Origin: an uncultured Gemmiger sp.
GTDB taxonomy: Bacteria; Bacillota; Clostridia; Oscillospirales; Ruminococcaceae
Assembly: GCA_944388245.1 (NCBI GenBank)
Contig: CALXIA010000014.1
Coordinates: 1-44,145, forward strand
Length of the DNA: 44,145 bases
Direction of reading: 5' to 3'
Shown one piece after another: positions 1 to 44,145 of this stretch. Made by a program: the position numbers and the translations under genes. The notes under the pieces are model-generated. The model saw only the letters and a list, made by a program, of their open reading frames with translations. It was not told the DNA's origin and made no database searches. Every line of letters starts with the position of its first letter. Positions within the stretch are counted from its first letter, which is position 1.

Positions 1-1890
1 AAGAGCCATCCCGACCAGAGCATTGAAGTCAAGTTTGACGGCGAGATCGAGGAGAGCTGGCAGGGCAGCTTCCACCACGTCATCCACAAGAACTACTCCA
101 GCGTCATCGCCGTGCCCAGCGACATGTATGTCCAGGGCTACGACGGGCAGGGCGTGGCCAAGCTGCGCCTGTGGCAGGCCAAGGCCCCCGATTTCGACAT
201 GAAGAGCTTCAACGCCGGCGAGTACGGCAACGCCATCCGCCAGAACGCCTCGGCGGAGCTCATCAGCAAGATCCTCTACCCCAACGACAACCACATGGAG
301 GGCAAGATCCTGCGCCTGCGCCAGCAGTACTTCCTGTCCGCCGCTTCCATCGGCGACATCTGCCAGAACCACCTGGCCCAGTTCGGCAGCCTGGACACCC
401 TGCCCGAGAAGGCGGCCATCCAGCTGAACGACACCCATCCCACCCTGGCCATCCCCGAGCTCATGCGCATCCTGCTGGACGAGTGCGGCTACGGCTGGGA
501 CAAAGCCTTCGACATCTGCCGGCGCACCTTTGCCTACACCAACCACACCGTGATGAGCGAGGCGCTGGAGAAGTGGAACATCGACATCTTCCGCACCACC
601 CTGCCCCGTATCTTCACCATCGTGCAGGAGATGGACCGCCGCTGCCGGGCCGACTTTGAAAAGGCTTTCCCCGGCGACCAGGGCAAGATCGACTACATGG
701 CCATTCTGGGCGACGGCCAGGTGCGCATGGCCAACATCTGCTGCTATGTGTGCCACTCCATCAACGGCGTGTCCAAGCTGCACAGCGAGATCATCAAGGA
801 GAGCGTCTTCCACGACTACTACCTCTACAAGCCCCAGGCCTTCAAGAACGTCACCAACGGCATCGCCTACCGCCGCTGGCTGCTGGCGGGCAACCCGGCG
901 CTGACCGAGCTGCTGTGCGACGTGATCGGCCCCGGCTTCAAGCATGACGCGGCCCAGCTGAGCCGCCTGGCCGCCTTCAAGAACGACAAGAAGGTGCTGG
1001 AGGCTCTGGACAAGGTCAAGCAGGCCAACAAGGCGGAGTTTGCCGCCCACCTGAAAAAGACCACCGGCCAGATCATCGACCCCAATTCCATCTTCGACTG
1101 CCAGGTCAAGCGCATGCACGAGTACAAGCGCCAGCACCTGAACGCCCTGAACATCGCCGCCCAGTACCTGTATCTGAAGGCGAACCCCAATGCCGACGTG
1201 ACCCCCAAGACCTACATCTTCGGCGCCAAGGCGGCCCCCGGCTACTACATGGCCAAGCAGATGATCCGCCTGATCTGCAAGCTGGGCAAACTGATCGACG
1301 AGGACCCGGCTGTGCGGGATAAGCTGCGTGTGGTCTATCTGGAGGACTACTGTGTGAGTTTGTCCGAGCGGCTGATGCCCGCCAGCGAGGTGAGCGAGCA
1401 GATCAGCCTGGCGGGCACCGAGGCCTCCGGCACCGGCAACATGAAGTTCATGCTCAGCGGCGCGATCACCCTGGGCACCCTGGACGGCGCCAACGTGGAG
1501 ATCGTCCAGGCCGCCGGCATGGAGAACGAGATCATCTTCGGCATGCTCACCGAGGAGGTGGAGCATCTCAAGCAGATGGGCTACCATCCCAGCATGTTCA
1601 TCCGCAACGACGACGAGGCCATGCAGGTGCTGAATTTCCTGGAGAAGGGCTTTGGCGGCGACGATTTCCACGAGATCGTCAACAACCTGCGCACCTCCGA
1701 CCCCTATATGGTCATGGCCGACTTCAAGGCCTACCGGCAGGCCCAGCAGAAGGTGCAGCAACTCTATGCCGACCGCACCCTGTGGAACAAGATGAGCCTG
1801 GCCAACATCGCGGGCAGCGGCATCTTCAGCGCCGACCGCAGCGTCATGGATTACGCCAACTATATCTGGCACATCAAACCGGTGCGCTGA
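1..1890 (+). CDS. glgP: Glycogen/maltodextrin phosphorylase, 5' end missing
   Basis: GT35 phosphorylase that releases glucose-1-phosphate from alpha-1,4-glucan ends in the cytoplasm. The reading frame is open from base 1, so the true start lies upstream; 629 residues are present, and the family is usually about 800, so an N-terminal piece is missing. The pyridoxal-phosphate lysine sits in the family motif EASGTGNMKF at codon 482, followed by the conserved GTLDGANVEI stretch. Other typical motifs are QLNDTHPTLAIPELMR and VKRMHEYKRQ. The GTG at 112 is internal and is not a real start. The neighbouring GH13 enzyme supports a role in glycogen or maltodextrin breakdown. Family identity is certain; the preferred substrate (glycogen or maltodextrin) cannot be read from the sequence. 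Confidence 0.96.
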   Translation, partial: KSHPDQSIEVKFDGEIEESWQGSFHHVIHKNYSSVIAVPSDMYVQGYDGQGVAKLRLWQAKAPDFDMKSFNAGEYGNAIRQNASAELISKILYPNDNHMEGKILRLRQQYFLSAASIGDICQNHLAQFGSLDTLPEKAAIQLNDTHPTLAIPELMRILLDECGYGWDKAFDICRRTFAYTNHTVMSEALEKWNIDIFRTTLPRIFTIVQEMDRRCRADFEKAFPGDQGKIDYMAILGDGQVRMANICCYVCHSINGVSKLHSEIIKESVFHDYYLYKPQAFKNVTNGIAYRRWLLAGNPALTELLCDVIGPGFKHDAAQLSRLAAFKNDKKVLEALDKVKQANKAEFAAHLKKTTGQIIDPNSIFDCQVKRMHEYKRQHLNALNIAAQYLYLKANPNADVTPKTYIFGAKAAPGYYMAKQMIRLICKLGKLIDEDPAVRDKLRVVYLEDYCVSLSERLMPASEVSEQISLAGTEASGTGNMKFMLSGAITLGTLDGANVEIVQAAGMENEIIFGMLTEEVEHLKQMGYHPSMFIRNDDEAMQVLNFLEKGFGGDDFHEIVNNLRTSDPYMVMADFKAYRQAQQKVQQLYADRTLWNKMSLANIAGSGIFSADRSVMDYANYIWHIKPVR

Positions 1891-1911
1891 CCGGTCCTGT
1901 ATTCGGCACTC

Positions 1912-1968
1912 CGCCACGCCCTGCGCGCCGCTTTCCGGCCGCGGCGGCGTGGCGTTGCCGTTTTCTGC
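1912..1968 (+). terminator. Hairpin terminator after glycogen phosphorylase
   Basis: CGCCACGCC (1912-1920) pairs with GGCGTGGCG (1946-1954) around a GC-rich loop that can itself fold. It is followed by a broken T run (TTGCCGTTTT). The stem is good, but the U tract is weak and the loop long, so termination may be partial. Confidence 0.5.
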
Positions 1969-2008
1969 CGCGGGGCAGTATCTTGACACAATGGGGTGTT
2001 ACTGGACG

Positions 2009-3829
2009 ATGGATCGTTTATTCAACAGCTTTCTTGACGACTACAAATCGCCTTTCGGGGCGGTGGCGGCGGGCACGCCGGTGCGGCTGCGGCTGACCGT
2101 TCCGGAAAGCTACGGTTTTGTGGAGCCCCGGGTGATCGTGACGCGGGACCGGGGCGAGACCACCGAGTACCGGATGGAATACCAGGGGGTGGACAACGGC
2201 ATCCACCAGTTTGTCTATACCCTGACCCTGGCGCAGGTGGGGTTGTACTTCTACTACTTCGACCTGTACAGCGATTTCCGCAAGCTGACCCGGGGCGGCC
2301 TGGGCGAGGCGCTGGTGACCCGGGACAAACCGGTGCCCTGGCAGCTGACCGTCTACGAGCCCTCCTTCACCACGCCGGACTGGCTCAAGGGCGGGGTGCT
2401 GTACCAGATCTTCCCCGACCGGTTCTGCGAGGGGGTCAAGAACAAGCCCATGCCCTTTGCCGACCGGGTCTACCGGGAGAACAAGCACGGCGAACCCTAC
2501 TTCTGGCCCACCGAGACCGGCGGCTACCTGAACGCGGACTATTTCGGCGGGGACTTTGAGGGCATCCGGCAGAAGCTGCCCTATCTGAAGGACCTGGGGG
2601 TCAGCTGCATCTACCTGAATCCCATCTTCGAGGCCCATTCCAACCACCGGTACAACACCGCCGATTACCTGAACGCCGACCCGCTGCTGGGCACCAACGA
2701 GGAGTTCTCCACCCTCTGCGCCGAGGCGAAAAAGCTGGGCATCCGGATCATTCTGGACGGGGTGTTCAGCCACACCGGGTCGGACAGCCGGTACTTCAAC
2801 AAAGAGGGCCGGTACGGCATCGGCGGGGCCTACCACGACCCCAACAGCCCCTATCGCAGCTGGTACGATTTCGGCCGGCAGTATCCCTGCGGATACCGGT
2901 GCTGGTGGGGCTTCGACACCCTGCCGGAGGTGAACGAGTTTGACCCGGCCTACCAGGAATTCATCTGCGGCAGCGGCGGGGTGATCGACACCTGGATGCG
3001 CCGGGGCGCCAGCGGTTTCCGGCTGGACGTGGCCGACGAGCTGCCGGACAGCTTCATCGAAAAGATCCGGCTGGCGGTCAAGGCCCACGGGCAGGACAGC
3101 TACCTGCTGGGCGAGGTGTGGGAGGACGCCTCCACCAAGGAGGCCTACGGCCAGCGCCGCACCTATCTGCTGGGCCGGGGGCTGGACGCGGTGATGAACT
3201 ATCCCTTCAAAAACGCGGTGCTGGAGTATCTGCGCACCGGCTCGGCCCGCAATGCCGCCGAGCAGATCATGTCCATCTGCGAACACTACCCCCGCCCGGC
3301 GCTGAACGTGCTGATGAACTTCATGTCCACCCACGACACCGAGCGGGCCATCACCGCCCTGGCCGGCGACCCGCTGGGCCAGCACGACCGGTATTGGCAG
3401 AGCGGGCGGCGCATCCCGCCCCAGCGGTACGACCGGGGGGTTCTGCTGCTGGTGCTGGCCTACGCGCTGATCTTTACCCTGCCCGGCGTGCCCTGCATCT
3501 ACTACGGGGACGAGGTGGCCATGCAGGGGTACAAAGACCCCTTCAACCGGGCCTATTTCGACTGGGACAGCCAGGAAAAGCGGGTGCGGCCGGTGCTGCG
3601 CAACCTGGCCCGGATGCGACGGGACTGCGACGCTTTCGTGGACGGCACCCTGGAACTGGTCAAGGCCCAGGGCGGGCTGCTGCATCTGCGCCGCCGCGGC
3701 CGCACCCAGACCGCGGAGATGCTTTTCAACTGCTCCAACTCCCTGATCGCGGAAGAAGCCTTTGGCAAATCCGCCGAGGTGAACCCCTGGGGCTTCACCG
3801 TTCTGGTGGAGGACAACGACGACCTGTGA
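2009..3829 (+). CDS. GH13 alpha-amylase-family enzyme (neopullulanase/maltogenic amylase-like)
   Basis: Cytoplasmic alpha-glucan hydrolase of 606 residues with no signal peptide. An N-terminal beta-sandwich (about 1-120, CBM34-like) precedes the TIM barrel that opens with GVLYQIFPDRF near residue 130. GH13 landmarks are all present: YLNPIFEAHSNHRYNT near 201, GVFSHTG near 250, nucleophile Asp340 in GFRLDVADEL, acid/base Glu369 in LLGEVWED, and the transition-state Asp443 in STHDTE. This pattern fits neopullulanase, cyclomaltodextrinase or maltogenic amylase. ATG 2009 was chosen because homology-like sequence (FNSF, YKSPFGAV) begins just after it; GTG 1949 and ATG 1991 are in-frame alternatives. 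It probably feeds the phosphorylase upstream with debranched or linear dextrins. The exact specificity is not visible. Confidence 0.9.
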   Translation: MDRLFNSFLDDYKSPFGAVAAGTPVRLRLTVPESYGFVEPRVIVTRDRGETTEYRMEYQGVDNGIHQFVYTLTLAQVGLYFYYFDLYSDFRKLTRGGLGEALVTRDKPVPWQLTVYEPSFTTPDWLKGGVLYQIFPDRFCEGVKNKPMPFADRVYRENKHGEPYFWPTETGGYLNADYFGGDFEGIRQKLPYLKDLGVSCIYLNPIFEAHSNHRYNTADYLNADPLLGTNEEFSTLCAEAKKLGIRIILDGVFSHTGSDSRYFNKEGRYGIGGAYHDPNSPYRSWYDFGRQYPCGYRCWWGFDTLPEVNEFDPAYQEFICGSGGVIDTWMRRGASGFRLDVADELPDSFIEKIRLAVKAHGQDSYLLGEVWEDASTKEAYGQRRTYLLGRGLDAVMNYPFKNAVLEYLRTGSARNAAEQIMSICEHYPRPALNVLMNFMSTHDTERAITALAGDPLGQHDRYWQSGRRIPPQRYDRGVLLLVLAYALIFTLPGVPCIYYGDEVAMQGYKDPFNRAYFDWDSQEKRVRPVLRNLARMRRDCDAFVDGTLELVKAQGGLLHLRRRGRTQTAEMLFNCSNSLIAEEAFGKSAEVNPWGFTVLVEDNDDL

Positions 3830-3833
3830 GCGC

Positions 3834-3870
3834 AAAAACCGGACATGTTGTTTCCACATGTCCGGTTTTT
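3834..3870. terminator. Perfect 15-bp bidirectional terminator
   Basis: Positions 3834-3848 and 3856-3870 form a perfect 15-bp stem (AAAAACCGGACATGT and its complement) around a 7-base loop. The A5 and T5 ends give a U tract in both directions. It lies 5 bases after the GH13 stop and ends that transcript. Confidence 0.9.
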
Positions 3871-3920
3871 CTGCTGGTATCGGCCGGGATTTTCGCAAAA
3901 AGTATTGTATGGTTTGCGAC

Positions 3921-3966
3921 TTGTATTCCCCGCCGGGATTTTTTACAATAATCGTAATTGAACGAT
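3921..3966 (+). promoter_or_regulatory. Candidate promoter of the DUF5107 gene with a small inverted repeat
   Basis: TTGTAT (3921-3926), a 17-base spacer and TACAAT (3944-3949) resemble a sigma-A promoter with a weak -35. Directly downstream, ATCGT (3951-3955) and ACGAT (3962-3966) form an inverted repeat around the expected transcription start, which could be an operator or chance. Confidence 0.45.
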
Positions 3967-4046
3967 CGTGTGGCCGGACGGGGCTTTCTCCCCGCCGGCC
4001 TTTTCCCCCTCTGCCCGCTGCCTGCGCGCAGCAAGGAGACCGCTTT

Positions 4047-6095
4047 ATGGAAATCGCACTGGAAACCCTGACCCTGCCCGGCGCGGCCCTCGGCCCGCAA
4101 AATCCCCTGCCCCGTTTCCGTGACCCGCAGCATGACCGCGCCCCTGCCAGCGACGGCACCCTGACCGCCGAGCAGCTGGAAGGCTTTGGCAAATACAACG
4201 GCGCCCGGCTGCTGCCCTACTGTGCCCAGGACCGCTTCACCTTCGACAAGCCTTTGCGGGACTACCCGGCCATCCGGATGGAAAACCGGCGGCTGCGGGC
4301 GCTGTTTCTGCCCGGCTTCGGCGGCCGGCTCTGGTCGCTGTACGACAAAAAGCTGGGCCGGGAGCTGCTGTTCCGCAACCCGGTGATCCAGCCCGCCAAT
4401 TTGGCGCTGCGCTGCGCCTGGATGAGCGGCGGCATCGAGTGGAACGTGGGCCAGCTGGGCCACGCCTACTCCACCTGTGACGACGTGTTCTTCGCCCGCT
4501 GCACCGATCCGGAGGGCCGGCCCTTCCTGCGTCTGTACGACTATCTGCGCACCACCGGCCTGGTCTGGCAGGTGGACTTTCATTTTCCCGACGAGGACAG
4601 CGCCTTTCTGGCGGCCCATGTGCGGGTGATCAACCCCACCTCCCGCACCGCGCCGCTCTACTGGTGGACCAACACCGCCGTGCCCGAGACCGACGCCCGG
4701 ATCCTCAGCGGCTGCGGGGAGGTCATCTACATCAACCCCAACACCCTGACCAAAGAGGGCACGGTGCACGGGTACGGCGCGGCCCGGATGCCCCATCTGC
4801 CCCCGCTGGGCCAGGCGGATGTGAGCTATCCCGCCAGCTTCCCCTACTCCAACGAGTATTTCTTCCAGAACCCGCCCTCCGCCCCGGCCCCCTGGGAGGC
4901 CGCCCTCTACCCGGACGGTTTCGCCTTTGTGGAGCGCAGCACCCAGCCGCTGCGCATCCGGAAGATGTTCTGCTGGGGGATGCACAAGGGCGGCCGCAAC
5001 TGGCAGGACCATCTGGCGCTGCCCGGCCAGGGCGCCTATGTGGAGATCCAGGCGGGGCTGTCCCCCACCCAGTGCCACGGGGCGAACATGGCCCCCGGCG
5101 CGGTGCTGCGGTTCACCCAGTGCTTCGGCAGCATGGAACTGGACCCGGCCCTCTGGAAAGAACGCGACTGGGACAAGGCCGCCCGCCTGACCGGCGAGGG
5201 GGCGGAGCAGGCGCTGCCCGCCGCCCGGCTGGCACAGCTGGACGCGGTGTACACCTCCCTGGAGGACGCCCCGCAGACCGAACTGCTGCACCGGGGCCAC
5301 GGCTGGGGCGCGCTGGAACAGCGCCGCCGGGCCCGCATGGGGGAGCCCGCGCTGCCCGGCTGGCCGGAGGACGGGACCGAAACGGCCTATTCCCCGGAGG
5401 AGCAGCCTTGGGTGCAGCTGCTGGAGGAAGGGCGGATGGAGCCGCTTGCCCCGGGGCAGCTGCCGCTCAGCTGGATGACCGACCCGGCCTGGCGTCCCCT
5501 GCTGGCCGACGCCCACCAGACCGATCCCTCCAACCCGGCGGTGGCCGCCGCGTTCGGTGTGCTGGAATACGAGAACGAAAACTGGGAGGAGGGCGCCGCC
5601 GTCTGGCGGGAAAACTGGAACACGCGTCCCACCGCCATCGTCTGCCGGTGCCTGGCCCAGAACAGCCTGCGCCGGGGCCGGGAGCCCCAGGCCCGGGAAC
5701 TGATGCGGCAGGCCATGTCCCTGCAGGGGGACGCGCCTCATCCCGCGCTGGCCGCCGAGTACCTGACCATGCTGCAGGCCCAAAGCCGCTGGCAGGAATT
5801 GTGGGACGCCTTCTCCGCCCTGCCGGAAGCGGTGCAGCAGGACGAGCGGGTGATGATATTGGCCGCCACCGCCGCCGGCCATCTGGAACAGGACGAATTT
5901 CTGGACCGGGTGTTCGCCCATCCCTTTGCCGTGATCCGGGAGGGCGAGACCCAGCTGACCGACGTGTGGTTCGCCGCCATGGCCCGCCGCAAGGCCGCCG
6001 CCGAGGGGCGGGAGGACCTGGACGCGGTGGAGCGGGAGGTGCGGGCCACCATGGCCCCGCCCGATACCATCGACTTCCGGCTGACCGGCCGATAA
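4047..6095 (+). CDS. DUF5107 domain protein with C-terminal TPR-like helices
   Basis: This 682-residue protein looks like the DUF5107 family, often found near carbohydrate-active enzymes and commonly followed by TPR repeats; its biochemical function is unknown to me. Residues about 1-360 contain the aromatic- and Gly-rich beta-type sequence typical of the domain (LPGFGGRLWSLYDKK, SGGIEWNVGQLGH, WWTNTAVPET). From about 480 onward the sequence becomes Ala/Leu/Trp-rich helical hairpins consistent with TPR-like repeats (for example NPAVAAAFGVLEYENENWEE). No signal peptide is seen, so it is probably cytoplasmic. ATG 4047 is preceded by AAGGAG at 4033-4038; an open frame reaches further upstream, but only through the terminator. 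Flanking terminators make it a single-gene unit. Position after two alpha-glucan genes hints at carbohydrate metabolism. Confidence 0.75.
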   Translation: MEIALETLTLPGAALGPQNPLPRFRDPQHDRAPASDGTLTAEQLEGFGKYNGARLLPYCAQDRFTFDKPLRDYPAIRMENRRLRALFLPGFGGRLWSLYDKKLGRELLFRNPVIQPANLALRCAWMSGGIEWNVGQLGHAYSTCDDVFFARCTDPEGRPFLRLYDYLRTTGLVWQVDFHFPDEDSAFLAAHVRVINPTSRTAPLYWWTNTAVPETDARILSGCGEVIYINPNTLTKEGTVHGYGAARMPHLPPLGQADVSYPASFPYSNEYFFQNPPSAPAPWEAALYPDGFAFVERSTQPLRIRKMFCWGMHKGGRNWQDHLALPGQGAYVEIQAGLSPTQCHGANMAPGAVLRFTQCFGSMELDPALWKERDWDKAARLTGEGAEQALPAARLAQLDAVYTSLEDAPQTELLHRGHGWGALEQRRRARMGEPALPGWPEDGTETAYSPEEQPWVQLLEEGRMEPLAPGQLPLSWMTDPAWRPLLADAHQTDPSNPAVAAAFGVLEYENENWEEGAAVWRENWNTRPTAIVCRCLAQNSLRRGREPQARELMRQAMSLQGDAPHPALAAEYLTMLQAQSRWQELWDAFSALPEAVQQDERVMILAATAAGHLEQDEFLDRVFAHPFAVIREGETQLTDVWFAAMARRKAAAEGREDLDAVEREVRATMAPPDTIDFRLTGR

Positions 6096-6104
6096 ACCCG
6101 ATTT

Positions 6105-6137
6105 CCGGGGGACGCTGCGCGTCCCCCGGTTTGTTTT
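6105..6137 (+). terminator. Terminator after the DUF5107 gene
   Basis: CCGGGGGACGC (6105-6115) pairs perfectly with GCGTCCCCCGG (6119-6129) around a TGC loop, followed by TTTGTTTT. Confidence 0.9.
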
Positions 6138-6147
6138 GCGGCAAAAG

Positions 6148-6180
6148 TTGTAAACCCCTTTGTGGATTTTGTGTTGACGG
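6148..6180 (+). promoter_or_regulatory. Probable BirA operator upstream of birA
   Basis: The left half TTGTAAACC (6148-6156) is a perfect match to the half-site of the known bacterial BirA signal (TTGTAAACC-N14/15-GGTTTACAA). After 15 bases comes TGTTGACGG (6172-6180), which matches the right half at 5 of 9 positions. The right half overlaps the -35 of the birA promoter, the geometry expected for repression. The second half is degenerate, so this is a likely but unproven site. Confidence 0.6.
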
Positions 6181-6203
6181 CAGTGCGCGGCAGCCGGTAT
6201 AAT
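6174..6203 (+). promoter_or_regulatory. Promoter of birA-bioY
   Basis: TTGACG (6174-6179), an 18-base spacer and a perfect TATAAT (6198-6203). It lies about 36 bases before the birA ATG and overlaps the putative BirA operator. Confidence 0.85.
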
Positions 6204-6238
6204 GGCCGCGGAAACTCAAAGCCAAGGAGGCGATTGTC

Positions 6239-7213
6239 ATGCCCACCACCCGGCAGGCCCTGCTGGCGATGCTCAGCGCCCAGCCGGGGCGGGATGTGTC
6301 CGGCCAGGCGCTGGCCGACCAGCTGGGGGTGAGCCGGGCGGCGGTGCACAAGGCGGCCGCCGCGCTGCAAAAGCAGGGATACGCCATCCGGGCGGTGAGC
6401 GGCCGGGGCTACCGGCTGGAATCGGAGAGCGACTGCCTGACCGGGGAGGAACTGGCGCTTTTGTGGCCCCACCGTCCCGGCCGGGCGCTGGAACAGGTGG
6501 ATTCCACCAACCGGGAGATGCGGCGGATGCTGCTGGACGGCGCACCCCACGGCACCCTGGTGGTGGCCGGGGCCCAGACCGAGGGCCGGGGCCGGATGGG
6601 GCGGGTGTTCCTGAGCCCGCCGGGTGGGGTGTACCTGAGCCTGCTGCTCTGCCCGGACCCGGACCAGCCCGGCGACGGCACCGCGGTGACCGCGGCCGCG
6701 GCGGTGGCAGCGGCCCGGGCGGTGGAACGGCTCTGCGGGCGCGAGCTGCGGATCAAATGGGTGAACGATCTGTACTGGAATGGGCGCAAGGTGGGCGGTA
6801 TCCTGACCGAAGGGCTGCTGGATATGGAGAGCGGCCGGCCCAGCCAGGTGATCGTGGGCATCGGGATCAACCTGCGCACCCCCGCCGCTCTGCTGGCCGA
6901 CGCGCCGGAAGCCGGCAGCCTGTTTCCCGCCGGGGCGGCGCCCTGCGGCCGGGCGCGGCTGGCCGCCGCCATTGCCGAAGAACTGCTGCGCTGGGACGGC
7001 TCCCCTGCCTGGTGGGAGGAGTACCGGGCCCGCAGCCTGGTGCTGGGGCACTGGCTCACCGTGACCGAGCCGGACGGCAGCCGCTACACCGCCCGGGCCA
7101 TTGCCATCGACGACGCCGGGCGGCTGGTAGTGCGTCTGGCGGGCGGCGGCGCCCGCGCGCTGCGCAGCGGCGAGGTGCGCACCCGGCCCGCGCCCCGGCC
7201 CGGCGAAACCTGA
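6239..7213 (+). CDS. birA: Bifunctional biotin--[acetyl-CoA carboxylase] ligase / biotin repressor BirA
   Basis: The 324-residue protein has the two-part BirA architecture. Residues about 1-60 form a winged helix-turn-helix (SGQALADQLGVSRAAVHKA), so it can bind DNA. The rest is the biotin protein ligase domain: STNREMRR near 86, the biotinyl-AMP loop GRGRMGR at about 116-122, and KWVNDLYWNGRKVGGIL near 173-190. A C-terminal SH3-like domain follows. It activates biotin with ATP and transfers it to carboxylase carrier domains in the cytoplasm. The start is fixed by AAGGAGG at 6224-6230. The repressor domain, the operator-like element at 6148-6180 and the adjacent biotin importer gene bioY make feedback control by biotin likely. 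Confidence 0.95.
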   Translation: MPTTRQALLAMLSAQPGRDVSGQALADQLGVSRAAVHKAAAALQKQGYAIRAVSGRGYRLESESDCLTGEELALLWPHRPGRALEQVDSTNREMRRMLLDGAPHGTLVVAGAQTEGRGRMGRVFLSPPGGVYLSLLLCPDPDQPGDGTAVTAAAAVAAARAVERLCGRELRIKWVNDLYWNGRKVGGILTEGLLDMESGRPSQVIVGIGINLRTPAALLADAPEAGSLFPAGAAPCGRARLAAAIAEELLRWDGSPAWWEEYRARSLVLGHWLTVTEPDGSRYTARAIAIDDAGRLVVRLAGGGARALRSGEVRTRPAPRPGET

Positions 7214-7231
7214 TATACTCTGGAGGATGTT

Positions 7232-7759
7232 ATGAAGACCACGACCAAAACCCGTCAACTCACCACCGCGGCCCTGTGCGCCGCCCTGCTCTGCGTGATC
7301 GCCCCCTGGAGCATCGTCATCGGCCCGGTCAGCCTGACCCTGGCGGTGTTCGGGGTCTTCTTCGCCGGCGCGATGCTGGCCTCCCCCGGGATGGCCGCCG
7401 CGGCGGTGCTGGTCTATATGGCGCTGGGCGCGGTGGGGCTACCGGTGTTCAGCAACAACATGGGCGGCGTGCAGGTGCTGGCCGGGGTCACCGGCGGGTT
7501 TCTCTGGGCCTACCCGGTGATGGCCGCGATGTTGGCGGCCGCCTGCCGGCACTGGCAATCCCTGGCGCCCCGGCTGGGCGCGGTGCTGCTGGGCCAGCTG
7601 GTCTGCTACGCCCTGGGCACCGCCTGGTTTATGTTCGTCATGCAGATGGGGCTGCTGCCCAGCCTGACCGCCTGCGTCTTTCCCTTTATCCTGCCGGACT
7701 TTCTCAAGGGGCTGGCGGCGGTGCTGCTGGCCCGCGCGCTGCGCGCCCGGCTGGGTTGA
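7232..7759 (+). CDS. bioY: Biotin transporter BioY (ECF S component)
   Basis: Integral membrane protein of 175 residues with about six hydrophobic segments. It matches BioY by length and by family motifs such as VSLTLAVFGVFFAGAML and the Gly/Pro-rich ALGAVGLPVFSNNMGGVQVL followed by GGFLWAY. BioY binds biotin in the membrane and normally works with shared EcfA/EcfA'/EcfT energy-coupling subunits, which are not in this window. The gene lies 18 bases after birA with TGGAGG upstream of the ATG, so the two are one transcript. The pair suggests the organism salvages biotin and controls uptake with its own ligase-repressor. Confidence 0.94.
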   Translation: MKTTTKTRQLTTAALCAALLCVIAPWSIVIGPVSLTLAVFGVFFAGAMLASPGMAAAAVLVYMALGAVGLPVFSNNMGGVQVLAGVTGGFLWAYPVMAAMLAAACRHWQSLAPRLGAVLLGQLVCYALGTAWFMFVMQMGLLPSLTACVFPFILPDFLKGLAAVLLARALRARLG

Positions 7760-7783
7760 CACGCCCTCTGTTTCCGGATTTTT

Positions 7784-7826
7784 CCGCTTTGAACGGCCTG
7801 CCCGTTCAAAGCGGTTTTTCGTTTTT
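7784..7826 (+). terminator. Terminator after bioY
   Basis: CCGCTTTGAACGG (7784-7796) pairs perfectly with CCGTTCAAAGCGG (7802-7814), followed by TTTTTCGTTTTT. Confidence 0.92.
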
Positions 7827-7834
7827 CGGTCTCG

Positions 7835-7863
7835 TTGACAGGGCGGAAAACGGGTGGTATAGT
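7835..7863 (+). promoter_or_regulatory. Promoter of the feoAB gene
   Basis: Perfect TTGACA (7835-7840), a 17-base spacer and TATAGT (7858-7863), about 49 bases before the feoAB start. I did not find a convincing Fur or DtxR/IdeR box overlapping it. Confidence 0.85.
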
Positions 7864-7911
7864 AGGTGGGTAAAATGCGGAATTTTGCAGCAAAAGCGAG
7901 GAGGATGCAGG

Positions 7912-10260
7912 ATGACACTGGACCAACTGCATATAGGCGAGAGCGGTATCATCCGGGCCGTGGGCGGCCAGGGTGCGCTGCGGCGCCACTTTTTTGATAT
8001 GGGTCTGACCCCCGGCACCTGGGTGACCCTGCGCAAGACCGCCCCCATGGGCGACCCGGTGGAACTGGAACTGCGGGGCTACGAGTTGACCCTGCGGCTG
8101 GCCGACGCCGCCGATATCACGATAGAAAAGATGGACCTGCCCCTGCGGCGGGAGATCAGCCCGGAACACCTGGAGGACACCGACCATCCCGGCCACGGCG
8201 AGCCGGGCTTTGCGCCCCGGCGCAGCGACCGGGAACTTCCGGAGGGCACCCCGCTGACCTTTGCGCTGGCGGGCAACCAGAACTGCGGCAAGACTACCCT
8301 GTTCAACCAGCTGACCGGCTCCAACCAGCATGTGGGCAACTTTCCCGGCGTGACGGTGGATCAGAAGGCGGGCAAGATCCGCAAGCACCCGGAGGCCACG
8401 GTGGTGGACCTGCCGGGCATCTATTCCCTGTCCCCCTATTCCAATGAGGAGATCGTGACCCGGGATTTCCTGATCGACCAGCATCCCCAGGGGATCATCA
8501 ACATTGTGGACGCCACCAACATCGAGCGCAACCTGTATCTGACGATGCAGCTGATCGAGCTGGACATCCCGATGGTGCTGGCGCTGAACATGATGGACGA
8601 GGTGCGCAACGGCGGCGGCACCATTCTGGTGAACCGGCTGGAGGCGGAACTGGGCATCCCGGTGGTGCCCATCAGCGCCGCCAAGAACGAGGGCATTGAC
8701 GAACTGATCGCCCACGCGCTGCTGGTGGCCCGCCAGCAGCAGCGGCCCGGCCGGCTGGACTTCTGCTCCGGCGCGGTGCACCGGTGCATCCACGCCATCT
8801 CCCACCTGATCGAGGACCATGCCGAGCGGGTGGGGGTGTCGCCCCGGTTTGCCGCCACCAAGCTGGTGGAGGGCGACGAGCCCATGCTGAACAAGCTGGC
8901 GCTGAGCCAGAACGAAAAGGAACTGATGGAGCACGCCATCACCGAGATGGAGGACGAACTGCACACCGACCGGGAAGCCGCCCTGGCCGATATGCGGTAC
9001 AGCTTCATCGAGCAGCTCTGCGCCCACACGGTGGTCAAGCCCGCCGAGAGCAAGGAGAAGGCCCGCAGCGTGGCCATGGACAAGGTGCTTACCGACAAAT
9101 ACCTGGCGCTGCCCATCTTCATCGCCATCATGTGCTTTGTGTTCTGGGCCGCGTTCGGGCCGATCGGCAGTGCCCTGAGCGACTGGATGAGCCTGGGCAT
9201 CGACTGGGTGACCGCCCGGTGCGGCGACGCCCTGACCGCCTACGGCATCAACCCGGTGGTGCACAGCCTGGTGATCGACGGCATCTTCGCGGGGGTGGGC
9301 AGCGTGTTGAGCTTCCTGCCGCTGATCGTGGTACTGTTCTTCTTTTTGTCCCTGCTGGAGGATTCCGGCTACATGGCCCGGGTGGCCTTCGTCATGGACA
9401 AACTGCTGCGCAAACTGGGATTGAGCGGCCGCAGCTTCGTGCCCATGCTGATCGGTTTCGGGTGCAGCGTGCCCGCCATCATGTCCACCCGCACCTTGTC
9501 CAGCGAGCGGGACCGGCGGATGACCATTCTGCTGACCCCCTTCATGAGCTGCAGCGCCAAGATCCCCATCTACGCCATGTTCACCGCGGCCTTCTTTGCC
9601 AAATTCCAGGCCGGGGTGATGATCGCGCTCTACCTGCTGGGCATCCTGGTCGGGGTGATCTTCAGCCTGATCCTGAAGGCCACCGTCTTCAAGGGCGAGC
9701 CGGTTCCTTTTGTGATGGAACTGCCCAACTACCGGCTGCCCAGCGCCAAGAACGTGGGCCAGCTGATCTGGGACAAGGCCAAGGATTTCCTCACCCGTGC
9801 CTTCACCGTGATCTTCCTGGCCTCCATCGTGATCTGGTTTTTGCAGACCTTTGACGCGCGGCTGAACGTGGTGACCGATTCCTCCCAGAGCCTGCTGGCC
9901 ATGCTGGGCGGTCTGCTGGCGCCGCTGTTCGCCCCGCTGGGCTTTGGCGACTGGCGGGTGGCCACCGCGCTGGTCACCGGCTTCACCGCCAAGGAGGCGG
10001 TGGTCAGCAACCTGGCGGTGCTCACCGGCTCCACCATGGCCACCCTGCCCCAGAACCTGAGCAGCCTGTTCACCCCCTTCACCGCCTTTGTGTTCCTGGT
10101 GTTCACCCTGCTGTACACCCCCTGCGTGGCGGCCATTGCCGCGGTGCGCCGGGAGATGGGCAGCGTGCGGGCCGCGCTGATCGTGGTGGTGCAGCAGTGC
10201 GTGATCGCCTGGGTGGTGGCCTTCCTGGTGCGGTGCGTCGGGATGTTGTTCATCGGATAA
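7912..10260 (+). CDS. feoB: Fused FeoA-FeoB ferrous iron transporter
   Basis: Ferrous iron importer of 782 residues in which a FeoA SH3-like domain (about 1-75, with HFFDMGLTPGTWV) is joined to FeoB. The GTP-binding domain follows: G1 GNQNCGKTT at 121-129, the NFPGVTVDQK switch region, G3 DLPG at 166-169, and G4 NMMD at 226-229 in place of the usual NxxD spacing with K or other residues. The membrane part, from about 395, contains the two Gate regions (FLPLIVVLFFFLSLLEDSGY and the GFTAKEAVVSNLAVL segment). GAGGAG at 7899-7904 sets the ATG start; the frame is open upstream only as a shadow over birA and bioY. A Cys-rich FeoB partner gene follows immediately, so the two are probably co-transcribed. 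Confidence 0.95.
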   Translation: MTLDQLHIGESGIIRAVGGQGALRRHFFDMGLTPGTWVTLRKTAPMGDPVELELRGYELTLRLADAADITIEKMDLPLRREISPEHLEDTDHPGHGEPGFAPRRSDRELPEGTPLTFALAGNQNCGKTTLFNQLTGSNQHVGNFPGVTVDQKAGKIRKHPEATVVDLPGIYSLSPYSNEEIVTRDFLIDQHPQGIINIVDATNIERNLYLTMQLIELDIPMVLALNMMDEVRNGGGTILVNRLEAELGIPVVPISAAKNEGIDELIAHALLVARQQQRPGRLDFCSGAVHRCIHAISHLIEDHAERVGVSPRFAATKLVEGDEPMLNKLALSQNEKELMEHAITEMEDELHTDREAALADMRYSFIEQLCAHTVVKPAESKEKARSVAMDKVLTDKYLALPIFIAIMCFVFWAAFGPIGSALSDWMSLGIDWVTARCGDALTAYGINPVVHSLVIDGIFAGVGSVLSFLPLIVVLFFFLSLLEDSGYMARVAFVMDKLLRKLGLSGRSFVPMLIGFGCSVPAIMSTRTLSSERDRRMTILLTPFMSCSAKIPIYAMFTAAFFAKFQAGVMIALYLLGILVGVIFSLILKATVFKGEPVPFVMELPNYRLPSAKNVGQLIWDKAKDFLTRAFTVIFLASIVIWFLQTFDARLNVVTDSSQSLLAMLGGLLAPLFAPLGFGDWRVATALVTGFTAKEAVVSNLAVLTGSTMATLPQNLSSLFTPFTAFVFLVFTLLYTPCVAAIAAVRREMGSVRAALIVVVQQCVIAWVVAFLVRCVGMLFIG

Positions 10261-10276
10261 ACGGAGGTTTCAATCT

Positions 10277-10429
10277 ATGGGTACCTGGATCGTACTGGGC
10301 CTTGTGATCGCGGCCGTCATCGCCGCGCTGGCCTTTATCTGCAAAAACGGCGGCTGGGGCGGCTGCGGAGGCGACTGCGCCCACTGCGCCGGCTGCGAAC
10401 TGCAAAAAAAGAAGGACGACGAGTCCTGA
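10277..10429 (+). CDS. FeoB-associated Cys-rich membrane protein
   Basis: Small 50-residue protein beginning MGTWIVLGLVIAAVIAALAF, one N-terminal membrane helix, then a Gly/Cys-rich segment (CKNGGWGGCGGDCAHCAGC) with five Cys and a charged tail KKKDDES. This is the layout of the FeoB-associated Cys-rich membrane protein family, and the position 16 bases after feoB confirms it. ACGGAGG upstream fits a ribosome binding site. The Cys cluster could bind or relay ferrous iron at the FeoB pore, but that role is inference. The gene is easily missed because of its size. Confidence 0.88.
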   Translation: MGTWIVLGLVIAAVIAALAFICKNGGWGGCGGDCAHCAGCELQKKKDDES

Positions 10430-10439
10430 ACATTCCGTA

Positions 10440-10473
10440 CACCCCGCCGGCAAGTGCGTCGGCGGGGTGTTTC
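10440..10473 (+). terminator. Terminator of the feo operon
   Basis: CACCCCGCCG (10440-10449) pairs with CGGCGGGGTG (10460-10469), followed by TTTCC. The stem is strong and the T run short. Confidence 0.75.
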
Positions 10474-10557
10474 CTTCCGGTTTTTGTCCTTCATTTGCGT
10501 ACATTTGTAATCTAAGTGAATCCATGCCGCCGCTGTACTTGTATTTTTGTGCAAAAC

Positions 10558-10592
10558 CGTCACTGTACCACTGTGACGAAATAGAGTATAAT
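10558..10592 (+). promoter_or_regulatory. serC promoter with overlapping inverted repeat
   Basis: TATAAT (10587-10592) with TGTACC (10564-10569) 17 bases upstream as a poor -35. The inverted repeat CGTCAC (10558-10563) / GTGACG (10573-10578) brackets that -35, so it is a candidate operator. No serine regulator is known to me for this exact motif. Confidence 0.6.
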
Positions 10593-10638
10593 AGTTGGTA
10601 TAAACCGCCGCGAGGCGAAGAAAAAGGAGAGTTTGATC

Positions 10639-11721
10639 ATGGCACGAGTGTACAACTTCAGCGCAGGCCCTTCCATGCTGCCCGAACCGGTCCTTGAGAT
10701 CGCCCGGGACCAGCTGCTGGAATACGGAAGTTCCGGTCAGTCAGTTATGGAGATGAGCCATCGAAGCAGTATCTTCGACGCCATCATCAAGGGCACCGAA
10801 GCCGCGCTGCGCCGGGTGCTGAAGATCCCGGACAATTACAAGGTAGGCTTTATCCAGGGCGGCGCCTCCACCCAGTTCGCGATGGTGCCGCTGAACCTGA
10901 TGACCACCGGCCACGCCGACTATATCGTGACCGGCAACTTCTCCAACCGGGCCGCCAAGGAGGCCGCCAAGTTCGGCCAGGTGGACGTGGTGGCCACCAG
11001 CAAGGACAAGAACTTCACCTACATTCCGGATGTGGACGCCATCTCCTACACCCCCGGCGCCAGCTATGTGCATATCTGTGAGAACAACACCATCTTCGGC
11101 ACCCGGTATACAAAGCTGCCCCACGTGCCCGGCGTGCCGCTGGTGGCGGACATGTCCAGCTGCATCCTGAGCCGTCCCACCGACGTGAGCCAGTACGGGC
11201 TGATCTACTTCGGCGTGCAGAAGAACGTGGCCCCCGCCGGTATGGCCATCGCCATCGTGCGGGAGGATCTGCTGGGCCACGCCGGCCCCACCGTGCCGGA
11301 CATGCTCAACTACAAGACCCTGATCGACGCGGACAGCATGTACAACACCCCGCCCTGCTGGTGCATCTATATGACCGGGCTGGTGCTGAACTGGATCGAG
11401 AAGGATGTGGGCGGTCTGGATGCGATGGAGCAGCGCAACAACGCCAAAGCCAAGGTGCTGTACGACTACCTGGACAGCCAGGAATTCTTCAAGAATCCGG
11501 TGCAGAAGGAGTTCCGCAGCATCATGAACGTGACCTTTACCAGCCCCACCCCCGAACTGGACAAGAAGTTCTGCGCCGAGGCGGCCGCCGCCGGTTTTGT
11601 GAACCTGAAGGGCCACCGTCTGGTGGGCGGCATGCGGGCTTCCATCTACAACGCCATGCCTGCCGAGGGCGTGGCCAAGCTGGTGCAGTTCATGGAGGAC
11701 TTCCGCAAGGCAAACGCGTGA
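10639..11721 (+). CDS. serC: Phosphoserine aminotransferase SerC
   Basis: 360-residue class V PLP aminotransferase that makes 3-phosphoserine from 3-phosphohydroxypyruvate and glutamate, the second step of serine synthesis (also usable in pyridoxal phosphate synthesis). The start region VYNFSAGPSMLPEPVL and the SGQSVMEMSHRS motif are typical. Lys195 in GVQKNVAPAG is the predicted cofactor-binding lysine, and the C-terminal HRLVGGMRASIYNA is the phosphate-binding segment. ATG 10639 with AAAAGGAGA just upstream is preferred over TTG 10633. serA follows 72 bases downstream on the same strand, so the pathway genes are grouped. No serB phosphatase gene is in the window. Confidence 0.96.
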   Translation: MARVYNFSAGPSMLPEPVLEIARDQLLEYGSSGQSVMEMSHRSSIFDAIIKGTEAALRRVLKIPDNYKVGFIQGGASTQFAMVPLNLMTTGHADYIVTGNFSNRAAKEAAKFGQVDVVATSKDKNFTYIPDVDAISYTPGASYVHICENNTIFGTRYTKLPHVPGVPLVADMSSCILSRPTDVSQYGLIYFGVQKNVAPAGMAIAIVREDLLGHAGPTVPDMLNYKTLIDADSMYNTPPCWCIYMTGLVLNWIEKDVGGLDAMEQRNNAKAKVLYDYLDSQEFFKNPVQKEFRSIMNVTFTSPTPELDKKFCAEAAAAGFVNLKGHRLVGGMRASIYNAMPAEGVAKLVQFMEDFRKANA

Positions 11722-11737
11722 AAACCAAGAAAAAGTT

Positions 11738-11769
11738 CGGCGGCGCCGATTGACAGCCCGGCGCCGCCG
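11738..11769 (+). other. Strong hairpin between serC and serA
   Basis: CGGCGGCGCC (11738-11747) pairs perfectly with GGCGCCGCCG (11760-11769) but lacks a T run. It may be an RNA stability element or a leaky terminator between the two serine genes. Confidence 0.55.
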
Positions 11770-11793
11770 TCATACTATAAAGGAGTGTGGAGC

Positions 11794-12957
11794 ATGTTTA
11801 CCATCAAGACCCTCAACAGCATCTCGGCCGCGGGGCTTTCCAAGCTCTCGGCCAATCTTTTCCGGGTGGACAACGACTGCGACGAGCCCCAGGGTATCCT
11901 GGTGCGCAGCGCCAAGATGCATGATATGACCCTGCCCGACAGCCTGCTGGCCATCGCCCGGGCGGGCGCGGGGGTGAACAATATTCCCCTGGACAAATGC
12001 AGCCAGCAGGGCATTGTGGTCTTTAACACCCCGGGCGCCAACAGCAACGCGGTGGCCGAACTGGCCATCGGCGGGCTGGTGCTGGCCAGCCGCAACCTGG
12101 CCCCGGCGCTGGCCTGGGCCGCCGGGCTCAAGGGCCAGGGCGACGCGGTGGGCGCGCTGGTGGAAAAGGGCAAGAGCCAGTTTGTGGGCCCGGAACTGCG
12201 GGGCAAGTCCCTGGGTGTGATCGGCCTGGGCGCCATTGGCGTCAAGGTGGCCAACGACGCGGTGCATCTGGGCATGGACGTGTATGGCTATGACCCCTAC
12301 ATCTCGGTGGAGGCCGCCTGGAATCTGAGCCGCAGTGTTATACGATGTGTAAATCTCAACGACATTATTACAAAATGTGACTACATTACCCTGCATCTGC
12401 CCTTAAACAACCAGACCCGCGGCTTCCTGAACGCCACCACCCTGGCCGGCTGCAAGCCGGGCGTGCGGGTGCTGAACTTTGCCCGGGGCGAACTGGTGGA
12501 CAACGCCGCCATCCTCGGCGCGCTGGAGCAGGGCAAGGTGGCCACCTACGTGACCGACTTCCCCTGCGAGGAGCTGCTGGGTGTGCCGGGCGTGGTGGCG
12601 CTGCCCCATCTGGGCGCCTCCACCCCCGAGAGCGAGGACAACTGCGCGGTGATGGCCGCCGAGGAGATCGCGGACTATCTGCTCAACGGCAACATCGCCA
12701 ACAGTGTCAACCTGCCCAACGTGAGCCAGCCCCGGGCGGCCGGGCGGCGCATCTGCGTGATCCACAAGAACGAGCCCGGTCTGATCAGCGCGATCACCAC
12801 CGTGACCACCCAGGCCGGCCTGAATATTGAGAACATGGTGAACAAGAGCAAGAAGGATATGGCCTATACCATGCTGGACGCCACCGGCCCTGTCAGCCGG
12901 GATCTGGAACAGCAGATGGCCGCCATCCCGGCGGTGGTGCGGGTCCGCATCCTGTAA
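11794..12957 (+). CDS. serA: D-3-phosphoglycerate dehydrogenase SerA with C-terminal ACT domain
   Basis: 387-residue NAD-dependent dehydrogenase for the first step of serine synthesis. The Rossmann motif VIGLGAIG is near residue 140. The family triad is visible as Arg231 (FARGELVDN), Glu259 (CEELLG) and His272 (LPHLGAST). Residues from about 320 form a short ACT domain (RRICVIHKNEPGLISAITTV), which in other SerA proteins senses serine. It is a compact form lacking the extra intervening domain of the longest SerA types. ATG 11794 follows AAGGAG at 11780-11785 with good spacing; the GTG at 11785 is within that site. The substrate-binding half-domain is typical (ARAGAGVNNIPLDKC). Confidence 0.95.
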   Translation: MFTIKTLNSISAAGLSKLSANLFRVDNDCDEPQGILVRSAKMHDMTLPDSLLAIARAGAGVNNIPLDKCSQQGIVVFNTPGANSNAVAELAIGGLVLASRNLAPALAWAAGLKGQGDAVGALVEKGKSQFVGPELRGKSLGVIGLGAIGVKVANDAVHLGMDVYGYDPYISVEAAWNLSRSVIRCVNLNDIITKCDYITLHLPLNNQTRGFLNATTLAGCKPGVRVLNFARGELVDNAAILGALEQGKVATYVTDFPCEELLGVPGVVALPHLGASTPESEDNCAVMAAEEIADYLLNGNIANSVNLPNVSQPRAAGRRICVIHKNEPGLISAITTVTTQAGLNIENMVNKSKKDMAYTMLDATGPVSRDLEQQMAAIPAVVRVRIL

Positions 12958-12990
12958 AGTGGATTGCCTGTTCACCGGAAAGAGTGAACT

Positions 12991-13686
12991 GTGCAAGACA
13001 AATCTCATCCGCGCCCCCGGGCCAAAAAGCGCTGGCTGATCCTGCTGGTGCTGCCTCCGGCAGCGCTGACCGCTCTTGGGCTGATCTTCTGGGGGCAGCT
13101 GCGGGGGCTCACCGCCGCCCAGCTGCTGCATTATCTGCCGGCTAATCTGCCGCTGGCCGCGCTGTGTCTGATCGGGCTGCACGGGCTCAAGTCCCTGAGC
13201 CTGGTGTTTCCATTGGCGGTGCTGCAGGTGGCGGGCGGGCTGCTGCTGCCCACTGGCTGGGCCTTCGCCGTGAATCTGGCGGGTATGCTGGTCAGTTTGT
13301 CCCTGCCCTACGGGGTGGGGCGCTTTACCGGCAACCAGCTGTGGCACTGGCTCTGCGCCCGCTTTCCCCGGCTGCGGGCCATCGAGCGGTTCGAGGCGGG
13401 CAACAACCTGCTGTTTGCCGCGATCCTGCGGCTGGTGGACGTGCTGCCTTTCGATCTGGTCAGCTGGTATCTGGGAAGTACCGGGGTGGCCTACGGGCCC
13501 TATCTGCTGGGCTCGGTGATCGGCAATCTGGCCGACATGGTCATGAACACCTGGCTGGGCATCGCCCTGGGGGACGGGCTGGACTGGCGGCAGCTGTTTT
13601 TGTGGCTGGTGCTCAAGATCATCAGTCTGCTGGCCGCCCGCGCACTGAACCGCAAGGTCAACGAGCGATGCCAGAAAACCGAGTAA
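12991..13686 (+). CDS. TVP38/TMEM64 (VTT, DedA-like) family membrane protein
   Basis: 231-residue polytopic membrane protein with a basic N terminus (HPRPRAKKR) and about five to six hydrophobic segments. The VTT/SNARE-assoc hallmarks are present: VFPLAVLQVAGGLLLPTG followed by LPYGVGRFTG, and the second re-entrant region LRLVDVLPFDLVSWYLGS. Members of this superfamily are linked to lipid scrambling or flipping of undecaprenyl phosphate and to membrane homeostasis; the substrate here is unknown. The start is GTG 12991 with a weak AAAGAG upstream. It lies 33 bases after serA, so it is probably read through from the serine genes, although no functional link is obvious. Confidence 0.85.
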   Translation: MQDKSHPRPRAKKRWLILLVLPPAALTALGLIFWGQLRGLTAAQLLHYLPANLPLAALCLIGLHGLKSLSLVFPLAVLQVAGGLLLPTGWAFAVNLAGMLVSLSLPYGVGRFTGNQLWHWLCARFPRLRAIERFEAGNNLLFAAILRLVDVLPFDLVSWYLGSTGVAYGPYLLGSVIGNLADMVMNTWLGIALGDGLDWRQLFLWLVLKIISLLAARALNRKVNERCQKTE

Positions 13687-13688
13687 GA

Positions 13689-13732
13689 ACAAACGGGAAG
13701 AGCGCACTTTGCAGTGCGCTCTTCCCGTTTGT
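13689..13732. terminator. 20-bp perfect hairpin between convergent genes
   Basis: Positions 13689-13708 and 13713-13732 are perfectly complementary around a TTGC loop. It separates the VTT gene (plus) from lacZ (minus) by a few bases each side, so it probably ends both transcripts. The T runs outside the stem are short. Confidence 0.75.
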
Positions 13733-13733
13733 C

Positions 13734-16730
13734 TTAGTCCAGGCCGGCAAATCCCAGCGCCAGCACAAAGCGGAACCGTTCCTCCGCCAGGGTGTACCGC
13801 GGATCCAGAACCGGGCCGCAGCTGTTGGAGCCAATGCCGCTGTTCTTGTAGTCCAGGCAGAGTTCCACGTCCGCCGCCCGTTCCAGTTCAAAATCGTGGG
13901 CCGCCGCCATCAGTGCCTCCTGCGGATAGTGGGAGGCCCGGAAGCTGAAAGGCGCATCGGAAGCCGCCCAGAGAGCCGCGTCCTCCCCGTTCAGCCGCAC
14001 CGCCGTACACCCCGTGTGGCTGCCGTGTTCCTGGGGCTTGATGTAGTCCACATACTCCGCGTCCACCGTGCCGTCAAATGCCCCGTACCAACTGGCCTGG
14101 TGCTTGTCCAGATAGCTTTCGCCGGGACCGTAGCCGGTGTAGGACAGCCCCTCGAAACCCGCCGGCAAAAACAGCCGAACGCCGAACCGGGGCAGGTAGG
14201 GAAACAGGGAGTCCCGTTTTCCCTCCACCGTCAGCCGCAGCCCGCCGCGGGCGTCGATCCGCCAGCACACCGCGCAGCGCAAAAACGGCTGCCGGATACT
14301 GGCCGCGAACACCACATCACAGACGATCTCGGCGCCGCCGTCCGCCGCGCGGGCGATGTCGCACCGGGCCAGACGCAGCTGTGCCCGGTCGTAGCCGGCC
14401 TGTTCCCAGACGCGGCGGATCTTGCGGTCGTTGTCGGTGGGGGCGCGCCAGACATTGAAGCCCATCGGGCGGCTCAGCCGTTCCCGCCCGCCCCACGCAA
14501 GGCTCTTGAAACAGCCGGTGAACCGGTCGAACACATACTCGAACCCTTCGCCGGTGATCCGGATCGTCTCGTCGGTCTCCGCCCAGTCCACCGGGCCCGC
14601 GCAAGGTTCCGGCAGCGCCGGCGCTGCCGCCTGCAGGGGGATCTCGTCAAAGCCCATCTCCTCCCCCGCCCGCATAAAGCCAGCATCCCGGGCGGCCAGC
14701 CAGACCAGCCGCAGGTCCCAGCGGCCCCGCGCACAAGGTTGCGGGCAGGGCAGCGGCATCGCGGCGGTGCCCCGTGGCGGCAGCGGAGGCAGTTCCGCTT
14801 CGCCGCCGGCGGTCAGCACCCCATCCCGGCGCAATTCCCACCGCAGCCGCACCAGGCGGGACGCGTCGGTGAAGTCCAGGGTATTGCGCAGCCGGATCAC
14901 CCCGTCGGACCAATCGGCCCGCACCGGCCGCCAGACGTTCTTCAGTTCCCGCAGACCGGGGTGCGGTTTGCGGTCGGGCGAGACCAGACCGTCCACACAG
15001 AAGTTCAGGTCGTGGGGGAACTCGCCGCTGTCGCCGCCGTACAGATACTTCCGCCCCCCGCCGGGCGCGGGGCCCGCGTCGATGGCATGGTCGCACCACT
15101 CCCACACAAAGCCGCCCAGCACGCCGGGCTGCTCCAGCATCATGGTCTCGTAGTCCTCCAGATCGCCTGGACCGTTGCCCATGGCGTGGCAGTATTCCAC
15201 CAGCAGAAAAGGTTTGATATTGGCCGGATCGGCCAGCCAGCGGCGCACAAAGTCCGGCGGGGTATACATCCGGCTGAACAGATGCAGCATGCTGTCATCG
15301 TTCACATGGCCGCCGGTCTGCCGCCAGGCCCCCTCAAAATGCACCAGCCGGGTGGGGTCGTATTCCCGCACCCAGCGGCCCGCCTTTTCAAAGCCGGGCC
15401 CGTAGCCGGACTCGTTGCCCAGCGACCAGATCAGCACCGACGGGCTGTTTTTGTCCCGGATCACGCAGCGGCGCACCCGGTCCAGGATCAGGGGTTCAAA
15501 GGCCGGGTCCTGGGCGATCAGGCCGTAGGTGATCTCGTCGCCTCCGCCAAACAGTTCGGTCACCCCGTGGCATTCCACATCCGCCTCGTCGATCAGATAG
15601 AAGCCGTACCGGTCGCACAGCTGCGCAAACCAGGGCGCGTTGGGATAATGGCTGGTGCGGATCGCGTTGATGTTGTGCCGTTTCATCAGGACCAGGTCCC
15701 GCAGCGCCTGTTCCGGCGAGATGGCGAAACCGGTGACCGGGTCGGAATCGTGGCGGTTCACCCCCCGCAGCCGCAGCGGCCGGCCGTTGAGCAGCACCTG
15801 CCGCCCCTGCACCGCGATATCCCGCACCCCCACCGGCAGGCTGATGATCTCCTCGCCGGCGCGCAGTTCCAGCCGGTAGAGGGCCGGGGTCTCGGCGGTC
15901 CAGAACCGGGGCGCATCCAGCGGAATGGTCAGATCGTTTGTGGCCTTGCCCTGTGCCGCGGGGGCTCCGTCCGGATCCCACAGCTGCCATTCCAGGGCCC
16001 CGGCGCCGCCGGTCCACTCCACCCCGACCTGGATCACCGCTTTGGTATACCCCTCGCAGCCCCAGGTGCGCACCCCGATATCCCGGATATGCTGCGCGGG
16101 CCGCGCCAGCAGATACACGTCCCGGAAGATGCCGGACATGCGGAACTTGTCCTGACATTCCAGATAGGTGCCCACGCTCCACTTGAGCACCAGCACCGCC
16201 AGCAGGTTCTCCCCGGGATGCACAAAGGCGGTGATATCGAACTCGCTGGTGGAGTGGGAGACCTGGCTGTATCCCACCCGCTGCCCGTTGACCCAGACGT
16301 AGTAAAAGCTGTCTACCCCCTCAAAGTTCAGATAGAGCCGCCCGCCGCAAAGGTCCTCGTCCAGGGAGAAACAGGTGCGGTAGGCGCCGCAGGGGTTCTG
16401 GTGGGGCACAAAGGGCGGATCGTACGGGATGGGATACCGCACGTTGCTGTACTGGTTTTTGTCCAGCCCCTGCATCTGCCAGCAGGAGGGCACCGGCATG
16501 GGGGAAAACTCCTGGTCGTCAAACTCCGGCCGGCAGAACTCCTCCGGCACGGCGCTGATCCGGTCGTACAGCTTCATCCGCCAGCTTCCGCTGAGCAGGA
16601 CGAATCGCTCCGAGGTCTCCCGCGCGGCGGCCGCATCCTGCCCGGGAGCAAAGGGAATGTAGTAGGCGCGGTCCGGCTCCACCCCTTCGTGAAGCCGGGT
16701 CCAGTCCTCAAATTCATGGTGATGCCGCAT
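13734..16730 (-). CDS. lacZ: GH2 beta-galactosidase (LacZ type)
   Basis: 998-residue enzyme with the full long LacZ architecture: jelly-roll N-terminal domain (PVPSCWQMQGLDKNQYSNV), TIM barrel with RGVNRHDSDPVTG and IDEADVECHG, and a C-terminal beta-galactosidase small-chain region. The acid/base Glu440 is in WSLGNESGYG and the nucleophile Glu512 in LVEYCHAMGNGPG, followed by GGFVWEWCDHAID. It has no signal peptide, so it acts on imported galactosides. ATG 16730 has AAAGGAG upstream; the reading frame extends further but only over intergenic hairpins. Last gene of the fucose operon, it would remove terminal beta-linked galactose after fucose or sulfate is taken off, an inference from the setting. 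Confidence 0.95.
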   Translation of the reverse strand: MRHHHEFEDWTRLHEGVEPDRAYYIPFAPGQDAAAARETSERFVLLSGSWRMKLYDRISAVPEEFCRPEFDDQEFSPMPVPSCWQMQGLDKNQYSNVRYPIPYDPPFVPHQNPCGAYRTCFSLDEDLCGGRLYLNFEGVDSFYYVWVNGQRVGYSQVSHSTSEFDITAFVHPGENLLAVLVLKWSVGTYLECQDKFRMSGIFRDVYLLARPAQHIRDIGVRTWGCEGYTKAVIQVGVEWTGGAGALEWQLWDPDGAPAAQGKATNDLTIPLDAPRFWTAETPALYRLELRAGEEIISLPVGVRDIAVQGRQVLLNGRPLRLRGVNRHDSDPVTGFAISPEQALRDLVLMKRHNINAIRTSHYPNAPWFAQLCDRYGFYLIDEADVECHGVTELFGGGDEITYGLIAQDPAFEPLILDRVRRCVIRDKNSPSVLIWSLGNESGYGPGFEKAGRWVREYDPTRLVHFEGAWRQTGGHVNDDSMLHLFSRMYTPPDFVRRWLADPANIKPFLLVEYCHAMGNGPGDLEDYETMMLEQPGVLGGFVWEWCDHAIDAGPAPGGGRKYLYGGDSGEFPHDLNFCVDGLVSPDRKPHPGLRELKNVWRPVRADWSDGVIRLRNTLDFTDASRLVRLRWELRRDGVLTAGGEAELPPLPPRGTAAMPLPCPQPCARGRWDLRLVWLAARDAGFMRAGEEMGFDEIPLQAAAPALPEPCAGPVDWAETDETIRITGEGFEYVFDRFTGCFKSLAWGGRERLSRPMGFNVWRAPTDNDRKIRRVWEQAGYDRAQLRLARCDIARAADGGAEIVCDVVFAASIRQPFLRCAVCWRIDARGGLRLTVEGKRDSLFPYLPRFGVRLFLPAGFEGLSYTGYGPGESYLDKHQASWYGAFDGTVDAEYVDYIKPQEHGSHTGCTAVRLNGEDAALWAASDAPFSFRASHYPQEALMAAAHDFELERAADVELCLDYKNSGIGSNSCGPVLDPRYTLAEERFRFVLALGFAGLD

Positions 16731-16743
16731 GGCGTTCTCCTTT

Positions 16744-16785
16744 CGCGCCGCAAGGCGCGGGCCGGGGCGGATACCGCCCCGGCCC
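16744..16785 (-). other. Tandem hairpins between fucI and lacZ
   Basis: Two adjacent stems: CGCGCC (16744-16749) / GGCGCG (16754-16759) with a GCAA tetraloop, and a 12-bp perfect stem 16759-16770 / 16774-16785 with an ATA loop. Neither has a T run. They lie in the 79-base gap and may tune mRNA stability between the two cistrons. Confidence 0.6.
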
Positions 16786-16809
16786 TGGTCCTTGCGTCTG
16801 GTATTGAGA

Positions 16810-18594
16810 TTATCGGTAGAGCGGGCCGTAATGCTTGCAGGCGGCAAAGTCCGCGGCCTCGGTGTCCTGTGTGCCGAAAGCAGCCCAGGCGTGGGGCCGG
16901 TAGAGGGCCTCATTTGGCAGGTTGTGCAGCGCTACCGGGATGCGCAGCATCGAGGCCAGGGTGACCAGATCCGCCCCCACATGGCCGTAGACGGTGACAC
17001 CGTGGTTGGCGCCCCAGTTGGCCATGACGCTGTATACATCCCGGAACGCCCCCTTGCCGGTGAGCCGGGGCACAAACCAGGTGGTCGGCCAGGTGGGATC
17101 AGTGCGCTTGTCGATGGGGGTATGCACCTCGTCCGGCAGATGGGCGGTCCAGCCTTCGGCCAGCTGCAGCACCGGGCCTACCCCCTCCACGATGTTCACC
17201 CGCAGCAGGGTCACCGGCATCTCGGCGGCACAGCGGAAGTGGCTGGAGAATCCGCCGCCCCGGAAGTATTCGTAGTTGGCGCGGCACCAGTCGGTAGCCG
17301 CCAGGCAGGCGTTCACGTCCCGGTCGGTCATCTCCCAGAAGGGCTTCATCGCGGGCTCGCCCTTGTCGTTGACGGCCGCGCCGCTGCCGTCCAGCGCGGT
17401 GGCGCCGGAGTTGATGAGATGGATGAAGCCGTCCTTCGCCACGCCGGTGGGCTTGTGGCCGGTGACCCGCTCGCAGGCCTCGGGGCTCCAGTAGGTGCGC
17501 ACGTCGTGGAAACAGGGCGCGGTGCCGGTGACCAGGGTGCCCAGCAGCATCGCCACCCCGTTGAGGGTGTCGTTCTCGGTGGCGAAGGGGGTGGGACGCT
17601 TGGGGCCGTTCCAGTCAAAGGTACTGGCCAGGATCGCCTCGCTGAAGTCCGCGTTGGGCAGCCAGTCGGTCCAGTTGCGCTGGCCCTGGAAGCCGCCGGC
17701 CACGGCATTTTTGCCCAGCGCCTCCTCGTGCCAGCCCATCTCGTCCAGCTTCGGATTGCCGTACAGAATATCCCGCATGACCATGGTCATCTTGGTGACG
17801 AACTCCCAGTCCTTGTCGGCGGGCACCACCTTGGACCGGGTGATCACCGGCGGCAGATCCTTGCCGGCGTTGCAGTCAAAACCCTCCTTGCAGTTGGCTT
17901 TGACCCAGGCCAGGGCCCGGTCGTACTCCTCGTGGTCGTAAATTTCCAGGGTGATGCGGCGCAGGATCTCGGTCATATCCACCCACTCGGGCCGGATGCC
18001 CAGATAGTTCTGGAACATGGCCGCGTCGCAGTAGCTGCCGGCGATGCCCATGGCCACGCCGCCCAGGTTGACGTAGGCCTTGTTCTTCATCCAGCCCACC
18101 GCCACGGCGCAGCGGGCAAACCGCAGGATCTTCTCGGCCGCGTCGGCGGGCACGCTGGTGTCGGCGGCGTCCTGCACGTCATGGCCGTAGATGGAGAAGG
18201 CAGGCAGCCCCTTCTGGGCGTGGGCGGCCAGCACCGCGGCCAGATAGACAGCCCCCGGGCGCTCGGTGCCGTTGAAGCCCCATACCGCCTTGATGGTGCG
18301 GGGGTCCATGTCGAAGGTCTCGCTGCCATAGCACCAGCAGCGGGTGACGGTCAGGGTGGCCACCACGTTTTCGGTGGTGAACTTGTCGGCGCAGGCGGCA
18401 GCCTCGGCCCCGCCGCCGATGGTGGAGTCCGCGATCACGCACTGAACGGGGGTGCCGTCCGGATAGCGCAGGTTTTCCTCGATCAGGGCCTTCGCGTTGC
18501 GGGCCATGGCCATGGTCTGTTCTTCCAGGCTCTCCCGCACACCGCCCCAGCGGCCGTCGATGGTGGGTCGAATCCCGATTTTTGGATAGAGCAT
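16810..18594 (-). CDS. fucI: L-fucose isomerase FucI
   Basis: 594-residue isomerase that turns L-fucose into L-fuculose, length matching the family. The N terminus [20 protein letters not shown] is diagnostic, followed by [18 protein letters not shown] and [17 protein letters not shown]. The enzyme is a Mn-dependent cytoplasmic hexamer in other bacteria. An AGGAGGAA ribosome binding site precedes the ATG. It lies 12 bases after the kinase gene, so translation is closely coupled. D-arabinose can also be a substrate of this family, but the adjacent aldolase and the GH29 fucosidase point to fucose. Confidence 0.97.
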
Positions 18595-18606
18595 TCTGGT
18601 TCCTCC

Positions 18607-20031
18607 TTATTGCAGTTGTTGTCTGAATCGGGCGATGGCTTCCTTCCAGCCCTCCCGCCCGGCCGGTTCGTATCGTTTGAGCGGCTCGGTGCGCGCGATG
18701 AGCGCGCGGCCTTGCCCGATGCTTTCCACCTCGCCCAGGGCCACAAGCTGGATCAGGATGTTGCCCAGCGCGGTGGCCTCCACCGGCCCGGCGATCACCG
18801 GGATGCCGGTGCAGTCGGCGGTCATGCGGCAGAGCAGGCCGTCCTTTGCGCCGCCGCCCAGCACATGCAGCACCGAAAACTGCCGGCCGGTGAGCCGGCG
18901 CAGCTGGTCCAGCGCCGCATCGTATTTGAGGGCCAGGCTTTCGTAGATGCAGCGCATCACCTGCCCCACCGTTTCCGGCACCGGCTGGCCGGTGCGCCGG
19001 CAGAATTCCCGCACCCGGCCCGGGATATCCCCCGGCGGGGTGAACTCCGGCGCGTCCGGGTCGATAAAGCTGCGCAGGGGCTCGGCAGCCAGGGCCAGCT
19101 GTTCCAGTTCGGCGTAGGAATACTCCCGCCCTTCGCGCCGCCACTGGCGGCGGCTCTCCTGGATCAGCCACAGGCCGATAATGTTCTTCAGGTAGTTCAC
19201 CTTTCCATTGGCCCCTCGCTCGTTGGACAGAGCAGCCAGCCGGCTTTCCCGGGTCAGGATCGGCTGGTCCAGTTCGCAGCCCAGCAAACTCCAGGTGCCG
19301 CAGGAGAGGAACGCTGCGTCCGGGTCGGTGCAGGGCATGGCGGCCACCGCGCACTGGGTGTCGTGGCCGGCCACCGCGATGACCTTCGCGCCCCGGTATT
19401 CCCCTATCACCGTACCGCTCTCCACCCGGGGGGCGAACAGGGTTTCCGGGATATCGAACGCCGCCAGCACCTGCCGGCTCCATGCGCCGGTGCGCGGATC
19501 CAGCATCTGGCTGGTGGAGGCAATGGTCGTCTCGCACACGCTCGCCCCGCACAGGGCACAGGCGAACAGATCCGGCATAAACAGCAGCCGCCGGGCACGG
19601 GCCCAGGTCTCCGGCTCGCCTTTTCGGGCCGCCAGCAGCTGAAACAGGGTGTTGATGGGCATGATCTGGCTGCCGGTGGCGGCGTAGAGCGCGTCCGCGT
19701 CCAGCCGGTCGCAGGCCGCCTCCACCATGCCGGCGGTGCGGCCGTCCCGGTAGTGGACCGGGTCTGCCAGCAGCTTGCCCGTCTGGTCCAGCAGGCCGAA
19801 GTCCACCCCCCAGGTGTCAAAGCCCACGCTGTCAAAAGCGCCCGCCTGTTCGACGCCCCGCTGTACGTTCTGCATCAGATCAGAGAAATCCCAGCGAAGA
19901 TGCCCGGCCTGTACCCGGGGGCGGTTTTCAAAGCGGTGTACCTCCCGGCAAATCAGGCGACCGCCGTCATATTCCGCCAGGATGGCCCGGCCGCTGGACG
20001 CGCCGAAGTCAAACGCCAGAACTCGTTTCAT
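18607..20031 (-). CDS. FGGY kinase of the rhamnulokinase subfamily, probable L-fuculokinase
   Basis: 474-residue sugar kinase. N-terminal phosphate-loop region VLAFDFGASSGRA, the DTWGVDFGLLD motif, SCGTWSLLG, and the adenosine-binding GGGAKDGLLCRMTAD with VIAGPVEATALGN are the marks of RhaB-like FGGY kinases rather than of E. coli FucK. Gene order between fucI and fucA, and absence of rhamnose genes nearby, argue that its substrate is L-fuculose; using a RhaB-type kinase for this step is an inference here. ATG 20031 with AAAGGAG at 20041-20047 is preferred over the upstream start at 20064. The gap to fucA is 13 bases. Confidence 0.9.
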   Translation of the reverse strand: MKRVLAFDFGASSGRAILAEYDGGRLICREVHRFENRPRVQAGHLRWDFSDLMQNVQRGVEQAGAFDSVGFDTWGVDFGLLDQTGKLLADPVHYRDGRTAGMVEAACDRLDADALYAATGSQIMPINTLFQLLAARKGEPETWARARRLLFMPDLFACALCGASVCETTIASTSQMLDPRTGAWSRQVLAAFDIPETLFAPRVESGTVIGEYRGAKVIAVAGHDTQCAVAAMPCTDPDAAFLSCGTWSLLGCELDQPILTRESRLAALSNERGANGKVNYLKNIIGLWLIQESRRQWRREGREYSYAELEQLALAAEPLRSFIDPDAPEFTPPGDIPGRVREFCRRTGQPVPETVGQVMRCIYESLALKYDAALDQLRRLTGRQFSVLHVLGGGAKDGLLCRMTADCTGIPVIAGPVEATALGNILIQLVALGEVESIGQGRALIARTEPLKRYEPAGREGWKEAIARFRQQLQ

Positions 20032-20044
20032 CCGGTCTCTCCTT

Positions 20045-20734
20045 TCAGCGCAGGCCGTTTTCAAACTTTTTGTAGCCCGGATGCCGCCCGGTGACCCGAT
20101 AGAATCCCCGCAGATCGATGAGTTTCTGGATGTTCTCCCGGCTGATGTCCACGCTGCCGCCCAGGATCACCGCGTTGATGGTGATCTTGGCCCAGAGTTC
20201 CAGGCTCTCCATCCGATAGAAGGCGGTGATCACATCGCTGCCCACCGCCAGCGCGCCGTGGTTTTCCAGCAGCATCACGTCGTGTTCTTCCAGATAGGGC
20301 TCGATGGCGTCGGGCACCTCCGGGGTGGAGGGGGTGCCGTAGGGGGTCAGGGGTACGCTGCCGATCACCGCCACGTCCTCGATCATGTTGTACATATCCA
20401 TCGCCTTGTGGGCCACCGCAAAGCCGGTGGCGCCGGGGGGATGGGCGTGAAGTACACTGCCCACATCGGGCCGCTTTTCGTAGCAGCGCAGATGCATCTT
20501 AATCTCGCTGGAGGGGCGCAGACCCTCCGCGCCCTCCAGTACCTGGCCTTTGGCGTCGATTCGCAGCAGTTTGTCCGGCGTGATAAAACTCTTACTGATG
20601 CCGGTGGGGGTACACAGGAAGGTGCCGTCCTCCAGGCGGGCGGACAGGTTGCCGTCATTGGCGGCCACCCAGCCCAGCTGCCAGGTTTTTTGACAGACGT
20701 CGCACATCTGTTCTTTCAGCGCTTGCAATTCCAT
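20045..20734 (-). CDS. fucA: L-fuculose-1-phosphate aldolase FucA
   Basis: 229-residue class II aldolase/adducin-family enzyme that splits L-fuculose-1-phosphate to dihydroxyacetone phosphate and L-lactaldehyde. Zinc ligands His96, His98 (VLHAHPPGA) and His159 (LLENHGAL) are present with the catalytic Glu77 (SSEIKMHL). NDGNLSARL and TPTGISK are typical substrate-binding stretches. Family relatives include rhamnulose-1-phosphate aldolase and ribulose-5-phosphate epimerase; the operon with fucI decides for fuculose. The next gene upstream, the sulfatase, ends 24 bases before. No lactaldehyde reductase is in the window. Confidence 0.93.
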   Translation of the reverse strand: MELQALKEQMCDVCQKTWQLGWVAANDGNLSARLEDGTFLCTPTGISKSFITPDKLLRIDAKGQVLEGAEGLRPSSEIKMHLRCYEKRPDVGSVLHAHPPGATGFAVAHKAMDMYNMIEDVAVIGSVPLTPYGTPSTPEVPDAIEPYLEEHDVMLLENHGALAVGSDVITAFYRMESLELWAKITINAVILGGSVDISRENIQKLIDLRGFYRVTGRHPGYKKFENGLR

Positions 20735-20758
20735 GGATTTGCCTCATTTCTCTCGGTG

Positions 20759-22216
20759 TTATTTCTGGTATTTGGGGCTGTCGGCGTAGACCGGCCGCCC
20801 CTCGGAATAGATCCCCGGCCGGCGCATCTGGCCAAAGCCGGACACCGCCTCCCGGGTGCCGTCCACCGCCGGATCGGCGTAGGTGTGGTACCAGTGTTGC
20901 AGCTTTTTTAGCAGCTGCGCCTGAACGTTGGCGTATTCGGGCCGGCCGGCCAGGTTTTCCCGCTCGCCCGGGTCGTTTGCCAGGCAATACAACTCGTGGG
21001 GGCCATAGGGATAACGGTGGATGTATTTCCATTCCCGGTTGCGGATCATCCGGCTGTTGCCGTACTCGTCCAGAATGACCACGTGGTTGTCGGCCTCGGC
21101 GCCGTTCACCAGCACATCGGCAAAGCTGCGGCCCGGCAGGTCGGCGGGCAGATCGGCCCCCAGATCCAGCAGCTCGTTCAGGGTGTGGATGATATCGTAG
21201 TGGCTGCACATGCTGCCGGTCACCCGGCCCGCCCGGATATGGCCGGGCCAGCGGGCGATGAAGGGCACCTTGACCGCTGTGTCGAACAGGTTAAAGGGGA
21301 AGGTGCCGTTGCCCTTGCCCCAGATGCCGTGGTGCCCCATGTTCATGCCGTTGTCGGCGGTGAAGATCACCAGGGTGTTCTCTGCCAGGCCCAGCGCTTC
21401 CAGCCGGTCCAGCAGCCTGCCCACCCCCGCGTCCATGGCGCTGATCGCCGCATAATAGCCCCGCAGCAGCCGTTTACGCTCCTCGCCGGTGCCGCCGGGG
21501 GCGGTGGGGATGCGGTTGGGATGCAGCGGCTCGTCCGGGGTGGCGGTAAAGGCGCAGTCCCCGTACAGGTCGATGTACTCCTTCGGGTGCTGATCCTCGT
21601 CCCAGGGGTCGTGGGGCGCGGTATAGTGCACGCTGATGTAGAAGGGCTCCTCCCGGCCGGAAAACTCGTCCAGATACCCCAGGGCCCGCTCGGTGATGAG
21701 ATCGGTGATATACCGGCTTTCAAAATGCAGCTGTCCGTTCTCGATCACGTCCGCCTGGTTGTACAGGCAGCCGCCCCGCCCGATGGTGTACCAGTGGGAA
21801 AACCCGTGCTGGGGATGCATGCTGTCCCCCAGGTGCCATTTGCCGCTGAGGGCACAGGTATAGCCCTTTTGCGCCAGCAGATCCGGATAGGTGAGGAGCC
21901 CTTCCAGATACCGGATGGGCAGGTCCTCACTGGCGAAATAGGGATGGTCCGCGTGCTCGCCCAGCGCCTTTTTGTCCAGGCTTCCGCTGCGGATCCAGTC
22001 GTGGACCCCATGCTGGGAGGGGATGCGGCCGGTCAGGATGGAGGCGCGGGCCGGGCTGCACACCGGCGAAGCGCAGAAAAAGTTTTCAAAGCGGGTGCCC
22101 TGGGCCGCCAGCCGGTCCAGATGGGGGGTGTGAAGATCGGTGTTGCCGGCACAGCGCATGGCCCAGGCGCCTTGATCGTCGGTCAGGATAAAGAGCAGAT
22201 TCGGTCGTTGGTTCAT
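20759..22216 (-). CDS. Sulfatase, Cys type, no signal peptide
   Basis: 485-residue sulfatase of the alkaline phosphatase superfamily. It starts PNLLFILTDDQG, with Asp13/Asp14 as metal ligands. The formylglycine site is Cys53 in CSPARASILTGR, and the second metal region is FTADNGMNMGHHG near residue 285. Cys-type sites are matured by a radical-SAM enzyme (anSME) or by FGE; neither gene is in the window. No signal peptide or lipobox is seen, so it seems cytoplasmic, unlike the periplasmic or secreted sulfatases of Bacteroides. ATG 22216 is chosen because the family start follows directly; an upstream in-frame extension would run through a terminator. The operon suggests desulfation of an imported glycan, with galactose-6-sulfate or fucose sulfate as the guess. 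Confidence 0.93.
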   Translation of the reverse strand: MNQRPNLLFILTDDQGAWAMRCAGNTDLHTPHLDRLAAQGTRFENFFCASPVCSPARASILTGRIPSQHGVHDWIRSGSLDKKALGEHADHPYFASEDLPIRYLEGLLTYPDLLAQKGYTCALSGKWHLGDSMHPQHGFSHWYTIGRGGCLYNQADVIENGQLHFESRYITDLITERALGYLDEFSGREEPFYISVHYTAPHDPWDEDQHPKEYIDLYGDCAFTATPDEPLHPNRIPTAPGGTGEERKRLLRGYYAAISAMDAGVGRLLDRLEALGLAENTLVIFTADNGMNMGHHGIWGKGNGTFPFNLFDTAVKVPFIARWPGHIRAGRVTGSMCSHYDIIHTLNELLDLGADLPADLPGRSFADVLVNGAEADNHVVILDEYGNSRMIRNREWKYIHRYPYGPHELYCLANDPGERENLAGRPEYANVQAQLLKKLQHWYHTYADPAVDGTREAVSGFGQMRRPGIYSEGRPVYADSPKYQK

Positions 22217-22233
22217 GGTATAACCTCGTTGCG

Positions 22234-22281
22234 TTTGGTACCAAAAAGGGCCGGCAGCCCCGGGAGGAGCTGCCGGCCCTT
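22234..22281 (-). terminator. Intra-operon terminator after the binding-protein gene, plus a 12-bp palindrome
   Basis: On the minus strand a 13-bp perfect stem (22269-22281 / 22246-22258) is followed by TTTTT (22242-22249 region), the form of an intrinsic terminator. It lies 25 bases after the binding protein stop, inside the operon, so probably only part of the transcripts pass it. Just downstream is the perfect palindrome TTTGGTACCAAA (22234-22245), of unknown meaning. Confidence 0.8.
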
Positions 22282-22306
22282 GCACACATTGTCCGGGACG
22301 GAAGGA

Positions 22307-23866
22307 TCAGCCGGCCGCATTGAACTGGCTCAACTGGTTGCTCACCTCGGTCACCAGGGCTTCAGCGCCATTGGCGTTCAGCGCATCCAGGAACTGAGGG
22401 ATGTACTCGGCGGGATCCACCGAGCCGGTCTCCAGGGAGGGAGCGTACTCGCTGATCACGTTGGTCAGGGCCGCCACCTGGGTCTCCACCGGCACCGCGT
22501 CAAAGGTAAAGCCGTTGTTGGGCGAGATGATCGCGGAGTCGTTGTATTCCTGGAACAGTTCCTCGATGTTGTCGGGATAGCTGATATCCCACTTCTGGTT
22601 GAAGGGGGTGCCGAACTGCCAGCCGTAGGTGTAATCGTAGCCGTTTTCGGTCAGGGTGCCGCCCATGGTCTTGTCCACCTGGTTATCGCCCACCGCGGTG
22701 TAGTGCTGGCCCTCGATGCCGTGACGGATCAGGGTGCCCACATACTCGTCGGTGTTCAGCAGGTTGATGAATTCCAGCGCCTTCTCGGGATACTCACTGG
22801 CGGAGGAGATGGCCAGCAGGCCGCCCATGGCGCTGCGGGTCTCAAACAGGGGATCCATCAGGGGCAGGAAGTCCACGCCGTGGCCGCTGGACGCGGTCAT
22901 GGACTCGGCGGTGCCGGGAGCGTACTGGATGAAGTAGGAGAACAGAGCGCCGTTGTTGAAGTCGTTATCCCGGTTGGCGGTGTCGCTGTCGTAGTTGACC
23001 GGGTCGCCGCCCAGGTAACCGGCCTGGTTCCAGCCGCGCACGGTGGTGCAGTAGTTCATGTACTCCTCGCTGGCGTACTGGTTGAACACGGCCTGGCCGG
23101 CCATGTCGGCAAAGTTGTTGAACTCGGCCACCGCGCCCGCCGCGGGCAGTTTCGGGTTACCGGTGAGAGACTCATAGGGCGCGGCCATGGGCCAGGCGTT
23201 GGTCAAACCGGAAACGCCCACCACATCCTTGCCTTCGGCCTTGCTCTTCTCGGCCACGGTCGCCAGGACCTGGGTGTAATCCTCCAGGGTCTTGACCGCG
23301 GTCATGTCGATGCCGTAGGCCTCGGCCATATCGCTGTTGTACACGATGCCGCCCTGCCAGCCCATCTCCTTATAGGAGGGCACACCGTAGATGGCGCCGT
23401 TCACCTTGACGGCGTTCCACTCGGCCTCGGGGATGAAGTCCCAGGTCTCCTTGGCGTACTGGGGCAGCAGTTCGGTGATATCCATGAAGGCGTCCTTGCC
23501 CACGAACTGCAGATAGTCGGTGGTCCAGTTGGAGGTAAAGCAGATGTCGAAGTATTCGCCCGCATTGATCAGGTTGGGCATCTTCTCCTTGTAGTCCGGG
23601 TTGGCCATGACCTTGTAGTCGATCTCCACGCCGATCTTCTCCCGGGTATACTCATTCAGCGCCTCGATGACCTTATCGGTATCGGCGGCCACCGGGTTGA
23701 TGGACATGTACCAGGTCAACGTGGTGATCTCCTGGCCGGCGGAAGATCCGGAACCGGCCGTGGAGCCGGCGGTGGAATTGCCATTGCCGCCGCAGCCCGC
23801 CAGCATGCCGGCCGCCAGAGCGGCAGCGGCGCCCAGCGCCATGACTCGTTTGATCGTGTTTTTCAT
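22307..23866 (-). CDS. ABC sugar-binding lipoprotein (CUT1, LplA-like)
   Basis: 519-residue extracellular solute-binding protein. The N terminus has KR, a hydrophobic stretch and the lipobox LAGC with Cys25 as the lipidation site, then a Gly/Ser-rich linker (about 26-45), so it is anchored outside the membrane. The mature part is of the long LplA/YtcQ type, rich in Tyr/Trp, consistent with an oligosaccharide ligand (for example LTWYMSINPVAADTDKVIEA). GGAGG precedes the ATG. Permease genes lie directly upstream. No ATPase gene is in the cluster; a shared MsmK/UgpC-type ATPase encoded elsewhere is usual for this class. A terminator-like hairpin after it fits the need for excess binding protein. 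Confidence 0.93.
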   Translation of the reverse strand: MKNTIKRVMALGAAAALAAGMLAGCGGNGNSTAGSTAGSGSSAGQEITTLTWYMSINPVAADTDKVIEALNEYTREKIGVEIDYKVMANPDYKEKMPNLINAGEYFDICFTSNWTTDYLQFVGKDAFMDITELLPQYAKETWDFIPEAEWNAVKVNGAIYGVPSYKEMGWQGGIVYNSDMAEAYGIDMTAVKTLEDYTQVLATVAEKSKAEGKDVVGVSGLTNAWPMAAPYESLTGNPKLPAAGAVAEFNNFADMAGQAVFNQYASEEYMNYCTTVRGWNQAGYLGGDPVNYDSDTANRDNDFNNGALFSYFIQYAPGTAESMTASSGHGVDFLPLMDPLFETRSAMGGLLAISSASEYPEKALEFINLLNTDEYVGTLIRHGIEGQHYTAVGDNQVDKTMGGTLTENGYDYTYGWQFGTPFNQKWDISYPDNIEELFQEYNDSAIISPNNGFTFDAVPVETQVAALTNVISEYAPSLETGSVDPAEYIPQFLDALNANGAEALVTEVSNQLSQFNAAG

Positions 23867-23898
23867 AACATGCCTCCTTGAATTGTATCTCTCTGCAT

Positions 23899-23916
23899 CG
23901 CGCCGGTTAAGGCGCG
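23899..23916 (-). other. Small hairpin in the leader of the binding-protein cistron
   Basis: CGCGCC (23899-23904) and GGCGCG (23911-23916) form a 6-bp stem in the 69-base gap between permease and binding protein, about 35 bases before the ATG. It may protect the downstream mRNA; no T run. Confidence 0.4.
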
Positions 23917-23935
23917 AATTTCCGACAATCGTTGC

Positions 23936-24871
23936 TCAGCCCTTTACGCCGCCCACCGTCAGGCCCTTGACGAAATATTTCTGGAAGAAGGGATAGGCCA
24001 GCAGAATGGGCAACACCACCAGCACGGTCAGCGCCATGCGGCCGCTGTCGGTGGGGGCGTTGGCCGCCATTTCGGCGTATTCCAGGGCGTTGGCCGAGGA
24101 CTGTTTCATAAACTCCAGGCTGTTCTGCATGCTCCACAGCAGGGTCTGCACCGGATACTTTTTCTGATCGATGATGTAAAGCATCCCCAAAAACCAGTCG
24201 TTCCAGTAGGCGATGGTGGTAAACATGCCGATGGTGGCCAGGCCGGGTTTAGACAGGGGCATCACGATGCGGAAGAAGGTCTTGAACTCTCCCGCGCCGT
24301 CGATGCGGGCCGCCTCAATGATCTCGAGGGGGATCCCCTTGTAGAAGGTGCGCAGTACGATCACGTAAAAGGCGTTCAGCGACATGGGGAAGATCAGCGC
24401 GCCCAGGCTGTCGCCCAGACCCAACAGCTGGGTGTTGACCATATAGGTGGCCACGATGCCACCGTTGAACAGCATGGTGAAGAGCATCAGCAGGGTGAAC
24501 AGCCGGTTGTAAGCGTAGTCGGCCCGGCTGAGTACGTAGGCAAACATGGCGGTGATGGCCAGACTGAACAGGGTGCCCGCCACCGTGACGAAGATGGTGA
24601 TGCCGTAGGAGCGTACCAGCTGGTCGCCCAGGCGGAAGAAGAAACGGTAGGCGTCCAGGCTCCACTCGCTGGGGAAAAAGCTGTAGCCGTTCTGGAAGAT
24701 GCTCTGCTCGCTGCTGAAGGACACGATGACCACCAGGATCAGTGGCAGCACGCAGGCCAGCGTCCAGATCAGGAAGATCAGGTTGAGGATCCGGTCGGTG
24801 GTTTTGGAGATCCGGTTGATCGCCAGATCGCCCTCGCCCTCGTCCCGGAAACGGTTTTTGAATTTGCGCAT
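23936..24871 (-). CDS. ABC sugar permease (CUT1, LplC/YtcP-like)
   Basis: 311-residue inner-membrane permease with about six helices. The conserved EAA loop is seen as EIIEAARIDGAGEFKTFFRIVMPLSKPG, here near residue 200, which couples to the ATPase. The N terminus is a long charged cytoplasmic segment (RKFKNRFRDEGEGD). ATG 24871 is preceded by AAGGAGGG; the frame runs further upstream into the preceding gene's end, but that extension is not needed. It lies 19 bases after the partner permease gene. Works with the LplB-like permease as a heterodimer. Confidence 0.93.
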   Translation of the reverse strand: MRKFKNRFRDEGEGDLAINRISKTTDRILNLIFLIWTLACVLPLILVVIVSFSSEQSIFQNGYSFFPSEWSLDAYRFFFRLGDQLVRSYGITIFVTVAGTLFSLAITAMFAYVLSRADYAYNRLFTLLMLFTMLFNGGIVATYMVNTQLLGLGDSLGALIFPMSLNAFYVIVLRTFYKGIPLEIIEAARIDGAGEFKTFFRIVMPLSKPGLATIGMFTTIAYWNDWFLGMLYIIDQKKYPVQTLLWSMQNSLEFMKQSSANALEYAEMAANAPTDSGRMALTVLVVLPILLAYPFFQKYFVKGLTVGGVKG

Positions 24872-24890
24872 GGTGTATTCTCCCTCCTTC

Positions 24891-25844
24891 TCAGAACAGG
24901 GCGCTGTCCGGCTCAATGCGGCGCACCACCAGGTTGGCGCCCACCACCAGCACGAAGCCCACCACCGACTGGTACAGGCTGGCCGCGGCGGCCATACCCA
25001 CGTTGCCGGTCTCTTTCAGAGCCCGGTACACATAGGTATCGATCACCTGGGTGACCGGATACAGCGGGCCGGAATCCCGGGGAAGCTGGAAGAACAGGCC
25101 GAAATCGGCGTAGAAGATGCGGCCGATCGCCAGGATGGTCAGCACGATCATCATCGGCTTCAGGCAGGGAAGGGTGATCCGGCGGATCTGCTGCCATTTG
25201 GTGGCGCCGTCGATGATGGCCGCCTCATAATAGTCGTTGGAGATGCCGGTCAGGGTGCTGATGTACATCACGGTGGAGTACCCCACGGTTTTCCACAGCT
25301 GGAAGAAGGTCAGGATAAAGGGCCATTTGCCCGGCTCAGCGTACCAGTTGACCCCGGAGAATCCGAAATAGTTCAGCAGATGATTAAATAAGCCGTCGTC
25401 CACGCTGAACAGGGAGAAGGCCATGAAGGAGACCACGACCCAGGACAGAAAATACGGCGCCATGAAGATGGTCTGGTACACCTTGGCCCGCCGCTTGCGC
25501 AGCAGTTCGCTCAGGCCGATCGCCATGGCCACCGCCATCACCAGATCCAATGCGATGAAAAAAGCGTTGTACAGGATGGTGTTGCGGGTGATAACCCAGG
25601 CGTCAGAGGTCTTGAACAGGAATTCAAAGTTCTGCCAGGCCACCCAGTCGCTGCCGAAGATCCCCTTGCGCACGCTGAACCGTTTGAAGGCCAGCAGCAA
25701 GCCGGACATGGGCAGATACCGGAACAGGAACATCACCACCAGCGCCGGCAACGCCATGATCGTAAGTGGCAGGTTTTTTTGAAAGGTCTTGACAAACCCC
25801 GCTTTTCTGCACACGGTATTGGTGTGCCGGGCGGACTGTTTCAT
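24891..25844 (-). CDS. ABC sugar permease (CUT1, LplB/YteP-like), first gene of the fucose operon
   Basis: 317-residue permease with about six membrane helices and the EAA loop YEAAIIDGATKWQQIRRITLP near residue 205. The motif FRYLPMSGLLLAFKRFSVRKGIFGSDWVAW close to the N terminus is characteristic of the LplB subgroup, which imports oligosaccharides such as plant or host glycan fragments. AAGGAGGAG precedes the ATG. It is the first gene after the divergent promoter region, with seven further genes behind it on the same strand. Confidence 0.93.
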   Translation of the reverse strand: MKQSARHTNTVCRKAGFVKTFQKNLPLTIMALPALVVMFLFRYLPMSGLLLAFKRFSVRKGIFGSDWVAWQNFEFLFKTSDAWVITRNTILYNAFFIALDLVMAVAMAIGLSELLRKRRAKVYQTIFMAPYFLSWVVVSFMAFSLFSVDDGLFNHLLNYFGFSGVNWYAEPGKWPFILTFFQLWKTVGYSTVMYISTLTGISNDYYEAAIIDGATKWQQIRRITLPCLKPMMIVLTILAIGRIFYADFGLFFQLPRDSGPLYPVTQVIDTYVYRALKETGNVGMAAAASLYQSVVGFVLVVGANLVVRRIEPDSALF

Positions 25845-25897
25845 GCTGTGCTCCTCCTTGCTGCGGCGTTTCGCGGCCGGACTTTCGTTCTGGATTT

Positions 25898-25927
25898 ATT
25901 ATAAACGCCGCCGGCACAAGCAAACAA
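25898..25927 (-). promoter_or_regulatory. Promoter of the transport-sulfatase-fucose operon
   Basis: Minus-strand TATAAT (25898-25903) with TTGTTT (25922-25927) as -35 and an 18-base spacer, about 54 bases before the permease ATG. The weak -35 fits an activated promoter. No clear CcpA cre site was found. Confidence 0.65.
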
Positions 25928-25999
25928 CGCTACAAATTTTAAGTGGGGTGCACTTTTTTTAGATGCGAGGTCATGCCTGCTGCGGCCCCGCAAAAAATG

Positions 26000-26008
26000 T
26001 GGTATACT
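26000..26008 (+). promoter_or_regulatory. Extended -10 promoter of the two-component genes
   Basis: TGGTATACT, an extended TGn -10 without a recognisable -35, 58 bases before the response regulator ATG. In the leader, TACATC (26034-26039) and GATGTA (26044-26049) form a small hairpin just before AAAGGAG. Confidence 0.6.
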
Positions 26009-26066
26009 GGTGGCCGAACGGTGGAAAACGCCGTACATCTCATGATGTAGAAAGGAGCAACGCCCC

Positions 26067-27140
26067 ATGAAAGTTCTGCTTGTCGATGACGATCCCCTGG
26101 CTCTGGAAGGAATCCAGCGCATGCTGCACTGGGAATCTTTCGGCGGCGAACTGGCCGGATGCGCCGCCAGCGGCGAGGAGGCGCTTGCCCTGCTGGAAGC
26201 CACCCATCCCGATGTGGTGATCTCGGACATCCGGATGCCCGGTCTGGACGGATTGGATCTGGCCCGGCATATCCACGAACACTTTCCTTATACCCGAATG
26301 ATCCTGATCAGCGGCCACGGCGAATTCAGCTACGCCCAGCAGGCCCTGCAATATCAGGTGACCGACTATCTGCTCAAGCCCATTACCCGGGCCAAGCTGA
26401 ACAGCCTGGAGGAACGTCTGGCCGCCATTCAAAAAGAACTCACCGCCGACGTGCCGCCCTGGTACGCCTGCGACGAGGAACTGCGCAACCGGGTGGGCCA
26501 GGCGCTGCGCAAGGGGGACATGGCCGCCATCGGGGAACTGCTGATCCAGCCCGACGTGTTTCGCGCGCTGTGCAGCCGCCGGGACGTGCTGGGTATCCAG
26601 CTGCTGAACTATTTATTTGTGTACCAGGCGGAACTGGGCAAAGACCGGGATTCGCTGGACGCGCTGCGCCAGGAGGCCATGTCGGAATACTGGGCTTTAA
26701 GCACCGCCGGCGAGCGCCGGGCCTACCTGGCGGCGCGCTATTACGATCTCATGGAATATGCCGAAGAGCAAAAGAACGAGTATACCAGCCCGATCGTGCG
26801 GTTCTGTTTGCAGTCCATTGAGGAAAACTTTTCCGACTCCAACTTCAATATCTCCAACCTGGCCGACACGCTGCATCTCTCCCTGTCCTATTTGAGCACC
26901 GTGTTCAAAAACGCCACCGGTCAGAACGTGAGCAACTACCTCTCCGCCCGGCGGCTGCGGCAGTCCCAGAAGCTGCTGCGGGACCCCTCGATCCCCATTC
27001 GCCAGGTCTGCTTCTTGTGCGGGTACGACGATCCCCGCTATTTTGCCAAGCTGTTCAAAAAACACATTGGTATGACCCCCAGTGAATTCCGCAATCTGTA
27101 TGCGGCGGGCGGCCATCCCACGGCGGAGGACACCCCATGA
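26067..27140 (+). CDS. YesN-type response regulator with AraC output domain
   Basis: 357-residue regulator. The receiver domain (1-120) has acidic DD at 7-8, phosphoacceptor Asp54 in VISDIRMPG and Lys in YLLKPI. After a linker of about 110 residues, a C-terminal AraC-type double helix-turn-helix (about 245-345) ends with CGYDDPRYFAKLFKKHIGMTPSEFR, the family signature. Such regulators pair with YesM-like kinases and activate adjacent sugar transport genes. Divergent placement from the permease-fucose operon makes that operon the likely target. The stop overlaps the kinase start by 4 bases (ATGA). An AAAGGAG ribosome binding site precedes the ATG. Confidence 0.94.
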   Translation: MKVLLVDDDPLALEGIQRMLHWESFGGELAGCAASGEEALALLEATHPDVVISDIRMPGLDGLDLARHIHEHFPYTRMILISGHGEFSYAQQALQYQVTDYLLKPITRAKLNSLEERLAAIQKELTADVPPWYACDEELRNRVGQALRKGDMAAIGELLIQPDVFRALCSRRDVLGIQLLNYLFVYQAELGKDRDSLDALRQEAMSEYWALSTAGERRAYLAARYYDLMEYAEEQKNEYTSPIVRFCLQSIEENFSDSNFNISNLADTLHLSLSYLSTVFKNATGQNVSNYLSARRLRQSQKLLRDPSIPIRQVCFLCGYDDPRYFAKLFKKHIGMTPSEFRNLYAAGGHPTAEDTP

Positions 27141-28921
27141 GCATCACCCGACGTACCTTTTTGAGCATCTGCGGGCTGTTCTGCCTGGTGCTGCTGGCGC
27201 TGAACACCGCCACCTATCTGCTGTTTCAGTACGCCATCACCCGGCAGCTGATCACCTCGCAGGCGGCCATAGCGGAAGCCAATGTACAGCTGAGTTCCGT
27301 TTTCACCCAAACCACCGACAAGCTAATCTACCGATATACCAGCGACGCGGAACTGGGCGAACTGTTAAGCCGTGCGGTGGGGCGTGACGAACTGGAAGAT
27401 CTGAACACCAAGTATCTGCTCAACAGCCGGCTGACCTATCACCTGAACGCGGAAAACCTGCTTTTGAACAACGGGTTTCGGATGGAATTGTACCTTGACC
27501 CGGCCTTGCCGGTGAGCCAGCTGTTCGCGCCTGGCAACACCATCCCCAACGTGAGCCGCGTGTTCAGCGGCGAAGCGGTCGCGCAGGAGGACTGGTATCA
27601 AGTGGTGCGGGCAAACAATGGGCGGCTCATTTTTCTCAACGAGGACCAGACCCGGCTGTGTTTTGCCACCAAACTGCAAAACAGCACCTACACCGGGGTC
27701 CACCGCAAAGAGGGGATCGGCGTGCTGCTGGGCAGCCTGCCGCTGGACCGGCTGCCCCATCTGCTCTCTCTCTTTCCCATCACCGAAAACAGCGGATTCT
27801 TGCTGTTGAACGGCCAGGGCCAGCAGGTGTTCTGTTCTGAGGCCCTGGCCGGGCTGCCGGCCGCGGATGAATTGTCGGTACCGGACTCCAGCAGCGAGTT
27901 GACTCTGGGCGAACAGCGGTTTCTCTGCACCCCGGCCCGGCTGGACTGGGGGCTGCAGCTGGTGTTCCTGACCCCCTATTCCGATATCGCCCGTCAAGTA
28001 TGGGGCATGATGTTCCCCTATCTGGTCTGTTCGGCGGTGTTTCTGATGCTGGGGGTGCTGGTTTCCCTGGGGCTTTCCGCCCAGGTATCCCGGCCGGTGG
28101 TGCGCTTTACCCGCAAACTGGAGGCCATCCAGGACACCCGCAGCGTCAGCGCCGAGAATTTCGCGCCCCGGGGACCCCGGGAGATCTGCCAGCTGAACCG
28201 CAGTTTCGGCGCGCTGATCGGCCGGGTCAACGCGCTGATCGAGGAGGTCACCCGCAAGGAGGACCAGCGCCGGGAGAGCGAGCTGCGGGCACTGCAGGCC
28301 CAGATCAATCCGCACTTCATGCTCAACGCCATGAACGCTGTGAACTACATGGCCCTGGCCCGGGGCGAGGACGACATCGCCGCCACAGTGGATTCGATCG
28401 CCAACCTGATGCGGTACAGCATCACCGAACCGGACCGCCTGGTGACCATGAGCACCGAACTGGACAATATCCGGGAATATATCGCGGTGTATGTGCTGCG
28501 GTTCCGTCAGGATATCCGGCTGGAGATGCTGCCGGGGCTGGACGCGTCCCAGGTGGTCATCCCGAAATTCACCCTGCAGCCCCTTGTGGAGAATTCGATC
28601 CGGCACGGCATCACCCGGCAGGATCCGGGCATCGTGATCCGCATCCAGGCGCAGGAAACCGACACCGGCATTTGCATTGAGGTGACCGATACCGGCCGCG
28701 GCGCCGACGCCCGGCTGCTCAACGATTATCTGGAGTACCGGGACGTGGACCTGAAGGTGACCCATGGTTTTGGCATCCGCAACGTAAACGAGCGGTTGCA
28801 GCTGCGGTTCGGGCCCGGCTGTCATCTGCGGTACGCAAACTATGACGGCCGCCGGCTGCTGGCCCGGCTCACCCTGCCCAAATCCCCTAGCCCGGCCAAA
28901 GAGGCCCTGTCCGGCAGCTGA
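27137..28921 (+). CDS. YesM-type sensor histidine kinase
   Basis: 594-residue membrane sensor. TM1 is at about 10-32 (LSICGLFCLVLLALNTATYL), then an extracytoplasmic sensor region of about 250 residues, TM2 near 295-315 (FPYLVCSAVFLMLGVLVSL), HAMP, and the His_kinase domain with phosphoacceptor His393 in QAQINPHFMLNAMNAVNY. This departs from the usual PHFLYNTLN but keeps the histidine. The ATPase domain has LVENSIRHGI, DTGRGAD and GFGIRNVNERLQ. The large external domain could sense the glycan directly or via the binding protein. Translationally coupled to the regulator by the ATGA overlap. Confidence 0.93.
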   Translation: MSITRRTFLSICGLFCLVLLALNTATYLLFQYAITRQLITSQAAIAEANVQLSSVFTQTTDKLIYRYTSDAELGELLSRAVGRDELEDLNTKYLLNSRLTYHLNAENLLLNNGFRMELYLDPALPVSQLFAPGNTIPNVSRVFSGEAVAQEDWYQVVRANNGRLIFLNEDQTRLCFATKLQNSTYTGVHRKEGIGVLLGSLPLDRLPHLLSLFPITENSGFLLLNGQGQQVFCSEALAGLPAADELSVPDSSSELTLGEQRFLCTPARLDWGLQLVFLTPYSDIARQVWGMMFPYLVCSAVFLMLGVLVSLGLSAQVSRPVVRFTRKLEAIQDTRSVSAENFAPRGPREICQLNRSFGALIGRVNALIEEVTRKEDQRRESELRALQAQINPHFMLNAMNAVNYMALARGEDDIAATVDSIANLMRYSITEPDRLVTMSTELDNIREYIAVYVLRFRQDIRLEMLPGLDASQVVIPKFTLQPLVENSIRHGITRQDPGIVIRIQAQETDTGICIEVTDTGRGADARLLNDYLEYRDVDLKVTHGFGIRNVNERLQLRFGPGCHLRYANYDGRRLLARLTLPKSPSPAKEALSGS

Positions 28922-28959
28922 ACGTCTCATTCCAGATGCCATTTTTCCCGCTCTGCGAT

Positions 28960-29000
28960 ACGCCTGTCTTGCCGCTGCGGCAAGGCAGGCGTTTTGTTTT
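28960..29000 (+). terminator. Terminator of the two-component genes
   Basis: ACGCCTGTCTTGCCG (28960-28974) pairs with CGGCAAGGCAGGCGT (28978-28992), one G-U pair, and is followed by TTTGTTTT. Confidence 0.88.
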
Positions 29001-29048
29001 GCCAGGGCCGCCGCAAAAAATTGCACCGGATACAAAAGATTTCCCCCT

Positions 29049-29076
29049 TTGCGGCGGCGGGCTTCTTCCGTATAGT
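29049..29076 (+). promoter_or_regulatory. Promoter of the fucosidase gene
   Basis: TATAGT (29071-29076) with TTGCGG (29049-29054) 16 bases upstream. A separate promoter from the kinase genes, since a terminator lies between. Confidence 0.6.
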
Positions 29077-29120
29077 AGAAGTAAGGCAATCACTACCCGC
29101 ATGAAAGGAATCCAACCGCC

Positions 29121-30482
29121 ATGAAACAAGCGATCGTCGCCAACGGCGTACACAATTACACCCCACCGGACGAATACATTCCGCCCCGTTCGTCCCAGGT
29201 ACAGGAACACCTGGCATGGTTCATGGGGCTCAAACTGGGCTTTATGATGCACTGGGCCCCCGGCAGCCAGCTGGGCACCTACGAGAGCTGGCCGCTGAGC
29301 GACGGCGACGCCGCCTGGAGCCAGGAGGACTTCACCTGGGCCGATCCCGAGACCTGCAAGCGTCAATACCGGGAGGCCAATCGCACCTTCAACCCGGTCA
29401 AGTTCAACCCGGCCGCCTGGGCAAAGCTGGCTCGGGAATGTGGGTTCAAATACCTGCTGTTCACCACCAAGCACCACGACGGGTTCTGCATGTACGACAC
29501 CCGGACCACCGACTACAGGATCACCGCACCGGACTGCCCGTTCCATACCCATCCCGACGCGGATGTGGTGGGGGCGCTGTACCGGGAATTCCGCAAACAG
29601 GGCCTGGCCATCTCCACCTACTTTTCCAAGCCCGACTGGAACAGCCCCTTCTACTGGGCGCCCCAGTTCGGCCCCGCCCCCACCCGCAACGTAAACTATG
29701 ATGTGCACCAGCATCCGGAATTGTGGGAGCAGTATGTGCAGTTCACCCACCAGCAGATTCGGGAGCTGTGCACCAACTATGGTCAGATCGACGTGCTCTG
29801 GCTGGACGGCGGCTGGGTGCGGCCGGACAATCTGGGGCAGGACATCCGGCTGGGTGAGATCGTGGAGGAACTGCGCGCCGGTCCTCAGCCCCAGATGATC
29901 GTCTGCGAGCGGACCTGCGGCGGCGAATACGAAAACTTTATCACCCCCGAAAAAACCGTGCCGGATACCGCGCTGACGGTACCCTGGGAAACCTGCACAA
30001 CCGTGGGGGAGAAATTCTCCTTCCATTACACCGACCATTTCAAGAGCGGCCGGGAACTGGTGCACCTCTTGCTGAACGTGGTGAGCAAGGGCGGAAATCT
30101 GGCGCTGAATCTGGCGCCCCAGCCCGACGGCGAACTGCCCGCCCCCGCGGTGCGCTCACTGCGGGAGATGGGCGCCTGGCTGGCCCTGTTTGGCGAGGGG
30201 ATCTACGGCACCCGCATCTGCGCCCCCTACTTTGAGGACCGGCTGTTCTACACCCAAAAAGAGGGAGAGGTCTTCGTTTTCTTCCGCTACGACGAGCTTC
30301 CCCGTCTGCCGGACCGTCTGACCCTGCATCTTGACCGTCCGGTGCGGCAGGCGCATTGTATGCGCACCGGCGAGCCGCTGCATTTCCAGGCCGGCGCCGA
30401 TGGCCTGACGCTGGATCTTCGGAAGGTGCCCATGGGCGGTGCCTTCTATGCCGAGGGGTTCCGGCTGACCCTGGCCGACTGA
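29121..30482 (+). CDS. GH29 alpha-L-fucosidase, cytoplasmic
   Basis: 453-residue retaining fucosidase. GLKLGFMMHWAP near the N terminus, FTTKHHDGFCMYDT (the sugar-binding His-His motif) and IDVLWLDGGW with the predicted nucleophile Asp229 are GH29 landmarks. LLLNVVSKGGNLALNLAPQPDG closes the barrel. Length is close to a catalytic domain plus a short beta-domain; no extra carbohydrate-binding module and no signal peptide are present, so it works on imported oligosaccharides. The acid/base residue cannot be assigned by eye. AAAGGAA precedes the ATG. It supplies L-fucose for the FucI-kinase-FucA route encoded on the other strand. Confidence 0.93.
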   Translation: MKQAIVANGVHNYTPPDEYIPPRSSQVQEHLAWFMGLKLGFMMHWAPGSQLGTYESWPLSDGDAAWSQEDFTWADPETCKRQYREANRTFNPVKFNPAAWAKLARECGFKYLLFTTKHHDGFCMYDTRTTDYRITAPDCPFHTHPDADVVGALYREFRKQGLAISTYFSKPDWNSPFYWAPQFGPAPTRNVNYDVHQHPELWEQYVQFTHQQIRELCTNYGQIDVLWLDGGWVRPDNLGQDIRLGEIVEELRAGPQPQMIVCERTCGGEYENFITPEKTVPDTALTVPWETCTTVGEKFSFHYTDHFKSGRELVHLLLNVVSKGGNLALNLAPQPDGELPAPAVRSLREMGAWLALFGEGIYGTRICAPYFEDRLFYTQKEGEVFVFFRYDELPRLPDRLTLHLDRPVRQAHCMRTGEPLHFQAGADGLTLDLRKVPMGGAFYAEGFRLTLAD

Positions 30483-30515
30483 TTCCGCTTTTATCGTTTC
30501 CCTTCCTCCTTTGTG

Positions 30516-30579
30516 CAAAAAGCCTCCCCGCCGGCGCGGCAGCCATGGCTGCGCGCTCCGCAAACGGGGAGGCTTTTTG
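30516..30579. terminator. Long bidirectional terminator between fucosidase and rodA
   Basis: CAAAAAGCCTCCCCG (30516-30530) pairs perfectly with CGGGGAGGCTTTTTG (30565-30579), giving A/T runs on both sides. The 34-base loop contains the palindrome GCAGCCATGGCTGC, so a second hairpin can stack inside. It serves two convergent genes. Confidence 0.9.
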
Positions 30580-30595
30580 TTGGCTTACACAGGGT

Positions 30596-31792
30596 TCAGC
30601 GGCTGCTGCGCCAGCTGTATCGACTGTTTCTGTATACGCTGAGTACTAATCCGACACAAATATACAGCATCAGGACACTGCTGCCGCCCGCGGAAAAGAA
30701 GGGCAGGGTCACCCCGATGACCGGCATGAGCATCAGGTTCATGCCCAGATTGATGATCAGCTGGAAGGCGATGGCCGAAAACACCCCCACGCACAGATAG
30801 GTGCCCATCCGCTGCCCGCTGTTGACCCCGATGGTCAGGGTGCGGATGGCTATGGCGAACAAAGCCCCCAGCACGATCAGGCAGCCCACAAATCCAATGC
30901 TCTCGGCCATATAGCTGAACACGAAATCGTTCTCCGAACGGGGCACATAGGTGTGGGCGTCGCTGAACAGCCCCCGCCCGAAGATCTGCCCCGCGCCGAT
31001 GGCGTTGCGTCCGTATTTCTGTTGCAGCACCACGTCCTTGTACACCGGATTGTCCGGGTCAAACAGGCTCATGATCCGGTCCATCTGGTATCCCTGCAAC
31101 AGATCCGGGAAGAAAAAGATCGCCCCCAGCAGGCCGGCGGCCGCCAGGCTGATCCCCGCGGCAATGTATTTCCAGGACAGGCCGGCGCTGAACAGCATCA
31201 TGGCGCCGATGGCGGCAAAGACGATGGCGGTGCCGTCGTCCCCCTGAAAATGCACCACCAGCACCGGCAGCCCCATGTGCGCCAGCAGCTTGATCAGCTG
31301 CCGGGGCTCGTTGATCTGCTCCCGCACATTGTCCAGATGCATGGCAAAGGTGAGCATAAAGCTGATCTTGGCCAGTTCGGTGGGCTGCAGGCTGATGCCT
31401 CCCGGCAGCAGGATCCAGCTGTAGTTCTGGGTGTTGGCGGGGGCGTAGCCGATGGTGATGCCCGCGAACTCCACGTTGTGAAACACCAAGGTCAGCAGCA
31501 CCAAAAACCAGGTCACCGACACGTGCAGCGGCCACAGCCGGGCCAGGCCCTGGTAATCCAGAAAGGAGAGAAACACCGCGCAGCCCAGGCCCAGCACAAA
31601 GGCCCCCGCCTGGACCAGCGCGTATTTATAGCCGCCCAGCCCCCGCGCCCCGGTGAGGGAATCGTAACTGAAACCGCCCGCGTAGTAACGGCCCACCGAG
31701 AGCAGCACAATGACCGCGAAGATCGAGCAGCCCATGCAGAGAAACAGATAGGTCTTGTCGGTGGTTTTGAGATAACCGCGCACCGCTTTCAT
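30596..31792 (-). CDS. rodA: SEDS peptidoglycan polymerase RodA
   Basis: 398-residue membrane protein with about ten helices of the FtsW/RodA/SpoVE family, which polymerises lipid II into glycan strands during elongation. Family motifs: LQPTELAKISFMLTFA, the large loop with QKYGRNAIGAGQIFGRGLF, NDFVFSYMAESIGFVG, and the ending GVTLPFFSAGGSSVL. The catalytic Asp of SEDS proteins probably lies in VVHFQGDDGTAIV. ATG 31792 with AGGAGG in front is preferred over the upstream start 14 codons earlier. No penicillin-binding partner or mreBCD is adjacent, so the gene stands alone here. Confidence 0.92.
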   Translation of the reverse strand: MKAVRGYLKTTDKTYLFLCMGCSIFAVIVLLSVGRYYAGGFSYDSLTGARGLGGYKYALVQAGAFVLGLGCAVFLSFLDYQGLARLWPLHVSVTWFLVLLTLVFHNVEFAGITIGYAPANTQNYSWILLPGGISLQPTELAKISFMLTFAMHLDNVREQINEPRQLIKLLAHMGLPVLVVHFQGDDGTAIVFAAIGAMMLFSAGLSWKYIAAGISLAAAGLLGAIFFFPDLLQGYQMDRIMSLFDPDNPVYKDVVLQQKYGRNAIGAGQIFGRGLFSDAHTYVPRSENDFVFSYMAESIGFVGCLIVLGALFAIAIRTLTIGVNSGQRMGTYLCVGVFSAIAFQLIINLGMNLMLMPVIGVTLPFFSAGGSSVLMLYICVGLVLSVYRNSRYSWRSSR

Positions 31793-31883
31793 TCCAAGCC
31801 TCCTTGTGAAACACATTGCAACCGCCGGCCGCATCCCGGCGGGAAACTTCCATCACTGCCCCGCAAGGCAGACACATAGATAT

Positions 31884-31892
31884 AGTATAGCA
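31884..31892 (-). promoter_or_regulatory. Extended -10 promoter of rodA
   Basis: Minus-strand TGCTATACT, an extended -10; the -35 position (TACCAT) is poor. The 5' leader would be about 85 bases. Confidence 0.55.
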
Positions 31893-31924
31893 TATCCGGC
31901 CGGGAAATGGTATTCTGTCCCGGA

Positions 31925-31953
31925 TTGCAGTTTGCGCCGGATTATACTATAAT
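31925..31953 (+). promoter_or_regulatory. Promoter of tsaE-tsaB
   Basis: TTGCAG (31925-31930), 17-base spacer, perfect TATAAT (31948-31953). It lies 75 bases before tsaE and is divergent from the rodA promoter. Confidence 0.85.
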
Positions 31954-32027
31954 GGGTGAGGTTTCTACACTTTCTATACGAGACAGACCGCCCGGATGTG
32001 ACAGCGCGCGGCGGCAAGGAGGAACAA

Positions 32028-32456
32028 ATGGCGGTTTTTCACACGGCAAGCCGGGAGGAAACGGTGGCGCTGGGCCGGCGGATGGCGGCAAAGCTGGCGC
32101 CGGGCACGCTGGTGGCCTTCACCGGCGGGCTGGGCATGGGCAAAACAGCCTTCTGCCAGGGCCTGGCCGAGGGGCTGGGCTGCACCGACCCGGTGAGCAG
32201 CCCCACCTTCGCCATCGTGAACTACTACCGGGGGCCCCGGCCGCTGGCCCATTTTGACCTGTACCGCATCCACAGCGAGGACGACCTGGAGACCGCCGGG
32301 TTCTACGAGTACCTGGACCAGGGGGCGGTGGTGGCCGCCGAGTGGAGCGAGAATTTTGCCGATCTGCTGGCCGCCGAACACCCGGTGTGGGTGAACATCC
32401 TTCCCGGCGCGGGGCCGGAGGATCGGACGATCGAGATCGAGGGGGTGGAGCTGTGA
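32028..32456 (+). CDS. tsaE: tRNA threonylcarbamoyladenosine biosynthesis ATPase TsaE
   Basis: 142-residue P-loop protein needed for the t6A modification at position 37 of ANN-decoding tRNAs. Walker A is GGLGMGKTAFCQG; SSPTFAIVNYYRG, HFDLYRI and AAEWSEN are family motifs. AAGGAGG at 32016-32022 fixes the ATG. Its TGA overlaps the GTG start of tsaB by 4 bases. The partners TsaD and TsaC are not in the window. Confidence 0.93.
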   Translation: MAVFHTASREETVALGRRMAAKLAPGTLVAFTGGLGMGKTAFCQGLAEGLGCTDPVSSPTFAIVNYYRGPRPLAHFDLYRIHSEDDLETAGFYEYLDQGAVVAAEWSENFADLLAAEHPVWVNILPGAGPEDRTIEIEGVEL

Positions 32457-33133
32457 TCTGTCTGGGGCTGGACTGTGCCGGCAAGGTGGCCGGCGTGGCC
32501 GTCACACAGGACGGGCAGCTGCTGTACGAGTGTTTTCTGAACCGGGGGCTGACCCACAGCGAGACCCTGCTGCCCATGGTGCAGAACGCGCTGGCGGCGC
32601 TGGGGCTGTCCCTCTCACAGGTGGATCTGCTGGGGGTGTGCGCCGGGCCGGGCAGCTTTACCGGGCTTCGGATCGGCCTGGCCGTTGTCAAAGGTCTGGC
32701 GCTGCCGGGGAATATCCCCTGCGCCGGGGTCTCTACCCTGGAGGCGCTGGCCCGCTGCTGCACCGGCAGCGGGGTGGTGATCCCCGCGCTGGACGCCCGC
32801 CGGGGGGAAGTGTACTGGGCGGCTTTCTCCCTGCCGGACTGTCAGCGGCTGACCCCCGACGCGGCCCAGCCGGTGGGCAGTTTGGAGGATTTTTTGAAAA
32901 ATTGCAAAAATCCGGTGTTTTTTGTTGGTGACGGGGCGGCCCTATGCTATAATAGATACAGCGCGCAGGCGATCCCCTGCCCCGCTCCGCTGCGGCAGAG
33001 CCGGGCGCTGGGCGTCTGCCTGGCCGCCGAGGCGGCTGCCGCGGCCGGTCAGGCTGTGCCTGCCGCCCAGCTGGTTCCCTGCTATCTGCGGCTCAGCCAG
33101 GCCGAACGGGAGCGGGCCGCCCGCGGGATGTAA
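32453..33133 (+). CDS. tsaB: tRNA threonylcarbamoyladenosine biosynthesis protein TsaB
   Basis: 226-residue ASKHA-fold protein that scaffolds TsaD and TsaE. ICLGLDCAGKVAGVAV opens the fold, and GPGSFTGLRIGLAVVKGLA is diagnostic. GALDARRGEVYWA-type sequence (ALDARRGEVYWAAF) follows. The start is GTG 32453, overlapping the tsaE stop as GTGA; an upstream in-frame extension would lie inside tsaE. The end of the gene carries an internal promoter at 32925-32953, in an AT-rich patch unlike the rest of the gene. In many Firmicutes rimI and tsaD follow; here upp follows instead. Confidence 0.93.
   Translation: MICLGLDCAGKVAGVAVTQDGQLLYECFLNRGLTHSETLLPMVQNALAALGLSLSQVDLLGVCAGPGSFTGLRIGLAVVKGLALPGNIPCAGVSTLEALARCCTGSGVVIPALDARRGEVYWAAFSLPDCQRLTPDAAQPVGSLEDFLKNCKNPVFFVGDGAALCYNRYSAQAIPCPAPLRQSRALGVCLAAEAAAAAGQAVPAAQLVPCYLRLSQAERERAARGM
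32925..32953 (+). promoter_or_regulatory. Promoter inside tsaB, probably for upp
   Basis: TTGGTG (32925-32930), 17-base spacer, and TGCTATAAT (32945-32953), a consensus extended -10. It lies in coding sequence about 240 bases before upp and in its orientation. Confidence 0.7.
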
Positions 33134-33136
33134 CGT

Positions 33137-33159
33137 GCGCGCCGTATACGGCGGCGCGC
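33137..33159 (+). other. Hairpin between tsaB and upp
   Basis: GCGCGCCG (33137-33144) pairs with CGGCGCGC (33152-33159). No T run follows, so it is more likely a leader or processing structure of upp than a terminator. Confidence 0.4.
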
Positions 33160-33194
33160 CATTTGCATAACTGAATGAAGAGGAGCGATACGCA

Positions 33195-33827
33195 ATGAGC
33201 AAACAACCCATGATCCTGGATCATCCCCTGGTGCAGCATAAGGTGAGCCTGCTGCGCAACAAGAACACCGGCACCAAGGAATTCAAGGAATTGGTGAGCG
33301 AATTGGCCATGCTGCTGTGCTATGAGGCCACCCGCGATCTGCCCACCGAGGAAGTGGAGATCGAGACCCCGGTGGCCGTGGCGCGCACCAAGGTTCTGGC
33401 CGGGCGCAAGCTGGCGCTGGTACCGATCCTGCGGGCCGGTCTGGGCATGGTGGACGGTATGCTGACCCTGCTGCCCGCCGCCAAGGTGGGGCACATCGGC
33501 CTGTACCGCAACGAGGAGACCCTGGAGCCGGTGGAATATTACTGCAAGCTGCCCGCCGATATCGCGGAGCGGGACGTGATCGTGCTGGATCCGATGCTGG
33601 CCACCGGCGGCAGCGCCCGGGACGCCATCACCCAGATCAAGAAGCGGGGCGCCCGCAGCATCAAGTTCATCGGCATCATCGCCGCGCCGGAAGGCCTGGC
33701 CAAGCTGCATGAATCCCACCCCGACGTGGACATCTACGTGGCCGCGCTGGACGATCATCTGAACGAAAATGGCTACATCGTGCCCGGCCTGGGCGACGCG
33801 GGCGACCGCATCTTCGGCACAAAGTAA
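33195..33827 (+). CDS. upp: Uracil phosphoribosyltransferase Upp
   Basis: 210-residue enzyme that converts uracil and PRPP to UMP for pyrimidine salvage, of the usual length. [16 protein letters not shown] and the PRPP-binding [14 protein letters not shown] are diagnostic; [11 protein letters not shown] is the conserved C terminus, which binds the uracil ring region. GAGGAG precedes the ATG. It may be transcribed from tsaE and also from the internal tsaB promoter. The next gene begins 31 bases later. Confidence 0.97.
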
Positions 33828-33858
33828 CCTGAATCCGTCCCAAAGGAGGTGACGCATC

Positions 33859-35019
33859 GTGAAGCATAAACTGATTCTGCCGTTTGTGATAAGCTGCGTG
33901 CTTTCACTCGGGATCTGCTGGGCGTTGCGGCTGCTTACGACCAGCGATTATCTGCGCGGCGCGGTGCGCTACCTGGTGATCGGCTGCGCCGGGCTGCTGC
34001 TGGTGGCTGTGTGGGCCGCGTTCCTGGGCGAGGTGCTGGACCTGATCCGCTCGCTGCGGGAAAATCGCGCCCGGCAGCAGCGCACCGAACTGGAAGAGAC
34101 CCTGGTCAAGGCCTCCTCGCTGTACACCCTCGTGCCCGAGGAGGTCAGCGACGAGGAAACCCCGCAGCTGCCCGACCTGGAGCCGGCGCGTCCGCCGGTG
34201 CCCTCCGCCGAGGAGGGGGCCGCGCTGCCCTCCGGGCTTCTTTCCCCGTTGGAAAAGGAGGAACCCGCCCCCAAAAAGCGCAGCACCACCCGCGGCAAAA
34301 CGGCGACCACCACCCGGCGCAAGACCACGTCTTCCAAGAGCGCTTCTTCCAAGAGCGCGTCTTCCAAGGCCGCCAAGGCCGAGGGTGGCAAGCCTGCCGC
34401 AAGCAAGACCAGCAAAAAGCGCTCTGCGCCGGCCGCTAAAACGGCGGCGGCCGAATCCGTGCCGGAACCGATTTCCGCCCCTGCTGCCGAGCCGGTGACC
34501 GACGCCGTTCCCGCCGCGCCCGCACAGGAGCCGGTGGTCGAACCAGCGCCCGAATCCCCTGTTTTGGCGCCGGAAGCGGCCAGCCCCGCGGCGGAGCCCG
34601 CCGCGCCGGCGGAACCGGCCAGCCAGCCCGCTTCTTCGGAGCCTGCGCCGGCAGAGACCCCTGCCGCGCCGCCGGCCCCTGAAGCAGCACCGGTGGCGGA
34701 ACCTGCCCCCGAAACGATCGCCGCGGCCGACCCGGCCGCGCCCCCGGCGGCAGAAGCCCCGGTTCCGGAGCTCCCGAAGCCGGAACCTGCCCCTGCGCCC
34801 CGGCGGCGTTCCGCCCGGGAGATGCAGGCCATGGCGGAGGCAGCCAAACGGGAACAGGAGTTGCAGCGTGTGCAGCAGGAGGCCAACCGCCGCCTGGCGG
34901 AACAGGCAGCCCGCCGCCGCGCGGAACAGGAAAAGCTGGAGGCCCAGCGCAACAAGGCCCTGGAACAGGCCGCTCAACTGCAGCAGGCCCGCCGCCAGAA
35001 AACCACCCCGAAAACCTGA
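33859..35019 (+). CDS. Membrane-anchored Lys/Ser/Ala/Pro-rich protein of unknown function
   Basis: I do not recognise a family. The 386 residues show two N-terminal membrane helices (about 5-26 and 36-58), then a charged helix (RSLRENRARQQRTELEETL), then a basic stretch at about 130-195 of histone H1-like composition (KKRSTTRGKTATTTRRKTTS) containing three SSK(S/A)A repeats at 158-172. A long Ala/Pro/Glu-rich linker follows (about 196-315), like TonB or wall-spanning linkers. The C-terminal 70 residues are a charged coiled coil rich in Arg, Glu and Gln. The start is GTG with an ideal AAAGGAGGTGA site. Topology (inside or outside) is open: the KR-rich part suggests DNA or RNA contact if cytoplasmic, or teichoic acid contact if outside. 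Low-complexity sequence makes homology searches unreliable. Confidence 0.75.
   Translation: MKHKLILPFVISCVLSLGICWALRLLTTSDYLRGAVRYLVIGCAGLLLVAVWAAFLGEVLDLIRSLRENRARQQRTELEETLVKASSLYTLVPEEVSDEETPQLPDLEPARPPVPSAEEGAALPSGLLSPLEKEEPAPKKRSTTRGKTATTTRRKTTSSKSASSKSASSKAAKAEGGKPAASKTSKKRSAPAAKTAAAESVPEPISAPAAEPVTDAVPAAPAQEPVVEPAPESPVLAPEAASPAAEPAAPAEPASQPASSEPAPAETPAAPPAPEAAPVAEPAPETIAAADPAAPPAAEAPVPELPKPEPAPAPRRRSAREMQAMAEAAKREQELQRVQQEANRRLAEQAARRRAEQEKLEAQRNKALEQAAQLQQARRQKTTPKT
34330..34374 (+). repeat. In-frame 15-base tandem repeat, three copies
   Basis: Units at 34330-34344, 34345-34359 and 34360-34374 (TCTTCCAAGAGCGCT, one change in copy 2, more in copy 3) encode SSKSA, SSKSA and SSKAA. Length changes here would keep the reading frame. 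Confidence 0.85.
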
Positions 35020-35032
35020 ATCGTTACATAGC

Positions 35033-35087
35033 AAACGGCCCCGTCTTTGGCATGGCGTATCGCCAGCCGAAGATGGGGCCGTTTTTT
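35033..35087 (+). terminator. Terminator after the membrane-anchored protein gene
   Basis: AAACGGCCCCGTCTT (from 35033) pairs with AAGATGGGGCCGTTT (to 35084) with an inner GGC/GCC extension, followed by TTTTTT. Confidence 0.88.
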
Positions 35088-35136
35088 GGACAATCGTTGC
35101 CTGCGGGCGCTGCAAGCGGAGGGTCTCCGCCCGAAC

Positions 35137-35176
35137 ACAAAAATTCCCCAGCCCTCCACCAGAGAGGGTTGGGGAT
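35137..35176 (-). terminator. Terminator of the HPr-like gene
   Basis: On the minus strand ATCCCCAACCCTC pairs with GAGGGCTGGGGAAT (35143-35176 overall), followed by TTTTTGTG. It lies about 60 bases after the HPr-like stop. Confidence 0.88.
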
Positions 35177-35238
35177 CCCGCGCGCGTTCTTCTACCCTGT
35201 AAAGCCGGCGGGCCAAAGCCCGCTCTCGCCCGTGCCGT

Positions 35239-35460
35239 TTACTGCATTACAGAGCGATAGACGCGATCCAGTTCCGCCTCGTTCTCGCTTACCAGCTTGA
35301 CGGGAGCGGAATAGTCCAGGCTCATCAGGCCCAGGATGCTCTTAGCGTCGGCAATGCTACCGTTTTTATCATGAACCCCGATATCGTCCAAGCAGCGGGA
35401 AGCGGCCGAAACGATCTCTTTCACTTCGCTGAAATTGGAAACCTTAATCTCTTTTACCAT
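35239..35460 (-). CDS. HPr-like protein lacking the phosphorylatable His-15
   Basis: 73-residue protein with the HPr fold signature around the regulatory serine: ADAKSILGLMSLDYSAPVKL, where Ser41 matches Ser46 of HPr. The active-site loop that normally reads GxHARPA is missing; the first strand (KEIKVSN) runs straight into FSEVKEIVSAASRCLDD with no histidine. The protein is also about 12-15 residues shorter than HPr (85-88). It therefore cannot pass phosphate in the PTS, and resembles Crh in principle: a target of HPr kinase that could act as a CcpA co-regulator, which is inference. ATG 35460 has GGAGGG in front; ATG 35478 lies within that site and is less likely. Single-gene unit with its own promoter and terminator. 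Confidence 0.85.
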   Translation of the reverse strand: MVKEIKVSNFSEVKEIVSAASRCLDDIGVHDKNGSIADAKSILGLMSLDYSAPVKLVSENEAELDRVYRSVMQ

Positions 35461-35600
35461 AACTTGTTGTCCCTCCATTACTAAATACAATAGACAGGTT
35501 GGGTCAAACTTCAAAGGGGGGGCGGCGCACAGCGGCGGGCGCGGCACGGTTTGTTTGGCAAGTTTTACCGCCCGTTCAGGGCCTGCCTCTCCTTTGATAT

Positions 35601-35634
35601 TGTGCATTATAGCACATAAAATGCCGTTTGTCTT
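35601..35634 (-). promoter_or_regulatory. Promoter of the HPr-like gene within an inverted repeat
   Basis: Minus-strand AAGACA (35629-35634), 17-base spacer, and TGCTATAAT (35606-35614). The -10 lies in the perfect inverted repeat TGTGCATTATAGCACA (35601-35616), which could be an operator. Confidence 0.65.
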
Positions 35635-35769
35635 GTGATTTTTGCACAATTGAGATCTTTTCTCCCTGCTGGACAAAAGAAATTGGGCCCTCGCAACGGA
35701 ATTTGTGCGTTTTGGATGCAAAAATGTTGCATATCCCCGCCGAGTTTGCTCCGGAACTCCCTGCTGCCC

Positions 35770-35827
35770 TTGCAATTTTCCGCGCTTTCTGGTATACCTA
35801 TAACATTAGGTCCGCACGGGGCGGACC
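35770..35827 (+). promoter_or_regulatory. Promoter and start-site hairpin of the CNNM transporter gene
   Basis: TTGCAA (35770-35775), 17-base spacer, TATACC (35793-35798) with TGG before it. Around the expected transcript start, GGTCCGC (35809-35815) and GCGGACC (35821-35827) form a hairpin that would sit at the very 5' end of the mRNA. Confidence 0.65.
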
Positions 35828-35849
35828 CCTGATTTGGAAAGGAACGTGA

Positions 35850-37118
35850 TTGTTTTTGGATTCTCCTGGCCCTAGTATACTGGCGTTTGTATTGCTGCTG
35901 ACATTTTCGGCCTTTTTCTCCGCCAGCGAGACGGCGCTCTCCTGCGTGAACAAGATCCGCTTACGCAACAAGGCGGACGACGGCGACAAGCGCGCCGAGA
36001 CCGCGCTGCACCACGCAGAGGATTATGACCGCACCCTGTCCTCCATTCTGGTGGGCAACAACGTGGTCAACCTGTCCGCCTCCTCTCTGGCCACGGTGTT
36101 CTGTTCCACCCTGCTGGGCGAGCAGACCGGCCCGGTGGTGGCCACCGTGGCGGTGACCATTCTGGTGCTGATCTTCGGTGAGATCATGCCCAAGAGTTTC
36201 GCCAAGTCCAACTCCGAAAAGGTGTCTCTGGCCGTGGCCCGGCCCATGACCCTGGTCAAGACCCTCCTGAGCCCGGTGGTGTTCCTGTTCGCCCAGCTGC
36301 AAAAGCTGGCCACCCGCGGCGGCGATGACAGCCCCAGCGTGACCGAGGCCGAACTCAAGACCATCATTGACACGGTGGAGGAGGACGGCGTGCTCAGCCA
36401 GCAGGAGACCGACATGATCCAGAACGTGATCGAGTTTGACGACATCACGGTACAGGAGATCCTGGTGCCTCGGGTGGACATTCTGGCGGTGGACGTGGAT
36501 TCCCCGGCGGACGAGATCATCCAGAAGGCCCTTGACAGCAGCTACACCCGCATTCCTGTGTACGAAGGGGACATTGACAATATCATCGGTATGCTCCACA
36601 CCCGGGATCTGTTCCAGTGTCTGGCCCAGCACAAACCGGTGGACGTGCGGGCGCTGTGCCGGGACATTCCCTTTGTCTACCGCACCAAGCACATCAACAC
36701 CCTGCTGGCGGAGTTCCGCCGCAAGCAGCAGCACATGGCCATCGTGACCGACGATTTCGGCGGCACGCTGGGTCTGGTGACCCTGGAGGACGTGCTGGAA
36801 GAGCTGGTAGGCGAGATTTTTGACGAGACCGACGAGGCCGAGCCGCCCCTGGTGCAGAACATCGGGGAGAATCTGTACCGGGCCGCGGGGGAAGCCCCCA
36901 TTGACGAGATGTTTGAGGCGGTTGGGTTTGACGACCGCCACTACGACGGGAACTGCACCACCGTGGCCGGTTGGGCGCTGGAGTGCCTGGAACATATTCC
37001 GGTGGCGGGCGAGGAGTTTGACTTTGAAAACCTGCACGGCACCGTGGAGGAAGTGGACGACAAGCGGATTTTGAGCGTGCTGGTGCGGGTCTACCCGCCC
37101 GAGGAGAAGGACGACTGA
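35850..37118 (+). CDS. CNNM/CorC (hemolysin-family) transporter with CBS domains
   Basis: 422-residue membrane protein. DUF21/CNNM membrane domain at about 1-165 (TFSAFFSASETALSCVNKIRLR, LVGNNVVNLSASSLAT, FGEIMPKSFAKSNSE), a CBS pair at about 195-315 (PRVDILAVDVDSPADEII, FGGTLGLVTLEDVLEELVGEI), and a CorC_HlyC domain at about 330-415. Members are linked to magnesium export and cation balance; the hemolysin name is historical. The start is TTG 35850 with AAAGGAA in front; no ATG or GTG in frame gives the conserved N terminus. Single gene, convergent with tex. Confidence 0.9.
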   Translation: MFLDSPGPSILAFVLLLTFSAFFSASETALSCVNKIRLRNKADDGDKRAETALHHAEDYDRTLSSILVGNNVVNLSASSLATVFCSTLLGEQTGPVVATVAVTILVLIFGEIMPKSFAKSNSEKVSLAVARPMTLVKTLLSPVVFLFAQLQKLATRGGDDSPSVTEAELKTIIDTVEEDGVLSQQETDMIQNVIEFDDITVQEILVPRVDILAVDVDSPADEIIQKALDSSYTRIPVYEGDIDNIIGMLHTRDLFQCLAQHKPVDVRALCRDIPFVYRTKHINTLLAEFRRKQQHMAIVTDDFGGTLGLVTLEDVLEELVGEIFDETDEAEPPLVQNIGENLYRAAGEAPIDEMFEAVGFDDRHYDGNCTTVAGWALECLEHIPVAGEEFDFENLHGTVEEVDDKRILSVLVRVYPPEEKDD

Positions 37119-37159
37119 TCCGGTTTTCCACAATCGGTTTCAAAACAGTGAAAAGATAC

Positions 37160-37200
37160 AACCGCGGCGGCGGGCCCCAGGGCCCGCCGCCGCGGTTTTG
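37160..37200. terminator. Terminator between the CNNM gene and tex
   Basis: AACCGCGGCGGCGGGCC (37160-37176) pairs perfectly with its complement at 37181-37196 with a tiny loop, then TTTTG. Strong for the plus strand; for tex on the minus strand the T run is weak. Confidence 0.85.
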
Positions 37201-37208
37201 TGTATTCG

Positions 37209-39364
<2,156 letters not shown>

Positions 39365-39368
<4 letters not shown>

Positions 39369-41755
39369 GATTCGGTGTTTCCTTTCGGCAGTTCAATGGC
39401 AAATGATTCGTTCTTGGAAGCGGCGGACCGCCGGCGGCGCGCCGCCAGCCAGACCATCCAGCCCAGCCAGACAAGCACCGCCGCCCCGGCCACCGGGGCG
39501 CTCTGGGCCAGGCCCGGGGTGTGGTAGTCCAGCCGGATGGTGTTCTCCCCCGCTGCGGCGGGCACGGCGATCATGCCGCCGCTGACCTTCTCCACCGGCG
39601 CGGTCTCGCCGTTGACGGTGGCGGTCCAGCCCTCGGTGTAGGGCACGCTGAAGAGCACCAGGTTGTCGCTGTCCAGGGTGATGGTGGCGGTAAAGCCGTA
39701 GTTGTCGGCGGTGAAGCTGTCCGCCGCGCCGGCCCGGCGGGCGGCGGCGTCCTGGGTATAGGCGTCGTAATCCCGGTCCACCAGATCGGTGCTGTCCAGC
39801 TGGGTCAGCCAGCCGCCGTACTGTTGGATCTGGTCCTCGTCCAGCACCAGCGCCCGCATCAGAATGTTGGCCCGCATATCCTCCGGGATGGCGTCCAGCT
39901 GCTGCTGGGTGATATAGCTGTCGTAGACAAAGCCCATCGGCACCCAGTTCTCGTTCTCATAGATGGCATAGCTGCCGCTCTCGCCCCAGAAGGTCCAGCC
40001 CTGCTGGCTCACCTCGTCCATAAAGTTGGCCTGTTCGCTCAGCGGCATCAGGGTGAACCGCACGCTCAAAAGCCCGCGCAGGGCGTACCGTTCCGCCTCG
40101 GGCTTGCTGCTCACATCCCGCTTGACCCCCAGCTGGGGATAGAACTCCATGATGCTGGGTTCGACGGTGGTGCTGAAAAATTGCAGGTTGGAGATGCCGG
40201 TCCACATGCTCAGGTTGTCGAAGGTCTCGTAGGTGTCGGTGCGGTAGAAGCCCTCGGGCAGGATATCCGCCAGCTGGGGGCCCTCCACATAGCACTGCTG
40301 GTAGTAGCCGCCGTCCCGTTCCCACTGGGGGAACTTGCCGATGGCGAAATGGAACACGCTGTACAAGCAGGAGAAGGACAGCACCGCCGCCAGCAGCGCC
40401 CGGGGCATTTGGGGGCCTCGCTCGTACCAGACCAGCACCAGCCAGAAGGCCAGTAGCCCCACCACGCCCAGGCCCAGCATCAGCCAGTACTGGGCCGGCT
40501 GCTGCAGCACGCCGAAGGTCCACTCGCCCTCGTCCCCCTCCACCGGCACCACCGCCAGCATCACGGTGCTGAGCAGGATGATCAGGCTGGGCAGGATGCC
40601 CTTGCGGGGAATGTCCACCTCCTCGTCCTCCAGGCCCAGCACGCTGGCCCCGCAGAGGATCAGCACCGGCATATACCACCAGCGGGCGTAGTAGCTGGCG
40701 TTCAGGGCGTAGAAGGCCGAGTTGAGCACCGGCACCATGGCGCACAGCCCGCAGACAAACAGCAGCCGCCGGAAGGCGTGGCCCTGCCGGGTGCGCATCC
40801 AGGCCAGCGCCGCCGAAAAGCCCATCAGCGGCAGATAGGCGGTCATGCTGGTGTGCTTGATGGTGCAGTCGGTGAACATGTTGGGCAGATAGGGCGGGTC
40901 CGGCGGGAAGAACAGGTTGTAGAAGATGGCGAAATACTGCTGCACCTTGCCGTAAAGCAGAAAGCCGTACCCGCTGGAGAAGTTCACGGTGCGGGGGTTC
41001 TGGGACAAGCTCAGCAGCGCCGGCCAGGCCAGCACACAGCCCATGGCGCTGCCCAGCAGGCTCTCAAAGGCCAGCCGCCCGAACAGCCGCGGGGTGATGC
41101 GCCAGGACCGGGTGGTGCATTTGCAGATAAAATACAGCGCCAGAAAGACGATCTGCCCGGCAAAGAAGAAGTAGTTGTTGAGGAAGTTCACCGCCACGGT
41201 GAAGGCGAACAGCCCCCGCCGGTCCCGGTACACCGCCTCGTCCAGCGCCCAGAGCAGATAGGGAAACAGGGCAATGCCGTCCACAAAGGTGAAGAAGAAG
41301 GTGTTGTAGATGGTAAAGCCGGAGAAGGCGTACAGGCATCCGCCGATCACACCCAGATTCTGCCGCCGCACATACCGGCGCAGCCACAGATAGGCCCCGC
41401 CGCCGGCCACGGCGTATTTGAGGCAGAGCATCGGTACCATCAGATAGGGCTGCCAGCGGGCGGGCAAAAGGCTGCTGAGCCAGAAAAAGGGCGAGCCCAG
41501 CAGGTAGTAGGAGTAGCTGTTCACAAACCCGCTGCCCATATCGGTGGCCCAGCTCCAGCTGCCGCCCTCCTTGACGAAGGCGTTGGCGTACTGGGTGAAG
41601 GAGATGTACTGGCTGTTGAAATCGCCGCAGTAGAGGAAAAAGCCCTTGTCCACGATCAGAAAGGGCAGAAAGATGCAGACGGCCCCCAGCGCGCAGAAGC
41701 CGAAGGTCATCCAGTACCGGTTGGGTGGGGGCGCAAGCCGCCGCACAGGTTGCAT
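39365..41755 (-). CDS. YfhO-family polytopic membrane protein
   Basis: 796-residue protein with about a dozen membrane helices in the first 480 residues and one near the C terminus (VLVWLGWMVWLAARRR), flanking a large extracytoplasmic domain. Family sequence is visible in YCGDFNSQYISFTQYANAFV, LGSPFFWLSSLLP, and YAFSGFTIYNTFFFTFVDGI. YfhO proteins are GT-C-like glycosyltransferases; in Bacillus and Listeria they decorate lipoteichoic or wall polymers with sugars, so a polyprenyl-sugar-dependent glycosylation of the envelope is the likely role. ATG 41755 follows GAGGAGG (41762-41768); a TTG seven codons earlier lies before that site and is rejected. Confidence 0.85.
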
Positions 41756-41814
41756 GGAATCTACCTCCTCACGCAAAATTTCCGGCCCGGGTCGCCCACA
41801 GGGGGCGCCGGGTA

Positions 41815-41823
41815 TGGTATACT
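41815..41823 (+). promoter_or_regulatory. Extended -10 promoter of yfbR
   Basis: TGGTATACT, 56 bases before the yfbR ATG, with no good -35. The block TGGTATACTGAAAC is repeated exactly at the polA promoter (43526-43539). Confidence 0.6.
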
Positions 41824-41878
41824 GAAACGGAAGACCCGTTCACGCGGAATACGAATCCACCGGAAGGAACCTTGCATC

Positions 41879-42475
41879 ATGGAACACTTTTCTCTCAACG
41901 CGCTGCTGGCCCGGATGAAGCACATCACCCGGTGGGCGCTGATGCACAGCACCCGCACCGAAACCCTCAGCGAACACACCGCCGACACCGCCCTGCTGGC
42001 CCACACCCTGGGGCTGATCGCCCGGGATCTTCTGGGGCAGGCCGGCGTGCGGCCGGAGACTCTGGCCACGGCGGCGCTCTATCACGACGCGCCGGAGATC
42101 CTGACCGGGGATATGCCCACCCCGGTCAAGTACAAGAACGAGGCGCTCAAGACCGCCTACAAGGCGCTGGAGCGCCAGAGCGCCTGCCAGATGGCCGCGC
42201 TGGCCGACCCGGCGCTGCGGGACACGCTGGCCGGCTTTCTCACCGGGGACTGCCTGACCGGGGAGGAAAAAACGCTGCTCAAGGCCGCCGACCGATTGAG
42301 CGCCCTGATCAAGTGCGGCGAGGAGGTGCGGGCCGGCAACGGGGAGTTCCGGGCCGCGCTGGCCCAGCAGCAGGCGGCGCTGGAGGGGATGAACTGCCCG
42401 GCCGCCGCCTACTTTATGGCCCACATGCTGCCCTGCTACGCGCTGACCCTGGATGAATTGACCGCCCTGGAATAA
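41879..42475 (+). CDS. yfbR: YfbR-like HD-domain 5'-deoxynucleotidase
   Basis: 198-residue HD-domain phosphohydrolase. Residues fall almost exactly where those of E. coli YfbR do: Arg18-Trp19 (substrate base and sugar contact), His33, His69-Asp70, Glu73, Asp78 and Asp138 (AADRL). It removes the phosphate from dNMPs in the cytoplasm, affecting thymidylate supply and nucleotide balance. HITRWALMHSTRTETLSEHT is the family start. A GGAAGGAA site precedes the ATG. Its stop lies 3 bases from the stop of the convergent dus gene. Confidence 0.92.
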   Translation: MEHFSLNALLARMKHITRWALMHSTRTETLSEHTADTALLAHTLGLIARDLLGQAGVRPETLATAALYHDAPEILTGDMPTPVKYKNEALKTAYKALERQSACQMAALADPALRDTLAGFLTGDCLTGEEKTLLKAADRLSALIKCGEEVRAGNGEFRAALAQQQAALEGMNCPAAAYFMAHMLPCYALTLDELTALE

Positions 42476-42478
42476 CGG

Positions 42479-43450
42479 TCAGCTGTTTTCCCGCCAGACC
42501 TTTTCGATGAGCCGGTCGATGTCGGGGAAATGTTCCAGCCGGCTGCACTCCGCCCGCAGAGCGGCGGCGCCCCGCAGCCCCTTCATATAATGGATCGCCT
42601 GGCTGCGGGCCTGGGGCATGGCCACCCATTCCCCCTTGGCTTCGCACATCTCGTACACCTGGCGGCGCAGCTCCGCCATCCGCTGGCGCAGGGTCGGGGG
42701 CGGCGGGGCGGGTTCGCCCTTCAGCATGGCGGCGATCTCCCCGAACAGCCAGGGGTTGCCCAGCGCGCCCCGGCCCACCATGACCCCGTCGCAGCCGGTG
42801 GCCTCCATCATGGCCTTCGCCTCGGCGGCACTGGTGATATCTCCGTTGCCCAGCACCGGCACCGACACCGCCGCCTTGACCGCCCCGATCACCGACCAGT
42901 CCACCGTGCCGGGGGTGTACATCTGCTCCCGGGTGCGGCCGTGCACCGCGATCAGCGCCGCGCCCGCCGCCTCACAGGCCCTGGCCACCTGCACGGCGGT
43001 GACGTGGTCAGCGTCCCAGCCGGCCCGCATCTTGACGGTGACCGGGCGCCCGTCCGAAACGGCCACCACCGCCGCCACGATCCGGCCGCACAGGTCCGGG
43101 TCCAGCAGCAGGCGGCTGCCCGCGCCGGAGGACGTGATCTTGGGGGCTGGGCAGCCCATATTGATATCGATGAAATCGTAGTCGTAGGACTGGATCAGCC
43201 GGGCGGCCTGGCCCATGGTCTCCGGTTCGGCCCCGAACAGCTGCACCCCGTAGGGCGCGCCGTTGGCGGCGCAGCGGATAAGCTGGGCGCTTTTTTTGTC
43301 CCCGAAGGTGAGCGCCTTGGCGCTGACCATCTCGCTGATGGTATACGCCGCCCCGTGGCGGGCGGCCATGTCCCGGCAGGCGGCGTCGGTAAAGCCGGCC
43401 ATGGGGGCCAGCGCCGCGCCGGGGGCCAGGGGGATGGATGCGATCTTCAT
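42479..43450 (-). CDS. dusB: tRNA-dihydrouridine synthase (DusB-like)
   Basis: 323-residue flavoenzyme that reduces specific uridines in tRNA with NADPH. APMAGFTDAACRD binds FMN at the start, the catalytic Cys100 lies in INMGCPAPKITSSGAGS, then VKMRAGWD, VHGRTREQMYTPGTVDW and GNGDITSAAEAKAMME. MVGRGALGNPWLF is the C-terminal phosphate-binding motif. ATG 43450 starts the conserved sequence; the ribosome binding site (GCAGG) is modest. The DusB assignment over DusA/DusC is by overall resemblance. Confidence 0.92.
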   Translation of the reverse strand: MKIASIPLAPGAALAPMAGFTDAACRDMAARHGAAYTISEMVSAKALTFGDKKSAQLIRCAANGAPYGVQLFGAEPETMGQAARLIQSYDYDFIDINMGCPAPKITSSGAGSRLLLDPDLCGRIVAAVVAVSDGRPVTVKMRAGWDADHVTAVQVARACEAAGAALIAVHGRTREQMYTPGTVDWSVIGAVKAAVSVPVLGNGDITSAAEAKAMMEATGCDGVMVGRGALGNPWLFGEIAAMLKGEPAPPPPTLRQRMAELRRQVYEMCEAKGEWVAMPQARSQAIHYMKGLRGAAALRAECSRLEHFPDIDRLIEKVWRENS

Positions 43451-43501
43451 GCAAAACCTGCTTTTCTCTAGGATAGGCCGCCAAAGCGGCAACTAACGAA
43501 T

Positions 43502-43510
43502 ATTGTACCA
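43502..43510 (-). promoter_or_regulatory. Extended -10 promoter of dusB
   Basis: Minus-strand TGGTACAAT, an extended -10, 52 bases before the dusB ATG. Its expected -35 region falls on the polA -10, so the two divergent promoters overlap. Confidence 0.5.
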
Positions 43511-43525
43511 CAAAGAGGCCGGATG

Positions 43526-43534
43526 TGGTATACT
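43526..43534 (+). promoter_or_regulatory. Extended -10 promoter of polA
   Basis: TGGTATACT, 52 bases before the polA ATG, no clear -35; shares 14 identical bases with the yfbR promoter. Confidence 0.6.
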
Positions 43535-43585
43535 GAAACCGTATGAAATTTCGGGGCCCCGGCCCCGCAGGAGGATAACGCGCCT

Positions 43586-44145
43586 ATGAAACTACTGGTT
43601 CTGGACGGCAACAGCCTGGTCAACCGGGCCTTTTACGGCATCAAGCTGCTGACCACCAAGGACGGACGGCCCACCAACGCCATCTTCGGCTTTCTGAACA
43701 CCCTGCAGGGGCTTGTGAGCGCCCACGGGCCGGACGAGGTGGCCATCGCCTGGGACCTGAAGGCCCCCACCTTCCGCCATAAGCTATACGACGGCTACAA
43801 GGCCACCCGCAAGGGCATGCCCCAGGAACTGGCCGACCAGATGCCGGTGCTGAAGGAGTTGCTGGGCTATCTGGGCTACCCGATGGTGAGCCGGGAGGGC
43901 TACGAGGCGGACGATATTCTGGGCACCCTGGCCGCCGCCTGGGGAGCGCGAAAGGACGACTGCCTGCTGGCCACCGGCGACCGGGACAGCCTGCAGCTGG
44001 TGAGCGAGACCGCCACCGTGCTGCTCACCGCCACCCGGATGGGCCGCAGCGAGACGGTGGTCATGGACCTGGACGCGGTGCGGGAAAAGTACGGGGTGGA
44101 GCCCAAACAGCTCATCGAGGTCAAGAGCCTGATGGGGGACACCAG
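43586..44145 (+). CDS. polA: DNA polymerase I, N-terminal 5'-3' exonuclease part (3' end beyond window)
   Basis: The first 186 codons are present. The sequence MKLLVLDGNSLVNRAFYGI, NAIFGFLNTLQGLV, AIAWDLKAPTFRHKLYDGYK, YEADDILGTLA and LLATGDRDSLQLVS follows the flap endonuclease/5'-3' exonuclease domain of PolA, including the metal-binding Asp7, the Asp63-equivalent in AWDLKAP, and the acidic cluster EADD and GDRD. The ATG is preceded by GCAGGAGGATAA. Whether a 3'-5' proofreading domain and polymerase domain follow cannot be seen; a stand-alone exonuclease is possible but PolA is more likely. Confidence 0.9.
   Translation, partial: MKLLVLDGNSLVNRAFYGIKLLTTKDGRPTNAIFGFLNTLQGLVSAHGPDEVAIAWDLKAPTFRHKLYDGYKATRKGMPQELADQMPVLKELLGYLGYPMVSREGYEADDILGTLAAAWGARKDDCLLATGDRDSLQLVSETATVLLTATRMGRSETVVMDLDAVREKYGVEPKQLIEVKSLMGDT

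Follow-up and report, generated by a model that had tools for sequence, protein, structure and literature searches.

An uncultured Gemmiger sp. carries, at positions 13734-30482 of the window (the whole stretch of DNA analysed, 44,145 nucleotides), a group of eleven genes in which a sulfatase and an α-L-fucosidase accompany a sugar importer. What glycan does such a locus take up, and on which side of the membrane is the sulfate removed? From the gene content, we consider it fairly probable that a small oligosaccharide with α-fucose, a sulfate ester and β-galactose, most likely a sulfated O-glycan fragment of gut mucin, is taken up intact and degraded in the cytoplasm.

Organization of the locus

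All eleven reading frames are open to their stop codons, with intact motifs and small gaps (Table 1). The eight minus-strand genes from the permeases to GH2, as listed in an earlier sequence-only reading, are all present where it placed them, with families and motifs in agreement, and so are the divergent YesMN-type system and the GH29 gene behind it on the plus strand. The same reading called the locus complete, which does not hold, since an ATPase, a maturase and a glycan-releasing enzyme are all absent from the eleven genes. Neither is there a hexosaminidase among them. Three starts have been moved to likelier positions: that of GH2 from 16913 to 16730, in view of a site resembling a ribosome binding site and of its relatives (product, 998 aa), and those of the kinase (20064 to 20031) and the sulfatase (22285 to 22216; product, 485 aa) on account of a similar site. 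With these starts, the gaps in the minus-strand run are 79, 12, 13, 24, 90, 69 and -26 bp, and, judged by this spacing, the eight genes likely form one transcript. No tRNA is found in the window, where Rfam also gives no match at the gathering score.

Table 1. Genes and presumed control region of the Gemmiger locus
Feature	Position	Strand	Basis
GH2 β-galactosidase, LacZ type	13734..16730	-	Pfam GH2 domains, Bgal_small_N
FucI, L-fucose isomerase	16810..18594	-	NCBIfam NF008220 and TIGR01089 above cut-off
FGGY sugar kinase, rhamnulokinase-like, presumed L-fuculokinase	18607..20031	-	TIGR02627/TIGR02628 matches below cut-off
Class II aldolase, presumed L-fuculose-phosphate aldolase	20045..20734	-	PF00596
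S1 sulfatase, Cys-type (CSPAR)	20759..22216	-	PF00884, motif
DUF3502 solute-binding lipoprotein	22307..23866	-	PF12010, lipobox
Sugar ABC permease (MalG/UgpE-like)	23936..24916	-	PF00528; NCBIfam sugar permeases below cut-off
Sugar ABC permease (UgpA-like)	24891..25844	-	PF00528; NCBIfam sugar permeases below cut-off
Divergent intergenic region, 222 bp, presumed control region	25845..26066		Read from sequence
YesN-type response regulator, AraC-type DNA-binding domain	26067..27140	+	PF00072, PF12833
YesM-type membrane histidine kinase	27137..28921	+	PF06580, PF02518, weak dCache
GH29 α-L-fucosidase	29121..30482	+	PF01120

Sulfatase, glycosidases and fucose enzymes

The CSPAR motif at residue 53 assigns the sulfatase to the Cys-type. 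Carbohydrate sulfatases (5g2v, 7p24, 9fo1 and 6ust) head both sequence and fold searches, and the top Foldseek match of its AlphaFold model (pLDDT 84) is 5g2v, at 24% identity; with the top PDB folds just 24-29% identical, there is no close characterised relative. The GlcNAc-6-sulfatase S1_11 is the top match in both sequence and fold, but the enzyme is not assigned to it, given the 24% identity and an alignment in which the window sulfatase lacks two segments of 5g2v and 7p24, DKR and VKRHYG. These segments presumably hold the His/Asp/Arg recognition triad of S1_11. Nor is the enzyme assigned to S1_16. By a hand count on the printed alignment, Trp79 (AMOR_S1_16A numbering) is retained: residue 74 of the window enzyme (485 aa), the Trp of DWIR, aligns with it, and all 38 rows share it. 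His149, near the sugar, is replaced by the invariant Gly of RGGC. Two maturases score above cut-off on another contig (C3), and the scan of window genes gave none.

GH29 matches PF01120 with 261.7 bits (cut-off 25.2), and its nearest PDB chain is 6gn6, with which the Asp of WLDG (at 227) aligns; we take this Asp to be catalytic. The best NCBIfam matches of GH2 are β-galactosidases, with no equivalog cut-off reached. In a hydropathy scan neither the sulfatase nor GH2 nor GH29 shows a hydrophobic N-terminus or signal peptide, so that desulfation, like the removal of both sugars, should be cytoplasmic. FucI is well above cut-off for NF008220 (1005.9 bits, cut-off 775) and TIGR01089 (948.6, cut-off 850). 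The kinase is accepted neither as a true FucK nor as RhaB, since it stays below cut-off for both, the rhamnulokinase model TIGR02627 (432.7 bits, cut-off 527.95) being nearer than the FucK model TIGR02628 (120.3, cut-off 470.9). The aldolase matches 29 NCBIfam models, and the 25 of these that were listed are all below cut-off. Kinases and aldolases of the fuc and rha pathways have been confused with each other, as the available text of one survey notes (PMC5583593).

Importer and related genes in the genome

The importer is of the CUT1 type, with two permeases and a binding lipoprotein (lipobox LAGC; PDB relatives 5swa and 5suo, which are NgtS of Streptococcus pneumoniae) in the locus and a MalK-type ATPase elsewhere. 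There is no ATPase among the eleven genes, and the one MalK-type ATPase of the genome, on contig C16, presumably serves this importer. A second import operon of the same genome contains two sulfatases, a maturase and a GH112 phosphorylase. Because it joins sulfatases and maturase to GH112, which we take to be a mucin or milk core enzyme, mucin is favoured as the source of the ligand.

Recurrence and probable horizontal transfer

The loci of the best 80 of 521 sulfatase relatives were compared, the lipoprotein and GH29 being sought by tblastn at 1e-20. One or both are present in 39 of the 80, mostly with the permeases and YesMN, while the other 41 give no match to either at this threshold in the stretch compared. 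The lipoprotein occurs in 37 of these 39 core loci, GH29 in 33, YesM and YesN in 34 each, and each permease in 33. In the six core loci that lack GH29 (L033, L034, L035, L036, L037 and L055) the sequence ends on that side, and in L036 and L037 the gene appears in further sequence. GH29 has two arrangements: it follows YesM or, in L038, L040 and L043, lies downstream of the sulfatase, so its link to the sulfatase outlives rearrangement. As an exception, the sulfatase of L046 adjoins GH29 in the absence of lipoprotein, permeases and YesMN. Eight of the 39 loci have maturase-like genes next to the core (by clustering with the gene of L041, the one scanned), and L041 also has a TauE exporter there. 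Some carriers have isolate-type names, such as Gemmiger sp. An120 and An194 and Lachnoclostridium sp. An76.

A core of sulfatase, GH29, transporter and YesMN thus recurs in distant genera, beyond chance. The fucose genes accompany the core in 11 of the 39 loci and are not seen in 28, and GH2 is missing from 27, counts that cover the loci (some of which end early) and not the rest of those genomes. The fucose genes and the window kind of GH2 are add-ons to the core, which, given these absences, seems to need neither. LacZ-type GH2 enzymes in core loci are of three kinds, 27-43% identical to one another: that of the window (8 of 39 loci), a second in L056, L059 and L060, and a third in L065. That three unrelated β-galactosidases of this type joined the same core indicates galactose in the ligand.

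Of 13 Mediterraneibacter loci, 11 share 71-87% identity with the window in transporter, sulfatase and GH29, against 55-57% in Tex, which was taken from the window as the housekeeping marker, and 50-55% in YesMN; horizontal transfer is therefore probable. As to other markers, this MAG yielded a mere fragment of the RpoB domain and genome G002 none of it, and the search for L2 gave no match.

Seven of the 39 loci have next to the core a protein of 1500-2000 residues that is apparently secreted (in L072, at 11503-16158), and the Gemmiger genome encodes a copy elsewhere, on contig C6; in genome G197 it lies beside the lipoprotein and YesMN with no sulfatase. Its central domain has no credible match in Pfam (best E 0.054) or in a PDB profile search (best E 0.014), and the AlphaFold model from four sequences (pLDDT 49.8) is too poor for use. 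It is possible, though doubtful, that the locus is one form of a mobile system that imports first and desulfates inside, horizontally spread through gut Firmicutes and perhaps into a Treponema, in which a sulfatase group of its own specificity tolerates fucose and this protein represents a family of giant glycosidases at the cell surface, so far undescribed, that cut sulfated, fucosylated fragments from mucin.

Ligand and alternative explanations

In the proposed scheme, enzymes from outside the locus would release a fragment that the DUF3502 lipoprotein binds and that the two permeases, with the shared MalK-type ATPase, take in. In the cytoplasm GH29 would remove fucose, the sulfatase, activated by a maturase coded elsewhere, sulfate, and GH2 galactose, in no assigned order; the products of FucI, the kinase and the aldolase acting on fucose would be dihydroxyacetone phosphate and lactaldehyde. 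The locus genes would be turned on by YesMN.

The sequence-only reading had proposed a fucosylated, probably sulfated galactoside from mucin, milk or algae. Its import and cytoplasmic breakdown are well supported by the recurrent core and the three added β-galactosidases, as far as gene content can tell, whereas a milk or algal origin seems less likely than mucin, given the GH112-sulfatase operon and the bird-gut names. A bird-derived epithet or the word 'Chicken' in the title marks 15 of the 39 core loci and no bird name the other 24, the Latin epithets being bird-derived on our understanding. Of chicken mucin O-glycans, 33% in the jejunum and 34% in the caecum are sulfated, and fucose is among their sugars (PMC8521165, in its available part).

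The sulfate might instead be on fucose itself, the ligand being a fragment of sulfated fucan or galactofucan from algae or echinoderms in the feed. The core has just two enzymes, GH29 and the sulfatase; galactose is a constituent of galactofucans; and the PDB relatives of the sulfatase (9s03) and of the fucosidase (9rzx, 9rzy, 9s00 and 9s0x) have neighbouring codes. We regard this as unlikely in view of the bird-derived names, the GH112 in the other sulfatase operon and the secreted partner, whose central domain matches no PDB entry credibly, so that no known fucanase structure is recognised. Sulfatase and fucosidase might also serve different ligands, as genes merely collected around a broad transporter. 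Sulfatase relatives of 53-63% identity, with no GH29 in 41 of the 80 loci and weakly similar permeases in 15 of the 41, would suit such a collection, which is nevertheless rather improbable because all 37 loci with a sulfatase at least 64% identical (rounded) carry the lipoprotein and/or GH29, in several genera and both arrangements. A milk or dietary sulfated oligosaccharide has little probability: milk oligosaccharides too are substrates of GH29, GH2 and GH112, but birds produce no milk, and the genomes of at least 15 of the 39 core loci bear bird-derived names. An enzyme of choline-sulfate, aryl sulfate or phosphonate type acting on no sugar sulfate would suit the top NCBIfam matches, which are choline-sulfatase, with 187.6 bits against a cut-off of 433.45, and arylsulfatase PRK13759, with 175.7 against 481, both thus well below cut-off. 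It is very improbable, since carbohydrate sulfatases lead the sequence and fold searches and maturase-like genes accompany the core in 8 of the 39 loci.

Relation to known systems

NgtS of Streptococcus pneumoniae pairs with the permeases NgtP1 and NgtP2. The window lipoprotein is distantly related to it (109 bits). NgtS binds oligosaccharides of host glycans, Man1GlcNAc and Man5GlcNAc; these ligands are mannose-GlcNAc chains, and the available text mentions no sulfatase with NgtS (PMC5215778), whereas here one adjoins the lipoprotein. The ats1 and ats2 clusters of Bifidobacterium breve, likewise a Gram-positive gut bacterium, group a sulfatase, a transport system, a regulator and an anaerobic maturase for use of sulfated host glycans (PMC9239261). 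Sulfatase, transporter and regulator are also together here, but the maturase (anSME) is encoded elsewhere, and the locus has YesMN and a DUF3502 lipoprotein as well as GH29, fucose genes and a β-galactosidase, which the available text on ats1/ats2 does not mention (PMC9239261). Bacteroides thetaiotaomicron also employs S1 sulfatases: the mucin substrates of S1_4, S1_11, S1_15, S1_16 and S1_20 are sulfated Gal, GalNAc and GlcNAc (PMC10154612). Its PULs, as partly described there, have SusC/SusD and the key enzyme BT1636 at the cell surface, whereas here import seems to come first, with a cytoplasmic sulfatase. Gut-bacterial fucose sets use the same FucI, FGGY kinase and FucA steps, which here are joined to a sulfatase and an importer. 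A mucin-desulfating (GlcNAc-6) sulfatase is reported, in the available text, from no genomes other than those of 42 Bacteroidetes and A. muciniphila (PMC5583593). No description of a gene set of this kind was found in titles and abstract openings of open-licence PMC literature, and the earlier suggestion that the set is undescribed fits that literature, to that extent.

Significance

Sulfate caps protect mucus. The mucin sulfatases treated in reviews, as far as their available parts go, are chiefly those of Bacteroides. Two testable questions arise: the specificity of the divergent sulfatase group, and the role of the large surface protein, for which no catalytic family is recognised. If the reading as a mucin-fragment importer is true, Firmicutes would have a route in which the capped fragment is taken up whole and loses its sulfate in the cytoplasm, which would keep the sugar from competitors; such a route could account for the way Clostridia of the bird gut live on sulfomucins.

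Conserved core of the locus

All eleven genes claimed in the sequence-only reading are present, with order and strands as it described them, in a window that is one entire contig (C14, 44145 bp) of a genome of 1.97 Mb, 75% complete and in 64 contigs. With three starts revised (Table), the eight minus-strand genes are separated by 79, 12, 13, 24, 90, 69 and -26 bp, a spacing from which they are predicted to form an operon. The reading had also called the locus complete, and this does not hold: two anaerobic sulfatase maturases (over cut-off) are encoded on contig C3 and one MalK-type ATPase on contig C16, so that these functions are present in the genome and absent from the locus. Elsewhere in the window, FeoA and FeoB models both match a single 1352-aa ORF, whose roughly 570 residues ahead of FeoA have no Pfam family match at 0.001; the ORF may represent a fusion, an early start or a frame effect.

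A scan of named species genomes yielded 521 relatives of the window sulfatase, the nearest being from an uncultured Gemmiger (CALXAH010000002.1, 99%). A lipoprotein and/or GH29 of the window type accompanies the sulfatase in 39 of the best 80 of these 521 loci (L-numbers). Among these core loci, the lipoprotein is found in 37, YesM and YesN in 34 each, and GH29 and each permease in 33. The fucose genes are found in 11 of the 39 and the window-type GH2 in 8. The other 41 loci have no lipoprotein or GH29 match at 1e-20 within the stretch fetched, and 15 of them carry weakly similar permeases. Rounded sulfatase identity to the window is 60-99% in the core loci and 53-63% in the other 41.

Six core loci are without GH29: L033, L034 and L055 start at the lipoprotein, and L035-L037 end with the fetched stretch; extended sequence reveals GH29 in L036 and L037 (83% identity). 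L043 starts at the sulfatase. The genome species of L034 carries a second copy, L046, in which sulfatase and GH29 occur without lipoprotein, permeases or YesMN. GH29 lies behind YesM in most core loci, but L038, L040 and L043 have it downstream of the sulfatase, and the fucose genes of L040 lie beyond it on the opposite strand; the link between sulfatase and GH29 therefore survives rearrangement. A maturase-like gene, assigned by clustering, adjoins the core in eight of the 39 loci (L041, L047, L050-L054 and L056); the L041 member is confirmed by Pfam and NCBIfam, and L041 also has a TauE/SafE-type exporter gene.

Coordinates of features in the window and in matched stretches
Feature	Sequence	Position	Strand	Remark
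GH2 revised start	window	16730	minus	Shine-Dalgarno-like stretch upstream
Kinase revised start	window	20031	minus	Shine-Dalgarno-like stretch upstream
Sulfatase revised start	window	22216	minus	Shine-Dalgarno-like stretch upstream
FeoA/FeoB ORF	window	6202-10260		
Partner protein, own copy	contig C6, L121	7916-13981	minus	
Partner protein	L072	11503-16158		
Partner protein	L148	7025-12082		
Lipoprotein and YesMN	L148	12153-16815		
Second import gene run	contig C3, L138	6519-17571		all one strand
Ser-type sulfatase relative	L093	8820-10274		
Core locus, Treponema MAG	L061	1-11309		
GH123	L063	17057-18760		
GH123 cluster-mate	L089	12911-14584		Hungatella
GH123 cluster-mate	L095	12993-14651		Hungatella

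Sulfatase and fucose enzymes

The window sulfatase bears the Cys-type motif CSPAR at residue 53. When it is aligned with sequences from 37 of the 80 loci, 37 of the 38 rows are of Cys-type; the remaining one, from L093, is of Ser-type with SSPAR. Single-sequence and 38-row profile searches gave the same leading solved relatives, BT4656 (5g2v), BT3177 (7p24), 9s03 and the S1_16 kappa-carrageenan sulfatase 9fo1, closely followed by 6ust of H. hathewayi. A structure model (pLDDT 84) matched 5g2v, 6ust, 7p24 and 9fo1 at TM 0.68-0.74 and 24-29% identity; 9s03 was not among the 50 fold matches listed. Certain loops, which we take to be those carrying the S1_11 triad, are missing from the window protein, and the position of S1_16 His149 is glycine. 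The window sulfatase is best placed as a divergent S1 member. The residue aligned to Trp79, given as the S1_16 tryptophan of 9fo1 in PMC11760155, is tryptophan in 38/38 rows. Because this tryptophan is kept, a galacto-configured sugar would be a weak favourite as substrate.

FucI exceeds two curated NCBIfam equivalog cut-offs. The FGGY kinase is rhamnulokinase-like with a score under cut-off, and for the aldolase there are matches to 29 class II models, of which the 25 listed all score under cut-off. Such confusion of fucose with rhamnose kinases and aldolases is described in a gut-genome survey, where names were assigned via clustering with fucI (PMC5583593). A hydropathy scan detected no signal peptide in the sulfatase, GH2 or GH29, and the lipoprotein has a lipobox.

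Ligand and its source

Beta-galactosidases of three kinds, 27-43% identical between kinds, occur in core loci: the window kind in eight, a Bga2A kind shared by L056, L059 and L060 (69-76% mutual identity), and a third kind, seen in L065. The L056 and L060 genes score above the Bga2A cut-off, and those of L059 and L065 are truncated at the locus end. Recruitment of the same activity on separate occasions provides the strongest evidence for beta-galactose in the ligand. GH123 is a family of beta-N-acetylgalactosaminidases; a Pfam match to it in Robinsoniella (L063) has cluster-mates adjoining related sulfatases in two Hungatella loci, hinting at beta-GalNAc in some ligands.

Mucin, milk and algae had all been suggested as the source. 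On contig C3, a second import gene run comprises maturase, S1 sulfatase, AraC regulator, GH112 (matching the lacto-N-biose phosphorylase model), S1 sulfatase, two permeases (one 0.3 bits below Pfam cut-off) and lipoprotein, which would suit sulfated mucin core disaccharides. A bird-derived epithet, as we understand the Latin, or 'Chicken' appears in the record titles of 15 of the 39 core loci; An-numbered strains are presumably chicken isolates. Chicken mucin O-glycans are described in PMC8521165 as sulfated (33% in jejunum, 34% in caecum), with fucose among their sugars. These observations favour mucin, and milk or algal oligosaccharides fit less well.

A giant partner protein

A protein of about 1500-2000 residues where complete, apparently secreted from a signal-like N-terminus judged by eye, adjoins the core in seven of the 39 loci (L035, L036, L037, L057, L063, L065 and L072). 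Its flanks are cadherin-like and F5/8 type C, with CE2_N-like or InlB-type repeats in some copies. The central domain of about 500 residues has no credible Pfam or PDB sequence match, and fold prediction gave no usable model of it. NCBIfam matches are weak and lie in terminal repeats; among them, the L063 copy reaches 84.6 bits against a cut-off of 2500 for the lacto-N-biosidase LnbX model (best stretch 1355-1432), and the L057 copy has no match. From the company of its gene alone, we infer a putative releasing glycosidase.

A search of the core-carrying genomes behind 37 loci (all of the 39 but L046 and L055) found the partner in 11; the other 26 have no match at 1e-40, which speaks against it as a needed part. 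Among 37 relatives, it is present in three of the five with a sulfatase ortholog of at least 79% and in none of the 32 without. Across 394 genomes sampled order-wide, the full partner domain occurs in three (the own genome G000, G027 and G197), with a partial match in G194, and a sulfatase of at least 84% in three (G000, G001 and G027). As the genomes are related, these counts are not independent. In G197, where no sulfatase matches at 1e-150, the partner adjoins YesM, YesN and lipoprotein (60, 69 and 71% identical). The 19.9 kb of L148 place lipoprotein and YesMN next to the partner, with no permease or sulfatase match, and might represent a reduced form or one that serves in sensing.

Probable horizontal spread

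Thirteen of the core loci bear the title Mediterraneibacter. In eleven, identity to the window is 74-78% for the sulfatase, 76-79% for the lipoprotein, 83-87% for the permeases, 71-75% for GH29 and 50-55% for YesMN; in L065 and L072 it is 65-67, 67-68, 67-72, 62-63 and 33-40%, respectively. Tex, which is encoded in the window and serves as the housekeeping-type marker, is 55-57% identical in the twelve Mediterraneibacter genomes searched (L055 excluded). 'Ca. Treponema excrementipullorum' has Tex at 45%, sulfatase, lipoprotein, permeases and GH29 at 74-84%, and YesMN at 49-51%; this core locus lies on an 11-kb contig of a MAG and may either have crossed between phyla or have been misbinned. 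Judged by identities relative to this single marker, horizontal transfer of the core seems likely. The weak conservation of YesMN points to separate histories of the parts, or to fast change.

No description of this gene combination was found in the open-licence PMC literature searched. Collectively, the locus is a real, conserved system of known-family parts and probably a mobile one, for which we infer the ligand and chemistry: import of a sulfated, fucosylated galactoside, likely a gut mucin fragment, that would be broken down in the cytoplasm.
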